NCBI GenBank assembly: GCA_017983795.1
Contig: JAGOAS010000018.1
Location: 1-64,000, forward strand
DNA length: 64,000 nt
Source: Piscinibacter sp.
GTDB taxonomy: Bacteria > Pseudomonadota > Gammaproteobacteria > Burkholderiales > Burkholderiaceae_C
Direction of reading: 5' to 3'
Each line of letters opens with the position of its first letter. Positions within the stretch are counted from its first letter, which is position 1. The notes under the pieces are model-generated. The model saw only the letters and a program-made list of their open reading frames with translations, ran no database searches and was not told the origin of the DNA. Of this stretch, positions 1 to 64,000 are shown piece by piece. Both the position numbers and the translations under genes were made by a program.

Positions 1-44
1 AGAAGCCTGATCCCTCGCTGCCCGTCTTCTTCATGGGCGCTTAA
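1..44 (+). CDS. C-terminal tail of a gene cut by the window edge
   Basis: A reading frame enters from the left edge (first full codon at base 3) and ends at TAA 42-44, giving the tail KPDPSLPVFFMGA. Only 13 residues are visible, so the product cannot be identified. It lies 26 bases upstream of the winged-helix gene and on the same strand, so the two may be co-transcribed. Confidence 0.35.
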   Translation, partial: KPDPSLPVFFMGA

Positions 45-70
45 GCCAGCGCCGCGAGACTCCGCCCATC

Positions 71-346
71 ATGGACGGAGCCCTGCAGGTGGACTTCGAG
101 AACCAGCGAGTGACAGTCGATGGCAGGCCGGTGGATCTGACACCGCTCGAATGGCGCGTGGTCGAGCGCCTGGCCAACGAGGCCGGCCGCGCCGTGGCGC
201 GCGCCGAGATCGCCCAGCTGATCGGCGGCGACGCTGGCGTGGCCAGCGACAACGCCGTCGCCGTGCACCTCTACAACCTGCGCCGCAAGCTCGGCCGCCA
301 CGCGATCGAGACGATCCGCGGCCGCGGCTTCCGTTTGAAGCTCTGA
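71..346 (+). CDS. Stand-alone winged-helix DNA-binding protein (OmpR/PhoB output domain)
   Basis: The 91 residues are almost exactly one Trans_reg_C winged helix: an N-terminal beta segment (LQVDFENQRVTVDG), the LTPLEWRVVERLANEAG helix pair, a recognition helix around SDNAVAVHLYNLRRKLG and the C-terminal wing ending IRGRGFRLKL. In OmpR-family regulators this domain binds DNA and follows a receiver domain. Here no receiver is present: the frame is closed by TGA at 8-10 and the neighbouring upstream frame is another protein. It may be a free-standing regulator or the remnant of a response regulator. Start chosen at the only ATG before the domain. Confidence 0.7.
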   Translation: MDGALQVDFENQRVTVDGRPVDLTPLEWRVVERLANEAGRAVARAEIAQLIGGDAGVASDNAVAVHLYNLRRKLGRHAIETIRGRGFRLKL

Positions 347-353
347 AGCTGGC

Positions 354-779
354 TCAGCGCGCCGTGTAGCCGTGCGCGTCCATGCAGGCGAGCGTGGCGC
401 GGTGGAATACGCTCGCGTCGGCCATCGCGGCCGGCTGCGTGGTCGCCCAGCGGTTGCATTCCTGACGGTCGGCCTCGACCTGGGCCGCGCTCTGGCCCTG
501 GCGCGGATAGAAGATCGGCTCGGGCGCCGGCTTCGCGGGAACCGGCTGTGCGGCCGGCTCGGCATAAGCCACCGGAGGTGCCACCACCACCGGCGCCGGA
601 TAGGCCGGCCACGCACCGTAGTAGCCGGGGCCGTAGTAGCCCGGGCCGACGACCAGCGGCACGCCGATGCCGATGCTCACCCCGCCCCACCAGCGGCCGC
701 CGCGGCCGTGGGCCTGCGCCGGCTCGGTGGCCAGCGCCGCGAGGGCGATCAGGGTCAGGCAGGTGGCTGCGCGGCGCAT
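354..779 (-). CDS. Secreted Gly/Tyr-rich hypothetical protein
   Basis: The protein is 141 residues from the ATG whose complement is at 777-779. It starts with a clear Sec signal peptide (MRRAATCLTLIALAALA, cleavage near PAQA-HG). The mature part has a hydrophobic glycine/tyrosine segment (GPGYYGPGYYGAW), a Pro/Ala/Val linker, and a C-terminal block with two cysteines (YPRQGQSAAQVEADRQECNRW ... ACMDAHGY). This looks like the common proteobacterial class of small periplasmic or envelope proteins with such a C-terminus; no biochemical role is known to me. It converges with the winged-helix gene, 7 bases apart. Confidence 0.65.
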   Translation of the reverse strand: MRRAATCLTLIALAALATEPAQAHGRGGRWWGGVSIGIGVPLVVGPGYYGPGYYGAWPAYPAPVVVAPPVAYAEPAAQPVPAKPAPEPIFYPRQGQSAAQVEADRQECNRWATTQPAAMADASVFHRATLACMDAHGYTAR

Positions 780-843
780 GGTGTTCTCCGTTCGGGGCCG
801 GTCGGCGGCCCGCAGGTACTGATTCTGAACCTGCAGGCGGCGC

Positions 844-1710
844 TCAGGTTCCGCGCAAGGGCCGGCGTCGTGACGTGGCGTGACCGAACCACGACGCCAC
901 ACGCGCCAGCCAGCCGCCGCGCTCGCGCGGCCCCTCGAGCACGTCCAGCGGCACCTGCGCGGTCGAGGGCGAGAAACGCGGCCGGCGCACGGATTCGCGG
1001 CGCGCCGTGGCGGCGCGTGCGCCGGGCTCCGCCTCGTCCGGCACGCCGGCCGCGCTGCGCGGTGCGGCGCTCAGCACCGGCTGCAGCCAGTCGAGGATGG
1101 GCCGCCACTGGTCGAGGTCGGCCTGCGCGCGCGCGGCCGGCAGGTCGAACATCGTCAGCCCCTGCTCGGCGCAGCGCACGTAGCCCTGCGTCTCGCGCAG
1201 CGCGCCCACGAAGGGCAGGCCGTGCTCCTCGGCCCAGGCTCTCAGCACGGCTTCGCCGCGCGTGCGCGCGTCCAGGCGCATGCCGACCACGCCGATGCGG
1301 CAGCGCCCGGCGGCCACGCGCGACAGCTGGCGCAGCTCGGCCACGCACTGCGCGGCGGACTCGCGATCGAAGACGGAATGGCCCACCGGCAGGATCAGGG
1401 CATCGGCCGCCGCGACGATCTTCGCCAGATCGAGCCCGCGCAGGCCGCCGGGCGTGTCGAGCACGACGTGCGTCACGCCGGCCGGCGGCCGCATCACGCG
1501 CCGCGGGTCGGCCGACCAGCCGAGGATCTCGCGGCCGCGTGCGTCCGGGCTCGCCCCGCGCCGCTTCAGCCAGCCCGACGACGAGCCCTGCGAATCGGTG
1601 TCGCCGAGCATGGCGCTGCGCCCGGTGACGGCGCACCAGGCGGCCAGATGCGTGGCCAGCGTCGATTTGCCGCTGCCACCCTTGCGATTGACGACGGCGA
1701 TGACGGGCAT
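844..1710 (-). CDS. ParA/MinD-family ATPase (orphan)
   Basis: The 288-residue protein has a deviant Walker A motif KGGSGKST at residues 10-17, typical of ParA/Soj ATPases, then the switch region GDTDSQGSSSGW and a Walker B-like strand THVVLDTPGG. ParA proteins dimerise on ATP and bind DNA to move plasmids, chromosomes or protein clusters. No parB or parS is visible nearby, so this is an orphan that more likely positions a protein cargo than a replicon. Residues after about 215 are Arg/Pro-rich and probably disordered. Start at the ATG complement 1708-1710, which puts the P-loop at the usual N-terminal place. Confidence 0.85.
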   Translation of the reverse strand: MPVIAVVNRKGGSGKSTLATHLAAWCAVTGRSAMLGDTDSQGSSSGWLKRRGASPDARGREILGWSADPRRVMRPPAGVTHVVLDTPGGLRGLDLAKIVAAADALILPVGHSVFDRESAAQCVAELRQLSRVAAGRCRIGVVGMRLDARTRGEAVLRAWAEEHGLPFVGALRETQGYVRCAEQGLTMFDLPAARAQADLDQWRPILDWLQPVLSAAPRSAAGVPDEAEPGARAATARRESVRRPRFSPSTAQVPLDVLEGPRERGGWLARVASWFGHATSRRRPLRGT

Positions 1711-1754
1711 GGGCGCTCGCTCAGGTGGCCGGATTAGACCACCGGCCTGCGCGC

Positions 1755-3170
1755 TCAATCGTCCTCGGACTCGGCCTGTATCTTCTTCGCGACGAGCACG
1801 CCGTCGACGAGCTTGCCTTCCACCTCGAGCCGCTGGCCGGCGAGCGTGGCAGCCGTCACGTCTTCGAAGAAGGTGACGCCGCTCCAGCTCACGTTGAGCG
1901 TGGCGCCGCCGGAGAGCGTCAGCACGAAGCGCTGCGCCGCGAGATCGACGCTGCCGGCCGTGCCCTTGCGCTCGACGGTGGCGCCGCTGGGTTCGTCCTC
2001 GCAATGCACCGACTTCGCGATCACGCCGGTGGCACCGAGCCGGCCCTCGATCTCCACGAACAGGCCTTCGGCGAGCTTGCCGGCGGGGCAGTCTTCGAAC
2101 TTGGCATTGCTCGCGTCCACGCTGACGCCGCGCACTTCGAAATGCACGCCGGCCGCGTCCAGGCCCACCACGTTGCCCTTCAACTCGGCCTCGGCGTCGC
2201 TGTTGCCGTCGCGGATGCGCACGGTCTCGGCCTTCAGCGTGCCGTCCAGCGCCAGCGTGCCGCGCACCTGCACGTAGCGGCCCGCCGCCAGCGCGCCGGC
2301 TTCCGGCCGCACCGAGGCCTGGCGATAGTCGACGCGCAGGCCGCCGAGGTCGAAGCTGCCGTTGGCAAGGTCGAGCATGCCGACCACGCCGCTGGTGGCG
2401 ACTTCATCGCCGGCCGCGCCGAGCACGCGGATGCGCACCTGGGCGGCGTGGATCTGCAGCCCGCTGCCCGGCGCCACCAGCGAAGCGGCCGGGGCCAGCA
2501 CCGACACCATCTGGCCGTCGGCCAGCGCCGCGCCGGCGGGCAGCAGTTCGGCGCCGCCGGTCAGCACGCGCAGCGTGCCGAGCTGGAAGCCGGACGGGCC
2601 GGAGCCGCTCACCAGGCCGCTGACCTTGAGAAACTCGGGCAGCGCCGCCAGCCGCTCGACGCGCGTGGCCTGCAGCTCGAAGCCCGTCGCCGTGCGCAGC
2701 ACGAAGGCGTGCACCTCCACCGCATCGCCGGCATTCACCGCGGCCAGCCCGCCGTAGCCGCCGCCGAACTGCGTGACCGGCCCGAGCGCGGCGTTGCCGT
2801 TGACGCGCACGGCCTGGCCGAGCACGCTGAAGCCGTCGGCGCGCAGCGCCTCGACCGCGCCGATCACCGACGCCTCGACGCGCAGGCGCAGCGCCTTGCC
2901 CTTGTCGGATTCGACCTCGACGCGTGCGCCCAGGCGCGCGCTGGTCTGCGTGGCCACGCCGGGCGCCGTCTCGGCGTAGGTGGCGACGTCGCTGTCGTCG
3001 AAGCGGTCGCCATCGACGAAGACGCTGCCGAAACCGTTCACCGTGCCTTCGGTCAGGCCGCTGGCCATGCCCGTGCCGCCGGAGCCGACGCCGCCGCCGC
3101 AACCGGCCAGCACCAGCCCCACCACCGCGGCGCAGGCCGCGGCCCGTGCCAGCCAGCTCGTGGCGTTCAT
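1755..3170 (-). CDS. DUF5666-repeat lipoprotein
   Basis: The 471-residue protein starts with a lipoprotein signal peptide (lipobox LVLAGC, Cys near residue 23). The rest consists of about five similar beta-rich units of 60-80 residues, each with a phrase like V.G.V..L....F.LGGL.V and an ending such as VEGKLVDGVLVAKKI, the pattern of DUF5666 domains. Function is unknown; the repeats resemble OB-like folds. The start overlaps the stop of the DUF6502 gene by 4 bases, so the two are translationally coupled and probably act together. Confidence 0.85.
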   Translation of the reverse strand: MNATSWLARAAACAAVVGLVLAGCGGGVGSGGTGMASGLTEGTVNGFGSVFVDGDRFDDSDVATYAETAPGVATQTSARLGARVEVESDKGKALRLRVEASVIGAVEALRADGFSVLGQAVRVNGNAALGPVTQFGGGYGGLAAVNAGDAVEVHAFVLRTATGFELQATRVERLAALPEFLKVSGLVSGSGPSGFQLGTLRVLTGGAELLPAGAALADGQMVSVLAPAASLVAPGSGLQIHAAQVRIRVLGAAGDEVATSGVVGMLDLANGSFDLGGLRVDYRQASVRPEAGALAAGRYVQVRGTLALDGTLKAETVRIRDGNSDAEAELKGNVVGLDAAGVHFEVRGVSVDASNAKFEDCPAGKLAEGLFVEIEGRLGATGVIAKSVHCEDEPSGATVERKGTAGSVDLAAQRFVLTLSGGATLNVSWSGVTFFEDVTAATLAGQRLEVEGKLVDGVLVAKKIQAESEDD

Positions 3171-4084
3171 GTCTTCTTCCCCTTGCGCGCCGCGCGCTTC
3201 GTCGCGCCGGCCTGGGCGTCCGCGGGCGCCGCAGCCTGCGGCTCGCTGTAGAAATAGATGCCGAAACGCATTCGCTGCTGCTCGTCCTCTGGCAGTGCAT
3301 CGTCGCGCGCTACGCGCTTGCGGGCCGCCTTCACCATGTCCTCGAAGGCCCGTTGCCAGGCCTCGCGCGCCATCTCGTGGAGCAATTCCACCGAGTCGGC
3401 CCCGAGACCATCGGCGAAGACGCTCTGCTCGAGGTAACGGGGCGCGTCGGTGGTGAGATTGTGGACCGCCGCCGCCATGTGGTCAGCCGCGTTGGCGGCG
3501 AACAGCCCGGTCAGCTCGTCGCGCTGCCGGCTGGGCGTGAAGCTGGGCGCCGCCGGCATCAGCACGTCGCCCTCGGCCTGGATCAGGCCGAGGCGCAGCA
3601 GTTCGTCCATCACGGTGCGCGGGTGCACGTCGACCGAGACCTCGCGCGCCAGCGTCTCGAAGGTGATGCCCGGGCCGCTGCGCGGCAGCGCGCGCGGCTG
3701 GCCGTCGCGGCCGCGGTAGCGCTTGGCCGACAGCCAGCGCGTGTAGACCTGCGAGGCGAGCGGCACGCCGCGCGGGTGCGTCGCGGCCGCTTCGGCCGGC
3801 GCCTCGCTGAGCGCGCGCACGTCCTTGCGGTGCACGCCGGACAGCACGGAGAGCGCCGAGTAGGTCGGCTCGGTACCGGTGCGCGCCAGTTCCTCGCGCG
3901 CCGCCTCGACGAATACCGGCTTGAGCATGTGGGCCAGCGCGCCGTAGGAGACGCCGCTGCGCAGCAGCCAGCGGGCCACGGGCGCCATCAGCCCGGCGGC
4001 GTGGCGCAGCGCGAGCTCGGCAGTCTCCTCACCAGGCGAGACGAGTGCGGGCGCTACGGGCCCGACTCGGCGAACACGCTTCAT
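3167..4084 (-). CDS. DUF6502-family protein, candidate regulator of the cytochrome operon
   Basis: The 305-residue protein matches my memory of the DUF6502 family. Its N-terminal third is helical and contains two helix-turn-helix-like stretches: around SGVSYGALAHMLKPVFVEAA (residues 43-62) and PTYSALSVLSGVHRKDVRAL (73-92). A second predicted winged-helix-like part follows near ITFETLAREVSVDVHPRTVM. No membrane segment is seen. The gene is divergent from the multihaem operon starting at 4398, and two identical-type palindromes lie between them, so an autoregulated DNA-binding role is a reasonable inference but is not proven by the family name. Confidence 0.75.
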   Translation of the reverse strand: MKRVRRVGPVAPALVSPGEETAELALRHAAGLMAPVARWLLRSGVSYGALAHMLKPVFVEAAREELARTGTEPTYSALSVLSGVHRKDVRALSEAPAEAAATHPRGVPLASQVYTRWLSAKRYRGRDGQPRALPRSGPGITFETLAREVSVDVHPRTVMDELLRLGLIQAEGDVLMPAAPSFTPSRQRDELTGLFAANAADHMAAAVHNLTTDAPRYLEQSVFADGLGADSVELLHEMAREAWQRAFEDMVKAARKRVARDDALPEDEQQRMRFGIYFYSEPQAAAPADAQAGATKRAARKGKKT

Positions 4085-4112
4085 GACGCTGCGACAACCC
4101 TTCCGAAGTCAA

Positions 4113-4127
4113 TGGGATCGTATCCCA
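4113..4127. promoter_or_regulatory. Operator-like palindrome 1 (TGGGA-N5-TCCCA)
   Basis: TGGGA TCGTA TCCCA lies 29 bases upstream of the DUF6502 start. With the flanking bases the arms extend to ATGGGAT/ATCCCAT. The same TGGGA-N5-TCCCA pattern recurs at 4300-4314 in the same divergent promoter region, which suggests one regulator controls both directions. Confidence 0.55.
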
Positions 4128-4299
4128 TGCCGCGTCGCCACGCGCGCGAAGTGCAACCGGCCGATACACGCGCTTACGAACACGGCGCGCCGCCGGCGCC
4201 CTCTGTCGACGCCCGGGAAAACGGCCGCGGCGGCGGCGGCGCCATCGCGTGCCGGCGAGACAAGTTCACGCCTTTGCCGCACCAAATGTTGCAATGATG

Positions 4300-4314
4300 T
4301 GGGAAGGCTTCCCA
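4300..4314. promoter_or_regulatory. Operator-like palindrome 2 (TGGGA-N5-TCCCA)
   Basis: TGGGA AGGCT TCCCA is a near-perfect palindrome (arms TGGGAAG/CTTCCCA around a single G) 83 bases before the start of the cytochrome b gene, where a promoter of the rightward operon should be. Its centre is 187 bases from that of palindrome 1. The rest of the 313-base intergenic region holds no convincing gene. Confidence 0.55.
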
Positions 4315-4397
4315 TAGGATTCCTGCGAACTCTCCGGCGCCGAGCGCGCCGCGCTTTGGCGCCTCCGTTCCGTCTCCCGCTCCGCTCTCCGATCGCC

Positions 4398-5309
4398 ATG
4401 TCCAGCACCATCGACGCCGTCCTGACCGACTTCGCCACGCCCTCCGCGGCGCAAGCGGAAGAGACTCCCACCCGGCGCCTGTCCAGCGACCTGCTGGTCT
4501 ACGCCCTCATCGCGGCCCTGGTCGGCGGCGCCTGGCTGTTCAGCCGCGCCGAGCTGTTCAAGGCCGGCGACGACATCGGCTACTGGCTGGGCGTGGCCGG
4601 CGGGGTGATGCTGCTGACGCTGTTCAGCTACCCGCTGCGCAAGTACGTGCGCGGCATGCACCGGCTGGGCAAGGTCAAGTGGTGGTTCCTGCTGCACATC
4701 GTGTTCGGCATCGGCGGCCCGGTGCTGATCCTGATCCACTCGACCTTCCGCGTCGGCTCGCTGAACGCCGGCGTGGCGCTCTACAGCATGCTGATCGTGG
4801 CCGGCAGCGGCGTGATCGGGCGCTTTCTCTACATGCGCGTCAACCGCGGCCTGTCGGGCGAGAAGACCAGCCTCAAGCAGCTCGAGGTGCGCGCCGGCCT
4901 GGCGCAGAGCGAGGCGCGCTCCAAGCTGCACTTCGCGCCCGAGGTCGAGGCGCGGCTGCTGAAGTTCGCCGAGGACGAACTGCACGCCAAGCCGGGCTGG
5001 CTCACGCATCTGCGCCGCATCACCGTGCTGCCGCTGCAGCAGCGCCTGGTCTACCGCCAGTGCGACGAAGCGCTGACGGTGCCGCTGCGCGCCATGGCCA
5101 AGGGCCGCGGCTGGTCGCGCAGCCAGTACATCGGGCGCAAGCGCGTGGCGCGCCGCTTCATCGAGAGCTACCTCGGCAGCGTCGTGCGCGTCGCGCAGTT
5201 CAGCGCCTTCGAGCGCATGTTCGCGCTCTGGCACGTGGCGCACGTGCCCTTCGTCTACCTGCTGCTGATCAGCGCGATCGTCCACGTGATCGCGGTGCAC
5301 GCCTACTGA
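4398..5309 (+). CDS. Cytochrome b-like inner-membrane protein, first gene of the multihaem operon
   Basis: The 303-residue protein has about five membrane segments: residues 31-49, 60-80, 96-115, 126-146 and 277-300. Histidines sit in or at the edge of the helices: His100 and His114 (14 apart, helix 3) and His279, His282, His296 and His301 in the last helix, a pattern fitting b-type haem ligation as in ferric-reductase-like or cytochrome b561-like proteins. A charged loop of about 130 residues lies between helices 4 and 5. It is followed after 7 bases by the 24-haem cytochrome gene. Likely role: passing electrons between the quinone pool or the oxidoreductase encoded at 18614 and the periplasmic cytochromes. 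The ATG at 4398 was chosen because upstream codons read as intergenic sequence. Confidence 0.75.
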   Translation: MSSTIDAVLTDFATPSAAQAEETPTRRLSSDLLVYALIAALVGGAWLFSRAELFKAGDDIGYWLGVAGGVMLLTLFSYPLRKYVRGMHRLGKVKWWFLLHIVFGIGGPVLILIHSTFRVGSLNAGVALYSMLIVAGSGVIGRFLYMRVNRGLSGEKTSLKQLEVRAGLAQSEARSKLHFAPEVEARLLKFAEDELHAKPGWLTHLRRITVLPLQQRLVYRQCDEALTVPLRAMAKGRGWSRSQYIGRKRVARRFIESYLGSVVRVAQFSAFERMFALWHVAHVPFVYLLLISAIVHVIAVHAY

Positions 5310-5316
5310 CGGGCCA

Positions 5317-7212
5317 ATGAAACCATGGGCCGCCTCGACTGCACTGCGCGCCGGCCGCTGGCTGCTGGTGGCGGCGCTGGGCATGATGGCGGCCTGGGGA
5401 TCTTCGGCCTGGGCGCAGACCATCGAGTCGGTGCTGCGCCCCGGCGACGTGATCCAGGGGCACGCCAAGTGGGAAGAGGATTGCAAGTCCTGCCACATCA
5501 AGTTCGACCGCGCCGCCCAGGACAGGCTGTGCATGGACTGCCATAAGGACATCGGCCAGGACGTGCGCGCCAAGGCCGGCTACCACGGCCGGCTGAAGCC
5601 GCAGAACTGCCGCGGCTGCCACACCGACCACAAGGGGCGCGGCGCGCGCATCGTCGAACTCGACAAGAAGCAGTTCGACCACGACAAGACCGACTTCGCG
5701 CTGCGCGGCGGGCACCAGAAGCCCGACTGCGAGAAGTGCCACGAGCCGGCCAAGAAATACAGCCAGGCCGCGCAGGACTGCAACGCCTGCCACCGCAAGG
5801 ACGACGTGCACAAGGGCTCGCTGGGCCCCAAGTGCGCCGACTGCCACACCGACAACAACTGGAAGGAAGCCAAGTTCGACCACTCGAAGACGCGTTTCGC
5901 GCTCGAGGGCAAGCACGTCGACACCAAGTGCGGCGACTGCCACAAGAACAAGGCCGACTACAAGGACGCGCCGCGCACCTGCATCGGCTGCCACAAGAAG
6001 GACGACGACGGCAACAAGGGCCACAAGGGCCAGTTCGGCGAGAAGTGCGAGAGCTGCCACAACGCCAAGGCCTGGAAGCCCTCGACCTTCAACCACGACG
6101 TCGACACCAAGTACGTGCTGCGCGGCAAGCACCGCAACACCAAGTGCACCGACTGCCACAGCGGCAACCTCTACAAGGTCAAGACCCCGCAGGACTGCAA
6201 CTCCTGCCATGAGAAGGACGACAAGCACAAGGGCAGCCTGGGCAAGGAGTGCGGCGCCTGCCACACCGAGCGCGACTGGAAGGAAAAGGGCAAGTTCGAC
6301 CACGACAAGACCAGCTTCCCGCTGCTGGGCAAGCACATCACGACCAAGTGCGACGCCTGCCACAAGACCAAGGACTACAAGGAAGCGCCCAAGGACTGCT
6401 ACGGCTGCCACAAGAAGGACGACAAGCACGAGGGCACGCTGGGCGAGAAGTGCGAGAGCTGCCACGGCGAGAAGGACTGGAAGACCACGCGCGGCCGCTT
6501 CGACCACGACAAGACCAAGTTCGCGCTGCGCGGCGGCCACGCGGCCGAGAAGGTGCGCTGCAGCGACTGCCACAAGGACGTGAAGAGCTATCGCAAGACG
6601 CCGATGGAGTGCTACGCCTGCCACAAGAAGGACGACAAGCACGAGGGCCAGCAGGGGCAGGACTGCGCCAGGTGCCACATCGACAAGGACTGGAAGACCA
6701 CGCCGCGCTTCGACCACGGCCTGACGCGCTTCCCGCTGCTGGGCAAGCACTTCAAGGTGGAGTGCAAGGACTGCCACAAGAGCCTGCGCTACAAGGACGC
6801 GAAGATCGACTGCCTGGCCTGCCACGAGAAGGACGACAAGCACAAGACGCGGCTGGGCACGGCCTGCGAGCAGTGCCACAACGCGCGCAGCTGGAAGGCC
6901 TGGGACTACGACCACGACAAGCGCACCAAGTACGTGCTCGACGGCAAGCACAAGGGCCTGGCCTGCGAGGCCTGCCACACGCGGCCGGCCGAGAAGGGCA
7001 AGGTGGTGACCTCGACCCAGTGCGTCGCCTGCCACTCCAAGAACGACGTGCACGACGGCAGCTACGGCCGCCAGTGCCAGCAGTGCCACGTCACCGATTC
7101 GTGGCGCACGATCCGCTCGGGCATGGGCCGCAAGGTCGGCGCCGGCCCGGACACGTCGACGATTCCGCGCAGCATGTGGACGCCGCGCATTCCCGCAGGA
7201 GCCTGGTCATGA
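5317..7212 (+). CDS. Periplasmic multihaem cytochrome c with 24 CXXCH motifs
   Basis: A Sec signal peptide (residues 1 to about 33, ending SSAWA-QT) precedes a 631-residue protein in which I count 24 CXXCH haem-attachment sites. From about residue 110 the chain is built from modules of about 70 residues with three haems each, recognisable by phrases such as FDHDKT, GKH..TKC..CHK, CHKKDD.H.G and KC..CH...DWK. The many extra histidines are candidate distal ligands for bis-His haems, as in NrfB/MtrA-type proteins. The mature chain is extremely Lys/Asp rich. Its stop overlaps the start of the next gene by 4 bases (ATGA). Probable role: a periplasmic electron wire linking the inner-membrane cytochrome b to the outer-membrane complex. 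Confidence 0.9.
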   Translation: MKPWAASTALRAGRWLLVAALGMMAAWGSSAWAQTIESVLRPGDVIQGHAKWEEDCKSCHIKFDRAAQDRLCMDCHKDIGQDVRAKAGYHGRLKPQNCRGCHTDHKGRGARIVELDKKQFDHDKTDFALRGGHQKPDCEKCHEPAKKYSQAAQDCNACHRKDDVHKGSLGPKCADCHTDNNWKEAKFDHSKTRFALEGKHVDTKCGDCHKNKADYKDAPRTCIGCHKKDDDGNKGHKGQFGEKCESCHNAKAWKPSTFNHDVDTKYVLRGKHRNTKCTDCHSGNLYKVKTPQDCNSCHEKDDKHKGSLGKECGACHTERDWKEKGKFDHDKTSFPLLGKHITTKCDACHKTKDYKEAPKDCYGCHKKDDKHEGTLGEKCESCHGEKDWKTTRGRFDHDKTKFALRGGHAAEKVRCSDCHKDVKSYRKTPMECYACHKKDDKHEGQQGQDCARCHIDKDWKTTPRFDHGLTRFPLLGKHFKVECKDCHKSLRYKDAKIDCLACHEKDDKHKTRLGTACEQCHNARSWKAWDYDHDKRTKYVLDGKHKGLACEACHTRPAEKGKVVTSTQCVACHSKNDVHDGSYGRQCQQCHVTDSWRTIRSGMGRKVGAGPDTSTIPRSMWTPRIPAGAWS

Positions 7213-10200
7213 GCACCGAACGGAGCTGGTTGGCCCCCTGGCTGCTCGCCCTCGCGGCGCTGCTGCTGCCGCTGGCCGCGAGCGCGCAGCCCGGCGGCGG
7301 CGCCTTCGATCACCAGACCACCGGCTTCTCGCTGACCGGCAAGCACGAGGACGTGCGCTGCGAGACCTGCCACATCAAGGGCATCTTCAAGGGCACGCCG
7401 AAAGACTGCGCCAGCTGCCACGTGCAGGGCAACCAGCGCGGCGCGCTGGCCAAGTCCGCCAAGCACATCCCGACCACGCGCGCCTGCGACGCCTGCCACG
7501 GCACCTCGTCGTTCAACGCGGTGCTGTTCTCGCACGCCAACGTCGACCCGGGCCGCTGCGCCAGCTGCCACAACAACGTGACGAGCCGCGGCAAGCCGGC
7601 CGACCACGTGCCGACCACCGCCTCGTGCGATGCCTGCCATTCGACGGTCGGCTTCGCGCCGGTGCTGAAGTTCGACCACCAGGCCTCGTCGTTCGGCAGC
7701 TGGACCTGCACCAGCTGCCACGACGGCCGCTTCGCCAAGGGCAAGCCGGCTAACCACATCCCGACGCAGGCCGCCTCGCGCTGCGAGAGCTGCCACCAGT
7801 CGGCCATCGCCGGCGGCTTCCAGAGCTGGGCCGGCGGCATGATGGACCACACCGGCTACGCCTCTGGCTGCGCGCAGTGCCATGCCTCGGGCGTCGCCAA
7901 CAGCTTCTACGGCGTGCGCATCATGTCGCCCGCCTCGCTGACGCCGCCGCACCTGCCCACGGGCGACAACTGCGAGACCTGCCACCAGGCCATCCCCGCG
8001 CAGCTGATCCCGGCCACCGGCGCAGCCTCGGTGGGCGCCACCACCTTCGCCGGCGGCCGCATGGTGCACGCCGGCATCACCAGCGGCTGCGCAACCTGCC
8101 ACGGGCCGAGCATCACCAGCGCCAGTTTCTACGGCGTCACGCCCAAGACCAACGCGGGCCTGGTGCCGCCGCACATTCCGGCGGGCACCAACTGCGAGGC
8201 CTGCCACTCGAACGCGATTCCCGCCATGCCCATCCCGGCCGCCGGCGCGGGCAGCGTCGGCGGCACCACCTTCGCCAACGGCCAGATGAGCCACGCCGGC
8301 ATCACCAGCGGCTGCGCCGCCTGCCACGGCCCGGGCATCGGCGCGAGCAGCTTCTTCGGCATCAGCGCGATCGTGGTGATGCCGCCGACCACGCCGGCCG
8401 GCCCGAACTCGCACATCCCCTCCAGCACCGCCTGCGAGAACTGCCACCAGGGCAGCACGCCGGCCGGGCTGCTGCCGGCCAACGCCACGCGCAGCGCACC
8501 CGGCTCGGCCTTCGCGACGCCGGTGCCGACCTCCGGCCAGATCCACGCCGGCGTGACCGGCGGCTGCAACGCCTGCCACGACACCGGCGCGTCGTGGATG
8601 GGCATGTCCAACTATCCGATCTCGCCCTCGACCTTCGTGATGGGCGGCCGCTACACCGGCTTCCAGACCCGCCCGACCGCCAGCGCCAGCACCTTCAGCG
8701 TGGCCGATCCGGCGCACCCGGCCAGCGGCGACTGCTCGCAGTGCCACAGCAGCACCGCCTACTTCGACGGCGCGGTCAAGCCGGCCAACCACATCCCGAC
8801 CGCCGCGACGGCGCAGTGCACGGCCTGCCACACGACGGGCGACTTCTCGACCCTGCCGACGCTGGCCAACATCCACGCCAACGCGCCGAGCACGACGAGC
8901 AACTGCGCGCAATGCCACGGCGCGGCCGCACCGAGTTTCGCGATTCCGGCGCGTGGCTTCAGCGTCGTCGGCCTGCCCTCCAACCACATCCCGACCAACG
9001 CATCCTGCGAGGCCTGCCACGTCGGCGCCGGCTCCAGCGTGCCGACCCTGCCGGTGCCCAACGGCGCGCGCTTCGCGGGCTCGGCGATGAGCCACGCCGG
9101 CATCACGAACAATTGCGCGGCCTGCCACGGGCCGGGCATCACGGCCAGCACCTTCGCCGGCATCACCGGCATCGTCGCGATGCCGCCGACCTCGCCGATG
9201 GGGCCGGGCTCGCACATCCCGTCGAGCAGCACCTGCGAGAGCTGCCACCTCGGCTCGCTGGCCAACGTCAGCGGCCTGATCCCGGCCAGCACCACGCGCA
9301 CCGCGCCGGGCACGCTGTTCGCCACGCCGCTGCCCACCAGCTCGCAGATCCACGCGGGCGTGACCAGCGGCTGCGCCGGCTGCCACGAGGCCAACTACGC
9401 GTGGATGGGCATGAGCGCCTACCCGATCTCGCCGACCGTGAAGACGGCCGGGGCGCTCTACCGCGGCTTCCAGACGCGCCCCAACGCGGCCGGCGGCACG
9501 TTCGCCATCGCCGACGCGGCGCACCCGAATTCGGGCGACTGCTCGCAGTGCCACAGCAGCACGACGGCCTTCAGCGCCATCGACAAGCCGGCCAACCACA
9601 TCCCGACCGCGGCCAGCGCCGAGTGCTCGGCCTGCCACACCAGCAGCGACTACTCGGTGATGCCCAGCATCACCAACATCCACGCCAACGCGCCCAGCAC
9701 CAGCAACAACTGCGCGCAGTGCCACGGCGCGGCGGCACCCAGCTTCGCGATTCCGGCGGCCAACTTCAGCATCGTCGGCCTGCCTTCCAACCACATCCCG
9801 ACCACCGTGTCGTGCGAGGCCTGCCACGTCGGCGCCGGCTCCAGCATCACCGCGCTGCCGGTGGTCGACGGCGCGAAGTTCTCCGGCTCGCGCATGAGCC
9901 ACGCCGGCATCACCAACAATTGCGCGGCCTGCCACCTGCCCTCGGGCAGCACGGCGACCTTCGCCGGCATCACGCGCATCGTCGGCATGCCGCCGACCTC
10001 GCCGATGGGCGCGAGCGCGCACATCCCGTCGAGCACCACCTGCGAGAGCTGCCACCTCGGCACGCTGGCCAACGTCAGCGGCCTGATCCCGGCCAGCGCG
10101 ACGCGCACCGCGCCCGGCACGCTGTTCGCCACGCCGGCGCCGACCGGAGCGCAGATCCACGCCGGCGTGACCAGCGGCTGCGCCGCCTGCCACGAGGCCA

Positions 10201-13085
10201 GCTATGTGTGGATGGGCGTGAGCGTCTATCCGATCTCGCCGACGGTGAAGACGGCGGGCGCGCAATACAAGGGCTTCCAGACGCGGCCGCGCGCGGCGGC
10301 GGGCACCTACAACGTCGCCGATGCCAGCCACCCCAGCACCGGCGACTGCTCACAGTGCCACTCGGGCACGACCGCGTTCACGGCGACCGACAAGCCGGCC
10401 AACCACATCCCGACCGCTCCCAGCGCGCAGTGCACGGCCTGCCACACCAGCACCGACTACTCGGTGATGCCGACGCTCGCCGCGATCCACGCCAACGCGC
10501 CCAGCACCACCACCAACTGCGCGCAGTGCCACGGCAGCGCGGCGCCGAGCTTCGCGATTCCGGCCGCCAACTTCAGCATCGTCGGCCTGCCGTCCAACCA
10601 CATCCCGACCAGCGCCTCCTGCGAGGTCTGCCACGTCGGCGCCGGCTCCAGCGTGCCGACGCTGCCGGTGCCCAACGGCGCGAAATTCTCCGGCTCGCGC
10701 ATGAGCCACGCCGGCATCACCAACAACTGCGCGGCCTGCCACGGGTCGAACATCACCGGCGCGAGCTTCGCCGGCATCACCCGCATCATCGTGATGCCGC
10801 CGACCTCGCCGATGGGCGCGGCCGCGCACATCCCGTCGAGCAGCACCTGCGAGAGCTGCCACGCCGGCACGCTGGCCAACGTCAGCGGCCTGATCCCGGC
10901 CAACGCCACGCGCAGCACGCCGGGCTCGCTGTTCGCCACGCCGGCGCCGACCGGGCCGCAGATCCACGCCGGCATCACCAGCGGCTGTTCCGGCTGCCAC
11001 GAGGCGGGCTATGTGTGGATGGGCATGAACGCCTACCCGATCTCGCCGACGGTGAAGACGGCGGGCGCGCAGTACAAGGGCTTCCAGACGCGGCCGCGCG
11101 CGGCGGCGGGCACCTACAACGTGGCCGACGCGACGCACCCGAGCGCCGGCGACTGCTCGCAGTGCCACTCCGGCACCACCGCCTTCACCGCGCAGGACAA
11201 GCCGGCCAACCACATCCCGACCTCGGCGTCGGCGCAGTGCTCGGCCTGCCACACCAGCAGCGACTACTCGGTGATGCCGACGCTGGCCAACATCCACGCC
11301 AACGCGCCCAGCACCACCACCAACTGCGCGCAATGCCACGGCGCGGCGGCACCGAGCTTCGCAATTCCCTCGGCCAACTTCAGCATCGTCGGCCTGCCCT
11401 CCAACCACATCCCGACCAGCGCCTCCTGCGAGGCCTGCCACACCGGTGCGGGCTCCAGCGTGCCGACCCTGCCGGTGCCCAACGGCGCGAAGTTCTCCGG
11501 CTCGCTGATGAGCCACAGCGGCATCACCAACAACTGCGCGGCCTGCCACGGCCCGACCATCGGCAGCGGCACCTTCGCCGGCATCACCCGCATCGTCGTC
11601 ATGCCGCCGACCTCGCCGCAGGGCGCGGGCTCGCACATCCCGTCGAGCACGGTGTGCGAGAACTGCCACCTCGGCAGCACGCCCAGCGCCAAGGTGGCCG
11701 CCAACGCCACGCGCACCGCGCCCGGCACGCTGTTCGCCACGCCGGTGCCGACCGGCGTGCAGATCCACGCCGGCATCACGAGCGGCTGCAACGCCTGCCA
11801 CGAAGCCGGCTACGTGTGGATGGGCATGGCCAGCTACCCGATCTCGCCGACCGTGCTGACGGCGGGCGCGCAGTACCGCGGCTTCCAGACCCGGCCGCGC
11901 GCCGCGGCGGGCACCTACAACGTCGCCAACGCCTCGCACCCGGCCAGCGGCGACTGCTCGCAGTGCCACACCGGCACGACCTACTTCAGCAGCCAGGGCA
12001 AGCCCGACGGCCACATCCCGACCACCATCGCCGCCTGCTCGACCTGCCACGTGGTGGCGGGCGACTACTCGGTGGCCGGCCTGACCACCAGCATGGCCAC
12101 GCTGCACACCGGCATCTCGAGCGGCTGCGCAAGCTGCCACACGGCCGGCGCCGGCGCGGGCCCGTTCGCCGGCTGCACCACGCAGGCCACCTGCGCCTCG
12201 CCGCCGCCGATCACCTACCAGCCCAAGACCATGCCGCTGGCGGCGGGCGGCTCGCCGACCGCGCCCTCGTCGCAGACGCACGTGCCGGTGGGCGCGACGC
12301 CCTGCGAGAGCTGCCACTCGCGCACCGTGTTCACCTCGTTCGCGGGCATGAACATGAAGGGCAACTCGACGGCGCACGGCGCGGTGTCTACCGCCACCTG
12401 CATGAGCTGCCATGAGGGCACGCCCAAATACACCTGGTACGGCGTCAGCATCACCACCAAGGGGGTGGGCCACGAAGGCCGCAAGGCCGGCCAGGACTGC
12501 GTGCCCTGCCACCAGCGCAGCTTCAGCAAATTCATCACCCTGGCGCGCGTGAAGCCGGTGCTGCGCTCGGCGATCACGATGTCCAGCCCGCGCATGATGC
12601 CGGAGTTCCCTGGTTCGACCGCCGAGGGCGGCGTGGACGTCTCGGCGCGCTTCAACCACCAGGGCGTGCTGCCCGGCCAGTGCCAGAGCTGCCACAACGG
12701 CCAGCTCGCCAAGGGCCTGCCGGTCAAGCACGTGATGACGCGCCTGTCCTGCGACACCTGCCACCGCAACACGGCGTGGACGCCGGCGCAGTTCAACCAC
12801 CAGGGTACGCTCGCGGGCCAGTGCCAGTCCTGCCACAACGGCAGCGGCGGCAGCGGCGCGACCGGCAAGCCCTCGGGCCACTTCTTCACCACGCGTTCGT
12901 GCGACAGCTGCCACCGCACCGTCGCCTGGGTGCCGGTGACCTACACGCACCTCGCGCCGGGCTACCAGCCGCAGGTGGACAAGCCGACCTGCGTGAGCTG
13001 CCACATCACCAACGGCGAAATCATCCCGCGCCAGCTGCGCGGCGGCCCGCGGCCCAAACCCATCCCGGTCACCCCGGGTTCATGA
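7209..13085 (+). CDS. Giant multihaem cytochrome c with 53 CXXCH motifs
   Basis: The 1958-residue exported protein (signal peptide MSTERSWLAPWLLALAALL, cleavage near ASAQ) contains 53 CXXCH motifs by hand count. Haems 1-10 form an irregular N-terminal part, haems 11-45 lie in five consecutive seven-haem repeats, and haems 46-53 form a C-terminal part resembling the N-terminal one (phrases such as FNHQGVLPGQCQSCHNG). In contrast with its Lys/Asp-rich neighbour, the repeat region is rich in Ala, Ser, Thr, Gly and Pro with few charges, which suits an outer-membrane or surface location. No transmembrane helix follows the signal. The start ATG overlaps the preceding stop and its own stop overlaps the barrel gene start, both by 4 bases. 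Role inferred: terminal part of an extracellular electron conduit or nanowire-like polymer. Confidence 0.9.
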   Translation: MSTERSWLAPWLLALAALLLPLAASAQPGGGAFDHQTTGFSLTGKHEDVRCETCHIKGIFKGTPKDCASCHVQGNQRGALAKSAKHIPTTRACDACHGTSSFNAVLFSHANVDPGRCASCHNNVTSRGKPADHVPTTASCDACHSTVGFAPVLKFDHQASSFGSWTCTSCHDGRFAKGKPANHIPTQAASRCESCHQSAIAGGFQSWAGGMMDHTGYASGCAQCHASGVANSFYGVRIMSPASLTPPHLPTGDNCETCHQAIPAQLIPATGAASVGATTFAGGRMVHAGITSGCATCHGPSITSASFYGVTPKTNAGLVPPHIPAGTNCEACHSNAIPAMPIPAAGAGSVGGTTFANGQMSHAGITSGCAACHGPGIGASSFFGISAIVVMPPTTPAGPNSHIPSSTACENCHQGSTPAGLLPANATRSAPGSAFATPVPTSGQIHAGVTGGCNACHDTGASWMGMSNYPISPSTFVMGGRYTGFQTRPTASASTFSVADPAHPASGDCSQCHSSTAYFDGAVKPANHIPTAATAQCTACHTTGDFSTLPTLANIHANAPSTTSNCAQCHGAAAPSFAIPARGFSVVGLPSNHIPTNASCEACHVGAGSSVPTLPVPNGARFAGSAMSHAGITNNCAACHGPGITASTFAGITGIVAMPPTSPMGPGSHIPSSSTCESCHLGSLANVSGLIPASTTRTAPGTLFATPLPTSSQIHAGVTSGCAGCHEANYAWMGMSAYPISPTVKTAGALYRGFQTRPNAAGGTFAIADAAHPNSGDCSQCHSSTTAFSAIDKPANHIPTAASAECSACHTSSDYSVMPSITNIHANAPSTSNNCAQCHGAAAPSFAIPAANFSIVGLPSNHIPTTVSCEACHVGAGSSITALPVVDGAKFSGSRMSHAGITNNCAACHLPSGSTATFAGITRIVGMPPTSPMGASAHIPSSTTCESCHLGTLANVSGLIPASATRTAPGTLFATPAPTGAQIHAGVTSGCAACHEASYVWMGVSVYPISPTVKTAGAQYKGFQTRPRAAAGTYNVADASHPSTGDCSQCHSGTTAFTATDKPANHIPTAPSAQCTACHTSTDYSVMPTLAAIHANAPSTTTNCAQCHGSAAPSFAIPAANFSIVGLPSNHIPTSASCEVCHVGAGSSVPTLPVPNGAKFSGSRMSHAGITNNCAACHGSNITGASFAGITRIIVMPPTSPMGAAAHIPSSSTCESCHAGTLANVSGLIPANATRSTPGSLFATPAPTGPQIHAGITSGCSGCHEAGYVWMGMNAYPISPTVKTAGAQYKGFQTRPRAAAGTYNVADATHPSAGDCSQCHSGTTAFTAQDKPANHIPTSASAQCSACHTSSDYSVMPTLANIHANAPSTTTNCAQCHGAAAPSFAIPSANFSIVGLPSNHIPTSASCEACHTGAGSSVPTLPVPNGAKFSGSLMSHSGITNNCAACHGPTIGSGTFAGITRIVVMPPTSPQGAGSHIPSSTVCENCHLGSTPSAKVAANATRTAPGTLFATPVPTGVQIHAGITSGCNACHEAGYVWMGMASYPISPTVLTAGAQYRGFQTRPRAAAGTYNVANASHPASGDCSQCHTGTTYFSSQGKPDGHIPTTIAACSTCHVVAGDYSVAGLTTSMATLHTGISSGCASCHTAGAGAGPFAGCTTQATCASPPPITYQPKTMPLAAGGSPTAPSSQTHVPVGATPCESCHSRTVFTSFAGMNMKGNSTAHGAVSTATCMSCHEGTPKYTWYGVSITTKGVGHEGRKAGQDCVPCHQRSFSKFITLARVKPVLRSAITMSSPRMMPEFPGSTAEGGVDVSARFNHQGVLPGQCQSCHNGQLAKGLPVKHVMTRLSCDTCHRNTAWTPAQFNHQGTLAGQCQSCHNGSGGSGATGKPSGHFFTTRSCDSCHRTVAWVPVTYTHLAPGYQPQVDKPTCVSCHITNGEIIPRQLRGGPRPKPIPVTPGS
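8193..12233 (+). repeat. Five tandem seven-haem repeats inside the giant cytochrome (807-bp period)
   Basis: The first Cys codon of equivalent CE(A/V)CH motifs is at 8193, 9006, 9813, 10620 and 11427. Spacings are 813, 807, 807 and 807 bases, i.e. 271 then three times exactly 269 residues. Each unit carries seven CXXCH motifs in the same order, with conserved anchor phrases (SHAGITNNCAACH, GFQTRP, GDCSQCH, KPANHIPT, NIHANAPST, IVGLPSNHIPT). The first unit is the most diverged and the last decays after its sixth haem. The pattern shows growth of the gene by unequal duplication. Confidence 0.9.
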
Positions 13086-15589
13086 GCATGTTCCCTCTTT
13101 CCTCGGCTGCCCGCCGCCGGCTCGCGCGCTTCGCGCTGGCCTGCGGCCTCGCCGCCGTGCTCGCGCCGGCGCAGGCGCAGCTGCTCGAGGACCTCACGGT
13201 CACGCAGCAGGGCGCCGACGGCGTGGCGCGGCTTTCGTTCGGCAACGCGGTGCGCTTCGTGCAGCAGTCGCCGACGACGCCGGCCGATCTGTACCGCGTG
13301 AGCTTCGAGCTGGTGGCGCCCGACGAGGCGGTGCTCAACCAGATCGTCGGCGAGGCGCGCGCCTTCGCCGGCTCGGGCGGCGTGCCGGAGTTCAAGATCA
13401 GCTATGCGGTCGGCACCGGCCGGCGCAGCACCGCCCGGCAGCTGACGCTGCAACTCGCGCGCAAGGTGGCGGTGCGGGTGAAGCAAGGGCCGAACGCACG
13501 CGCCATCGACTTCGTCTTCGTCGGCCAGCGCCTCGCCGAGACGGCGCCGCCCAAGCCGATCGCGCCGGCCAGCGACAAGCGCTACGCGGTGCTGCTGCAG
13601 CGCGTGCCGGCCAGCGAGGGCGACAAGCTGCTGCCGATTCCGCTGCGCTTCCAGAACCTCGAGTCGATCAGCACCACCACGACCATCGGCGGCGTGGAGA
13701 TGCTCGAGGTCAGCGTGGGCTATTTCGCCACCGAGGCCGAGGCCGAGTCGGCGCGCCAGGCCGCGCTGCAGCGCTTCCCGCAGGCGGCCATCGTCGACCT
13801 GGCCCAGCGCAAGCAGGAGACGCTGCAGGCGGCGGCCGCGGCCACGCCCGCTGCGCCCGCGGCACCGCCCGCGTCGGCACCGGCCGCCGCGGCGCCGGCG
13901 GCAGCCGCCGCGCCCGAGCCGCCGCCGGTGCTGGCCAGCGAGGAGATCGAGAAGCGCGCCGCCGCGCTGATGACCAGCGGCCGCGAGGCGCTGACGGGCC
14001 AGAAGTACGAAGCGGCGGTGAACGCCTTCAACCAGCTGCTGCTGCTGCCGCCGAACAGCCAGTCGCGCGATGCGCAGGAGCTGATCGGCCTGGCCTGGGA
14101 GCGGGCCGGCTCGCCGGCGCGCGCCAAGACCGAGTACGAGCTCTACCTGCGCCTGTTCCCGCAGGGCGAGGGCGCGCAGCGCGTGGCGCAGCGCCTCGCC
14201 TCGCTGGACTTCGGCGCGGCCGCCACGCCGGCCCTGCGCCAGGCCGGCGCGCCCGCCTCGGCGGCCAGCGAGCCGAGCCGCTACAACGGCTCGATCTCGC
14301 AGTACTACTTCGGCGGCAAGGCGCGCACGCAGTCGCTGGTGAATCTCTCCAGCGGCATCGAGCAGGCCACGCTCAGCCGAACCACCGAATCGGCGATCGT
14401 GACCAGCGTGGATCTCGGCGCGCGCTTCGTCTCGGAAGATTCGGAGACGCGCGCGGTGCTGCGCGGCACCGGCTCGACCAACCTGCAGACGACCTCGCGC
14501 AACCCCAGCCTGGTCAACGCCTTCTACGTCGACCACAAGCGCACCGCCAGCGGCCTGGCGATCCGCGTCGGCCGCCAGACCGCCATCAGCGGCGGCCTGC
14601 TCGGCCTGTTCGACGGCGTCTCGCTGGCCTACCCGGTGGGCCAGGGCTTCAAGATCGACGTGATGGGCGGCAAGCCGGCCAACAACCTGGTGTCGGCGCC
14701 GGGGCAGCGCCTGTTCGCCGCGGTGCTCGAAGCCGACGGCCTGTTCGACCGCTTCGGCGGCAACATCTACCTGATCGACCAGACCGTCGAGGGCAACACC
14801 AACCGGCGCGCCGTCGGCGCCGAAGTGCGCTACTCGGACGACAAGGTCTCGATCTACTCGCTGGTCGACTACGACACGGTATTCAAGGGGCTCAACGCCG
14901 TCTCGCTGCAGGGCAGCGTGCTGGCGCCGGCACAGACGTCGGTCACGCTGCTGCTCGACGCGCGCAAGGCGCCGACGCTGCAGCTGACCAATGCGCTGAT
15001 CAGCTCGGGCCAGAGCTCGATCGACGCGCTGCTGCTGACCATGCCGCTCGACCAGGCCATCGCGCTGGCACGCGCCACCTCGGCCACGGCCAAGCAGGCG
15101 CTGCTGAGCGTGTCGCGGCCGATGTCGGAGCGCTGGCAGCTGGGCATGGACCTGCGCTACAGCGAGATCGGCGCGCTGCCGGCGGTCGGCATCTTCGAGG
15201 CGACGCCGGCGACCGGCGCGCAGTACGGCCTGTCGGCGCTGCTGACGGGCTCCAACCTCTACTCGACGCGCGACATCAACACCTTCAGCGTGAGCTACCT
15301 GACCACGCCGATGTTCAAGGGTGCGCAGCTCTCCTACAGCAACCTCACCGGGCTGCGCGGCGAGGTCTTCACGCTCGAACCCTCGCTGCGCTTCTACACA
15401 CAGAACAGCACCGACGGCGTCAAGACGCAGCGCATCACGCCGGGCCTGCGCCTGTCGTACAAATATTCCTCGCGCACCAGCCTGCTGGGCGAGACCATCG
15501 TCGAGCGCTCCAAGACGGACGGCCCGCTCAACCACGACAGCTCGACCTCGGTGTTCTTCTACGTCGGCTACCGCTACGAGCTGTTCTGA
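13082..15589 (+). CDS. TPR plus outer-membrane beta-barrel protein, partner of the cytochromes
   Basis: The 835-residue protein has a signal peptide (ending APAQA-QL), an N-terminal beta-rich domain (residues 35-150), a SPOR-like segment (about 165-240, KRYAVLLQRVP ... GYFATEAEAESARQAAL), an Ala/Pro linker, TPR-like helices (about 283-376), then a C-terminal beta-barrel-like region (about 399-835) of alternating hydrophobic strands. It ends in FFYVGYRYELF, the terminal aromatic signature of BAM-assembled outer-membrane proteins. By analogy with porin-cytochrome conduits (MtrAB type) it would hold a cytochrome in the outer membrane. It overlaps the giant cytochrome gene by 4 bases. The TPR/SPOR half could bind the cytochrome or peptidoglycan. 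Confidence 0.75.
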   Translation: MSMFPLSSAARRRLARFALACGLAAVLAPAQAQLLEDLTVTQQGADGVARLSFGNAVRFVQQSPTTPADLYRVSFELVAPDEAVLNQIVGEARAFAGSGGVPEFKISYAVGTGRRSTARQLTLQLARKVAVRVKQGPNARAIDFVFVGQRLAETAPPKPIAPASDKRYAVLLQRVPASEGDKLLPIPLRFQNLESISTTTTIGGVEMLEVSVGYFATEAEAESARQAALQRFPQAAIVDLAQRKQETLQAAAAATPAAPAAPPASAPAAAAPAAAAAPEPPPVLASEEIEKRAAALMTSGREALTGQKYEAAVNAFNQLLLLPPNSQSRDAQELIGLAWERAGSPARAKTEYELYLRLFPQGEGAQRVAQRLASLDFGAAATPALRQAGAPASAASEPSRYNGSISQYYFGGKARTQSLVNLSSGIEQATLSRTTESAIVTSVDLGARFVSEDSETRAVLRGTGSTNLQTTSRNPSLVNAFYVDHKRTASGLAIRVGRQTAISGGLLGLFDGVSLAYPVGQGFKIDVMGGKPANNLVSAPGQRLFAAVLEADGLFDRFGGNIYLIDQTVEGNTNRRAVGAEVRYSDDKVSIYSLVDYDTVFKGLNAVSLQGSVLAPAQTSVTLLLDARKAPTLQLTNALISSGQSSIDALLLTMPLDQAIALARATSATAKQALLSVSRPMSERWQLGMDLRYSEIGALPAVGIFEATPATGAQYGLSALLTGSNLYSTRDINTFSVSYLTTPMFKGAQLSYSNLTGLRGEVFTLEPSLRFYTQNSTDGVKTQRITPGLRLSYKYSSRTSLLGETIVERSKTDGPLNHDSSTSVFFYVGYRYELF

Positions 15590-15602
15590 AGGCGGATCGG
15601 GG

Positions 15603-16697
15603 ATGAGCGTGGAGACGGCCGGGCGCCCGAGTTCATCAGCCTCGCGCAGGCACGCGCGGCGGCGCCGCGGCACGCCCGCGTGGCAGCTGGCGCTGGCCGG
15701 CGCCGCGCTGTTCTCGGCCACCGCCGGAACGATCTACTGGCTGGCCTCGCGACCGGCTGCGCAGGCGCCGCTCGCCGCCATGCCGCCGGCCCCGCCCGCG
15801 GCTTCGGCACCCGCCTCGCAGGCACAGGCGCCGGCGCGGCAGCTCTCCGCGGACCGCGTGCAGCACATGGTCGACGAGATGAGCGAACGCGTGAAGCGCG
15901 ATCCCAAGGACAGCTCGGCCTGGGCGATGCTGGCGCATTCCTACGACATGCTCGGTCGCCGCGACGAATCGATCAAGGCCTACGCCCGGCTCGCCGAGCT
16001 GCTGCCCAAGGACGCACAGGTGCTGGCCGACTATGCGGAGGCGCTCGCTGCCACCCAGGAGCGCAGCTTCAAGGGCGAACCGGCGCGGCTGCTGCAGCGC
16101 GCGCTGGCGGCCGACCCGCGCAACCTGAAGGCGCTGCTGCTGTCCGGCAGCGAAGCCTTCGACCGCCACGCCTACCGCGAGGCGATCGGCTTCTGGGAAC
16201 GCGCCAAGGCGGCATCGAACGACGCCCGCGTGGCGCAGCAGATCGACAGCGGCCTGGCCGAAGCGCGCCTGCTGGCGGCGCGCCCGGCCTCGGCGGCGGT
16301 CGCCAAGGCGACGGTGGCAGCCCGCCCGGCGTCCGCTGCTGCTGCCGCATCGGGTCGCACCGTCTCGGGCCGCATCGTGCTCGCGCCGGCGCTGCAGTCG
16401 CAGGCCTCGCCGGACGACACGCTGTTCGTCTTCGCCCGCCCGACGCTGGGCTCGCGCATGCCGGTGGCGCTGCTGCGCAAGAAGGTGCGCGACCTGCCGC
16501 TGGAATTCCGGCTCGACGACAGCATGGCCATGGTGCCCGACATCCACCTCTCGGCGCTGAGCGCGGTGGTGGTGGGCGCGCGCATCTCCAAGCGCGGCGA
16601 TGCGACACCCCACAGCGGCGACATGGAAGGCCTGTCCGCACCGGTGACAGTGGGCGCGCGCGATGTGAAGATCACCATTTCTGAGGTGCTGAAATGA
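15603..16697 (+). CDS. CcmI/CycH-like TPR protein for cytochrome c assembly
   Basis: The 364-residue protein has one N-terminal membrane helix (about residues 26-48, WQLALAGAALFSATAGTIYW), a Pro/Ala linker, TPR helices (about 83-225: SAWAMLAHSYDMLGRRDESIKAY, then LLSGSEAFDRHAYREAI) and a C-terminal immunoglobulin-like domain (from VSGRIVLAPAL to VKITISEVLK). This is the layout of the CcmI/NrfG-type chaperone that presents apocytochrome to the haem lyase in system I maturation. A dedicated copy in this operon fits the load of 77 CXXCH sites encoded upstream. It begins 13 bases after the barrel gene and overlaps the next gene by 4 bases. Confidence 0.8.
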   Translation: MSVETAGRPSSSASRRHARRRRGTPAWQLALAGAALFSATAGTIYWLASRPAAQAPLAAMPPAPPAASAPASQAQAPARQLSADRVQHMVDEMSERVKRDPKDSSAWAMLAHSYDMLGRRDESIKAYARLAELLPKDAQVLADYAEALAATQERSFKGEPARLLQRALAADPRNLKALLLSGSEAFDRHAYREAIGFWERAKAASNDARVAQQIDSGLAEARLLAARPASAAVAKATVAARPASAAAAASGRTVSGRIVLAPALQSQASPDDTLFVFARPTLGSRMPVALLRKKVRDLPLEFRLDDSMAMVPDIHLSALSAVVVGARISKRGDATPHSGDMEGLSAPVTVGARDVKITISEVLK

Positions 16698-17245
16698 TCC
16701 CCCCCGTAGCGCCTTCGGCGCTCCCCCCGAGGGGGCGCCGCCAGCGGCCCGGCCAAGCCGGTTCCGCGGCGACTGCTTGGCTGCCGGGCGCGTGTGCAAT
16801 CGGCATCGCGCTGGCCCTGATGACGCCGCGCGCCCACGCGGTGCTGGGCGAGCCGCTGGCGCTGCCGGCCAACGCCTCACGCGCGCAGGCCGCCGCGGCG
16901 CCGCGCAGCGCGCTGCCTGCGGGCGTGCAGATGGTGGAGCGCGCCAGCGGCGACGGCGGCTGGATCCGCGAATACGTCTCGCCGCAGGGCATCGTCTTCG
17001 CGGTGAGCTGGAATACGCGCTTCAAGCCGCGCCTGGACACGCTGCTCGGCCGCTACCAGGCCGGCTATGCCGCCGCGGCCTCGCAGGCGCTGGCGCGGCC
17101 CGGGCGCGCGGCGGTGCAGCGTCAGGCGACGCTGCGCGCCGACGACCTGGTCGTGCAGTCCAGCGGCTTCCTCAACACCTTCCACGGGCGCGCCTGGGCG
17201 CCTTCGCTCGTTCCGGCCGGCTTCGATGCGGCCACGCTGCGATGA
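16694..17245 (+). CDS. DUF2844-domain exported protein
   Basis: The 183-residue protein carries the DUF2844 signature (MVERASGDGGWIREYVSPQGIVFAVSW is the core region; G.Y..GY..AA follows). The first 25 or so codons are formed by a dispersed repeat element (16699-16765), so the real start may be downstream; the hydrophobic stretch near residues 33-45 followed by ARAHA is the likely signal peptide. Function is unknown; DUF2844 genes are commonly paired with DUF3443, as here. The start overlaps the CcmI-like stop by 4 bases and the stop overlaps the DUF3443 start by 4 bases. Confidence 0.75.
   Translation: MIPPVAPSALPPRGRRQRPGQAGSAATAWLPGACAIGIALALMTPRAHAVLGEPLALPANASRAQAAAAPRSALPAGVQMVERASGDGGWIREYVSPQGIVFAVSWNTRFKPRLDTLLGRYQAGYAAAASQALARPGRAAVQRQATLRADDLVVQSSGFLNTFHGRAWAPSLVPAGFDAATLR
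16699..16765 (+). repeat. Dispersed GC-rich hairpin element, copy C
   Basis: CCCCCCCGTAGC, then a perfect hairpin GCGCC-TTC-GGCGC, then CCCCCC-GA-GGGGG and a GCGGCCCGG segment. It shares architecture with copies at 36729-36800 and 48545-48612. Here it is read as the N-terminal codons of the DUF2844 gene. Confidence 0.6.
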
Positions 17246-18591
17246 GACGGCTGCTGTCCACCCTCGGCCTCGTGCTGGCACTCGCCGGCTGCGGCGGCAA
17301 CTCGACCGAGACGACCATCACCGGCGGCGGGCTGTCCGGCAGCCCGAACGGGCCGGTGGTCTCGCTCGACCAGCCCACCGGGCCCAACACCACCGAGGTG
17401 GTGGTCGACACCGGCCCGGCCTCCGGCTTCGCGCTCGGCGCGGCCAACATCCCCTACGTCACGGTCACGGTCTGCACGCCCGGCTCGACCACCGCCTGCG
17501 TGACGATCGACCATGTCTTCCTCGACACCGGCTCGATCGGCCTGCGCCTGTTCCGCAGCGCGGTGGCGTCGCTGAGCCTGCCGGCGCTGGAGGTGCCGGC
17601 CGATGCCGCCAGCCACACGCCGGCCGGCCCGCTGGCCGAGTGCTACCCCTTCGTGCTGGGCGCGGTGTGGGGGCCGATGGCACGCGCCGACGTGCGCATC
17701 GGCGGCGAGGCCGCGCCGGCACTGCCCATCCAGCTGATCGACGAGGCGAGCGCGCCCACGCTGGCCGTGCCCACCGACTGCAGCGCCGCGGCCAACGGCG
17801 GCGTGCTCGATTCGCCGGCCAGCCTGCAGGCCAACGGCGTGCTGGGCATCGGCATGGTCAGCTACGACTGCGGGCTCAACTGCGCCAGCGGCAACTATGG
17901 CTCGGGGCACGTGCTCTACTACTCGTGCCCCAACGGCAGTGCGAGCTGCGTGCCCGCCGCGGTGCCGGGCGATCTGCAGATGCAGAATCCGGTGGCGGCG
18001 TTCCTGCCGGACGCCGATGGAATCGTGGACAACAACGGCTCGGTGATCATGATGCCGGCGGTGCCCGATCTCGGCGCATCGGTGGTGCGCGGACGGCTGG
18101 TGTTCGGCATCGGCACGCGTGCCAACAACCAGATTCCGCTCACCGCCCACGTCTACCCGGTCGACACCAACCCGGCCAACGACACCTATCTGTCGCTGGG
18201 CACCAGCGCGGGCGGACTCGCCTACCCGAGCAGCTATATCGACAGCGGCTCGAACGCGATGTTCTTCGACGACCCGGGCATCCGCATGAGCTGCCAGAGC
18301 TCCAGCGGCTCGGCCGCCACCGGCCAGGGCTGGTACTGCCCGCCCACCGTGCTGCGCCGCACGGCCACGATCACCGCCGCCGACGGCAGCAGCGGCAGCG
18401 TGGATTTTTCCGTCGCCAATGCCGACGTGCTGTTCGGCGGCGGCAACGTGGCCTTCGCCAACCTGGGCGGCTCGGCGGGCCAGGGTGCCACCACCTTCGT
18501 GTGGGGCCTGCCCTTCTTCTACGGGCGCAGCGTCTTCACCTCGATCTGGGGCCAGGCGCTCGCCACCAACGGCCCATGGAACGCCTTCTGA
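17242..18591 (+). CDS. DUF3443 lipoprotein with two pepsin-like D(T/S)GS motifs
   Basis: The 449-residue protein is a lipoprotein (lipobox LAGC, Cys17). It matches DUF3443. Two motifs stand out: VFLDTGSIGLRLF with Asp95 and YIDSGSNAMFF with Asp334. Paired hydrophobic-hydrophobic-D-(T/S)-G-S motifs about 240 residues apart are the hallmark of bilobal pepsin-like aspartic proteases. Several cysteines (for example CGLNC and CPNGSASC) suggest disulphides in the periplasm. It could be a protease acting on the surface proteins of the operon, or a catalytically dead relative. Its start overlaps the DUF2844 stop by 4 bases. Confidence 0.75.
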   Translation: MRRLLSTLGLVLALAGCGGNSTETTITGGGLSGSPNGPVVSLDQPTGPNTTEVVVDTGPASGFALGAANIPYVTVTVCTPGSTTACVTIDHVFLDTGSIGLRLFRSAVASLSLPALEVPADAASHTPAGPLAECYPFVLGAVWGPMARADVRIGGEAAPALPIQLIDEASAPTLAVPTDCSAAANGGVLDSPASLQANGVLGIGMVSYDCGLNCASGNYGSGHVLYYSCPNGSASCVPAAVPGDLQMQNPVAAFLPDADGIVDNNGSVIMMPAVPDLGASVVRGRLVFGIGTRANNQIPLTAHVYPVDTNPANDTYLSLGTSAGGLAYPSSYIDSGSNAMFFDDPGIRMSCQSSSGSAATGQGWYCPPTVLRRTATITAADGSSGSVDFSVANADVLFGGGNVAFANLGGSAGQGATTFVWGLPFFYGRSVFTSIWGQALATNGPWNAF

Positions 18592-18613
18592 GCGCGATCG
18601 CAGCGCGCAGCCG

Positions 18614-19903
18614 ATGAACTACCTCTACGTCTACGGGGCCGCGCTTGCCGTCATCCTCATCCTCTACCTGCGGCGCAGCCGGCGGCTGCACCAGAGCGCC
18701 GCGCAGGAACTGAAGGAATCACTGGAGGCCGGCCTGGCCGAGCCGGCGTCGCTGCACCCGGTGGTCAACCCGGCGCGCTGCATGGGCTCGGGCTCCTGCG
18801 CGCGCGCCTGCCCGGAAGATGCGCTGGGGGTGGTCAGGGGCAAGGCGGTGCTGATCAACGCCTCGGCCTGCATCGGCCACGGCGCCTGCCTGTCGGCCTG
18901 CCCGGTGGAGGCGATCAGCCTGGTGTTCGGCACCGAGAAGCGCGGCATCGACATCCCCAACATCAGCCCCGAGTTCGAGACCAACGTGCCGGGCATCTAC
19001 ATCGCCGGCGAGCTGGGCGGCATGGGGCTGATCCGCAAGGCCGCCGAGCAGGGGCGCCAGGCCATCGAGGCGATCCGCAAGCGCTCCGACGGCTCGCGCG
19101 AGCTCGACGTGCTGATCGTCGGCTGCGGCCCGGCGGGCCTCTCGGCCGGGCTCTCGGCCATCCACCACAAGCTGCGCTACCGCATCATCGAGCAGGAAGA
19201 CTCGCTCGGCGGCGCGGTCTACCACTACCCGCGCAACAAGATCACCATGACCGCGCCGGTGCAGCTGGCCATCGTCGGCAAGGTGAAGTTCGGCGAGGTC
19301 AGCAAGGAGAAGCTGCTCGAGTTCTGGACCGGCGTGGTGCAGTCGACCGGGCTGCAGGTGAACTTCCGCGAGCGGCTGACCGGCATCGAGCGCGACGGCG
19401 ACGGCTTCGTCGTGCAGACCGACCGCGCGCGCTACTCGGCGCGTTCGGTGCTGCTGGCCATGGGCCGGCGCGGCACGCCGCGCAAGCTCGACGTGCCGGG
19501 CGAGGAGCATTCCAAGGTGGTGTACCGGCTGGTCGACCCCGAGCAGTACCGCGGCCAGAAGGTGCTGGTGGTCGGCGGCGGCGACAGCGCGCTGGAGGCC
19601 GCCATCGCGTTGGCGGAGCAGCCCGGCACGCGCGTCACGCTGTCGTACCGCAGCGCGGCGTTCTCGCGCGTCAAGGCGAAGAACCGGGAGCGCGTGGACG
19701 CTCTGCGCACGAGCGGCGGCCTGGAGGTGCTGCTCGAATCCAGCGTGAACGAGATCGGCGTGCGCGAGGTGAAGATCGCGCAGGGCGGCCAGACGCTGGC
19801 GCGCGCCAACGATGCGGTGATCGTGTGCGCCGGCGGCGAGTTGCCGACGCCGCTGCTGCGCAAGATCGGCATCCAGTTCGAGACCAAGTTCGGCACGCGC
19901 TGA
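18614..19903 (+). CDS. Membrane-anchored Fe-S/FAD NAD(P)H oxidoreductase
   Basis: The 429-residue protein has an N-terminal membrane helix (residues 3-19), a two-cluster ferredoxin domain (56-100) and a thioredoxin-reductase-like FAD/NAD(P) module with dinucleotide-binding glycines at VLIVGCGPAGLSAG and VLVVGGGDSALEAA. No CXXC redox pair is present in the flavin domain, so it is not a thioredoxin reductase. The ferredoxin motifs are CMGSGSCARACP (Cys56, 62, 66) and CIGHGACLSACP (Cys86, 92, 96): each lacks the usual second cysteine, replaced by Ser59 and His89. Likely role: electron exchange between NAD(P)H and the membrane end of the haem conduit. It starts 22 bases after the DUF3443 gene. 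Confidence 0.8.
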   Translation: MNYLYVYGAALAVILILYLRRSRRLHQSAAQELKESLEAGLAEPASLHPVVNPARCMGSGSCARACPEDALGVVRGKAVLINASACIGHGACLSACPVEAISLVFGTEKRGIDIPNISPEFETNVPGIYIAGELGGMGLIRKAAEQGRQAIEAIRKRSDGSRELDVLIVGCGPAGLSAGLSAIHHKLRYRIIEQEDSLGGAVYHYPRNKITMTAPVQLAIVGKVKFGEVSKEKLLEFWTGVVQSTGLQVNFRERLTGIERDGDGFVVQTDRARYSARSVLLAMGRRGTPRKLDVPGEEHSKVVYRLVDPEQYRGQKVLVVGGGDSALEAAIALAEQPGTRVTLSYRSAAFSRVKAKNRERVDALRTSGGLEVLLESSVNEIGVREVKIAQGGQTLARANDAVIVCAGGELPTPLLRKIGIQFETKFGTR

Positions 19904-19934
19904 GCGCACGGCCGGACCGACGGGCGCTGCAGCG

Positions 19935-21743
19935 GTGAGCCAGGATCTCGAGCGCCGCCGTCCGCGCGATCGCAAGAAGCGGCGCCGTTGGCGCCGCTGG
20001 CGCATCAGCATCCGGCAGGCCCTGGCGATCTCCGTGCTGATCCACGCGGCGGTGCTGGCGATCCGGCTCGATTCGCCCGGCCTCGGCTTCGCCAAGCCCT
20101 GGGCCGAGCGACGCCTGCAGGCGCCCGACATCAGCATCGTGCTGGTGTCGCCGCCCGAGGCGCCCGCCTCCGAAGCCGGCTTCAACGTGGTCGTGCGCGA
20201 CAAGCCGCCGCCGAGCCGGGAGGCGCCGAAGGCGCGCGCCAAGCCGCCGCGAGCGCCTGCGCCTGCGAAGGCGGCACCTGCGCCCAAACCGCGCCGAGCC
20301 GCGCCGCCCGCGCCGAAGCTGGCCAAGGCAGCGCCCGAACCCGTGGCGGCACCGCCGCCCCCGCCACCACCGCCGGCTCCTGTGCCGCCGCCGCCCGAAC
20401 CACCGCAAGCACCCCAGCGGCCGGAGGTTCTCGCGCAGGCCACCCCCGATCCGGAACTGCCCACGCTGCCGCCGCCGGCGCCGGCCGCCTCGGAGCCCGT
20501 GCCCGCCAGCGCCGCGGCCGCCAGTGCGCCGCCGGTGGAGAACAAGGAACTCGAGGCCGAGCGGGAACGCGAGCGTGAAGCCGCCGAGCGCGCTGCGCGC
20601 GAGGCCGAGCAGCGCGCGCTGGAGGCGAAGCAGCGTGCCGACGAGGAACGCCTCGCCCTGTTGCGCCAGGAAGCGGCGCGGGAGGAGGCGGTGCGGCAGG
20701 AAGCGCTCAAGCGCGAGGCCGAACGGCTGGAGGCGGCGCGGCAGGAGGCGCTCAAGCGGGAAGCCGAGCGCCAGGAAGCGGCGCGGCAGGAAGCGCTCAA
20801 GCAGGAAGCCGATCGCCAGGAAGCGGCGCGGCAGGAAGCGCTCAAGCGTGAGGCCGATCGCCAGGAAGCGGCACGACAAGAGGCAGCGCGCCAGGAGACA
20901 GCGCGCCAGGAGGCGGCACGCCAGGAGGCGGCACGCCAAGAGGCAGCTCGCCAAGAGGCGGCTCGTCAGGAGGCAGCGCGCCAGGAGGCAGCGCGCCAAG
21001 AGGCGGCTCGCCAGGAAGCAGCGCGCCAGGAGGCAGCGCGCCAGGAGGCAGCGCGCCAAGAGGCGGCTCGTCAGGAAGCAGCGCGCCACGAGGCAGCGCG
21101 CCAAGAGGCGGCTCGTCAGGAAGCAGCGCGCCACGAGGCAGCGCGCCAAGAGGCGGCTCGTCAGGAAGCAGCGCGCCAGGAGGCAGCGCGCCAGGAGGCG
21201 GCTCGCCAAGAGGCAGCGCGCCAGGAGGCAGCGCGCCAGGAGGCGGCACGCCAAGAGGCAGCGCGCCAAGACGCCCTCAAGCGCGAAGCCGAGCGCCAGG
21301 CAGCGCTGGCGCGCGCGGCGCCGACGCGCCCTGCGCTCGAACCCCCGCGCCCCGAGAGGCCGTCGCCGCTGCCCGACAACCGCCGCCGGCGCACGATCTT
21401 CGGTCGCACCGATCGCGACGTGGTGGCGATGATGTACGCCGAGGGCTGGCGCCAGCGCGTCGAGATGGGCGCGCCCTTCGACGTGATCAAGGCCGCCAAG
21501 GTGGCGCCCTACACCAACCCGGTCATCACGGTCGCGCTGCGCAGCGACGGCAATGTCGACAGCATCGTGATCAACCAGTCCAGCGGCGTGCCCGAGATCG
21601 ACGCCGCGGTGGTGCGCATCGTGCAGGCGCTGTCGCCCTATGCGCCCTTCCCGCGCGACCTCGCCGCCGAGGTCGACGTGCTCGAGATCCGGCGCGTCTG
21701 GAGCCTGGACAACGCGGTGCGCCTGTTCGGCGCCGGGCGCTGA
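19935..21743 (+). CDS. TonB/TolA-like energy-transducer protein with a giant pentapeptide repeat
   Basis: The 602-residue protein starts with GTG at 19935; no ATG precedes the domain structure. It has a basic N-terminus, one membrane anchor (about residues 29-47, RQALAISVLIHAAVLAIRL), a Pro/Ala-rich periplasmic spacer, a long charged helix of EALKREAERQ-type then pure EAARQ repeats (20865-21269), and a C-terminal TonB-like domain (VTVALRSDGNVDSIVINQSSG ... ALSPYAPFPRDL). TonB proteins transmit proton-motive energy to outer-membrane receptors; TolA has a similar long Ala-rich helix. It is the last gene of the unit, 31 bases after the oxidoreductase gene. Confidence 0.85.
   Translation: MSQDLERRRPRDRKKRRRWRRWRISIRQALAISVLIHAAVLAIRLDSPGLGFAKPWAERRLQAPDISIVLVSPPEAPASEAGFNVVVRDKPPPSREAPKARAKPPRAPAPAKAAPAPKPRRAAPPAPKLAKAAPEPVAAPPPPPPPPAPVPPPPEPPQAPQRPEVLAQATPDPELPTLPPPAPAASEPVPASAAAASAPPVENKELEAEREREREAAERAAREAEQRALEAKQRADEERLALLRQEAAREEAVRQEALKREAERLEAARQEALKREAERQEAARQEALKQEADRQEAARQEALKREADRQEAARQEAARQETARQEAARQEAARQEAARQEAARQEAARQEAARQEAARQEAARQEAARQEAARQEAARQEAARHEAARQEAARQEAARHEAARQEAARQEAARQEAARQEAARQEAARQEAARQEAARQEAARQDALKREAERQAALARAAPTRPALEPPRPERPSPLPDNRRRRTIFGRTDRDVVAMMYAEGWRQRVEMGAPFDVIKAAKVAPYTNPVITVALRSDGNVDSIVINQSSGVPEIDAAVVRIVQALSPYAPFPRDLAAEVDVLEIRRVWSLDNAVRLFGAGR
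20865..21269 (+). repeat. 27 tandem 15-bp units encoding EAARQ
   Basis: The 405 bases are 27 in-frame 15-mers encoding EAARQ, with single-residue variants (ETARQ once, EAARH twice). The units differ mainly by GAG/GAA, GCG/GCA/GCT and CAG/CAA choices, and pairs of neighbouring units share variants, which shows recent local duplication. The region should fold as one continuous alpha-helix about 20 nm long and is a likely length-variable locus. Confidence 0.9.
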
Positions 21744-21761
21744 AAGTCCGAGCGGGACGCG

Positions 21762-21953
21762 CTACTCGAAGTCCTGCCAGAACTGGTCTTCGGCCTCGCG
21801 CTGCGCCTCCTCCTGCGAGTCGCAGGCGCCCGAGGCCCAGTCCCAGCCCGGCTCGATGGACTCGATCTCCGCTTCGCTGAAGACGCGGTACTCGTACTTT
21901 CCGCCGCCCGCCGCCTGGTCGGCGATCGCGCGCTTGGCCACGAACCACGGCAT
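21762..21953 (-). CDS. Small acidic hypothetical protein
   Basis: The product is 63 residues, starts MPWFVAKRAIADQ and is rich in Glu, Asp and Trp toward the C-terminus (PGWDWASGACDSQEEAQREAEDQFW). There is no signal peptide or membrane helix. I do not recognise the family. It converges with the TonB-like gene, 18 bases apart. Its balanced composition, unlike that of frame shadows, supports a real gene. Confidence 0.6.
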   Translation of the reverse strand: MPWFVAKRAIADQAAGGGKYEYRVFSEAEIESIEPGWDWASGACDSQEEAQREAEDQFWQDFE

Positions 21954-22018
21954 GCCGGCCTCCCCGTGCTGTCTCCCGCGGGTCTACGCACGGCAGCGCC
22001 GGCGAATTCCCGGCGCGA

Positions 22019-22684
22019 CTAGAGGCCGAGCAGATCGGGGGTGGGCAGCAGTTCGAAGTCGGTCGCCTCGCGCAGGCGGCGGCGCGCCTGCGCCCGGCCG
22101 ACGCGGCGCACCAGCAGGCCGACCTGGTCGGCGAGTTCGCTGCCGGCCACGGCATGCGGCAGCAGGTGCGCCAGCAGGGCGTCGAGCGTGGCCGAGGCCT
22201 CCTCTTCGCCGAGGCTGAGCACGAGCATGTGGGCGAGCGCGGCGGCCAGCGCGTCTTCGCTGCAGGCGGCGTCGAGGTGCTGGGCCGCGAAGGCCAGCTG
22301 CGGGCCCTCGATACCGTTCTCGCGCAGCAGCGCGATGGCCGGGCCCAGGCCGGCCAGGCCACGGCGCGCATCGGCGGCGTGGCGCAGCAGTTCGGCCACC
22401 ACGCGCACGAAGCGCGAGCGTGCATCGAGCGGCTGCGTGCGCGGCATCGCCGGGCAGGCGCCCGACACGGTCTCGTCGATGCGGCCGTCGTCGCCGAGGC
22501 GCAGCACGTCGAGGTAGAGATGTTCGGCGTCGACGCCGGGCAGATCGGCGAAGCGCACGATCAGCGCGCCGGCGCGGTAGCCGGGCAGCTCGCGCGTGCC
22601 CAGCCAGCCGTCTTCACCGGCCCGGTGCCACGGCGCTCGCAGAGCGTCGCCGTGGCGTTCGGGATGGCCGAGAAGGGAGCCCAT
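22019..22684 (-). CDS. Conserved-looking hypothetical protein upstream of nothing recognisable, next to the phasin gene
   Basis: Translation from the ATG complement at 22682-22684 gives 221 residues starting MGSLLGHPERHGDALRAPWH. The first 100 residues are mixed alpha/beta with a beta-rich stretch GYRAGALIVRFADLPGVDAEHLYLDV; the remainder is largely helical and Leu/Ala rich with no membrane span. No motif was recognised. It follows the phasin gene on the same strand after 22 bases, so it may be co-transcribed and relate to polyhydroxyalkanoate (PHA) granules, but that is inferred only from position. Confidence 0.6.
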   Translation of the reverse strand: MGSLLGHPERHGDALRAPWHRAGEDGWLGTRELPGYRAGALIVRFADLPGVDAEHLYLDVLRLGDDGRIDETVSGACPAMPRTQPLDARSRFVRVVAELLRHAADARRGLAGLGPAIALLRENGIEGPQLAFAAQHLDAACSEDALAAALAHMLVLSLGEEEASATLDALLAHLLPHAVAGSELADQVGLLVRRVGRAQARRRLREATDFELLPTPDLLGL

Positions 22685-22706
22685 GGGAGCTCCGTCGTCA
22701 ATCGCC

Positions 22707-23246
22707 TCAGGCGGCGCGGCGCGACTTGGCGGCCGGCTTGGTGGCGGCGCTGAACTTGACGATGTTGGCCTCGGCGGCCTCGGCAGCCTGCTTGGCGGCC
22801 TTCTGGGCATTGCCGAAGGCATCGTTGGCGGCGGCGAACGCGGCCTTGGCCATCGCCACGGCCTGCTCCGAACCGGCCGGGGCGTTCTTGGCGGCGGACT
22901 CGACCAGCGCGGCGAACTTCTTCTGCGCGTCGGCGGCACCGGCTTCGGCCACCTTGCTCAGCTCGGCCTGCACGCCGCTGACGATGTCGTACAGCTTGCG
23001 GCCGTAGGCGCCGGCCTTCTCGGGCGCGGGCTGCAGCAGTTCGGCCTGCAGCGCCAGCAGCGATTGCACGTCCTTGGCGCCGAGCAGCGACTGGGCTTGC
23101 GCGTCGGCTTCGGCCAGCGCGGCACGCGCGGTCTCGACGTTGAGGGTGGCGAGCTTCTCGGCGGCGTCCAGGCCGGTGGCGGCGAGGCCGAGCAGGGTGG
23201 CGAGCTGGGCCTTCTGGGCGGCAGCGAATTGTTCGACGTTCAGCAT
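22707..23246 (-). CDS. phaP: Phasin, PHA granule-coating protein
   Basis: The 179-residue protein begins MLNVEQFAAAQKAQLATL and continues as a long amphipathic helix rich in Ala, Glu, Lys and Gln with no cysteine, ending in a basic tail (AATKPAAKSRRAA). This is the form of PhaP1-type phasins, which coat polyhydroxyalkanoate granules in the cytoplasm and control their number and size. Two CTGC-N3-GCAG palindromes upstream are the known target type of the PHA-responsive repressor PhaR, which supports the call. Start at the ATG complement 23244-23246; an earlier ATG in the same frame lies within the operator region. Confidence 0.9.
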   Translation of the reverse strand: MLNVEQFAAAQKAQLATLLGLAATGLDAAEKLATLNVETARAALAEADAQAQSLLGAKDVQSLLALQAELLQPAPEKAGAYGRKLYDIVSGVQAELSKVAEAGAADAQKKFAALVESAAKNAPAGSEQAVAMAKAAFAAANDAFGNAQKAAKQAAEAAEANIVKFSAATKPAAKSRRAA

Positions 23247-23283
23247 GGTGGGCTCCGTGGATAAAGGGTGGCGTTCACGATTG

Positions 23284-23294
23284 CTGCACTGCAG
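23284..23294. promoter_or_regulatory. PhaR-type operator, proximal
   Basis: CTGC-ACT-GCAG, 38 bases upstream of the phasin start codon, fits the CTGC-N3/4-GCAG sequence described for PhaR of Paracoccus. PhaR represses phasin synthesis until PHA granules titrate it away. Confidence 0.6.
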
Positions 23295-23341
23295 CATGAA
23301 GCCATGATAGTGGCCCCCTCCACGAAAGCAAGCCCATATTG

Positions 23342-23352
23342 CTGCGATGCAG
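23342..23352. promoter_or_regulatory. PhaR-type operator, distal
   Basis: CTGC-GAT-GCAG, within a longer palindrome TTGCTGCGATGCAGCAA, 58 bases from the proximal site and near where the promoter of the leftward phasin gene should lie. It is also just 20 bases from the stop codon of the GGDEF gene. Confidence 0.6.
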
Positions 23353-23371
23353 CAAAGTTAGATGGAAATCC

Positions 23372-24955
23372 CTACTCGGCGGGGCCGGCCGCGGCGGCAA
23401 CGTGCAGGCGGTTGCGCCCGGCCTGCTTGGCCGCCAGCACGGCGTCGCTGGCGCGCTGCACCAGGCCGAGCGTGTCGTCCTGGGGTGCGAGCGCCGCCAC
23501 GCCGATGCTGGCGGTGAGCGCCACGCGGCGCCGGTCGACGCTGTGGATCTCGGCCGCCTCGACCTGCGCGCGCAGCCGCTCGGCCACGCGCGCCGCGGTG
23601 GCCAGGTCGGTGTCGGGCATCACGAGGCAGAACTCCTCGCCGCCGTAGCGCGCCAGCCAGTCGGTCAGGCGCACGCCGTGGCGCGCGATCTCGGCGAAGC
23701 GGCGCAGCGCCTGGTCGCCGCTCGGGTAGCCGTAGCTGGCGTTGACGTCGTGGAAGTGGTCGAGGTCGATCAGCGCGATGGCCAGCGCGCGGCCGTGCTT
23801 GCGCGCCGTCTCGACCTCGCGCGCCAGGCGGGCGTCGAAGTAGCGGCGGTTGTGCAGCTGCGTCAGCGCGTCCTGGTTGGCCTCGCGCCGCGCCGCCTCG
23901 ACGAGGCTGCGGCCCATGTTGGTCACCAGCGTGGTCATGCGCTCGGTCAGCACGCGCGTGACGTTCTCGAAGTGGCGCACGTAGAGGTCGCGATCCTCGC
24001 CGCCAGAGCTCTCCTGCAGCGACTCGTAGGAGACCAGCCGGTTGCGCCCGCGGCCCTTGGCCTCGTAGAGCGCGACGTCGGCCTGGCTCATCAGGTCGGC
24101 GAAGGTCGAGCGCTCGCCGACGAAGGCGAGGCCGGCGCTGGCCGACACCGCCATGCGCTGCATGGGCTCGCCGTCCAGCGGCGCGGGCGCGGTGTCGTCG
24201 AAGCGGTTGACGAGGCGCTCGAAGCCGCTGCCCGCGGCGGCCGGCGCGAGAAAGACGTGGCCCGCCAGGCGCTGCAGCATGCGCTGCACGTCGGCCACGA
24301 CGGTGGCGCGGTCGTAGCGCGCCAGCAGCGCGGCGAATTCCTCGCCGCCCCAGCGCGCCAGCCGGTCGCCCGGCGCCAGCGTCTCGAGCAGCAGCGCCGC
24401 CGACTCGCGCAGCACCTGGTCGCCGGTCTGGTGGCCGAAGCGGTCGTTGATCTGCTTGAAGTGGTCGAGGTCGAAGAGCACCACGGCGCGGCACTCCGCG
24501 CCCGCGGGTTCGGCGAGCTCCTGGGCGAGCAGCGCCTGCCAGCGCTTGCGGTTGGCCAGGCCGGTGAGCTCGTCGCTGAACTGCAGCGAGTGCAGCCGCG
24601 CCTCGCCGCCGGCGTGCTTGAGCAGCCGCGCCAGGCGCAGCAGCAGCAGCTCGAGCGGCTGCAGGCCGCGCACCACGTCGTCGCGGGCTTTCAGGAATTC
24701 GAGCGTGGCGGCTTCCTGCTCCGCCGTGGCGACGACGATCAGCGTCGGCCGCGCGTCGAGCAGGTACTCGCGGCGCAGGCGCCGCGCATCGCCGAACAGC
24801 TCGGCGCGCAGCACGCGCACGCCCGCCTCGGCCGGCAGGGCCGCGCCGCTGGCGCAGGCAACCACCCGCAGGCCCTGCGCTCGCAGCGCCGCGATGGCGG
24901 CTTCGTCGTCGTGGCCCTCGTGCGGCAGCACCCAGGCGATGGTCGTCGCTTCCAC
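23372..24955 (-). CDS. Tandem-GGDEF diguanylate cyclase
   Basis: The 527-residue cytoplasmic protein starts with GTG (complement 24953-24955) behind a GGGAGG-like ribosome site. Residues 1-115 form a degenerate receiver-like or Rossmann-like domain (MEATTIAWVLPHEGHDDEA, TLIVVATAEQ). Two GGDEF domains follow, with intact signature motifs GGEEF at 203-207 and 438-442. The second also has the inhibitory-site motif RLTD five residues before its signature; the first has APGD there and should not be feedback-inhibited that way. Both domains keep the metal-binding FDLDHFK/LIDLDHF motifs. It should make cyclic di-GMP. It lies 51 bases downstream of creC on the same strand. Confidence 0.88.
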   Translation of the reverse strand: MEATTIAWVLPHEGHDDEAAIAALRAQGLRVVACASGAALPAEAGVRVLRAELFGDARRLRREYLLDARPTLIVVATAEQEAATLEFLKARDDVVRGLQPLELLLLRLARLLKHAGGEARLHSLQFSDELTGLANRKRWQALLAQELAEPAGAECRAVVLFDLDHFKQINDRFGHQTGDQVLRESAALLLETLAPGDRLARWGGEEFAALLARYDRATVVADVQRMLQRLAGHVFLAPAAAGSGFERLVNRFDDTAPAPLDGEPMQRMAVSASAGLAFVGERSTFADLMSQADVALYEAKGRGRNRLVSYESLQESSGGEDRDLYVRHFENVTRVLTERMTTLVTNMGRSLVEAARREANQDALTQLHNRRYFDARLAREVETARKHGRALAIALIDLDHFHDVNASYGYPSGDQALRRFAEIARHGVRLTDWLARYGGEEFCLVMPDTDLATAARVAERLRAQVEAAEIHSVDRRRVALTASIGVAALAPQDDTLGLVQRASDAVLAAKQAGRNRLHVAAAAGPAE

Positions 24956-25006
24956 GCGCGCGGCCCCTCCCCGGCCGCATCACGCAGGATAGCGGCAGCA
25001 CCCGCC

Positions 25007-26452
25007 TCAGCCGGCCGGCGCCGCGATGCGCGGCAGCGAGAGCGTGGCGAGCGCCCCGCCACCGTCGGCGTTGCGCAACGTCACGCGGCCATGGTGCAGC
25101 TCGGCGATCTCCTTGACGAAGGCGAGGCCGAGGCCGGTGCTCTTCTTGCCGGTGGCCGGGCGCGCAAGCGAATAGAACTTCTCGAAGACGCGCTCGTCGG
25201 CGTAGTCGGGGATGCCGGGGCCGTGGTCGCGCACGCTCAAGGACACGCTGCGCGGCTGGGCCGTCAGCGCGAGGTGGATCGTGCCGCCGTCGGGCGAGAA
25301 CTCGAGCGCGTTGGCCAGCAGGTTGCCCAGGGCGCGGCGCAGCAGGAAGGCCTCGCCCTCGACCCAGGCGGTGTCGCCCGCGGCGAGCTCGACGCGCAGG
25401 CCGCGCGCCGCGCCGCTGGCCTCTGCGCTGGCCGCCAGTTCCTCCAGCAGCGGCCGCAGCGAGACCGGCTCGACCTTGGGCAGGCGGCGCTGCTGCTCGA
25501 GCGCGGCGAGCTCCATCATGCGGTCGACCAGCTCCTGGATGCGCTGCGTCTCGCGGCCGATGTTGGCGATGAAGCGCTGGCGGTCGGCCTCGGGCATGCC
25601 GCTCTCCTGCATCAGCTCGGCCGCGCCGCGGATCGCCGAGAGCGGGCTCTTCAGCTCGTGGGTGAGCGTCTGCACGTAGTCGGCCACGTAGTGGCGGCCG
25701 GCCAGCGCGTCGCGCATCTCGTCGTAGGCCGCGCCCAGCGTGCCGAGCGCGCGCCGGCCCAGGCGCGGCAGGCTGAAGCTGCGCTGCGCGCGCACGTAGC
25801 GCACGTAGTCGGCGATCAACCCGAAGGGCCGCACCAGCCACAGCGAGAGGATCAGCGCCAGCACCAGCACCGCGGCCACCGAGGTGGCGCCCACCACCAT
25901 GGTCTTGCGCCGCGCCGCGGCGACGAACTGGTTGAGGCTCTGCACCGGCTTGCCGACGCTGACCACGCCGACGATCTCGCCGCCCGCCCGCACCGGCGCG
26001 GAGACGTACATCACCGAGCTCAGCTCGTCGCCGGGAATGCGCGGCGTGGTGCGCGCGCGGTATTCGCCGGCCATCCCCGCGCGCACGTCGCGCCACTGCG
26101 AGAAATCCTCGCCCTCGCGCTGGCCGATGGAGTCGAACAGCACGATGCCGTCGCGCCCGAGCACCAGCGCCTGCAGTTCCACGCCGGTCTTCTCGAAATC
26201 GAAGATGCGCGCCGAGAAGCTGCGCGCGTAGAGGCTGCGGAAGACCGGGCGCAGCGATTCGGCATCGATGCGGCCGTCGGCGCTGTGCTGCTCGACCTCG
26301 CTGGCCAGCAGGTGCGCCGTCTCGACCAGCGATTCCTCGGCCGACTCGCGGTAGCGCGGGTCGATGTCGGCCAGCAGCCGGTACATCAGCACGCCCACGC
26401 CGAGCGCGTAGACGAGCAGGATGCCGATGAAGACGACCGAACGCCGCTTCAC
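25007..26452 (-). CDS. creC: Sensor histidine kinase CreC
   Basis: The 481-residue kinase starts with GTG (complement 26450-26452), overlapping the creB stop by 4 bases. It has an N-terminal membrane helix (6-27), a periplasmic sensor domain (about 28-185), a second helix (about 190-212), a HAMP-like linker, the H-box QTLTHELKSPLSAIRGAAEL and ATPase motifs N (NLLANALEFSPDGG), G1 (RDHGPGI) and G2 (KKSTGLGLAFVK). The sensor-domain phrases (DDSIGQREGEDFSQW region and VSVGKPVQSLNQFV) are those of CreC. In E. coli CreBC responds to growth on minimal or fermentation conditions. No creD follows. Confidence 0.9.
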   Translation of the reverse strand: MKRRSVVFIGILLVYALGVGVLMYRLLADIDPRYRESAEESLVETAHLLASEVEQHSADGRIDAESLRPVFRSLYARSFSARIFDFEKTGVELQALVLGRDGIVLFDSIGQREGEDFSQWRDVRAGMAGEYRARTTPRIPGDELSSVMYVSAPVRAGGEIVGVVSVGKPVQSLNQFVAAARRKTMVVGATSVAAVLVLALILSLWLVRPFGLIADYVRYVRAQRSFSLPRLGRRALGTLGAAYDEMRDALAGRHYVADYVQTLTHELKSPLSAIRGAAELMQESGMPEADRQRFIANIGRETQRIQELVDRMMELAALEQQRRLPKVEPVSLRPLLEELAASAEASGAARGLRVELAAGDTAWVEGEAFLLRRALGNLLANALEFSPDGGTIHLALTAQPRSVSLSVRDHGPGIPDYADERVFEKFYSLARPATGKKSTGLGLAFVKEIAELHHGRVTLRNADGGGALATLSLPRIAAPAG

Positions 26453-27147
26453 GGCAGCGCCGCCGGCAGATCCTCGGCGAGCGCGTAGCCGCTGCCGCGG
26501 TGAGTGCGGATCGGCTCCAGCGCCGGCGCCACCGTCTTCAGCTTGGCGCGCAGCGTCTTCACGTGGGCGTCGACGGTGCGGTCCAGGCTCTCGCTGTGCG
26601 TGTCCCAGACCTTGTCGAGCAGCGTGTCGCGGCTGAAGACGTGGCCGGGGTGTTCGACCAGCGTCTTCAGCAGGCCGTACTCGTAGCGCGACAGCTCCAG
26701 CGCCTTGCCGTAGAAGCGGATCTGGCGCCGGCCTTCGTCGATGGCGAAGGGCTGCGGCGCCGCGCCGGGTGTCGCGGCCCGGGCCGCGCGGCGCAGGATG
26801 GTGCGGATGCGCGCCACCAGCTCGCGCGGCGAGAAGGGCTTGGCGACATAGTCGTCCGCGCCCAGTTCGAGCCCGACCACGCGGTCGATCTCGTCGGCGC
26901 GCGCGGTCAGGAACACCACCGGCACGTCGCTGAAGGCGCGCAGGCGCTTGAAGACCTCGAAGCCGTTCAGGTCGGGCAGGCCGACGTCGAGGATGACCAG
27001 CGCCGCGCTCTCTTCGCGCAGCCGCGCCAGCGCGGCCTCGCCGGTGGCCACCCACAGCGGCTCGAAGCCGTCGGTGCGCAGCGCGTACTGCAGCGTATCG
27101 GCGATGCCGGGCTCGTCCTCGACGACGAGGATGGCGGGCTTGCTCAC
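26449..27147 (-). CDS. creB: Response regulator CreB
   Basis: The 232-residue OmpR-family regulator starts with GTG (complement 27145-27147), overlapping the cysK stop by 4 bases. The receiver domain has the acidic pocket VVEDE, phospho-Asp in [13 protein letters not shown], Thr in VVFLTAR and Lys in DDYVAKPFS. The C-terminal winged helix includes [19 protein letters not shown] and [12 protein letters not shown]. It is the partner of CreC encoded immediately downstream. Confidence 0.9.
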
Positions 27148-28064
27148 TCCGTCGGCAGGAAGCCGTCGATGGAGAGGTAGCGCTCGCCGGTGTCGTAGTT
27201 GAAGCCGAGCACGCGCGACCCGGCGGCGAGCTCGGGCAGCTTCTGCGCGATCGCCGCCAGCGTGGCCCCCGAGGAGATGCCCACCAGCAGGCCTTCCTCG
27301 CGCGCGCTGCGCCGCGCCATCTCGCGCGCCGCCTCGGCCTCGACCAGGATCACGCCATCGAGCAACTCGGTCTGCAGGTTGGCCGGGATGAAGCCCGCGC
27401 CGATGCCCTGGATGGGGTGCGGGCTGGGCTTGCCGCCACTGATCACCGGCGAGGCGGCCGGCTCGACGGCAAACACCTTGAGCTTCGGCCACTTCGCCTT
27501 CAGCACGCGGGCGCAGCCGGTGAGGTGGCCGCCCGTGCCCACGCCGGTGATGAGCGCATCCAGGCCCTCGGGGAAGTCGGCGGCGATCTCGGCGGCGGTG
27601 GCGCGCACGTGCACGTCGATGTTGGCGGGGTTCTCGAACTGCTGCGGCATCCACGAGTTCGGCGTGGCGGCGATCAGTTCCTTGGCGCGCGCGATCGAGC
27701 CGTTCATGCCCTTCTCGCGCGGCGTCAGCTCGAAGGTCGCGCCGTAGGCGAGCATCAGGCGGCGGCGCTCGATGCTCATGCTGTCGGGCATCACGAGGAT
27801 CAGCTTGTAGCCCTTCACCGCCGCGACCATCGCCAGCCCGACGCCGGTGTTGCCCGAGGTCGGCTCGATGATGGTGGCGCCCGGCTTGAGCGCGCCGCTG
27901 GCCTCGGCCGCCTCGACCATCGATAGGGCGATGCGGTCCTTGATCGAGCCGCCGGGGTTGGCGCGCTCGCTCTTGATCCAGACCTCGTGCGAGGCGCCGA
28001 ACAGGCGGTTGATGCGGATGTGCGGCGTGTTGCCGATGGTCTGCAGGACGTTGCTGGCGCGCAT
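27144..28064 (-). CDS. cysK: Cysteine synthase A (O-acetylserine sulfhydrylase)
   Basis: The 306-residue PLP enzyme makes cysteine from O-acetylserine and sulfide. The PLP lysine is in [14 protein letters not shown], the substrate loop is [12 protein letters not shown], the phosphate-binding glycines are [10 protein letters not shown] and the C-terminal serine loop is VGISSGA. The family-typical opening [19 protein letters not shown] fixes the start at the ATG complement 28062-28064. The stop overlaps creB's GTG, so cysteine synthesis and the CreBC system are transcribed together, which is unusual. It diverges from hemE across 48 bases. Confidence 0.92.
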
Positions 28065-28100
28065 GGTCTTCTCCTCGGAAGAGGGCCGCATTATGGGCGC

Positions 28101-28106
28101 GATAAT
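28101..28106 (+). promoter_or_regulatory. Candidate -10 box (GATAAT) of hemE
   Basis: GATAAT ends 6 bases before the hemE ATG at 28113, so transcription would begin at or next to the A of the start codon. No Shine-Dalgarno sequence is present between them. This suggests a leaderless hemE mRNA. No good -35 box is seen. Confidence 0.4.
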
Positions 28107-28112
28107 TCAGCC

Positions 28113-29216
28113 ATGTTTGCGCCTCTCCAGAACGACAGCTTCCTGCGCGCCTGCCTGCGCCAGCCCACCGAGCACACCCCCGTGTGGCTGATGCGCCAGG
28201 CCGGCCGCTACCTTGCCGAATACCGCGAGACGCGCGCCAAGGCCGGCAGCTTCATGGGCCTGGCCACCAACACCGCGTTCGCCACCGAGGTGACGCTGCA
28301 GCCGCTGGAGCGCTATGCGCTGGACGCCGCCATCCTGTTCAGCGACATCCTCACCGTGCCCGACGCCATGGGCCTGGGCCTGAGTTTCGCGATCGGCGAG
28401 GGCCCGCGCTTCGCGCATCCGGTGCGCGACGAGGCCGACGTCGCCAAGCTCGCCGTGCCCGACATGGACAAGCTGCGCTACGTATTCGACGCGGTCACCT
28501 CGATCCGCAAGGCGCTGAACGGCCGCGTGCCGCTGATCGGCTTCTCGGGCAGCCCGTGGACGCTGGCCTGCTACATGGTCGAAGGGGCCGGCTCGGACGA
28601 CTACCGCCTGGTCAAGACCCTGCTGTACCGCCGGCCGGATCTGATGCACCGCATCCTCGAGATCAACGCCGACGCGGTGGCGCTGTACCTGAATACGCAG
28701 ATCGAGGCCGGCGCGCAGGCGGTGATGGTGTTCGACAGCTGGGGCGGCGTGCTCGCCGACGGCGCCTTCCAGGAATTCAGCCTGGCCTACAACCGCCGCG
28801 TGCTCAAGCAGCTCAAGCGCGAGCACGCCGGCGCGCGCATCCCGCACATCGTCTTCACCAAGGGCGGTGGCCTGTGGCTCGAGCAGATCGCGCAGGGCGT
28901 GGATGGCGTGGCGCCCGACGTGATCGGCCTGGACTGGACCATGAACCTCGGCCTGGCCCGCCGGCTGACCGGCGACCGCGTGGCCCTGCAGGGCAACCTC
29001 GACCCCAACGTGCTGTTCGCAGCACCCGAGCAGATCCGCGCCGAGGCCGCCAAGGTGCTGCAGAGCTTCGGCGCACCGCGCAACGCCCAGGGGGGCTGGG
29101 GCGGCCACGTCTTCAACCTCGGCCACGGCATCAGCCAGCACACGCCGCCCGAAGCGGTGTCCGTGCTGGTCGACACCGTGCATGAGGTCTCGCGCCGCAT
29201 CCGCGCCGGCGGCTGA
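28113..29216 (+). CDS. hemE: Uroporphyrinogen decarboxylase
   Basis: The 367-residue enzyme converts uroporphyrinogen III to coproporphyrinogen III in haem synthesis. The N-terminal signature [16 protein letters not shown] with the binding-pocket arginines, the [14 protein letters not shown] loop with the catalytic Asp, [16 protein letters not shown] and the C-terminal [17 protein letters not shown] are all present. Length is normal. A strong haem supply is relevant given the 77 c-type haem sites encoded nearby, though the gene is ubiquitous. hemE followed by priA is a familiar order in Burkholderiales. Confidence 0.95.
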
Positions 29217-29270
29217 GCGCTTCGCCCGCGATTGCTGCCGCTGCGCGTGAGTGAACGCTCAGGGCTTGAC

Positions 29271-29279
29271 TTATCCCCA
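29271..29279 (+). promoter_or_regulatory. Near-match DnaA box (TTATCCCCA)
   Basis: TTATCCCCA differs by one base from the DnaA-box consensus TTATNCACA. It lies in the 353-base hemE-priA gap, which is AT-richer than its surroundings and holds no convincing gene. A TTGACT hexamer just upstream (29266-29271) could be a -35 box. Confidence 0.3.
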
Positions 29280-29458
29280 AAATTGGCCTTGCGTTGCGCG
29301 CGCCCGACATCTGCTGCAGCGCGTCACGGCGCGACCAGGCTCATGACGCAAGTCGTTGATTTCATTGAGCCTTTACTCCTGCTGGAAAAGTGGGCAAAGA
29401 GGCCCAGGCGTCGGCGTATCAAGCAGTTAGCGCGGCTTTGGGCAGGTTGCACACAAAG

Positions 29459-29467
29459 TTATCCACA
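29459..29467 (+). promoter_or_regulatory. Consensus DnaA box (TTATCCACA)
   Basis: TTATCCACA is a perfect strong DnaA box 103 bases upstream of priA. Together with the near-match at 29271 it suggests DnaA control of priA or a DnaA-titration site. The number of boxes is too small to call an origin. Confidence 0.5.
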
Positions 29468-29569
29468 GATCTGGGGGACAGACCGGAAAGTCCCGGTAAA
29501 TCAGCAACTTGGCGGCATTCCTTCACGCCACGTCGAAGTGAAGCGGCTAACTCGCGGCGCTGCTGCAGC

Positions 29570-31626
<2,057 letters not shown>

Positions 31627-31630
<4 letters not shown>

Positions 31631-32577
31631 CTGTGAAGTGTCAACAGGTTCTTTCGAGGAACCAAGAGACGTGAGACCGGCGGCTTGAGGTTGATGCCGT
31701 GGTGCGGCCTGTGCCAGTTGTAGAAGTGGTTCCAGGCCGGCAACTGCTCGCGGCGTTGGTCTGAACTGGAGTAGGGCTGGCCGTAGGCCCACTCGCGCAG
31801 GGCCGACTGGATGAAGCGCTCGGCCTTGCCGTTGGTCTGCGGGCGGTACGCGCGGGTGAACTTCTGGCTGATGCCCAGTTCCAGGCAGCTTGAGGCGAAC
31901 AAGGCGGAGTGGAACGACTTGCCGTTGTCGGTCAGCACCCGCTGGATGGGCACGCCGAAGCGCTCGAAGTAGGCCACCGCCGAGCGTAGGAACGCCTCGG
32001 CGCTGTGCTTGCTTTCGTCGGGGTAGACCTGCGTGAAGGCCATGCGGCTGTGGTCGTCCACAGCCACGAAGACATGCTCCCAGCCGATGTGGCGCGCCCG
32101 CTGAGTGCGATCTCCGGTGATGCGGTGGCCGACCTTGTCGAACCGCCCGAGCTTCTTGATGTCGATGTGCAGCAGTTCGCCAGGCTGCTCGAGCTCGTAG
32201 CGCTGCACAGGCTCGGCAGGACGCAAGTCGCTCAGCTTGGACAAGCCAGCCCGCTTCAGAACGCGGCTGACCGTCGCCTTGGATACGCCCAGACAGGAGG
32301 CGATCTGCGCCTGCAGACACAGCTTCCGGCGCAGTTCGACGATGGTCAGCGCCACCTGCGGCTCGATGGCACGCGGCGACCTCTCAGGACGCGAGGACTT
32401 GTCCAGCAACCCGTCAGGTCCGGCCGCCAGGAAGCGGCCAAGCCACTTGCGCGCGGTCACCGCGCTGACGCCATGGCTGGCAGCTGCCGCGGCAATGGTC
32501 TCGCCCCGCTCGGTGATGTCTTGAACCATCTCCAAGCGACGCGCGTAGGTCAATCGGGCATTCTTATGGGTGTTCAT
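31627..32577 (-). CDS. IS481-family transposase (DDE)
   Basis: The 316-residue transposase has an N-terminal helix-turn-helix (ERGETIAAAAASHGVSAVTA) with a second HTH (ASCLGVSKATVSRVLKRAG) and an rve/DDE core: Asp in ELLHIDIKKLG, Asp in RVLTDNGKSFHS and Glu in QTNGKAERFIQ. The reading frame runs out through the left inverted repeat (NLLTLHS) and uses a stop codon supplied by the host CTAG target, so the stop is not part of the element. The frame appears undamaged. Confidence 0.93.
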
Positions 32578-32674
32578 CCGGATCCGGTTGTCGAGTGGAC
32601 TGGGGGTTTGGCGATTTCCAGTCTCTCAGAACCTCTCCGGGTGAACACCCGCAACAACCTATTGAAGCTTCACA
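31632..32674 (-). mobile_element. Intact IS481-family insertion sequence, 1043 bp
   Basis: Imperfect 22-bp terminal inverted repeats lie at 31632-31653 (TGTGAAGTGTCAACAGGTTC then TT) and 32653-32674 (18 of 22 matching when inverted). The element is flanked by the 6-bp direct repeat TCTAGC at 31626-31631 and 32675-32680, which fits the NCTAGN target and 6-bp duplication described for IS481 of Bordetella. One full transposase gene is inside. Intact ends, an intact gene and a perfect duplication indicate a recent insertion. Confidence 0.92.
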
Positions 32675-32680
32675 TCTAGC
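32675..32680. repeat. Target-site duplication, right copy (TCTAGC)
   Basis: Identical to 31626-31631. It supplies the TAG stop (complement of CTA 32676-32678) of the UPF0149 gene. Confidence 0.9.
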
Positions 32681-33329
32681 CGGGGCCGCGCCGGCGCGGC
32701 GCGGCGGACAGCGGCCGCGACACGTCGGCCAGCAGCAGCGTCGCCTTGACCAGATCCTCGACCGCCTCGGCCAGATCCGCCGGCGGTTCGAGCGATTCGA
32801 TCTCCTCGAGCAGATCGTCGGCGTCCTCGAGGTCGTCCGCATCGAGGTGGCGGTACAGCAGCGCCAGCGGCTCGCGCAGGGCCTGCGCGTCCAGCGCCAT
32901 CAGCTGCGGGAAGAATTCCATCGCGGTGGCGAAGCCGGCCACCCAGCCCACCACCGCCTCGCTGGGCGAGGCGTCGTCGCCCTCGAGCTCGAACACCCAG
33001 GGATCGAACCACTGGCGCGCCTGGATCGCCGCGTCGAGCTCGGTATGGCGGCGCCGCACCAGCGCGAGCAGGCGGCCCGCGTCGACGGAAGGCGGCAGCC
33101 TGCGGCCGTCGGCATCGGTGACGTGGGGCAGCCAGGCGGCCTCGGGCACGCGGCGCGGCTGCAACAGCACGCCGCACAGAAAGCCGTCGAGCGCGCTGAC
33201 GTCCAGCGGCTCGAAGGGCGCCGGCAAGGCATCGAGGCGCTGCTCCAGCTCGTCGAGCTCGGCTTCCGTGAGCGCTTGCTGCGCGGCGGGGCGCGGTGCG
33301 CCGCGCGGGTGGCGGGGTGGCGTGGCCAT
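32676..33329 (-). CDS. UPF0149 (YgfB/YecA-like) protein
   Basis: The 217-residue acidic helical protein has the UPF0149 core ALDGFLCGVLLQP, WFDPWVFELEGDD and VGWVAGFATAMEFFP. Function is unclear; YgfB-type proteins are cytoplasmic. The SEC-C zinc tail found in YecA is missing, although the C-terminus (SAAPRRRGPG) ends normally at a TAG supplied by the IS target duplication. Before the IS arrived this gene and priA converged and their stop codons overlapped within CTAG. Start at the ATG complement 33327-33329. Confidence 0.8.
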   Translation of the reverse strand: MATPPRHPRGAPRPAAQQALTEAELDELEQRLDALPAPFEPLDVSALDGFLCGVLLQPRRVPEAAWLPHVTDADGRRLPPSVDAGRLLALVRRRHTELDAAIQARQWFDPWVFELEGDDASPSEAVVGWVAGFATAMEFFPQLMALDAQALREPLALLYRHLDADDLEDADDLLEEIESLEPPADLAEAVEDLVKATLLLADVSRPLSAAPRRRGPG

Positions 33330-33404
33330 GGCCGATTGTGGACCGTGCGGTGCGCCGGGCGGCGGCCGTGAATGTGCGTCGCGCACACTCAAATCCAGCT
33401 TCCC

Positions 33405-33604
33405 ACGTCTTTGGGATGGCCCGGGCTGGAACGCCCCCCTAGAGTGCCTGACATTGCTGTCACACGGGATCCGCACAGGATCGCGCGCTCAAAGGTCCGA
33501 AACGCCCGCGACAACAGGGTGAGAGACTGGCACCGCTCCCAACGACGTCCTTACTTGAGGACTTGACACAGCCCACCTGCCCACGCAGGTGGGCTCTTTT
33601 TTTG
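33405..33604 (+). ncRNA. Candidate structured RNA with 6S-like architecture
   Basis: The 316-base gap 33330-33645 has no gene but shows a nested fold. A 12-bp closing stem pairs 33405-33416 with 33537-33548 (one mismatch). Inside are two unpaired strands of about 30 and 18 bases, then a rod of paired blocks: CCTG 33447/CAGG 33515, TGTC 33458/GACA 33510, CGGG 33465/CCCG 33505, and a GATCC-GCACA-GGATC hairpin. Closing stem, large central bubble and long apical arm are the layout of 6S RNA. Transcription would end at the terminator 33571-33604. It could instead be a leader controlling mmsA. No sequence match was available. Confidence 0.4.
33571..33604 (+). terminator. Intrinsic terminator
   Basis: A perfect 10-bp stem GCCCACCTGC/GCAGGTGGGC with a CCAC loop is followed by TCTTTTTTTT. 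No gene reads into it from the left on this strand, so it must end a non-coding transcript or act as an attenuator 42 bases before the mmsA start. Confidence 0.85.
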
Positions 33605-33645
33605 GCATCGCCGACAATCGCCGCTCCGACCTCCAGGAGACAAGC

Positions 33646-35166
33646 ATGGGCGCGCCCGAAGCCTTCACCGCCACCACCGACGTGGGCCACTTCATCGCCG
33701 GACAGCGCGTTGCCGGCACGAGCGGCCGCCAGCAGCCGGTCTGGAACCCGACCACCGGCGCGGTGGCGCGCCAGGTGGCGCTGGCCAGCATCGACGAGGT
33801 GAACGCCGCGGTGGCCGCCGCGCGCGCCGCCTTCCCGGCCTGGGCCGATACGCCGCCGATCCGCCGCGCGCGCGTGATGCAGAAATTCCTCGAGCTGATG
33901 AACCTGCACCGCGACACGCTGGCCGCGATGATCACCGCCGAGCACGGCAAGGTGTTCACCGATGCGCAGGGCGAGGTGACGCGCGGCATCGACATCGTCG
34001 AGTTCGCCTGCGGCATCCCGCAGCTGCTCAAGGGCGACTACACCGACCAGGTCAGCACCGGCATCGACAACTGGACGCTGCGCCAGCCGCTCGGCGTAGT
34101 GGCCGGCATCACGCCTTTCAACTTCCCCTGCATGGTGCCGTGCTGGATGTTCCCGGTGGCCATCGCCTGCGGCAACGCCTTCATCCTCAAGCCCAGCGAG
34201 CGCGACCCTTCGGCCTCGCTGTTCATGGCCGAGCTGCTCAAGCAGGCGGGCCTGCCCGACGGTGTCTTCAACGTCGTGCAGGGCGACAAGCTGGCGGTGG
34301 ACACGCTGCTCACGCACCCCGACGTGAAGGCGCTCAGCTTCGTCGGCTCGACGCCGATCGCGCAGTACATCTACGAGACCGGCGCACACCACGGCAAGCG
34401 CGTGCAGGCGCTGGGCGGCGCGAAGAATCACATGGTGGTGATGCCCGACGCGGATCTCGAACAGGCCGTCGACGCGCTGATCGGCAGTGCCTACGGCTCG
34501 GCCGGCGAACGCTGCATGGCCATCAGCGTGGCGGTGCTGGTGGGCGACATCGGCGACAGGATCATCCCCAAGCTGGCCGAGCGCGCCCGCACGCTCAAGG
34601 TCAAGAACGGCATGGAGCTCGACGCCGAGATGGGCCCCATCGTCACGCGCGAAGCGAAGGAGCGCATCGAGGGCTACATCGCACTGGGCGAGAAGGAAGG
34701 CGCCAAGCTCGTGGTCGACGGCCGCGGCCTGAAGGTGCCCGGCCACGAGAACGGCTTCTTCACCGGCGGCACGCTGTTCGACCACGTGACGCCGGCCATG
34801 CGCATCTACAGGGAAGAGATCTTCGGCCCGGTGCTCGCCTGCGTGCGCGCCAAGGACTTCACCGAGGCCATCACGCTGGTCAACGAGCACGAGTTCGGCA
34901 ACGGCGTGGCCTGCTTCACCGGCGACGGCAACGTCGCGCGCGAGTTCGCGCGCCGCGTGCAGGCCGGCATGGTGGGCATCAACGTGCCCATCCCCGTGCC
35001 CATGGCCTGGCACGGCTTCGGCGGCTGGAAGAAGAGCCTGTTCGGCGACATGCATGCCTACGGCGAGGAAGGCGTGCGCTTCTACACCAAGCAGAAGAGC
35101 GTGATGCAGCGCTGGGCATCGTCTACGCCCAAGGGCGCCGAATTCGCGATGCCGACCGCGAAGTGA
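33646..35166 (+). CDS. mmsA: CoA-acylating methylmalonate-semialdehyde dehydrogenase
   Basis: The 506-residue aldehyde dehydrogenase has the MmsA-type features: [19 protein letters not shown], the NAD-site strand [15 protein letters not shown], the nucleophile Cys in [14 protein letters not shown] in place of the usual GQxC motif, and EEIFGPVLA. It converts methylmalonate semialdehyde (valine breakdown) or malonate semialdehyde to propionyl- or acetyl-CoA. A good ribosome site (AGGAGA) precedes the ATG. The long leader with a terminator upstream may be regulatory. Confidence 0.9.
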
Positions 35167-35171
35167 TCACC

Positions 35172-35642
35172 ATGACCGCCTTCCCCGCGCCGCCGGCCCT
35201 GCTGCCGATGACGCAGATCCGCTGCGAGGTCGATGCGCTGGTGAGCCTGGGCGCCGCGCCCGCCGGCGAGCGGCGCTACGTGCCGCTGGGCAGCGGCACG
35301 GCGCGCGGGCCGGAGCTCAACGGCGTACTGGTGGCGGGCGGCGTGGACTGGCAGCTCGCGCGCGCCGACGGCGTGCTCGAGATCGCGGCGCACTACGTGA
35401 TCCGCACCGAGGACGGCGCCCTCGTCGAGGTGCGCAGCGAAGGCCTGCGCCACGGCCCGGCCGAGGTGATGCAGCGCCTCGCGCGCGGCGAGGCCGTGCC
35501 GCGCGAGGCCTACTTCTTCCGCACGCTGATGCGCTTCACCACCGGCGCGCCGTCATGGGCGCACCTCAACAAGGTGATGGCCGTCGCGGTGGGCCAGCGC
35601 GAAGCGCGCGCGGTGCTGCTCGACGTCTACCGCCTGGCCTGA
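35172..35642 (+). CDS. DUF3237 protein
   Basis: The 156-residue protein fits DUF3237 (UPF0311): IRCEVDALVSLGAAPAGERRYVPLGSG, LNGVLVAGGVDWQLARADG, HYVIRTEDGALVEVRSEG and FFRTLMRFTTGAP. These are small cytoplasmic beta-barrel proteins of unknown activity often found beside degradative genes. It starts 5 bases after mmsA and should be co-transcribed with it; a GTG 9 bases upstream is an alternative start. Confidence 0.8.
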   Translation: MTAFPAPPALLPMTQIRCEVDALVSLGAAPAGERRYVPLGSGTARGPELNGVLVAGGVDWQLARADGVLEIAAHYVIRTEDGALVEVRSEGLRHGPAEVMQRLARGEAVPREAYFFRTLMRFTTGAPSWAHLNKVMAVAVGQREARAVLLDVYRLA

Positions 35643-35646
35643 AGCC

Positions 35647-36480
35647 TCACAGCTTCTCGGTTTCGCCGCTCTTCGGCTGCCACTTCATCAGGCGCTGCTC
35701 GATGCGGCCCACGGCGGCATCGAGCGCCAGCGCGAAGGCCGTCAGCACCAGGATGCCGGCCATCACGGTGTTGATGTCGAAGGCGCCCTCGGCCTGCAGG
35801 ATCAGGTAGCCGACGCCGCGCGAGGAACCGAGGTACTCGCCCACCACCGCGCCGACGAAGGCCAGGCCCACGCTGGTGTGCAGCGAGCTGAACACCCAGC
35901 TCGTCGCGCTGGGCAGGTAGACGTGGCGCAGCAGCTGGCGCGGGCTCGCGCCCAGCATGCGGGCGTTGGCCAGCACCACCGGGCTGACCTCCTTCACGCC
36001 CTGGTAGACGTTGAAGAAGACGATGAAGAACACCAGCGTCACGCCCAGCGCCACCTTGCTGGCGATGCCCAGACCGAACCAGACCGCGAAGATGGGCGCG
36101 AGGATCACCCGCGGCATGCTGTTGGCCGCCTTGATGTAGGGGTCGAGAATGGCCGCGGCCATCGGGCTGAGCGCCAGCCACAGGCCGAATACCAGGCCGA
36201 GCGCGGTGCCGATGCCGAAGGCGAGCACGGTCTCGACCAGCGTCACCCACAGGTGCTGGTAGATGTCGGCGTTGCTGAAGAACCAGTCGCCCACGCGGCC
36301 GAAGATCACCAGCGGCTCGCCGAAGAAGAACGCGGCCTGGCGCTCGTTCTCGAAGACGAAGGGCGGAATCAGCCCCGGCTTGGTGAGCACGTGCCAGAGC
36401 CCGAACACGAGCACCAGCACGGCGAGCTGCCACAGCCGCAGGTTGCCCGGGCGGGGTTTGATCAGGTTCCAGAATTTCAT
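35647..36480 (-). CDS. ABC transporter permease, NitT/TauT type
   Basis: The 277-residue inner-membrane protein has about six helices and the ABC permease EAA-type loop (ANARMLGASPRQLLRHVYLPSA region, glycine in the expected place). It belongs with the ATPase and binding protein encoded upstream on the same strand. The transporter type imports nitrate, sulfonates, thiamine precursors or aromatic compounds; the substrate here cannot be told from sequence. The gene overlaps the ATPase stop by 4 bases. Confidence 0.88.
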   Translation of the reverse strand: MKFWNLIKPRPGNLRLWQLAVLVLVFGLWHVLTKPGLIPPFVFENERQAAFFFGEPLVIFGRVGDWFFSNADIYQHLWVTLVETVLAFGIGTALGLVFGLWLALSPMAAAILDPYIKAANSMPRVILAPIFAVWFGLGIASKVALGVTLVFFIVFFNVYQGVKEVSPVVLANARMLGASPRQLLRHVYLPSATSWVFSSLHTSVGLAFVGAVVGEYLGSSRGVGYLILQAEGAFDINTVMAGILVLTAFALALDAAVGRIEQRLMKWQPKSGETEKL

Positions 36481-37361
36481 GCGGCAAGCTGCTGCTGGTA
36501 GCCCTTCAACACCTCGTCGCGCAGCACGCCCCAGATGGCCTGGTGCAGCTCGACGAAGCGCGGCGTCGCGCGCACCTCGGCGACGTCGCGCGGGCGTTCG
36601 AGGTCGACCTTGAACTCGCCGATCGGCCGCGAGGCCGGCCCGGCGGAGAGCACCACCACGCGGTCGCTCATCGCGATGGCCTCGTCGAGATCGTGGGTGA
36701 TGAAGAGCACCGCCTTCCGTCCTTGACGACCCCCGCTCGCTTCGCTCGCACCCCCCGAGGGGGTCGGCGACAAGCTTGGGGCGGCCCGGCGCTTGTCGCC
36801 GTCGCCTGCCCACAGCGCCAGCACCTCGTTCTCCATCAGCTGGCGGGTCTGGATGTCGAGCGCCGAGAAGGGTTCGTCCATCAGGATGATGTCGGGGTCC
36901 AGCGCCAGCGTCTGCGCCAGCGAGGTGCGCTTGCGCATGCCGCCGCTCAACTGGTGCGGGTAGCGCTCGCCGAAGGCCCCCAGGCCGACGCGCTTGAGCC
37001 ACTCCATCGCACGCTCGCGCGCGTCGGGCACGCCGCGGAACTCCAGGCCGGCCATCACGTTGGCCAGCGCGGTGCGCCAGGGCATCAGGCTCTCGGCCTG
37101 GAACATGTAGCCCGCACGTGCGTTGATGCCCGAAAGCGGCGCGCCGAACACCTCGACCGTGCCGCTGCTGGGTTCGAGCAGCCCGGCCGCGACGTTGAGC
37201 AGCGTGCTCTTGCCGCAGCCGGTGGGGCCGACCACGCTGACGAATTCGCCGGCGCCGACGGTCAGCGTGACGTCGCGCACCGCGGTGTAGCGCTGCGCCG
37301 CATCGTGGCGGTCGACGAAGGTGCAGCTGACGCCGCTCAGCGACAGGGCCGGCGCACTCAT
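36477..37361 (-). CDS. ABC transporter ATPase, NitT/TauT type, with an in-frame repeat insertion
   Basis: The 294-residue ATPase has Walker A GPTGCGKSTLL, Q-loop FQAESLMPWRT, signature LSGGMRKRTSLAQ, Walker B IILMDEPFSALD and H-loop FITHDLDEA. Between the D-loop and the H-loop, where relatives have a few residues, about 27 extra residues rich in Ser, Ala, Gly and Pro (GDGDKRRAAPSLSPTPSGGA region) are encoded by a dispersed repeat element (36729-36800). The frame stays open, so the enzyme may still work with a surface loop. Confidence 0.88.
   Translation of the reverse strand: MSAPALSLSGVSCTFVDRHDAAQRYTAVRDVTLTVGAGEFVSVVGPTGCGKSTLLNVAAGLLEPSSGTVEVFGAPLSGINARAGYMFQAESLMPWRTALANVMAGLEFRGVPDARERAMEWLKRVGLGAFGERYPHQLSGGMRKRTSLAQTLALDPDIILMDEPFSALDIQTRQLMENEVLALWAGDGDKRRAAPSLSPTPSGGASEASGGRQGRKAVLFITHDLDEAIAMSDRVVVLSAGPASRPIGEFKVDLERPRDVAEVRATPRFVELHQAIWGVLRDEVLKGYQQQLAA
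36729..36800 (-). repeat. Dispersed GC-rich hairpin element, copy A, inside the ABC ATPase gene
   Basis: It contains CCCCCC-GA-GGGGG and the 19-base block GCTTGGGGCGGCCCGGCGC (36774-36792), identical to 48588-48606. The block is embedded between inverted arms GGCGACAAG/CTTGTCGCC. In copy B the arms are different in sequence (GTCCGG/CCGGAC) but still pair, so the hairpin rather than the arm sequence is conserved. Confidence 0.75.
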
Positions 37362-38383
37362 CCCTTCGGGTACTTCGTATTGGCCTTGCGCACGAACTCG
37401 TTGGTATACGCCGCGGCCAGGTCGAACTTGGTGTCCTTCAGCGCCGGGTCGATGCTCTGCAGGGCGCGCACCGCCGTGGCCGCGCCGGCCTCGGGGAACA
37501 GGCCGTCGGGCGAGAGCGCGCCCTTGGCGGCCATGAAGGCGTCGATGTAGACGGCACGGTCGCCGAGCAGGTAGTTCTCGGGCACGGCCTTGATGATCTC
37601 GCCGGCGCCGGCGCCCTGGATCCACTTGTCGGCGCGCACCAGCGCATTGGCCAGCGCCTGCACGGTGGCCGGGTGCTTGTCGATGAAGCTCTGCGGCGCA
37701 TACAGGCAGGCCGCCGGCATGGGCCCGCCGAAGACCTTGTCGGCCTCGGCGACGATGCGCGTGTCGGAGATGATCTTCAGGTCGCCCGAGCGCTGCAGCA
37801 GCGTGATCACCGGGTCGAGGTTGCTGATCGCGTCGATCTGGCCGGCGCGCATCGCCGCCACCGCGCCGTTGCCCGCGCCGACGCCGACGATCGACACTTC
37901 GCTCGGCTTGATGCCCGCCTTGGCGAGCACGAAGTTCGCCATCACGTTGGTGGACGAGCCCGGCGCCGTCACGCCGATCTTCTTGCCCTTCAGGTCGGCC
38001 AGCGATTTGAAGTTGGGCATGGTCTTCGGGTTGATGCCCAGCACGATCTGCGGCGCGCGCCCCTGCAGCACGAAGGCACGCAGCGCCTGGCCCTTGCTCT
38101 GCATGTTGAGCGTGTGCTCGAAGGCGCCCGAGACCACGTCGGCGCTGCCGCCGACCACGGCGCGCAGCGCCTGCGAGCCACCGGCGAAATCGGCGATGGT
38201 GACGTCCAGGCCCTCGGCCTTGAAGAAGCCCTGCGTCTCGGCGATGGTCAGCGGCAGGTAGTACAGCAGGTTCTTGCCGCCCACCGCGATGGTGAGCTTG
38301 GGTTTCTCGAGGGCCTGCGCGCGCACGAAGGCGGGCGCGGCGAGTGCGGTGGTGGCGGCGATCAGCAGGGTGCGGCGTTGCAT
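37358..38383 (-). CDS. ABC transporter substrate-binding protein, NitT/TauT type
   Basis: The 341-residue periplasmic protein has a signal peptide with a twin-Arg-like start (MQRRTLLIAATTALAAPAFVRA), then a two-lobed SsuA/TauA-type fold: IAVGGKNLLYYLPLTIAETQG, the FAGGSQALRAVVGGSADV segment and DLKGKKIGVTAPGSSTNV. First gene of the three-gene leftward transporter operon; its stop overlaps the ATPase start by 4 bases. Substrate unknown; an aromatic or sulfonate ligand is possible. Confidence 0.88.
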   Translation of the reverse strand: MQRRTLLIAATTALAAPAFVRAQALEKPKLTIAVGGKNLLYYLPLTIAETQGFFKAEGLDVTIADFAGGSQALRAVVGGSADVVSGAFEHTLNMQSKGQALRAFVLQGRAPQIVLGINPKTMPNFKSLADLKGKKIGVTAPGSSTNVMANFVLAKAGIKPSEVSIVGVGAGNGAVAAMRAGQIDAISNLDPVITLLQRSGDLKIISDTRIVAEADKVFGGPMPAACLYAPQSFIDKHPATVQALANALVRADKWIQGAGAGEIIKAVPENYLLGDRAVYIDAFMAAKGALSPDGLFPEAGAATAVRALQSIDPALKDTKFDLAAAYTNEFVRKANTKYPKG

Positions 38384-38482
38384 GGCGGCAGTTGTGGTGC
38401 GGATGGCGAAGTGGCGCCGATTCTGGCGCGCCGCTTCGAGCCGCGCACCCGGGCAAGGCCCGACTCCGTAGAATGATTTTCG

Positions 38483-39820
38483 ATGAAGCCCGCCCTGGCC
38501 GCCGCCCTGAGCACCATGGCCATCGCGGCCGCGATGGCATCGCCCGCCCCCCCGCCACCCGCCGCCGAGCCCGCCGACGCGGCCGGCAACGCCGGCACCA
38601 CGCTCTCGCTGTCGGCCCGCAAGGTCTACGAGCAGGCGCGTTCGCAGCTGGTGCAGATCCGCACCGTGCTCAAGGGCCGCGCCAGCCAGACCTCGGTGGG
38701 CTCGGGCTTCTTCGTCACGCCCGAAGGCCACCTCGTCACCAACTTCCACGTCGTCAGCCAGGCGGCGCTCAAGCCCGAGCGCCACGACCTCGTCTACGTC
38801 ACGGCCGACGGCCGCGAGGCGCCGGTCACCATCCTGGCCATCGACGTGCGCCACGACCTCGCGCTGCTCAAGGCGGGAGACGCCGGCACGCGCCGCTTCG
38901 ACGCGCTGGCGCTGCGCCCGGCCGGCCGCGCGCTGGCCCAGGGCGAGCGCATCTACTCGCTGGGCAACCCGCTGGACGTGGGCTTCGCGGTGATGGAGGG
39001 CAACTACAACGGCCTGGTCAAGCGCAGCTTCTACCCGCAGATCTTCTTCGGCGGCGCGCTCAGCGGCGGCATGAGCGGCGGCCCGGCGCTCGACCAGGAC
39101 GGCCAGGTGATCGGCGTGAACGTCGCGCGGCGCGTCGACGGCGAGCAGGTCAGCTTCCTCGTGCCCTCGGCCTTCGTCGCCGCGCTGCTGGCGCGCGCGA
39201 AAGACGGCGCGCCGCTGAAGACGCCCGCGCATGCCGAGGTGGCGGCGCAGCTGCAGGCGCACCAGGCCGAACTGACCGAGCGCTTCATCGCGCAGGGCTG
39301 GAAGCCCGACACCCACCCGCGCTACCGCGTGCCGGTGCCGCGCGAAGGCTTCATGCGCTGCTGGGGCGGCAGCGAAGTCTCGCGCACCGGCGGGCTCGAC
39401 ATGGAGCGCTCCGACTGCGTGATGGACACGCACATCTTCGCCGGCGAGTTCAACACCGGCACGATCTCGGTGCGCCACGAGAGCTACGACGGCAGCAAGC
39501 TGGGCGCTCTGCGCTTCGCGGCGCAGAACGGCCAGAGCTTCCGCAACGAGTCGTTCACGCGGCTGCGCGCCGACCTGCAGACGCGCCCGCAGTGCCACGA
39601 GGATTTTCTCGACCGCGACGGCCTCACGCTGCGCGCCGTGGCCTGCCTGCGCGCCTACAAGAAGCTGCCGGGGCTGTACGACCTCTCGGTGCTGGTGGCC
39701 ACGCTCGACCAGCCGGCCTCCGGCGTGCAGGGCCGCTTCGACGTGCAGGGCGTGAGCTTCGACAACGCGCAGCGCCTCGCGCGCCATTACCTGCAAGCCT
39801 ACGCGAGGGTGGCCCGATGA
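38483..39820 (+). CDS. Secreted trypsin-like (S1C) serine protease
   Basis: The 445-residue protein has a signal peptide (cleavage near AMASP-AP) and a chymotrypsin-fold domain with an intact triad: His89 in LVTNFHVVS, Asp125 in DVRHDLALL and Ser198 in GGMSGGPAL. No PDZ domain follows; instead there is a cysteine-containing C-terminal domain (about 235-445; RCWGGSEV, SDCVMD, PQCHED, VACLRAYK) that I do not recognise. It is coupled by a 4-base overlap to an FHA membrane protein. A TAGAAT box at 38469-38474 only 8 bases before the ATG hints at a leaderless or nearly leaderless message. Confidence 0.85.
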   Translation: MKPALAAALSTMAIAAAMASPAPPPPAAEPADAAGNAGTTLSLSARKVYEQARSQLVQIRTVLKGRASQTSVGSGFFVTPEGHLVTNFHVVSQAALKPERHDLVYVTADGREAPVTILAIDVRHDLALLKAGDAGTRRFDALALRPAGRALAQGERIYSLGNPLDVGFAVMEGNYNGLVKRSFYPQIFFGGALSGGMSGGPALDQDGQVIGVNVARRVDGEQVSFLVPSAFVAALLARAKDGAPLKTPAHAEVAAQLQAHQAELTERFIAQGWKPDTHPRYRVPVPREGFMRCWGGSEVSRTGGLDMERSDCVMDTHIFAGEFNTGTISVRHESYDGSKLGALRFAAQNGQSFRNESFTRLRADLQTRPQCHEDFLDRDGLTLRAVACLRAYKKLPGLYDLSVLVATLDQPASGVQGRFDVQGVSFDNAQRLARHYLQAYARVAR

Positions 39821-40824
39821 GCGAGAGCGCCGCCCTGGCCATCGTCGAAGTGCTCGACCGCGACGGCCAGGTGCGCCACTCGCAGCGCGTGCTGGCCTGG
39901 CCGCTGCGCATCGGCCGCGCGCTCGACAACGAGCTCTCGCTGGGCGACGTGCACGTCGCGCCGCACCACTGCGTGATCGACGTCGACGCCGAGGGCCTGG
40001 TGCTGCAGGCCCTGCAGACCGCCAACGGCGTGCAGCTCGGTGCGCGCGAACTGCACGCCGGCGAGCGCGCGAGCCTGCCCGACGACGGCCAGGCCGTCGA
40101 GCTGCTGGCCGGCCGCACGCGGCTGCGCCTGCGCCGCCCCGGCGACTCGCTCGCGCCCGAAGTGCCGCTGCCCGCCTCGGCCACGCGGCTGCGCCGCAGC
40201 GCACCCACGCTGCTGGCCGGCGCCGGCCTGGCGCTCGCGCTCGCCTTCGAGACCTGGCTGCACAGCGACCCCGAGGTCTTCGCGCGCTCACTCGGCAGCG
40301 CCGCGCTGGCGATGGTGATGGGCGCCGCGGTCTGGATCGCGCTGTGGTCGCTGCTGTCCAAGCTCTTCACGCGCCAGACGCATGCCGGCTGGCACCTCAA
40401 GGTATTCCTGTTCTCCTCGCTGGCCTGGATGGCGGCGAGCGCGCTGCCGGGCTTGATCGCCTTCGCGCTGTCCTGGCCCTGGGTGTCGGACTTCGGCTTC
40501 GTCGCCGGCTATGCGATCGCCGCCGCGGCGCTGTACTTCCACCTGCTCGCCGTCGAGCCGGCGCGGCCGCGGCTGATGCGCGGCGTGGCACTCGCCGCCT
40601 TCGTGCTCGGCACCGGGCTGACGCTGTGGAACCAGCAGCAGCGCAACGAGCGCCTCGGCAGCGACCTCTACCTCAGCAGCTTCCAGCCGCCCGCGCTGAT
40701 CCTGGCGCGGCCGGTGCCGGCCGAGCGTTTCGTCGACGGCCTGGCGACGCTGCGGCCGCTGCTGGACAAGAAGGCCAAGGAGGAACCTTCGGCCGAGAAC
40801 GGAGCAGGTAGCGATGAAGAGTGA
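39817..40824 (+). CDS. FHA-domain membrane protein
   Basis: The 335-residue protein begins with a forkhead-associated domain (about residues 8-108: WPLRIGRALDNELSLGD with the Gly-Arg pair, VHVAPHHCVIDV and the TANGVQLG loop), which recognises phosphothreonine. About five hydrophobic helices follow between residues 125 and 275, and a short charged tail ends the chain. Its translation is coupled to the upstream protease, so it probably anchors or signals for that enzyme. An FHA plus protease pair without a kinase nearby is unusual. Confidence 0.8.
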   Translation: MSESAALAIVEVLDRDGQVRHSQRVLAWPLRIGRALDNELSLGDVHVAPHHCVIDVDAEGLVLQALQTANGVQLGARELHAGERASLPDDGQAVELLAGRTRLRLRRPGDSLAPEVPLPASATRLRRSAPTLLAGAGLALALAFETWLHSDPEVFARSLGSAALAMVMGAAVWIALWSLLSKLFTRQTHAGWHLKVFLFSSLAWMAASALPGLIAFALSWPWVSDFGFVAGYAIAAAALYFHLLAVEPARPRLMRGVALAAFVLGTGLTLWNQQQRNERLGSDLYLSSFQPPALILARPVPAERFVDGLATLRPLLDKKAKEEPSAENGAGSDEE

Positions 40825-41575
40825 AGCGCCCACGGGCACGGTGATCGTCACCGGCGGCAGCCGCGGCATCGGCGCCGCCGCCTGCCGCGCGCTGGCCGAG
40901 CGCGGCCATGCGGTCGCCATCAACTACACGCGCGATGCCGGCGCGGCCGAGGCGCTGGCGAACGAGCTCCGCGCGCGCGGCGCAAAGGCGCTGGCGGTGC
41001 AGGCCGACGTCGCCGATGCGGCGCAGGTGGCAGCGCTGTTCGCACGCGTCGACCGCGAGCTGCCGCCGCTCGCCGGCCTGGTCAACAACGCCGGCGTGGT
41101 CGACATGCCGGCGCGCGTCGACGAGATGGACGCGGCGCGCCTGCAGCGCATGTTCGCCATCAACGTCTTCGGCAGCTTCCACTGCGCGCGCGAAGCGGTG
41201 CGGCGGATGTCCACCAAACACGGCGGGCGCGGCGGCGCGATCGTCAACGTCAGCTCGGCGGCGGCGCGGCTGGGCTCGCCGGGGCAGTATGTCGACTACG
41301 CCGCCGCCAAGGGCGCGATCGACACCTTCACCATCGGCCTGGCCAGGGAAGTGGCCACCGAGGGCGTGCGCGTCAACGCGATCCGCCCCGGCATCATCGA
41401 GACCGACATCCACGCCTCCGGCGGCCTGCCCGAGCGCGCGAAGCAGATGGCGCCCATGGTGCCCATGCAGCGCGCCGGCAGCGCGGACGAAGTGGCGCAG
41501 GCGATCGTCTGGCTGCTGTCGGACGCGGCCAGCTACACCACCGGCGCGATCCTCGACGTGAGCGGCGGGCGCTGA
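40814..41575 (+). CDS. SDR-family oxidoreductase
   Basis: The 253-residue short-chain dehydrogenase has the NADP-site glycines TGGSRGIGAAACRAL with a following basic/Thr context (NYTRD) that favours NADPH, the NNAG motif, the catalytic Ser in IVNVSSAAARLGSP and the YDYAAAKGA Tyr-Lys pair (YVDYAAAKGAID). Ending RPGIIETDIHASGG. The substrate is unknown. It overlaps the FHA gene by 11 bases. Confidence 0.9.
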   Translation: MKSEAPTGTVIVTGGSRGIGAAACRALAERGHAVAINYTRDAGAAEALANELRARGAKALAVQADVADAAQVAALFARVDRELPPLAGLVNNAGVVDMPARVDEMDAARLQRMFAINVFGSFHCAREAVRRMSTKHGGRGGAIVNVSSAAARLGSPGQYVDYAAAKGAIDTFTIGLAREVATEGVRVNAIRPGIIETDIHASGGLPERAKQMAPMVPMQRAGSADEVAQAIVWLLSDAASYTTGAILDVSGGR

Positions 41576-41648
41576 ACGCGCCCAGGCGGAAGAAACGGGG
41601 CACGGCGCACGTAAGCCACAGGCCATCCATGGCCTACGAGGAGACACG

Positions 41649-42284
41649 ATGCACCGACTTCCCCGCCTCTGCGCACTCGCCGTACTGCTGGCCGGCTGCG
41701 CCAGCGCGCCGTCCAACCCGATGAGCTTCTTCGTCACCAGCACCGGCAGCGGCAAGGGCGCCGACCTGGGCGGCCTGGCCGGCGCCGACGCGCATTGCGA
41801 GAAGCTCGCCGCCAGCGTGGGCGCCGGCGGCAAGGGCTGGCGCGCCTACCTGAGCACCACCGGCGCAACGGGCGTGAACGCGCGCGACCGCATCGGCAGC
41901 GGGCCGTGGGTGAACGCCAAGGGCGTGCTCATCGCCAGCGACGTCGCCTCGCTGCACGGCAACAACAAGCTGAGCAAGCAGACCGCGCTGACCGAGAAGG
42001 GCGAAGTCATCAACGGCCGCGGCGACACGCCCAACACGCACGACATGCTGACCGGCTCCACGCCGGACGGCCGCGCGGTGGCCGATGCCGGCGACAGCAC
42101 CTGCGGCAACTGGACCCGAAGCGGCGAAGGCTCGGCCTGGGTCGGCCACCACGACCGCATCGGCCTGCGCGACGACGACGCCTCGCGCTCCTGGAACGCC
42201 TCGCACCCCTCGCGCGGCTGCAGCCAGGACGCGCTCAAGGCGACCGGCGGCAGCGGCCTGTTCTACTGCTTCGCGACGCGCTGA
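41649..42284 (+). CDS. Lectin-like (DUF1554-type) secreted lipoprotein
   Basis: The 211-residue protein has a lipobox LLAGCAS (Cys near residue 18) and a single domain beginning MSFFVTSTGSGKGADLGGLAGADAHC with RAYLSTTGATGVNARDRIG, TGSTPDGRAV, CGNWT and LFYCFATR. The spaced cysteines and WT/LFYC endings recall C-type-lectin-like collagen-XV/endostatin folds annotated as DUF1554. A surface role is likely; ligand unknown. It converges with the M15 peptidase gene 13 bases away. Confidence 0.75.
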   Translation: MHRLPRLCALAVLLAGCASAPSNPMSFFVTSTGSGKGADLGGLAGADAHCEKLAASVGAGGKGWRAYLSTTGATGVNARDRIGSGPWVNAKGVLIASDVASLHGNNKLSKQTALTEKGEVINGRGDTPNTHDMLTGSTPDGRAVADAGDSTCGNWTRSGEGSAWVGHHDRIGLRDDDASRSWNASHPSRGCSQDALKATGGSGLFYCFATR

Positions 42285-42297
42285 GCCGCGCGCCGGC

Positions 42298-42873
42298 TCA
42301 GGCCTCGTTGGGGCGCAAGCCGTCGACGTAGACGAGCCGCCCGCTCGCCGCATCGACCACATAGCTCAGCACCTGGCGCCGGTTGCGGCCGGCGCCGGGC
42401 GGCAGCAGCGAGACGTGCACCCAGCCCGAGTTCGGGCCTTTGCGCGGGTCGTAGCACTCGCAGATGATCTGGTCGAAGTCGGCCAGCGTGGAGCTGGCCC
42501 AGCGTGCCAGCTCCAGCGTCGGCTTGGCGACGATCTCGACGTCGCAGGCACGGCCTTCGGTGTGCTGGCTGGTCGAGATCCAGCTCGAGGGCTTGCCCTT
42601 GAGCGAACGCTCCAGCGCCTGCGAACGGAACACGCTGTTGGGCGTGAAGCCGCCGAAGGCCTCGCGCATCGGATCGAGCACCTGGCGCGCCAGATGCACC
42701 GCGCTGCGCAGCACCTTGTCGTCGGGGATGCGGTTGGCGATGCGCTGGCGATCGGCGGTTTCGCTGACCGTCAGCTCGTAGAGCAGGAAGTACTTCGCGA
42801 TGCGGTCCTGCGGATCGAGCTCGGCGATGCGCAGCTGCGCGAGCGGCGTGCTGGAAAGGTCCCGGCCGGCCAT
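42298..42873 (-). CDS. M15-family zinc peptidase (D-Ala-D-Ala carboxypeptidase-like)
   Basis: The 191-residue protein has the M15 zinc site: His104 and Asp111 in SQHTEGRACDVEI and His153 in SGWVHVSL, preceded by the substrate arginine region SVFRSQALER. Such domains cleave peptidoglycan cross-links and are usual in phage endolysins and vancomycin-resistance enzymes. No signal peptide is seen and no other phage gene is nearby. The gene follows the giant CHAT protein gene by 17 bases on the same strand, so it is probably part of the same system. Confidence 0.8.
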   Translation of the reverse strand: MAGRDLSSTPLAQLRIAELDPQDRIAKYFLLYELTVSETADRQRIANRIPDDKVLRSAVHLARQVLDPMREAFGGFTPNSVFRSQALERSLKGKPSSWISTSQHTEGRACDVEIVAKPTLELARWASSTLADFDQIICECYDPRKGPNSGWVHVSLLPPGAGRNRRQVLSYVVDAASGRLVYVDGLRPNEA

Positions 42874-42890
42874 GGTCGATCTCCCTCGGG

Positions 42891-48482
<5,592 letters not shown>

Positions 48483-48544
48483 GGCTGCTCCTGCGAGGCA
48501 GCCGATGACAGCACCGAGGCCGCGGGGGGTCAACCCCTGACATA

Positions 48545-48612
48545 GCCCCCCAGTCGCTTCGCTCCTGCCCCCAAGGGGCGCCGTCCGGCTTGGGGCGGCC
48601 CGGCGCCGGACA
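48545..48612. repeat. Dispersed GC-rich hairpin element, copy B
   Basis: It lies in the 144-base gap between the SLOG-like and giant CHAT genes. CCCC-AA-GGGG is followed by the block GCTTGGGGCGGCCCGGCGC (48588-48606) shared with copy A, flanked by pairing arms GTCCGG/CCGGAC. It might act as a partial terminator or mRNA-stability hairpin between the two genes. Confidence 0.7.
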
Positions 48613-48626
48613 ACCGGGACGAAGGC

Positions 48627-49214
48627 CTACAGCGTGTGGGTGTCGATCCAGCGCACCTCGCCATGCGCACGCCGCACCGCCTCGACCATGTGGCGCGTGC
48701 CGCCCGGCCCGTCGCCACCGCCGCCGTCCCACAGCGTGATGAAGCGCAGCCGCGTCGCGCCGAAGGCGAGCGCGGTGTCAAGCAGCCAGCGGTTGGCGCG
48801 CTCGAAGGCATCCTCGCCGGGGCGCAGCGGGCCCAGCACCGCATCGGCCACTTGCGGCGCCTCGTGCAGGCGCGCCTTCAGCGCCAGGTAGCGTGCGCGC
48901 CAGCGCGGGCCGTCTTCGCAGGGCAGCATGGAGCGTTCGATGAACTCGTGCTCCGGCAGCGGCAGCAGCAACCGCACCGGCACGCCGCGCGCGAGGCAGG
49001 CCTCGGCGAAGAGCAGGTCGCCGCCGGCCGCGCCCTGCGTCAACGCGAGATCGGCGGCGCCGGCGGCCAGCCGTTCGAGTTCGATCGCGATGCGTTGCGC
49101 GGCGGCCGCCTCCTTGGCCGCGGGAAAGCGCGGCAGCGGCCGATCAGGCGCGTCGATCAGGTGGCCGGAGAACAGCAGCACCTGGCGCGGCGCCGCGGCG
49201 GAGGGGGTGGGCAT
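48627..49214 (-). CDS. SLOG-like Rossmann-fold protein, putative nucleotide-ligand sensor
   Basis: The 195-residue protein begins with a strand-glycine motif (QVLLFSGHLIDAP), has TQGAAGGDLLFAEACLARGVPVRLLLPLPEHEF in its middle, and ends FITLWDGGGGDGPGGTRHMVEAV. The GGA/GGD loop with following helix and strand is that of the SLOG/LOG superfamily, whose members bind or make nucleotide ligands and are common in bacterial conflict systems. The text quoted here is split over residues about 60-92. Upstream of and on the same strand as the giant CHAT gene, it is a plausible trigger component. Start at the ATG complement 49212-49214. Confidence 0.7.
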   Translation of the reverse strand: MPTPSAAAPRQVLLFSGHLIDAPDRPLPRFPAAKEAAAAQRIAIELERLAAGAADLALTQGAAGGDLLFAEACLARGVPVRLLLPLPEHEFIERSMLPCEDGPRWRARYLALKARLHEAPQVADAVLGPLRPGEDAFERANRWLLDTALAFGATRLRFITLWDGGGGDGPGGTRHMVEAVRRAHGEVRWIDTHTL

Positions 49215-49263
49215 GGTCGCGCAGAGCATACTGTGCCGCTCCATCCCCACACGGAGAGCAGCG

Positions 49264-50157
49264 ATGCCCGGTTGTGCCTTCGTCGACGGCCAGTACGTCG
49301 CCCCCGAGGAAGCGAAGATCTCGATCTTCGACTGGGGCTTCCTGCACAGCGACGCCACCTACGACGTCGCGCATGTCTGGCAGGGAAAGTTCTTCCGCCT
49401 CGGTGACCACATCGAGCGCTTCTTCGCCAGCATGGCGCGGCTGCGCCTGGACCCCGGCAAGACGCGCGACGAGGTGCGCGCCGTGATGCACGAATGCGTG
49501 CGCCGCAGCGGCTTGCGCGAGGCCTACGTGGAGGTGCTGTGCACGCGCGGCCTGCCCGCGCCGGGCTCGCGCGACCCGCGCAGCTGCACGAACCGCTTCA
49601 TGGCCTTCGCGATCCCGTTCGTGTGGATCGCCGATCCGCAGAAGCAGGCGCGCGGCGTCGATCTCCACGTCAGCGACGTGCAGCGCATCGCGCCGGCGAG
49701 CGTCGACCCGCGCACCAAGAACTACCACTGGCTCGACATGGTGGGCGCGCTGTTCCAGGCCTACGAACACGGTGCCGAGACGGCGGTGCTGGTGGACGGC
49801 GCCGGCAACATCACCGAAGGGCCGGGCTTCAACGTCTTCGCGCTGGTCGACGGCGAGCTGATCACGCCCGCCGCCGGCGTGCTCGAAGGCATCTCGCGCC
49901 GCACCGTCATCGAGCTGGCGCGCGCCAACGGCATGGCGGTGCGCGAGGCGCTGCTGCCGGTGGCCTCGCTGCGGCGCGCCGAGGAGGTCTTCCTCAGCAG
50001 CACCGGCGGCGGCGTGATCGGCATCAGCCGCGTCGACGGCGTGCCGGTGGCGGGCCGTGCGGCCGGCATCTTCGGCCCGGTGACGCAGCGCCTGCAGGCA
50101 GCGTACTGGGGCTTGCACGAGGATGCGCGCTACGTCGAGACTGTCTCCTACGACTGA
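49264..50157 (+). CDS. Class IV aminotransferase (BCAT/D-amino-acid transaminase type)
   Basis: The 297-residue PLP enzyme shows SIFDWGFLHSDATYDVAHVW at the N-terminus, the PLP lysine in RTKNYHWLDM, EGPGFNVFALVDG and the phosphate-binding SSTGGGVIGISRVDG. Similar to IlvE and D-alanine transaminase but distinct from the true ilvE at 63261. Substrate range is unknown; opening VDGQYVAPEEAKISIFDWG suggests an (R)-amine or D-amino-acid type enzyme is possible. Its stop overlaps the next ATG by one base. Confidence 0.85.
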   Translation: MPGCAFVDGQYVAPEEAKISIFDWGFLHSDATYDVAHVWQGKFFRLGDHIERFFASMARLRLDPGKTRDEVRAVMHECVRRSGLREAYVEVLCTRGLPAPGSRDPRSCTNRFMAFAIPFVWIADPQKQARGVDLHVSDVQRIAPASVDPRTKNYHWLDMVGALFQAYEHGAETAVLVDGAGNITEGPGFNVFALVDGELITPAAGVLEGISRRTVIELARANGMAVREALLPVASLRRAEEVFLSSTGGGVIGISRVDGVPVAGRAAGIFGPVTQRLQAAYWGLHEDARYVETVSYD

Positions 50158-50687
50158 TGCGCACGCTCACCGCCACTTGCTGCCTCGTCTGCGCGCTTGC
50201 CGCCGGCTGCGCCATGGCGCCGCTCGGCCCCAAGGACGGCGAGCTCGCCGTGCCGGCCGACTACAAGCGCTGGCCCAAATTCCTCTCCGCCGTGCAGCGC
50301 CCCGACGCCAAGCAGGTGCGCGAGATCTACATGAGCCCGGCCGCGGCGGCGGCCACCGCCAGCACCGGCTTCGGCCCGGGCACCGTCTTCGTGATGGAGA
50401 ACTACGCCGCGCTCGAAACGACGGACGGCAAGCTCGCCACCGACGCCGAGGGCAAGCTGGTCAAGGCCGAGCTGCTGCGCGTCTTCGTGATGGGCAAGGG
50501 CGCCGGCTGGGGGCAGGAGGTGCCCGAATCGCTGCGCAACGGCAACTGGATCTATGCGAGCTACCTGGCCGATGCACGCAGCAAGGGCCCCGAAGACCTG
50601 ACGACCTGCCGCGCCTGCCACCTGCCCTTGGCCAACAAGGACTTCGTGCCGCGCTACGACGAGCACTTCAGCGCCGCTCGACGATGA
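50157..50687 (+). CDS. Cytochrome P460-like haem lipoprotein
   Basis: The 176-residue protein has a lipobox (LAAGCAM, Cys18) and one C-terminal CXXCH site (CRACH, residues 151-155). The body (YKRWPKFLSAVQRPDAKQVREIYMSP, FGPGTVFVMENYAA, VFVMGKG, NGNWIYASYLADA) fits the cytochrome P460/c'-beta family, which oxidises hydroxylamine or binds NO. The signature cross-linking lysine cannot be assigned by eye. Its last 20 bases overlap the convergent rlpA gene. Confidence 0.8.
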   Translation: MRTLTATCCLVCALAAGCAMAPLGPKDGELAVPADYKRWPKFLSAVQRPDAKQVREIYMSPAAAAATASTGFGPGTVFVMENYAALETTDGKLATDAEGKLVKAELLRVFVMGKGAGWGQEVPESLRNGNWIYASYLADARSKGPEDLTTCRACHLPLANKDFVPRYDEHFSAARR

Positions 50688-51606
50688 GCGGCACCAGCTG
50701 CAGCGCATCGCGCACGCGCTCGGCGCCCTCGCGCGCCTCCTCGCGGCTCGCATAGGGCCCGGCCTGCAGGCGGAACAAGGGCGTGTCGACGAATACCGCC
50801 AGGCGCGGTGCGAGCCAGTCGAGCTCGTCGGCCACGCGGCGCTGGAAGCTCTCGGCGCCGTCGCGCTGGCGGAAGGCACCGAGCTGGATCCAGAAGCCGC
50901 GCGGCGCGAGCTCCAGCGGGCGCGGCGCCTCGGCCGGCGGCGCGTCGGGCGCCGCGGCCACGGGCGCGATGTCGAGCGCGGGCGGCGGCGGGGCCGGCGC
51001 GGGCGCCGCCGCCACGGCCGGCGCGGCCTCGCCGCGCCGCCACGCGCCGCTGCGGATCTCGGCGAAGGTGATGCGCTCCAGCTCCACCGGCGCCACGCCG
51101 CGCAGCAGATCGAGCTTGAGCGCGGCGGTGTAGCTGAGGTCGACGATGCGGCCCGGGTGGAAGGGCCCGCGGTCGTTGATGCGCACGATCACCTCGCGGC
51201 CGTTGGCCGGGTTGCGCACGCGCGCATAACTCGGGATCGGCAGCGTCGGGTGCGCCGCCGTCATCGCGTACATGTCGTAGGTCTCGCCGCTGGCCGTGCG
51301 CCGGCCGTGGAACTTGCGGCCGTACCAGGAGGCGAGGCCGCGCTCCTTGAAGGCACGGTCCTGCGTCATCGGCACGTAGTTCCGGCCCAGCACCTCGTAG
51401 GGCCGGTTCGGCCCGCCGCTGCGGATGGGCTCGATGCGTGGCTCGGCATCGGCAACGCTGCCGAGGTTCGCAGGCGGGTTGGCCTCGGCGCCGTCGCGCG
51501 TGATGGTCTTGGGCCCCGAGCCGCAGGCGGCCAGCAGCAGCGCGAGCAGCAGGCCGGCGAGCCATTGCGCGGCGCGGCGATGGGTGTCGTGGGCGAGGGT
51601 CGTCAC
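50668..51606 (-). CDS. rlpA: RlpA-like septal lytic transglycosylase with SPOR domain
   Basis: The 312-residue lipoprotein starts with GTG (complement 51604-51606), with lipobox LLAACGS. A double-psi barrel domain follows (GLASWYGRKFHGRRTASGE, YDMYAMTAAHPTLPIPSYARV, RINDRGPFHPGRIVDLSYTAA with the catalytic Asp/Glu region), then an Ala/Pro linker and a C-terminal SPOR domain (FWIQLGAFRQRDGAESFQ ... LFRLQAGPYASREEA). RlpA cleaves denuded glycan strands at division sites. Confidence 0.9.
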   Translation of the reverse strand: MTTLAHDTHRRAAQWLAGLLLALLLAACGSGPKTITRDGAEANPPANLGSVADAEPRIEPIRSGGPNRPYEVLGRNYVPMTQDRAFKERGLASWYGRKFHGRRTASGETYDMYAMTAAHPTLPIPSYARVRNPANGREVIVRINDRGPFHPGRIVDLSYTAALKLDLLRGVAPVELERITFAEIRSGAWRRGEAAPAVAAAPAPAPPPPALDIAPVAAAPDAPPAEAPRPLELAPRGFWIQLGAFRQRDGAESFQRRVADELDWLAPRLAVFVDTPLFRLQAGPYASREEAREGAERVRDALQLVPLIVERR

Positions 51607-51719
51607 GGCGCCGCGATGCTATGCCAAGCCTGCATCGCCACATGACACAACCCGCAACGGACCGGAAACATGCGCACGTTACGATCGCGCACCTTTGCGC
51701 AGCACCCGAGGAGCAGTCC

Positions 51720-52196
51720 ATGGCCCGTCGTCTCATGCATCGCGTCGCGCTCGCGGCCCTCGTCGCCGGCGCCTTCGCCGCGCCCGCCTGGGCCGATGCG
51801 ACCTCGTCCGCCTCCTCGGCTTCGTCGGCTTCCTCGCAGAGCATCGGCAGCATCTCGGGCTCGATCGAGCGTTCGAGCAAGAGCTCCTCGGGCGACCGCA
51901 ACGTCGCCGAGGGCGAGTACCGCATCATGGAAGTCGCCGAGGTGGCCGAGCAACCCGGCACGCAGCGCCTGAAGCTGCAGGCCGTGAAGGCGGCCGGCAC
52001 GGCCGACGACGAGTTCTTCCTCTACCTGCCGCAGCAGGTGGTCGAGCAGGGGCGCCTCGCCGAAGGCGGCGTGGTGATGGCGCGCCAGAAGCCCTACGGC
52101 CTGGAGTTCGCCCACGCGAAGACGCTCAAGGGCTTCTTCATGGCGCTCAAGGACGAGTGGTACCGCGAGCTGCAGACGCGCCCGGTTTCGCTCTGA
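51720..52196 (+). CDS. Secreted hypothetical protein
   Basis: The 158-residue protein has a clear signal peptide (MARRLMHRVALAALVAGAF, cleavage APAWA-DA), a Ser/Ala-rich segment (SSASSASSASSQS) and a C-terminal domain (YRIMEVAEVAEQPGTQRLKL, FFLYLPQQVVEQGRLAEGG, LEFAHAKT). No family recognised. It is followed by a coupled DUF2145 gene, which suggests a shared periplasmic task. The 113-base divergent region toward rlpA holds the promoters. Confidence 0.7.
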   Translation: MARRLMHRVALAALVAGAFAAPAWADATSSASSASSASSQSIGSISGSIERSSKSSSGDRNVAEGEYRIMEVAEVAEQPGTQRLKLQAVKAAGTADDEFFLYLPQQVVEQGRLAEGGVVMARQKPYGLEFAHAKTLKGFFMALKDEWYRELQTRPVSL

Positions 52197-53095
52197 ACCG
52201 CTGGCGCCGCGCGGCGGCCGCGCTGGCGTTCGGCCTTGCCTGCGCAGTAGCGCAGGCCGGCGCGCTGCGCTACTGCGACGCGCCCACCGAGATGTCGCTC
52301 GAACAGCGCGACCGGCTGTTCCGCTTCGCCGAGCTCGTGCGCACCGAGCTGGCCGGCTCGGGCCAGCGCGTCGCGCTGCTGTCGCGCGCCGGCATCGATC
52401 TCGCGCGCTTCGGCGAGCGCTATTCGCATGCCGGCGTCACGCTGCTGGGCAGCGCGATGGCGCCGTGGTCGGTGCGCCAGCTCTACTACGCCTGCGAGGA
52501 GAAGAAGCCGCGCATCTTCGACCAGGGGCTGACCGCCTTCCTGCTCGGCATGAGCGGCCCGGCGGGCGGCTACGTTTCGGCGGTGTTCCTGCCCGACGAG
52601 GCCGCCGCGCCGCTGGAACGCGCCGCGCTCGACGACCGCCATGCGCTCGCGCTGCTGCGCGGCGACTACAGCGCCAACGCCTACGTGTGGGCGCAGCGCT
52701 ATCTGAACTGCAACCAGTGGGTGGCCGAGCTGCTGGGCATGGCCTGGGGCGACACGCCGGCCGGCGACGACGCACGCGCCCGGGCACAGGCCTGGCTGCG
52801 CGGCGCCGGCTACGAGGCGCACGCGTTCCACGTGCCCTTCGCGCCGATGATGTGGCTGGTCGCCGCGATTCCCTGGCTGCACCACATCGACCACCCGAGC
52901 GAGGATCTGGCGCAGGCGGTCTACCGCGTCAGCATGCCCTCGGCCATCGAGGCCTTCGTGCAACGCCGCTGGCCGCAGGCGCGGCGCGTCGAGTTCTGCC
53001 AGAAGGGCACGCGCGTGGTGGTGCGGCAGGGCTGGACGCCGATCGCCGAGGGCTGCACGCCGGAGCCCGGCGACCGGGTGCTGACGCTCGACTGA
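52193..53095 (+). CDS. DUF2145 exported protein with a likely CTG start
   Basis: The 300-residue protein fits DUF2145: a signal peptide (NRWRRAAAALAFGLACAVAQA) then ALRYCDAPTEMSLEQRDRLFRF, YSHAGVTLLGS, YACEEKKPRIFDQGLTAFLLG and YLNCNQWVAELLG. The His and Cys motifs recall NlpC/P60-like cysteine peptidases. The signal peptide can only be read from CTG at 52193, which overlaps the preceding stop (CTGA); the next ATG in frame would remove the whole signal. Function unknown. Confidence 0.8.
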   Translation: MNRWRRAAAALAFGLACAVAQAGALRYCDAPTEMSLEQRDRLFRFAELVRTELAGSGQRVALLSRAGIDLARFGERYSHAGVTLLGSAMAPWSVRQLYYACEEKKPRIFDQGLTAFLLGMSGPAGGYVSAVFLPDEAAAPLERAALDDRHALALLRGDYSANAYVWAQRYLNCNQWVAELLGMAWGDTPAGDDARARAQAWLRGAGYEAHAFHVPFAPMMWLVAAIPWLHHIDHPSEDLAQAVYRVSMPSAIEAFVQRRWPQARRVEFCQKGTRVVVRQGWTPIAEGCTPEPGDRVLTLD

Positions 53096-53131
53096 GCCGC
53101 TCGGCCGGACCGCCGAGGTGATCGGCGAGGC

Positions 53132-53170
53132 GATAGGCATTGCCAATCGCCGTGATTTCATCAATCAAAC
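53132..53170 (+). promoter_or_regulatory. Candidate OxyR-binding site upstream of ahpC
   Basis: GATAGGCA-T-TGCCAATC (53132-53148) is an imperfect LysR-type palindrome, followed one turn on by ATTTCATCAAT, giving the four spaced half-sites expected of OxyR. It lies about 75-110 bases before ahpC, a classic OxyR target. Confidence 0.5.
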
Positions 53171-53243
53171 CACGATATGCTGCAGCGCACACAGAATAGC
53201 GCTCGTTGACGCTCTTTCGTCACTTTCAACCCAAGGAAACCCC

Positions 53244-53807
53244 ATGTCGCTCATCAACACGCAAGTCCAGCCCTTCAAGACCACCGCCTTCCAGAACGGC
53301 AAGTTCATCGAGGTCAGCGACGAATCGCTGAAGGGCAAGTGGTCGGTACTGATCTTCATGCCGGCCGCCTTCACCTTCAACTGCCCGACCGAAGTGGAAG
53401 ACGCCGCCGACAACTACGCCGCCTTCAAGGACGCCGGCGCCGAGGTCTACATCGTCACCACCGACACCCACTTCTCGCACAAGGTGTGGCACGAGACCAG
53501 CCCGGCCGTCGGCAAGGCCCGCTTCCCGCTGGTCGGCGACCCGACCCACAAGCTGACGCGTGCTTTCGGCGTGCACATCGAGGAAGAAGGCCTGGCGCTG
53601 CGCGGCACCTTCATCATCAACCCGGAAGGTGTGATCAAGACCGTCGAGGTGCACGACAACGCCATCGCGCGTGACGTGAAGGAAACGCTGCGCAAGCTGA
53701 CCGCCGCGCAGTACGTGGCCAAGAACCCCGGCCAGGTGTGCCCCGCCAAGTGGCAGCAGGGCGCCAAGACGCTGACGCCTTCGCTCGACCTCGTCGGCAA
53801 GATCTGA
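53244..53807 (+). CDS. ahpC: Alkyl hydroperoxide reductase, peroxiredoxin subunit
   Basis: The 187-residue 2-Cys peroxiredoxin has the peroxidatic Cys47 in FMPAAFTFNCPTEVED, resolving Cys near residue 166 in PGQVCPAKW, and the VTTDTHFSHKVWHE and GDPTHKLTRAFGV motifs. It reduces hydrogen peroxide and organic peroxides and is recharged by AhpF, encoded 21 bases downstream. Length is that of the enteric enzyme. Confidence 0.97.
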   Translation: MSLINTQVQPFKTTAFQNGKFIEVSDESLKGKWSVLIFMPAAFTFNCPTEVEDAADNYAAFKDAGAEVYIVTTDTHFSHKVWHETSPAVGKARFPLVGDPTHKLTRAFGVHIEEEGLALRGTFIINPEGVIKTVEVHDNAIARDVKETLRKLTAAQYVAKNPGQVCPAKWQQGAKTLTPSLDLVGKI

Positions 53808-53828
53808 ACCTCTCGAGACGCCTTCACC

Positions 53829-55394
53829 ATGTTGGATGACAGCCTGAAATCCCAGCTCGCTGCGTATCTGGAACGCCTGCGCGAGCCGGTGCAACTGATC
53901 GCCACGCTCGACGAGCGCGAGGCCTCGGCCGAGATGCGCGAGCTGCTGCAGGAGATCGCGGCGCTGAATCCGCTGGTGGAGGCGCGTTTCGACGGCAACG
54001 ATGCGCGCAAGCCCTCGTTCCAGATCAGCCGCAAGGGCGCCGACATGGGCCTGCGTTTCGCGGCCATCCCGATGGGCCACGAGTTCACCTCGCTGGTGCT
54101 GGCGCTGCTGCAGGCGGGCGGCCACCCGCCCAAGCTCGAGGCCGAGGTGATAGCGCAGATCCAGGCTCTCGAAGGCGACTTCGCCTTCGAGACCTACATG
54201 TCACTGACCTGCCACAACTGCCCGGACGTGGTGCAGGCGCTCAACCTGATGGCGGTGCTGAATCCGCGCATCCGCCACGTGGCGATCGACGGCGGCCTGT
54301 TCGAGGCCGAGGTCGCCGATCGCAAGATCATGGCCGTGCCGACCATCTTCCTCAACGGCCAGCCCTTCGGCTCGGGCCGCATGGAAATCGGCGAGATCCT
54401 CGCCAGGATCGACACCGGCGCGGCGGCGCGCGACGCCGCCAAGCTGGCGCAGAAGGACGTGTTCGACGTGCTCATCGTCGGCGGCGGCCCGGCGGGTGCG
54501 GCGGCAGCGGTGTATGCCGCGCGCAAGGGCATCAAGACCGGCATCGTCGCCGAGCGCTTCGGCGGCCAGACGCTGGACACCCTGGGCATCGAGAACTTCA
54601 TCTCCGTGCTCGAGACGCAGGGCCCGAAGTTCGCCGCGGCGCTGGAGGCGCATGCGCGCCACTACGACGTCGACATCATGAACGGCCAGCGCGTCGAGAA
54701 GCTCGAGCCCGCGCTGCAGCCGGGCGGCACCAGCACGATCACGCTCGCCAATGGCGCGCAGCTGCGCGGCAAGACGCTGATCCTCTCCACCGGCGCGCGC
54801 TGGCGCAACGTCAACGTGCCCGGCGAAGCCGAGTACCGCAACAAGGGCGTGGCCTACTGCCCGCACTGCGATGGCCCGCTCTTCAAGGGCCGCAAGGTGG
54901 CGGTGATCGGCGGCGGCAACTCCGGCGTCGAGGCGGCGATCGACCTCGCCGGCATCGTCGAGCACGTCTCGCTGATCGAGTTCGCCGATGCGCTCAAGGC
55001 CGACGCGGTGCTGGTCGACAAGCTGAAGAGCCTGCCCAACGTGGCCATCCACGTGAATGCGCAGACCACCGAGATCACCGGCGACGGCCAGAAGGTCACG
55101 GGCCTGCGATACAAGGATCGCGCCAGCGGCGCCGAGCACTCGGTGGAACTGGCCGGCGTGTTCGTGCAGATCGGCCTGGTGCCCAACACCGAGTGGCTGA
55201 AGGGCACGCTGGAGCTGTCCAAGTACGGCGAGATCATCGTCGACGCCAAGGGCGCGACCAGCCTGCCCGGCATCTTCGCCGCCGGCGACGCGACGACCGT
55301 GCCCTACAAGCAGATCATCATCGCCGCGGGCGAGGGCGCGAAGGCCGCGCTGTCGGCCTTCGACCACCTGATCCGGCACGGCGCGAACGGCTGA
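53829..55394 (+). CDS. ahpF: Alkyl hydroperoxide reductase subunit F
   Basis: The 521-residue flavoprotein has an N-terminal tandem thioredoxin-fold domain with redox pair CHNC (near 130), then FAD ([21 protein letters not shown]) and NADH ([19 protein letters not shown]) domains with the second redox pair CPHC (near 345). It passes electrons from NADH to AhpC. Length and order are normal for AhpF. Confidence 0.97.
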
Positions 55395-55417
55395 GCGGCG
55401 CGGCGCTCCGAAAAGAC

Positions 55418-55449
55418 AACGGCTCCGGGTCGCAAGACACGGAGCCGTT
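55418..55449. terminator. Bidirectional terminator-like hairpin between ahpF and tRNA-Arg
   Basis: A 10-bp stem AACGGCTCCG/CGGAGCCGTT with a 12-base loop. On the minus strand it is followed by GTCTTTT and would end the tRNA transcript; on the plus strand it is followed by TCTC and could end ahpCF less efficiently. Confidence 0.65.
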
Positions 55450-55467
55450 TCTCATCGCTGATCCGAT

Positions 55468-55542
55468 TGGCGCGACCGGCAGGAATCGAACCTGCGACGT
55501 AGCCTTCGGAGGGCTGCATGATATCCACTTCACCACGGTCGC
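55468..55542 (-). tRNA. tRNA-Arg (anticodon CCG)
   Basis: The 75-nt minus-strand sequence folds as a tRNA: acceptor GCGACCG/CGGTCGC, discriminator G and encoded CCA (complement 55468-55470), D arm GTGA/TCAT, anticodon loop CTCCGAA (anticodon CCG, codon CGG), T arm GCAGG-TTCGAAT-CCTGC. The outermost anticodon-stem pair is a C-A mismatch. Confidence 0.93.
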
Positions 55543-55664
55543 GCGGGCAACCGTGGATTCTAGCGCCGCAGCCCCTGCGAGCGCGGATCTCCTCAAGGAT
55601 CCGGCTGCGATGCCGATAGTGCGTGATGACCGGCATGCCCCTGAAACCCCGCCGAGGAATCCGC

Positions 55665-56522
55665 ATGAATCCCTGCCTCACGCGCCGCGCCGCGCTGCTC
55701 GCCGCCGCCTTCGCCCTCGCCGCCGCGGCCCTGCCGTCGCGCGCGGCCGGCGCCACCTACCAGTTCTCGCCGGTCAACCAGTACGGCATCCAGGTCACGG
55801 CGGCCTACTGGAACCCGATCATCGACTACGTCTCGGAGAAGAGCGGCGTGCAGCTGCGCCTGAAGATCGGCCGCACCTCGGCCGACACCACCGCCTACGT
55901 GCTCGCCCAGGAGGTGGACTTCGTCTTCACCAACCACCTGTTCAGCCCGGAGCGCGAGGCGCTCGGCTGGAAGGTCTTCGGCCGCCGTATGACGCCGCCG
56001 CTGCACGGCCAGATCGTCGTGCCGGCCGATTCGCCCATCGGCGAGCTCGCGCAGCTCGCCGGCAAGGAAGTCGCCTTCCCCGGGCCCGAGGCGACCATCG
56101 CCTACAAGTTCACCTACGCGCAGCTGCTGGCGCGCAAGATCGAGGTGATGCCGGTGTTCGCCGGCAACATGGACGGCGCGTTCGTGCAGCTGTTCGCCGG
56201 CAAGGCGGCCGCCGTGGGCGCGAACTCGCAGCTCGTCGAGGGCTACACGCAGCGCGAGGGCAAGAAGTTCAAGGTGCTGTGGAGCTCGCCGCCGCTGCAC
56301 GACCTCGCGCTGATGCATTCGGCGCGCGTGCCGGCCGCCGATGCGCAGGCCGTGGCGCGCGCCTTCCTCGGCATGCACCTCGACCCGCGCGGCCGCGACA
56401 TCCTCGAAGCCGCGTCCAAGCTCGCCGGCATCGCCAGCGGCGGGCACTTCGCGGCCTCGAACGGCTCCGAATACGGCGCCTACCGCGACTTCTACCGCAC
56501 GGCGCCGCCGCAGCTGCGCTGA
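55665..56522 (+). CDS. PhnD-like periplasmic binding protein
   Basis: The 285-residue protein has a signal peptide (LLAAAFALAAAALPSRAAG) and a phosphonate-binding (PhnD/SBP_bac_9-type) fold: YQFSPVNQYGIQVTAAYWNPII, KIGRTSADTTAYVLAQEVDFVF and the FPGPEATIAYKFTYAQLLA segment. It overlaps by one base the start of a sensor kinase, so it is probably a ligand-sensing partner of that kinase rather than a transport component. Two upstream ATGs in frame (from 55623) are less likely starts. Confidence 0.8.
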   Translation: MNPCLTRRAALLAAAFALAAAALPSRAAGATYQFSPVNQYGIQVTAAYWNPIIDYVSEKSGVQLRLKIGRTSADTTAYVLAQEVDFVFTNHLFSPEREALGWKVFGRRMTPPLHGQIVVPADSPIGELAQLAGKEVAFPGPEATIAYKFTYAQLLARKIEVMPVFAGNMDGAFVQLFAGKAAAVGANSQLVEGYTQREGKKFKVLWSSPPLHDLALMHSARVPAADAQAVARAFLGMHLDPRGRDILEAASKLAGIASGGHFAASNGSEYGAYRDFYRTAPPQLR

Positions 56523-58441
56523 TGTCCACCCTGCTGCGCCGGCTGCGCCCGAGCGGCCTGTGGCCGACCTCGCTGGTCGGGCGCGTGTTCGCGCTGTACA
56601 CGCTGGCGCTGGTCGGCTTCGTCGGCGCGGGGGTGGCGCTGTTCATCCACTACGAGTTCACCATCGGCCTGGACAACGCCCAGCGCCGCGCCGAAGGCCT
56701 GGTGCTGGTGATGGCGCCGACCATCCTCGACAGCGTGGTGATCGGCGACTACGACACGGTGCAGAAGACGCTGCAGCGCGCCATCCGCCACTCCGACTTC
56801 GCATCGGCCGAGTTCATCGACACGCGCGGCGGCCGGCTGCACGTCGCCGACCCGGGCGGCGCGCCCGGCGCGGCGCCGCGCTGGCTCACCGATCTGGTCG
56901 CGGCACGGCTGTACGACGCCAACCAGACCATCACCGCCGGCGGGCGCGACTACGGCGTGCTGCGCATGAGCTATGCGCCGGACGCGATCGCCGGCCCGCT
57001 GTGGCAGCAGGCGACCCTGGCGGTCGGCCTCGGCCTGCTGGCGCTGGTGGGCGGCCTGGTCGGCATCCACGTGCCGCTCAGGCGCTGGCTCGGCAAGCTC
57101 GACCGCCTGCAGGCCTTCGACCGCGAAGGCGCGCTGGCCGCCGCCGAGCCGATGCCGCGCGCCGAGGACGCGCCGCTCGAGCTGCGCCGCACCTTCGAGA
57201 CGCTCGAGCGCGCGGCGCGCTCGCGCGAGAACGCGCTGGCCGCGCTGCGCCGCGTGCTCGAGGGCCTGCTGCCGCAGGCCTCGGGCCCGCGCCCGGGCGA
57301 CGACGACATCGAGGCGATCTCGCACCTGATCGGCGTGCTGACCACGCGGCTGCAGGAGCGCGGCGACCAGCTCGACGCGATCTTCGCGCTCAGCCCCGAC
57401 GGCTTCGTCTCCTTCGACGCCGCGCACCGCATCAACCACGTCAGCCCCTCGTTCACCCGCCTCACCGGCCTGGGCGAAGCCCAGCTGCTGCGCCTCGGCG
57501 AGGAGCAGCTGATCCCGCTGCTGCGCGCCGGCTGCGGCGTGAGCGCCGAGCGGCTCGCCTCCTTCGCGGCGCTGCGCGCGCAGGCCGGCGAGGGCGACGG
57601 CCGCCTGCTGCTCGACATCGAGCGGCCCAAGCGGCGCGTGCTGGCGATCGCGCTGCGCACCGGCGGCAGCGCGGCGGTCTCACAGCTGCTGCACGTGCGC
57701 GACGTGACGCACGAGACCGAGGTCGACCAGATGAAGAGCGAGTTCCTGTCCACCGCCGCGCACGAGCTGCGCACGCCGATGGCCAGCATCTTCGGCTTCG
57801 TCGAGCTGCTGATGTACCGCCGGCTCTCGCCCGAGAGCCAGCGCGACGCGATCGCGACGGTGCACCGCCAGACCTCGCTGATGATCGCCATCATCAACGA
57901 GCTGCTCGACCTCGCCCGCATCGAGGCGCGGCGCGGCCAGGACTTCGAGATCGTGCGCACCGACCTGGCCGCGCTGGTGCACGAGTGCGTGCACGACTTT
58001 CGCGCGCCCGAGGGCCGCGACGCGCCGGCCCTGGCGCTGCCGGCCGCGCCGGTGATGGTGGCGCTCGACCGCGGCAAGGCGCTGCAGGCGCTGCGCAACG
58101 TGCTGTCCAACGCCTACAAGTACTCGCCCGAGGGCGGCGCGGTGGCGGTCACGCTGGCGGTCGAGCACGGGCAGGCCGTCGTGGCCGTGCGCGACCACGG
58201 CATCGGCATGACGCCCGAGGCGGTGCGGCGCGTCTGCGAGCGCTTCTTCCGCGCCGACACCTCGGGCAGCATCCCCGGCACCGGCCTGGGCATGGCGATC
58301 GTCAAGGAGATCGTCGATCTGCTCGGCGGGCGCCTGGCGATCGAGAGCGCGCCGCAGCAGGGCACGACGGTGCGCATCGTGCTGCCGCTGGCGGCCGAGC
58401 CGGCGCCGCTCGCCGAAGCCGTCGAGCCTGCGCCGCTGTGA
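56522..58441 (+). CDS. Membrane sensor histidine kinase with PAS domain
   Basis: The 639-residue kinase has two membrane helices (about 20-45 and 160-185) around a periplasmic sensor (GDYDTVQKTLQRAIRHSDF), a coil/HAMP-like segment, a PAS domain (about 285-395; IFALSPDGFVSFDAAHRINHVSPSF split), the H-box FLSTAAHELRTPMASIFGF and ATPase motifs NVLSNAYKYSPEGG, RDHGIGM, GTGLGMAIVKE. No response regulator gene is next to it, so it is an orphan kinase; the binding protein encoded upstream is the likely sensor partner. Confidence 0.88.
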   Translation: MSTLLRRLRPSGLWPTSLVGRVFALYTLALVGFVGAGVALFIHYEFTIGLDNAQRRAEGLVLVMAPTILDSVVIGDYDTVQKTLQRAIRHSDFASAEFIDTRGGRLHVADPGGAPGAAPRWLTDLVAARLYDANQTITAGGRDYGVLRMSYAPDAIAGPLWQQATLAVGLGLLALVGGLVGIHVPLRRWLGKLDRLQAFDREGALAAAEPMPRAEDAPLELRRTFETLERAARSRENALAALRRVLEGLLPQASGPRPGDDDIEAISHLIGVLTTRLQERGDQLDAIFALSPDGFVSFDAAHRINHVSPSFTRLTGLGEAQLLRLGEEQLIPLLRAGCGVSAERLASFAALRAQAGEGDGRLLLDIERPKRRVLAIALRTGGSAAVSQLLHVRDVTHETEVDQMKSEFLSTAAHELRTPMASIFGFVELLMYRRLSPESQRDAIATVHRQTSLMIAIINELLDLARIEARRGQDFEIVRTDLAALVHECVHDFRAPEGRDAPALALPAAPVMVALDRGKALQALRNVLSNAYKYSPEGGAVAVTLAVEHGQAVVAVRDHGIGMTPEAVRRVCERFFRADTSGSIPGTGLGMAIVKEIVDLLGGRLAIESAPQQGTTVRIVLPLAAEPAPLAEAVEPAPL

Positions 58442-58450
58442 GCACCCTCC

Positions 58451-58456
58451 TATAAT
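58451..58456 (+). promoter_or_regulatory. Consensus -10 box (TATAAT) of the cytochrome c5 gene
   Basis: A perfect TATAAT lies in the 87-base gap before the cytochrome gene at 58529. The -35 region overlaps the end of the kinase gene and matches TTGACA poorly. Confidence 0.5.
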
Positions 58457-58528
58457 TCGCCGGCTTTTTGCGCTCCCCGGCCCGCGCCGGGCGGGAGCAC
58501 CCCCGACAGCCCCGACACCGAGGATTTC

Positions 58529-59065
58529 ATGAGCAGTGACTCGCACGACCACGACGGCCCGCACGAAGGCCCGATCAAGACGCCCAAGCAGCTGATCCTG
58601 GCCGTGGTGTTCGCCTTCGTCGTGCCGATCTTCCTGATCGTGCTGCTGGTGAAGTACGTCGCCACCGACAACCGCGGCGGCGCCGGCAGCGACGGCCTGG
58701 GCGCCGAAGCGGTGGCGCGCCGCATCCAGCCGGTCGGCAGCATCCAGGTGAAGGACGCCTCCGACGCCGGCGCGCTCAAGACCGGCGAACAGGTCTTCAC
58801 CGCCCAGTGCAGCGCCTGCCACGCCACCGGCGCCGCGGGTGCGCCCAAGTTCGGCGACAGCGCCGCCTGGGGCCCGCGCATCGGCGCCGGCTACGCGGCG
58901 CTGCTGAACTCGGCGCTCAAGGGCAAGAATGCAATGGGCCCGCAGGGCGGCGGCGACTTCAGCGACCTCGAGATCGGCCGCGCGGTGGTCTACATGGCCA
59001 ACAAGGGCGGTGCCAGCTTCGCCGAGCCGAAGGCGCCAGCGGCCGCCGCCTCCGCTGCCAACTGA
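58529..59065 (+). CDS. Membrane-anchored cytochrome c5-type monohaem protein
   Basis: The 178-residue protein has a His/Asp-rich cytoplasmic tail, one membrane helix (about 20-43) and a periplasmic class I cytochrome domain: CSACH at residues 94-98, the GAPKFGDSAAWGPRI segment and NAMGPQGGG with the axial methionine, ending GRAVVYMANKGGASF. It carries electrons in the periplasm. It has its own promoter and terminator, so it is a single-gene unit. Confidence 0.9.
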   Translation: MSSDSHDHDGPHEGPIKTPKQLILAVVFAFVVPIFLIVLLVKYVATDNRGGAGSDGLGAEAVARRIQPVGSIQVKDASDAGALKTGEQVFTAQCSACHATGAAGAPKFGDSAAWGPRIGAGYAALLNSALKGKNAMGPQGGGDFSDLEIGRAVVYMANKGGASFAEPKAPAAAASAAN

Positions 59066-59087
59066 AGGCGCGACGCGCCCCGCAACG

Positions 59088-59111
59088 AGCCGGCCCGCGG
59101 GCCGGCTTTTT
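59088..59111. terminator. Intrinsic terminator after cytochrome c5
   Basis: The perfect palindrome AGCCGGCCCGCGGGCCGGCT (59088-59107) is followed by TTTTC. It abuts the stop codon of the convergent gene at 59111 and can serve both directions. Confidence 0.85.
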
Positions 59112-59659
59112 CATGCCTGCGCGGCGTGCTGCACGGCCGGGCTGAGCACGTAGCGGTAGCGCCGCGGCAGCTCGGCGAAGGCGATCTCCTGCGGCGCCCA
59201 CTGCGCGCGCTCGACGGCGTCGGCCGCCAGGCCCATGTCCAGCGTGTGCACGATGCCGAGGCCGAGTTCGGTGGCGAGAAAGAGCCGGCCCTGCTCGTCG
59301 AGCCAGGCCGCATCGACGCCTTGCGCCGGCATTCCGGTATGGCTGGTCACTGCCGGCGCGCCATCGCCCTGCGCATGCAGACGCCACACGAAGGGCGCCG
59401 CCTCGAGCTCGACGTAGACACGCTGCGGGCCGTTCTGGAAGAACCAGGCGCCGCGCTCATCGGCGGCGTAGTTGCGGTGGATGAACTCGCGCAGCTTGTC
59501 GTGCAGGATGCGGCTGCCCTTGACCTGCGGGAAGGGCCCGGCACGCTGCACACGCTCGTCGCGCATGCTCCAGTCGCCGCGCGCATCCAGCGCCAGCCAG
59601 CCCCAGCAGTGCGGCACGTTGGGCCACTTCTTCAACGCCGCCTTGACGATCTCGTCCAT
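59111..59659 (-). CDS. Conserved hypothetical protein (DUF2946-like in old annotations, uncertain)
   Basis: The 182-residue protein starts MDEIVKAALKKWPNVPHCWG. It contains RILHDKLREFIHRNYAADERG, WFFQNGPQRVYVELEAAPFVW and FLATELGLGIVHTLDM. It is soluble, with no signal peptide. I recall similar Burkholderiales proteins of unknown function but am not sure of the family number. It follows the YheT-like gene by 14 bases. Confidence 0.75.
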   Translation of the reverse strand: MDEIVKAALKKWPNVPHCWGWLALDARGDWSMRDERVQRAGPFPQVKGSRILHDKLREFIHRNYAADERGAWFFQNGPQRVYVELEAAPFVWRLHAQGDGAPAVTSHTGMPAQGVDAAWLDEQGRLFLATELGLGIVHTLDMGLAADAVERAQWAPQEIAFAELPRRYRYVLSPAVQHAAQA

Positions 59660-59673
59660 GCGCCGATGCTGCG

Positions 59674-60642
59674 TCAAAGGTGGCGGGCGATCCAGCCCAT
59701 CACCTCGTCGGGCAGGGTCATCACGTGGCCGGGCCAGCGCCCGGCCGGGAAGCCGACGTGGCCGCCGTGCTCGGGCTGCCACAGCGTCACCTGCGAGCCG
59801 ACCTCGTGCGCGGCCGGCAGGCTCGCGCCCGGCACGAAGGGATCGTTGCGCGCGTTGAGCACCAGCGCCGGGATGCGGATGAGGGGCAGGTGCGGCTTGG
59901 CCGAGCCGCGCGCCCAGTAGTCGTCGGTGTTGCGGAAGCCGTGCAGCGGCGCGGTGAAGACGTCGTCGAACTCGTAGAGGTTGCGCGCGGCGAGCAGCTT
60001 CTCGCGGCTGAAGAGGCCCGGGTGCTGGGCCAGCTTGGCCAGCGCCTTGGGCTTCATGCTGCGCAGGAACATGCGCGTGTAGACGAGGCGGTTGAAGCCG
60101 CGCCCGATGGCGTGGCCGCCGGCGGCGAGGTCGATCGGCGCGCTGATCGCAGCCACGGCACGCGCGGTGGCGGCGGCCGTGTCGCCGGCCTCCTCGGCCC
60201 AGCGCAGCAGCGCGTTGCCGCCCAGCGAGACGCCCACGGCCGCGAGCGGCCCGGCATGGCGCGCCTTCGCCTGCGCCAGCATCCAGCCGATCTCCTCGAA
60301 GTCGCCCGAGTGGTAGGCGCGCGGCGCGAGGTTCAGCTCGCCCGAGCAGCCGCGGAAATGCGGCAGCACGAAGCGCCAGCCGTGCTGTCGCGCCCAGTCG
60401 GCGAAGGCCTGCGCGTAGTGGCTGCGCGTCGAGCCCTCCAGGCCGTGGAACATCACCAGCAGCGGCGCATTCGGATCTTCGCCCAGCCAGTCGGCATCGA
60501 CGAAATCGGCATCCGGCGTGGTCCAGCGCTCGCGGCGGAACGCCAGCGGCTCGCCGTGGTGGCGGCGGCCGAACAGCGCCGGCCAGATCGTCTGGGCGTT
60601 GCCGCCGGGCAGCCAGCGCGGCGAGCGATAGCGCTGCTCCAC
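59674..60642 (-). CDS. YheT-family alpha/beta hydrolase
   Basis: The 322-residue protein starts with GTG (complement 60640-60642). It shows the YheT pattern: SPRWLPGGNAQTIWPALFGR, oxyanion HGLEGSTRSHYA, HFRGCSGE, nucleophile elbow AVGVSLGGNALLRW, the Asp in LVLNARNDPFVP and the His in PEHGGHVGF. Substrate unknown; the family includes esterases. It abuts the SnoaL-like gene by one base. Confidence 0.88.
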   Translation of the reverse strand: MEQRYRSPRWLPGGNAQTIWPALFGRRHHGEPLAFRRERWTTPDADFVDADWLGEDPNAPLLVMFHGLEGSTRSHYAQAFADWARQHGWRFVLPHFRGCSGELNLAPRAYHSGDFEEIGWMLAQAKARHAGPLAAVGVSLGGNALLRWAEEAGDTAAATARAVAAISAPIDLAAGGHAIGRGFNRLVYTRMFLRSMKPKALAKLAQHPGLFSREKLLAARNLYEFDDVFTAPLHGFRNTDDYWARGSAKPHLPLIRIPALVLNARNDPFVPGASLPAAHEVGSQVTLWQPEHGGHVGFPAGRWPGHVMTLPDEVMGWIARHL

Positions 60643-60643
60643 C

Positions 60644-61087
60644 TCAGTGGATGGTCGCCGGTCCCTCGGCGATGTCCTGCGCCTCGCGCGGCGAGCCGGG
60701 GCTCGCGTGGTGCGCCGCCATCGCCCAGCCGCCGCCGGACTTCAGGTAGACGTTGGTCGCCAGCACCCAGGCCGTCTTCAGGCCGTCGGCAGTGGTGATC
60801 TCGATGCGCTCGAGCACGCTGTGCACGGCGCAGTTCAGGCTCTGCAGGCGGCGCACCTTCTGCGGCCGCACGGCGACCGCGCCGTTGGCGAAGATGGCCT
60901 CGAAGGCGGCGCGGATCGCCGCCGGCCCCACCACGCGCGGCCCACCCGGATGCACGCAGACGATCTCGTCGTCGTCCGACCACACCGCCATCAGCGCCTC
61001 GATGTCGGCGCGCTGCAGCGCCTCGTAGAACTGCTGCTCGATCTCGTCGGGCGTGGCGGGCGCGGGCGGGGGCTTGATGCGCGGCAT
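60644..61087 (-). CDS. SnoaL-like / nuclear transport factor 2-fold protein
   Basis: The 147-residue protein carries an NTF2-like domain: QFYEALQRADIEALMAVWSDDDEIVCVHPGG is split over residues 20-50, followed by GPAAIRAAFEAIF and WVLATNVYLKSGGGWAMAAHHAS. These folds are found in isomerases, hydrolases and ligand-binding proteins; no catalytic assignment is possible. It sits between yheT and purU on the same strand. Confidence 0.8.
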   Translation of the reverse strand: MPRIKPPPAPATPDEIEQQFYEALQRADIEALMAVWSDDDEIVCVHPGGPRVVGPAAIRAAFEAIFANGAVAVRPQKVRRLQSLNCAVHSVLERIEITTADGLKTAWVLATNVYLKSGGGWAMAAHHASPGSPREAQDIAEGPATIH

Positions 61088-61095
61088 GGTGCGCC

Positions 61096-61980
61096 TCAGC
61101 GGAAGACGACGGTCTTGCGCCCGTTGAGCAGCACGCGGTGCTCGAGGTGCCAGCGCACCGCGCGCGCCAGCACCACGCATTCGACGTCGCGGCCGACGGC
61201 GGTGAAATCCTCGGGGCTGAGCGTGTGGTCGACGCGCTCGACGTCCTGCTCGATGATGGGCCCCTCGTCGAGCTCGGCGGTGACGTAGTGCGCCGTCGCG
61301 CCGATCAGCTTCACGCCGCGCTCGTGCGCCTGGTAGTAGGGCTTGGCGCCCTTGAAGCTGGGCAGGAAGCTGTGGTGGATGTTGATGGCGCGGCCGCGCA
61401 GGAACTCGCAGAACTCGCCGCTGAGGATCTGCATGTAGCGCGCCAGCACGACCAGATCGATCTGCTCGCGCTCGACCAGCGCCTCGACCTGCCGCTCCTG
61501 CGCCCGCTTGGCCTCGGCGCCGGCGCCGGTGGGCAGCGGCAGGTGGTGGAAGGGGATGCCGTAGCTGGCGGCGAGGTCGGCGTAGTCGGGATGGTTGGAG
61601 ACGATGGCCGGAATCTCGACCTCGAGCTGGCCCGAACGCCAACGGAACAGCAGGTCGTTCAGGCAGTGGCCGTGCTTGCTGACCATCAGCAGCATGCGCG
61701 GCTTGCGCGCCAGCGAGTGCAGCTTCGCGCTCATGCCGAACTGCTCGCGCAGGTGGGTGAACAGCGGGTCGAGCGTGGCCACCTCGGCCAGGTGCGGCGG
61801 CGCCTCGAAATGCACGCGCAGGAAGAACAGGCCGGTGGCGTCGGACGAGAGCACGTCGCCGTACTGCTGCGAATCGATGATGTTGCAGCCTGCCTGGAAC
61901 AGCAGGCCGGAGACCGCATGAACGATGCCCTTGGCATCGCGGCACGACAGGGTGAGGACGAACTCGTTGCGATGGGGCAT
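61096..61980 (-). CDS. purU: Formyltetrahydrofolate deformylase
   Basis: The 294-residue enzyme releases formate from 10-formyltetrahydrofolate. An N-terminal ACT domain (EFVLTLSCRDAKGIVHAVSG) precedes a formyltransferase-like catalytic domain with NIHHSFLPSFKGAKPY (catalytic His) and IGATAHYVTAELDEGPII (catalytic Asp). Length is normal. Start at the ATG complement 61978-61980. Confidence 0.95.
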   Translation of the reverse strand: MPHRNEFVLTLSCRDAKGIVHAVSGLLFQAGCNIIDSQQYGDVLSSDATGLFFLRVHFEAPPHLAEVATLDPLFTHLREQFGMSAKLHSLARKPRMLLMVSKHGHCLNDLLFRWRSGQLEVEIPAIVSNHPDYADLAASYGIPFHHLPLPTGAGAEAKRAQERQVEALVEREQIDLVVLARYMQILSGEFCEFLRGRAINIHHSFLPSFKGAKPYYQAHERGVKLIGATAHYVTAELDEGPIIEQDVERVDHTLSPEDFTAVGRDVECVVLARAVRWHLEHRVLLNGRKTVVFR

Positions 61981-62030
61981 GAGGGGGCTTTCGCGGGATG
62001 CGCGATTGTAGGAGGCGCCCCTGCGCAGGC

Positions 62031-63035
62031 TCAGGACGTGGGCAGCACTTCCCGCAGCGCCGCCTCGACGCGCTGCGGCGCCACCTCGCTCAGGCAGCGG
62101 TAGTGCCCGAAGCGGCATTCGCGCTCGAAGCAGGGCATGCAGGCCAGCTTCAGTTCATCTTTCAGCCACAGCACGCGCGCCCGGGTGTTGAGCGGCGGCG
62201 TGTGCTCGGGGCTGGTGGAGCCGAATACCGCCACCTGCGGCAAGCCGAAGGCCGCGGCGACGTGCATCAGGCCCGAGTCGTTGCTGACCAGGCCGCGCGC
62301 GCCGGCGATCAGCGCCATCGCGTCCATCAGCGAAGTCTCGCCGGCCATCACGCGGCAGGCGGCGGGCGCGGCGGCCTCGATCTGCCGGCACAGCGCGGCC
62401 TCCTTGGCCGAGCCGAGCAGCAGCACCGGCAGGCCGTCGCGCTCGTGCAGGCGGCGCGCCAGCTCGGCGTAGTGGCCGGCCGGCCAGCACTTGGCGGGGC
62501 CGTATTCGGCGCCGGGCGCGAAAGCCCAGTAGCGGCCCGGCTCGACGCCGGCATCGCGCGCTGCGCCGTTCACCACCCGCGCCTCGAAGGCCAGGCGCGG
62601 GCGCTCGTCGCCGCGCGCCGCCTCGCCGGCCAGCGCGCTGTAGAAGGCCACCATCGGCGGCCGGCCGCCGGGGTTGGGCAGACGCTGGTTGAGCAGCACG
62701 TAGCGCCCTTCGCCGCGGTAGCCCACGCGGCGCGGAATGCCGGCGAACCAGGGAATCAGCGCGGCTTTGAGCGAATTCGGCAGCACGTAGGCGGCATCGA
62801 AACGGCCGCGCAGCGTGGCGGCGATGCGCCGCCGCGCCGCCCAGTCGAGCCGGCCATGCGCGAAGGGCAGCTCGATCACCTCGCGCACCTGCGGCATCGC
62901 GCGGTAGACCGGCGCCACCCAGGGCAGCGCCGCCACTGCGAGCTCTTCGCCGCGGGCCGCGAGCCGCGCCAGCAGCGGCTCGGACATCACCGCGTCGCCG
63001 ATCCACTGCGGCGCGATGACCAGCGAGCGGGTCAT
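62031..63035 (-). CDS. waaF: ADP-heptose:LPS heptosyltransferase II
   Basis: The 334-residue family 9 glycosyltransferase has the WaaF opening APQWIGDAVMSEPLLARL, VLPNSLKAALIPWFAGIPRRVG, FAPGAEYGPAKCWPAGHYAELA, the SNDSGLMHVAAAFGLPQVAVFGSTSP nucleotide-sugar site (split) and the cysteine-rich end CMPCFERECRFGHYRCL. It adds the second heptose to the lipopolysaccharide core, showing a Gram-negative cell wall. Confidence 0.95.
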   Translation of the reverse strand: MTRSLVIAPQWIGDAVMSEPLLARLAARGEELAVAALPWVAPVYRAMPQVREVIELPFAHGRLDWAARRRIAATLRGRFDAAYVLPNSLKAALIPWFAGIPRRVGYRGEGRYVLLNQRLPNPGGRPPMVAFYSALAGEAARGDERPRLAFEARVVNGAARDAGVEPGRYWAFAPGAEYGPAKCWPAGHYAELARRLHERDGLPVLLLGSAKEAALCRQIEAAAPAACRVMAGETSLMDAMALIAGARGLVSNDSGLMHVAAAFGLPQVAVFGSTSPEHTPPLNTRARVLWLKDELKLACMPCFERECRFGHYRCLSEVAPQRVEAALREVLPTS

Positions 63036-63048
63036 GGCGCGACCCGGC

Positions 63049-63255
63049 TCAATGCGCGTGCAGCTTCTCTCCGGCCTTCAGCCGGTAGACGGTGCCGCAG
63101 TACGGGCACTGGCCCTGGCCCTCGGTGACCACGTCGATATAGACGCGCGGGTGGCTGCTCCACAGCGTCATCTTCGGGTTCGGGCAGAACACCACGCCGT
63201 CGCCCTGCACGTCTTTCGCGGTCACCTCGACCACGGCCTCGGGTTTGCTGCTCAT
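63049..63255 (-). CDS. zf-CHCC zinc-finger protein
   Basis: The 68-residue protein has the CHCC zinc-binding pattern (FCPNPKM, WSSHPRVYID, CPYCGTVY), related to the mitochondrial complex I subunit NDUFS6. In Burkholderiales it regularly follows ilvE, as here, 5 bases downstream. Start at MSSKPEA; an upstream ATG lies in the ilvE coding end. Confidence 0.88.
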   Translation of the reverse strand: MSSKPEAVVEVTAKDVQGDGVVFCPNPKMTLWSSHPRVYIDVVTEGQGQCPYCGTVYRLKAGEKLHAH

Positions 63256-63260
63256 GTTGT

Positions 63261-64000
63261 TCAGACCTTGGTCAGCCACTCGGCGTACTTGGGGTTGCGT
63301 CCGTTGACGATGTCGAAGAACGCGCTCTGGATCTTCTCGGTGACCGGCCCGCGCGAGCCGCGGCCGATCTCGACGCGGTCGAGCTCGCGGATCGGCGTGA
63401 CCTCGGCGGCGGTGCCGGTGAAGAAGGCCTCGTCGGCGATGTAGACCTCGTCGCGGGTGATGCGCTTTTCCACCAGCTTGATGCCCAGATCCTGGCAGAT
63501 CGCGAAGATGGTGTTGCGCGTGATGCCGTTGAGCGCACCGGCCGAGAGATCCGGTGTGTAGACCACGCCGTTCTTGATGACGAAGAGGTTCTCGCCCGCG
63601 CCTTCGGAGACGAAGCCGGCCGCGTCGAGCAGCAGCGCCTCGTCGTAGCCATCGTCGGTGGCTTCCATGTTGGCGAGGATGGAGTTGGTGTAGTTGCTCA
63701 CCGCCTTGGCCTGCGTCATCGTGATGTTGACGTGGTGGCGCGTGTAGCTGCTGGTCTTGACGCGGATGCCGCGCTTCATGCCTTCTTCGCCGAGGTAGGC
63801 GCCCCAGGCCCAGGCGGCGATCATCAGGTGGATGGTGTTGCCCTTGGGGCTGACGCCCAGCTTCTCGGAGCCGATCCAGGTGAGCGGGCGCAGGTAGCAG
63901 CTCTCCAGCTTGTTGGCGCGCACCACCTCGCGTTGCGCGTCCATCACCTGTTCGAGGCTGTAGGGGATCTTCATGCGCAGGATCTTGGCGCTGTTGAAGA
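63261..64000 (-). CDS. ilvE: Branched-chain amino acid aminotransferase (5' end outside the window)
   Basis: The frame stays open to the right edge (FNSAKILRMKIPYSLEQ), so the first 60 or so residues are missing. Visible motifs: SCYLRPLTWIGSEKLG, the PLP lysine in TMTQAKAVSNYTNSILA, FVSEGAGENLFVIKNG, GITRNTIFAICQD and FFTGTAAEVTPIRELD. It transaminates Leu, Ile and Val, the last step of their synthesis. It is clearly a different subgroup from the class IV enzyme at 49264. Confidence 0.95.
   Translation of the reverse strand, partial: FNSAKILRMKIPYSLEQVMDAQREVVRANKLESCYLRPLTWIGSEKLGVSPKGNTIHLMIAAWAWGAYLGEEGMKRGIRVKTSSYTRHHVNITMTQAKAVSNYTNSILANMEATDDGYDEALLLDAAGFVSEGAGENLFVIKNGVVYTPDLSAGALNGITRNTIFAICQDLGIKLVEKRITRDEVYIADEAFFTGTAAEVTPIRELDRVEIGRGSRGPVTEKIQSAFFDIVNGRNPKYAEWLTKV

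Follow-up and report, generated by a model that had tools for sequence, protein, structure and literature searches.

The nine-gene cluster at 4398-21743 of the window, the 64,000-nucleotide stretch of Piscinibacter sp. DNA analysed here, is almost certainly a PCC3 conduit, a published type and not a new architecture. Relative to PCC3 as described in the accessible published text, the new element is a membrane-anchored Fe-S/FAD oxidoreductase, and we found this protein to be very probably a functional partner of PCC3. Judged from sequence, PCC3 may well be a split NADPH-oxidase-like machine that supplies a haem wire, with the Fe-S/FAD protein as its cytoplasmic dehydrogenase half. The features of the locus are as follows.

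4398-5309, + strand: inner-membrane protein (IMP), 303 aa, di-haem b type
5317-7212, + strand: 24-haem periplasmic-type cytochrome (24 CXXCH; Cytochrome_C7 E 1.3e-29)
7209-13085, + strand: 53-haem extracellular-type cytochrome (53 CXXCH; MtrC/MtrF domain II-IV E 8.8e-62)
8733-11957, + strand: block of four consecutive 7-haem units, each of about 269 aa, in the 53-haem protein
13082-15589, + strand: TPR/SPOR outer-membrane barrel (AlphaFold2 model, Foldseek)
15603-16697, + strand: CcmI/CycH-like apocytochrome-handling protein, TPR + Ig_CycH (PF23892 E 1.4e-32; PF23914 E 2.7e-18)
16694-17245, + strand: DUF2844 protein (PF11005 E 1.5e-30)
17242-18591, + strand: DUF3443 protein, putative lipoprotein (PF11925 E 2.8e-106; LPAM_1 just below cut-off)
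18614-19903, + strand: Fe-S/FAD membrane-anchored oxidoreductase (Pyr_redox_3 E 7.8e-45, plus Fer4 domains)
18779-18811, + strand: first Fe-S motif, C-x2-S-x2-C-x3-C-P, residues 56-66
18869-18901, + strand: second Fe-S motif, C-x2-H-x2-C-x3-C-P, residues 86-96
19935-21743, + strand: TonB-like protein (PF03544 E 2.8e-6; TIGR01352 E 8e-7)
20729-21268, + strand: RQEAA-type repeat of the TonB-like gene, 45-base unit, 12 copies

An earlier note on this DNA had described nine co-directional genes encoding 77 haem sites, and both statements hold: all nine lie on the + strand with one terminal stop apiece, and 24 and 53 CXXCH motifs were counted in the two cytochromes. The gaps, in gene order, are 7, -4, -4, 13, -4, -4, 22 and 31 bases, so that the note's ceiling of 31 bases is right and its five 4-base overlaps are in fact four among the eight junctions. 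Most of its family names are borne out by Pfam, the exceptions being the IMP, for which no Pfam family was found at E 0.01, and the barrel, which gave only weak TPR and SPOR matches below cut-off. A scan for promoters and terminators returned a signal no better than that in shuffles. The same genome also encodes a RuBisCO large subunit.

The assignment to PCC3 is based on the IMP motifs, the haem counts, the barrel, the gene order in named loci and the description by He et al. 2017 (PMC5566968). In its accessible text, the PCC3 IMP is a protein of about 300 aa with an SGXXG motif, two WX3HX13H motifs and five transmembrane helices, the periplasmic multihaem cytochrome (MHC) carries about 21-27 haems, the extracellular MHC is rich in Ala, Ser, Thr and Gly and has many haems, and the barrel is large and many-stranded, with the genes for IMP, periplasmic MHC, extracellular MHC and porin adjacent. 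The window IMP has WX3HX13H at residues 96-114 and 278-296 and SGVIG at 137-141, and both motifs, including the two HX13H pairs, are present in all 16 IMPs of an alignment of the stronger IMP loci (A1, 16 rows, the window among them). A crude hydropathy scan merged its hydrophobic stretches into four regions. The window's gene order recurs in many of the loci that are long enough, while L116, L123, L129, L130 and L136 are rearranged, with the extracellular MHC and barrel genes upstream of the IMP gene. The earlier note was correct that the locus encodes a porin-cytochrome conduit outside the Mtr, Pio and Omc types, one whose membrane protein is of the di-haem-b type; its "built differently", taken as a claim of new architecture, does not stand, since the four-gene core matches PCC3 as the accessible text of He et al. 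describes it. PCC3 is widespread in freshwater and iron-associated bacteria, and some of its cytochromes are among the largest known; the quinone pool has been conjectured to form its inner end.

The two cytochromes contain 48 Cys and 48 His (24-haem protein) and 108 Cys and 106 His (53-haem protein), and the resulting two His per haem agree with bis-His c-type haems. Residue-shuffled controls averaged 0.26 and 0.30 CXXCH, respectively, with a maximum of 3 in 1000. The smaller protein, predicted from its sequence to be periplasmic, is Lys-rich and has a haem spacing that repeats every three haems, or about 67 aa, and its gene holds a tandem repeat with a 201-base unit at 6187-6843. Twenty-four haems are also found in 72 of the 76 complete ORFs of named loci. 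It is not of the decahaem DmsE/MtrA type, scoring 21.2 of 192.2 bits on TIGR03508, far below the cut-off. The larger protein, predicted to lie at the surface, is composed of 14.4% Ala, 11.2% Ser, 10.6% Thr and 10.4% Gly, and its 7-haem units, marked by the CXXCH motifs at positions 509, 778, 1047, 1316 and 1583, have haem spacings of 28-29-34-36-40-46-56, the final copy reading 28-29-34-36-40-44-56.

Structure prediction bears out the outer-membrane barrel. The AlphaFold2 model, built from 25 sequences (mean pLDDT 79.3, pTM 0.50), has 22 predicted strands at residues 399-833 together with periplasmic beta, SPOR-like and TPR domains. Among the Foldseek matches listed, nearly all are outer-membrane barrels (MOMP, Occ porins and the ushers FimD/PapC), the best at E 8.8e-9, with modest TM-scores that reach at most 0.49 when normalised to the target.

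The case for the Fe-S/FAD protein as a PCC3 partner comes from its distribution. With only the 5 to 8 top-ranked first-look candidates of each genome scored, we found a full-length Fe-S/FAD protein in 14/14 family-sample genomes with a full-length IMP (E 1.6e-74 or better) and 1/186 others, in 16/16 and 0/279 in the order sample, and in 4/4 and 0/295 in the phylum sample; order- and phylum-sample matches that scored no higher than 202 bits, which cover only part of the profile and mostly its FAD/NAD(P) half, were not counted. Fisher p-values are 1.3e-20, 9.6e-27 and 3.1e-9 for family, order and phylum, on the assumption, which does not hold, that genomes are independent. All samples together, the protein accompanies a full-length IMP in 30/30 genomes. 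Weak or partial IMP matches occur in six more family genomes (E 4e-10 to 9e-4, 25-38% identity) and in seven more phylum genomes (at most 52 bits). Moreover, the Fe-S/FAD gene lies divergent beside the IMP gene and a 24- or 27-haem gene in all 14 order-sample genomes outside the family, and on a plasmid of Emticicia (Bacteroidota) the IMP, Fe-S/FAD, 23-haem and 40-haem genes are consecutive, the Fe-S/FAD protein being 45% identical over 431 aligned positions. That plasmid locus came from a plasmid search for PCC3 that returned two weak records only. Against this, 16 of the 27 named loci that have 10-kb flanks on either side do not show the Fe-S/FAD gene, the Fe-S/FAD genes of G130 and G199 were not seen linked to PCC3 genes, and one genome, G019, has the gene and no IMP match. 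The protein could serve as a fifth marker gene for PCC3 genome surveys, and it points to the nature of the conduit's inner end.

The Fe-S/FAD protein has a single N-terminal hydrophobic segment (residues 1-19), two Fe-S motifs and a YpdA/TrxR-like flavoprotein domain, and looks like an enzyme of NAD(P)H-using design. Among 47 distinct sequences the second ligand position of the first motif is Ser in 45 and Cys in 2, and that of the second motif is His in all 47; the invariant Cys are 56, 62, 66, 86, 92, 96 and 405. An NAD(P)H-side component of the conduit, which the earlier note had named as one option, is probable; the sequences show the FAD/NAD(P) domain and the co-occurrence with the IMP. 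Alternatively, the protein could be an assembly factor, working with CcmI to reduce haem or the thiols of apocytochromes while the giant cytochromes mature. The thioredoxin reductase-like domain would suit such a role, as would the ccsA gene at the head of the Emticicia operon, and the neighbourhood permits it: the CcmI-like and Fe-S/FAD genes adjoin in several genomes, including IMP-less G019. However, the invariant Cys include no TrxR-type pair, CcmI occurs in the available stretch in only 7 of the 14 order-sample genomes outside the family that carry Fe-S/FAD beside the IMP, and among the 66 family genomes that have a CcmI-like match but lack a full-length IMP only one (G019) has the Fe-S/FAD protein, so we regard an assembly role as improbable.

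The earlier note had also credited the locus with its own maturation and energy-transduction factors, which holds in part. CcmI-like matches (E 1e-10) occur in 80/200 family genomes, and CcmI was rejected as a PCC3-specific factor; DUF2844, DUF3443 and the TonB-like protein are found mainly with one subtype of the outer module. The window's own genome has a second CcmI-like copy (at C11) and System I cytochrome maturation, with CcmE present and ResB not found. DUF3443 occurs in 18/200 family genomes, 13 of which lack a full-length IMP, and the DUF2844-DUF3443 pair was likewise rejected as a general part of PCC3. DUF3443 was seen beside a PCC3 core only where the barrel, if the sequence covers it, is of the window's type. 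G130 fits this pattern less well: about 4 kb separates its DUF pair, which lies apart from the core, from Fe-S/FAD and CcmI, and its partial extracellular MHC is of a type other than the window's. In DUF3443, DTGS is found at residues 95-98 and DSG at 334-336, and D95-S98, D334 and G336 are invariant in 21/21 aligned sequences. A pepsin-like aspartic protease, a class with two D[TS]G motifs in a bilobal fold, was set aside but retained as a lead, since the motifs are the whole of the case: an AlphaFold model at pLDDT 33 was of no use, the best hit against PDB profiles was a meaningless antifreeze protein (E 0.68), and Asp_protease_2 matched 1/21 members (E 0.023). The TonB-like protein has a hydrophobic N-terminal segment (24-47) and a C-terminal TonB domain, which is only the second Pfam match after HC2 (histone-like, via the repeats; E 1.9e-16).

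The outer half of the window's conduit (53-haem cytochrome, barrel, DUF2844 and DUF3443) looks exchanged relative to the genus, and CcmI is probably part of the exchanged half. Trees comprised the window and 27 chosen loci, those of the barrel and the 24-haem protein being quick trees without bootstrap, and L035, in which the 24-haem gene is split, dropped out of the tree for that protein. The 24-haem tree is ambiguous (window and Piscinibacter constrained together, p 0.048; barrel group together, p 0.057) and was not counted as support for the exchange. Partial or duplicate DUF3443 loci (L053, L062-L066, L068-L071) and the PCC3-linked L112, L123 and L129 were left out of A2; A3 excluded L166 and L168, A4 the partial L112, and A5 the partial L080 and L142 and also L096, which is near L095.

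We propose that electrons would pass from NAD(P)H to FAD and on to the two clusters, all on the Fe-S/FAD protein, then to the IMP and its b haems, for which the two HX13H pairs offer four likely His ligands, and from there along the 24-haem wire and across the barrel to reach the 53-haem protein on the exterior. The layout would be that of an NADPH oxidase or ferric reductase made as two proteins, its acceptor shifted to the cell surface; CcmI would aid haem loading, and DUF2844, DUF3443 and the TonB-like protein would serve the window's outer-module subtype. On balance, the better supposition is that the IMP exchanges electrons directly with the Fe-S/FAD protein as its partner on the NAD(P)H side. 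The fuller proposal, in which all PCC3 are split NAD(P)H oxidases with an extracellular acceptor, combining non-standard (Ser- and His-position) clusters, a di-haem b relay, a fixed 24-haem wire and an exchangeable surface half, is put forward tentatively. The choice of NADPH or NADH and the direction of electron flow are likewise inferred. Membrane potential favours the exit of electrons and opposes their entry, and outward flow is favoured on that ground. The same parts list would serve inward use, in which surface electrons reach the Fe-S/FAD protein via the IMP and reduce NADP+ for CO2 fixation, a use that the RuBisCO gene would suit. Such use would nevertheless require, by general bioenergetics, either a donor with a potential below about -0.3 V or an energy input of some unknown kind against the membrane potential, and we consider it very improbable.

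The published hypothesis, in the accessible text of He et al. 2017 (PMC5566968), runs from an extracellular donor through the wire and the IMP to the quinone pool, for electron uptake and perhaps the oxidation of metals. On that view the Fe-S/FAD protein would be accessory or act on quinone. The occurrence of PCC3 in many iron-oxidising Gallionellaceae (PMC10734462, accessible text) is consistent with this, as is the autotrophy that the RuBisCO large subunit makes possible, and for Sideroxydans CL21 the available text reports that one of the PCC3 copies showed a rise in its IMP when iron oxidation was possible (PMC12442390). Against it, the corresponding texts report both PCC3 clusters of Sideroxydans ES-1 as down on Fe(II) and judged uninvolved under those conditions (PMC8788666), and the listed PCC3 proteins on magnetite as at low to middle proteome percentiles, with one extracellular cytochrome undetected (PMC12016527). 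Moreover, a quinone-linked conduit has no role for a partner present in all 30 sampled genomes that carry a full-length IMP, and we think this route unlikely, if credible. An NAD(P)H-fed PCC3 may help explain the lack of Fe(II) induction in ES-1, and if it exists, extracellular electron transfer would be NAD(P)H-linked and quinone-independent in Proteobacteria and on at least one Bacteroidota plasmid.

Compared with published PCC3, the window shares the IMP traits, both MHC types, the large barrel and a similar gene order; the descriptions comprise four genes and their searchable text does not mention an Fe-S/FAD oxidoreductase, whereas the window locus has five extra genes, among which the Fe-S/FAD gene is a regular partner. 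MtrCAB, MtoAB and PioAB likewise combine a barrel with a periplasmic multihaem cytochrome, and Mtr an extracellular one too, but, by the accessible text of He et al. 2017, have decahaem-sized components, and they are not known to include an IMP of the PCC3 type. In PCC4 and the solitary IMP-multihaem clusters described there, multihaem cytochromes and a redox partner accompany an IMP-like protein that has two HX13H pairs, and PCC4 is without an extracellular MHC. Among 20 distant-IMP loci (L180, a duplicate of L024, excluded), an FNR-like gene precedes the IMP and a 7-12-haem cytochrome in 13, and Pfam found NAD-binding and 2Fe-2S domains in 6 of these 13 proteins and in the Methylophaga protein; no FNR-like gene was seen within about 1.5 kb in the other seven (L020, L021, L030, L173, L174, L176 and L178). 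From these clusters, it would seem common for a membrane relay to connect an NAD(P)H flavoprotein with multihaem cytochromes; their FNR/2Fe-2S partners differ from the window's Fe-S/FAD protein.

Finally, the parallel with NADPH oxidases is put forward as one of working principle only. Homology of the IMP to MsrQ or b561 was considered and rejected, as the profile comparison was not significant (hhalign with E. coli MsrQ: probability 0.9%, E 0.058, 24 columns); the ferric-reductase domain (FRD, PF01794) matched 1/16 IMP members, at E 4.3, and DUF4405 matched 11/16 weakly (best E 0.0018). MsrQ with Fre has a split-NOX layout according to the accessible text of PMC5676040, where MsrPQ-Fre, NADPH oxidases and ferric reductases pair a haem-b membrane protein with an NAD(P)H flavoprotein, whether fused to it or separate, and electrons exit the cytoplasm. 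The window's system differs in an IMP without a significant match, in a partner that joins a YpdA-like FAD domain to two Fe-S motifs and in its proposed acceptor, a haem wire. Since that partner is YpdA/TrxR-like, unlike the FNR partners of the distant IMPs, the likeness is one of layout: a haem-b-type membrane protein that would be fed by a separate NAD(P)H flavoprotein.

The nine rightward genes at 4398-21743 encode, in order, a di-haem b-type inner-membrane protein (IMP), a 24-haem and a 53-haem cytochrome, a TPR/SPOR barrel, a CcmI/CycH-like protein, DUF2844 and DUF3443 proteins, an Fe-S/FAD oxidoreductase and a TonB-like protein. The IMP carries SGVIG and two WX3HX13H motifs, as do 16/16 aligned relatives, itself included. 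Since the porin-cytochrome conduit PCC3 was defined (He et al. 2017, PMC5566968) by such an IMP together with a periplasmic-type multihaem cytochrome (MHC), an extracellular-type MHC (E-MHC) and a barrel, the locus is a PCC3, real, well formed and of large size; it is thus a known type and not the new conduit architecture that the earlier note had proposed. A crude hydropathy scan of the IMP found four hydrophobic regions, against the five helices given by He et al. The barrel was modeled with 22 strands following SPOR/TPR-type periplasmic domains (mean pLDDT 79.3, pTM 0.50), and among the PDB matches listed nearly all are outer-membrane porins and ushers, with modest TM-scores.

The earlier count of nine genes with 77 haem sites held up, each frame being open from its start to a single stop. 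The intergenic gaps are 7, -4, -4, 13, -4, -4, 22 and 31 bases, giving four 4-base overlaps where five had been counted (the DUF3443 stop is at 18589-18591). Haem-motif counts of 24 and 53 far exceed those of residue-shuffled copies of both proteins (maximum 3 in 1000), and the histidine totals, 48 and 106, come to exactly two for every haem, which would fit ligation by the CXXCH histidine and one distal histidine. The 24-haem protein has a repeating three-haem spacing and the 53-haem protein contains four consecutive 7-haem units of ~269 residues each. Other features of the window are:

844-4084, minus strand: ParA-like, DUF5666 and DUF6502 genes, leftward and upstream of the cluster
31627-32577, minus strand: IS481-type transposase
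49494-50687, plus strand: protein with a cytochrome P460 domain and, in its frame, one CXXCH site
53829-55394, plus strand: AhpF-like flavoprotein with a thioredoxin domain

The PCC3 descriptions consulted name four genes (PMC5566968), and in the main texts searched we found no PCC3 description that includes an Fe-S/FAD oxidoreductase, nor did further literature searches yield one; in the main texts of six PCC3 papers (PMC5566968, PMC10734462, PMC13386937, PMC12442390, PMC8788666, PMC12016527) the word "FAD" occurs just once, within an author's name, and in five of them not at all. In the text searched, He et al. note that some PCC4 clusters include an Fe-S gene and that solitary pairs of IMP and cytochrome adjoin another redox protein, and mention neither for PCC3. 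Here we show that PCC3 and this oxidoreductase are linked genome-wide, a new result. In the family sample the Fe-S/FAD protein is found in 14/14 genomes with a full-length IMP versus 1/186 others, in the order sample its full-length form in 16/16 IMP genomes versus 0/279, and in the phylum sample in 4/4 versus 0/295. As two genomes, G000 and the congener G091, are common to all three samples, the partner is present in 30/30 different IMP genomes. The sole converse exception is a 290-contig MAG (G019), in which a 10-kb contig carries only CcmI and Fe-S/FAD genes. This link makes the question of what feeds PCC3 directly testable.

The position of the partner varies. In all 14 order-sample genomes outside the family it is divergent from and adjoins the IMP gene, which is followed by a 24-haem (12) or 27-haem (2) gene and an E-MHC gene, and a barrel is found in 12, one of the remaining two loci ending at a contig end. 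Within the family the partner is mostly downstream and co-directional, or beside the cluster; in three genomes (G042, G061, G155) it lies on the contig bearing the rest of an E-MHC and a barrel, and in G130 and G199 the locus stretches examined showed no link to PCC3 genes. For the phylum sample, its distance from the IMP gene in G344 is ~4.5 kb, with CcmI intervening, and in G240 one contig carries it along with a barrel and a multihaem gene. Among loci found by search, 25/80 include the partner within the stretch examined, and where both 10-kb flanks are complete (27 loci) it is seen in 11 and not in 16, so that in those genomes it often lies more than 10 kb away or elsewhere. A plasmid of Emticicia oligotrophica (Bacteroidota) has in a row ccsA, IMP, Fe-S/FAD, 23-haem and 40-haem cytochrome genes; the IMP motifs are present and the Fe-S/FAD protein is 45% identical over 431 positions.

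The partner has one hydrophobic segment, at its N terminus, with basic residues after it, and by the positive-inside rule its bulk is predicted to be cytoplasmic. Its two ferredoxin-like motifs are accompanied by a Pyr_redox domain whose nearest solved structures are YpdA/Bdr and thioredoxin reductases; no conserved CXXC pair was found in the aligned proteins. The second cysteine of the first ferredoxin motif is replaced by serine in 45/47 sequences (the two retaining it both come from outside the order) and that of the second motif by histidine in 47/47, and the Emticicia copy, outside the 47, likewise has serine and histidine.

The periplasmic cytochrome is nearly invariant in haem number: 72/76 complete ORFs in the named loci have exactly 24 haems, the other four being one with 21, two pieces of one split gene (15 + 9) and one with 3, while 28 complete or split E-MHC ORFs range from 4 to 56. 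This constancy would be accounted for by a wire that has to span a periplasm of fixed width, and a like idea has been put forward (PMC10734462). The split gene, in L035/L097, sums to 24 and reflects a sequencing error or a broken gene. Many MAG contigs stop inside the E-MHC gene, probably owing to its repeats, and PCC3 counts from metagenome assemblies are therefore likely to be too low. One contig labelled Candidatus Methanoperedens (L132, JAPZAO010000098.1) carries a Burkholderiales-type PCC3 (IMP 59% identical, 24-haem gene); the label is probably a binning error.

Piscinibacter and the window form one group in the IMP tree (support 91/81, not starred), and a constraint uniting the window with genomes that own similar barrels is rejected (p 5e-4). 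The barrel tree places the window among other genera and rejects a constraint uniting it with Piscinibacter (log-likelihood 499 lower, p 4e-36); the 24-haem tree favours neither placement. The window E-MHC scores 2539 bits to G173 and 2744 to MAG locus L110 versus 374 to the shorter protein of G091. Judged from these trees and scores, the outer half has probably been exchanged, certainly no less of it than the barrel and, going by score, the E-MHC as well; because L110 lies close to the window in each of the three trees, the exchange may predate this genome. DUF3443 lies beside PCC3 genes in seven named loci, with a barrel of the window's type in 5/5 where a barrel is present, and in G061 and G173 such a barrel is followed by CcmI, DUF2844, DUF3443 and a TonB-like gene. 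In a PCC3 subtype, a ~780-residue protein lies between DUF3443 and the IMP (L116:7650-9998, L123:7613-9970, L136:6116-8500), with weak BNR/sortilin-like propeller matches in 2/3 and no counterpart among the window's nine genes. Locus L218 (G130:C12:98000-117900) has DUF2844-DUF3443 ~4 kb from an Fe-S/FAD-CcmI pair, and no cytochrome or barrel gene was seen in that stretch. In the congener, a partial CcmI-like match containing a stop lies beside PCC3 (G091:C1:5275387-5276061).

On bioenergetic grounds outward electron flow would be favoured, which is consistent with the lowering of PCC3 on Fe(II) in Sideroxydans ES-1 (PMC8788666). Counting against it are the RuBisCO large subunit in the genome, the frequency of PCC3 in iron-oxidising Gallionellaceae (PMC10734462) and, in Sideroxydans CL21, the increase of the IMP of one PCC3 copy when iron oxidation is possible (PMC12442390).

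A second set of membrane proteins, almost all of which have two HX13H pairs, matches the IMP weakly and in most cases only in part. In 13/20 of these distant loci an FNR-like gene precedes the IMP and a 7-12-haem cytochrome gene follows it; Pfam searches with 6 of the 13 FNR-like proteins gave NAD-binding and 2Fe-2S domains in 6/6, and that of Methylophaga has NAD-binding, 2Fe-2S and FAD-binding domains. Each of the two IMP families is thus accompanied by its own NAD(P)H-type flavoprotein and a multihaem cytochrome. DUF4405, purified as a haem-b protein (PMC11334425), is weakly matched by 11/16 IMPs. Sequence homology of the IMP to ferric-reductase domains or MsrQ was sought and none was shown, so what we propose is an analogy of function and not membership of the family: PCC3 with its Fe-S/FAD protein may work like an NADPH oxidase split over two proteins. 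MsrQ and its possible donor, the flavin reductase Fre, have together been described as a mimic of the NOX layout (PMC5676040), and it is in layout only, a haem-b membrane protein with a flavoprotein, that the IMP and Fe-S/FAD pair resembles MsrQ-Fre and NOX.
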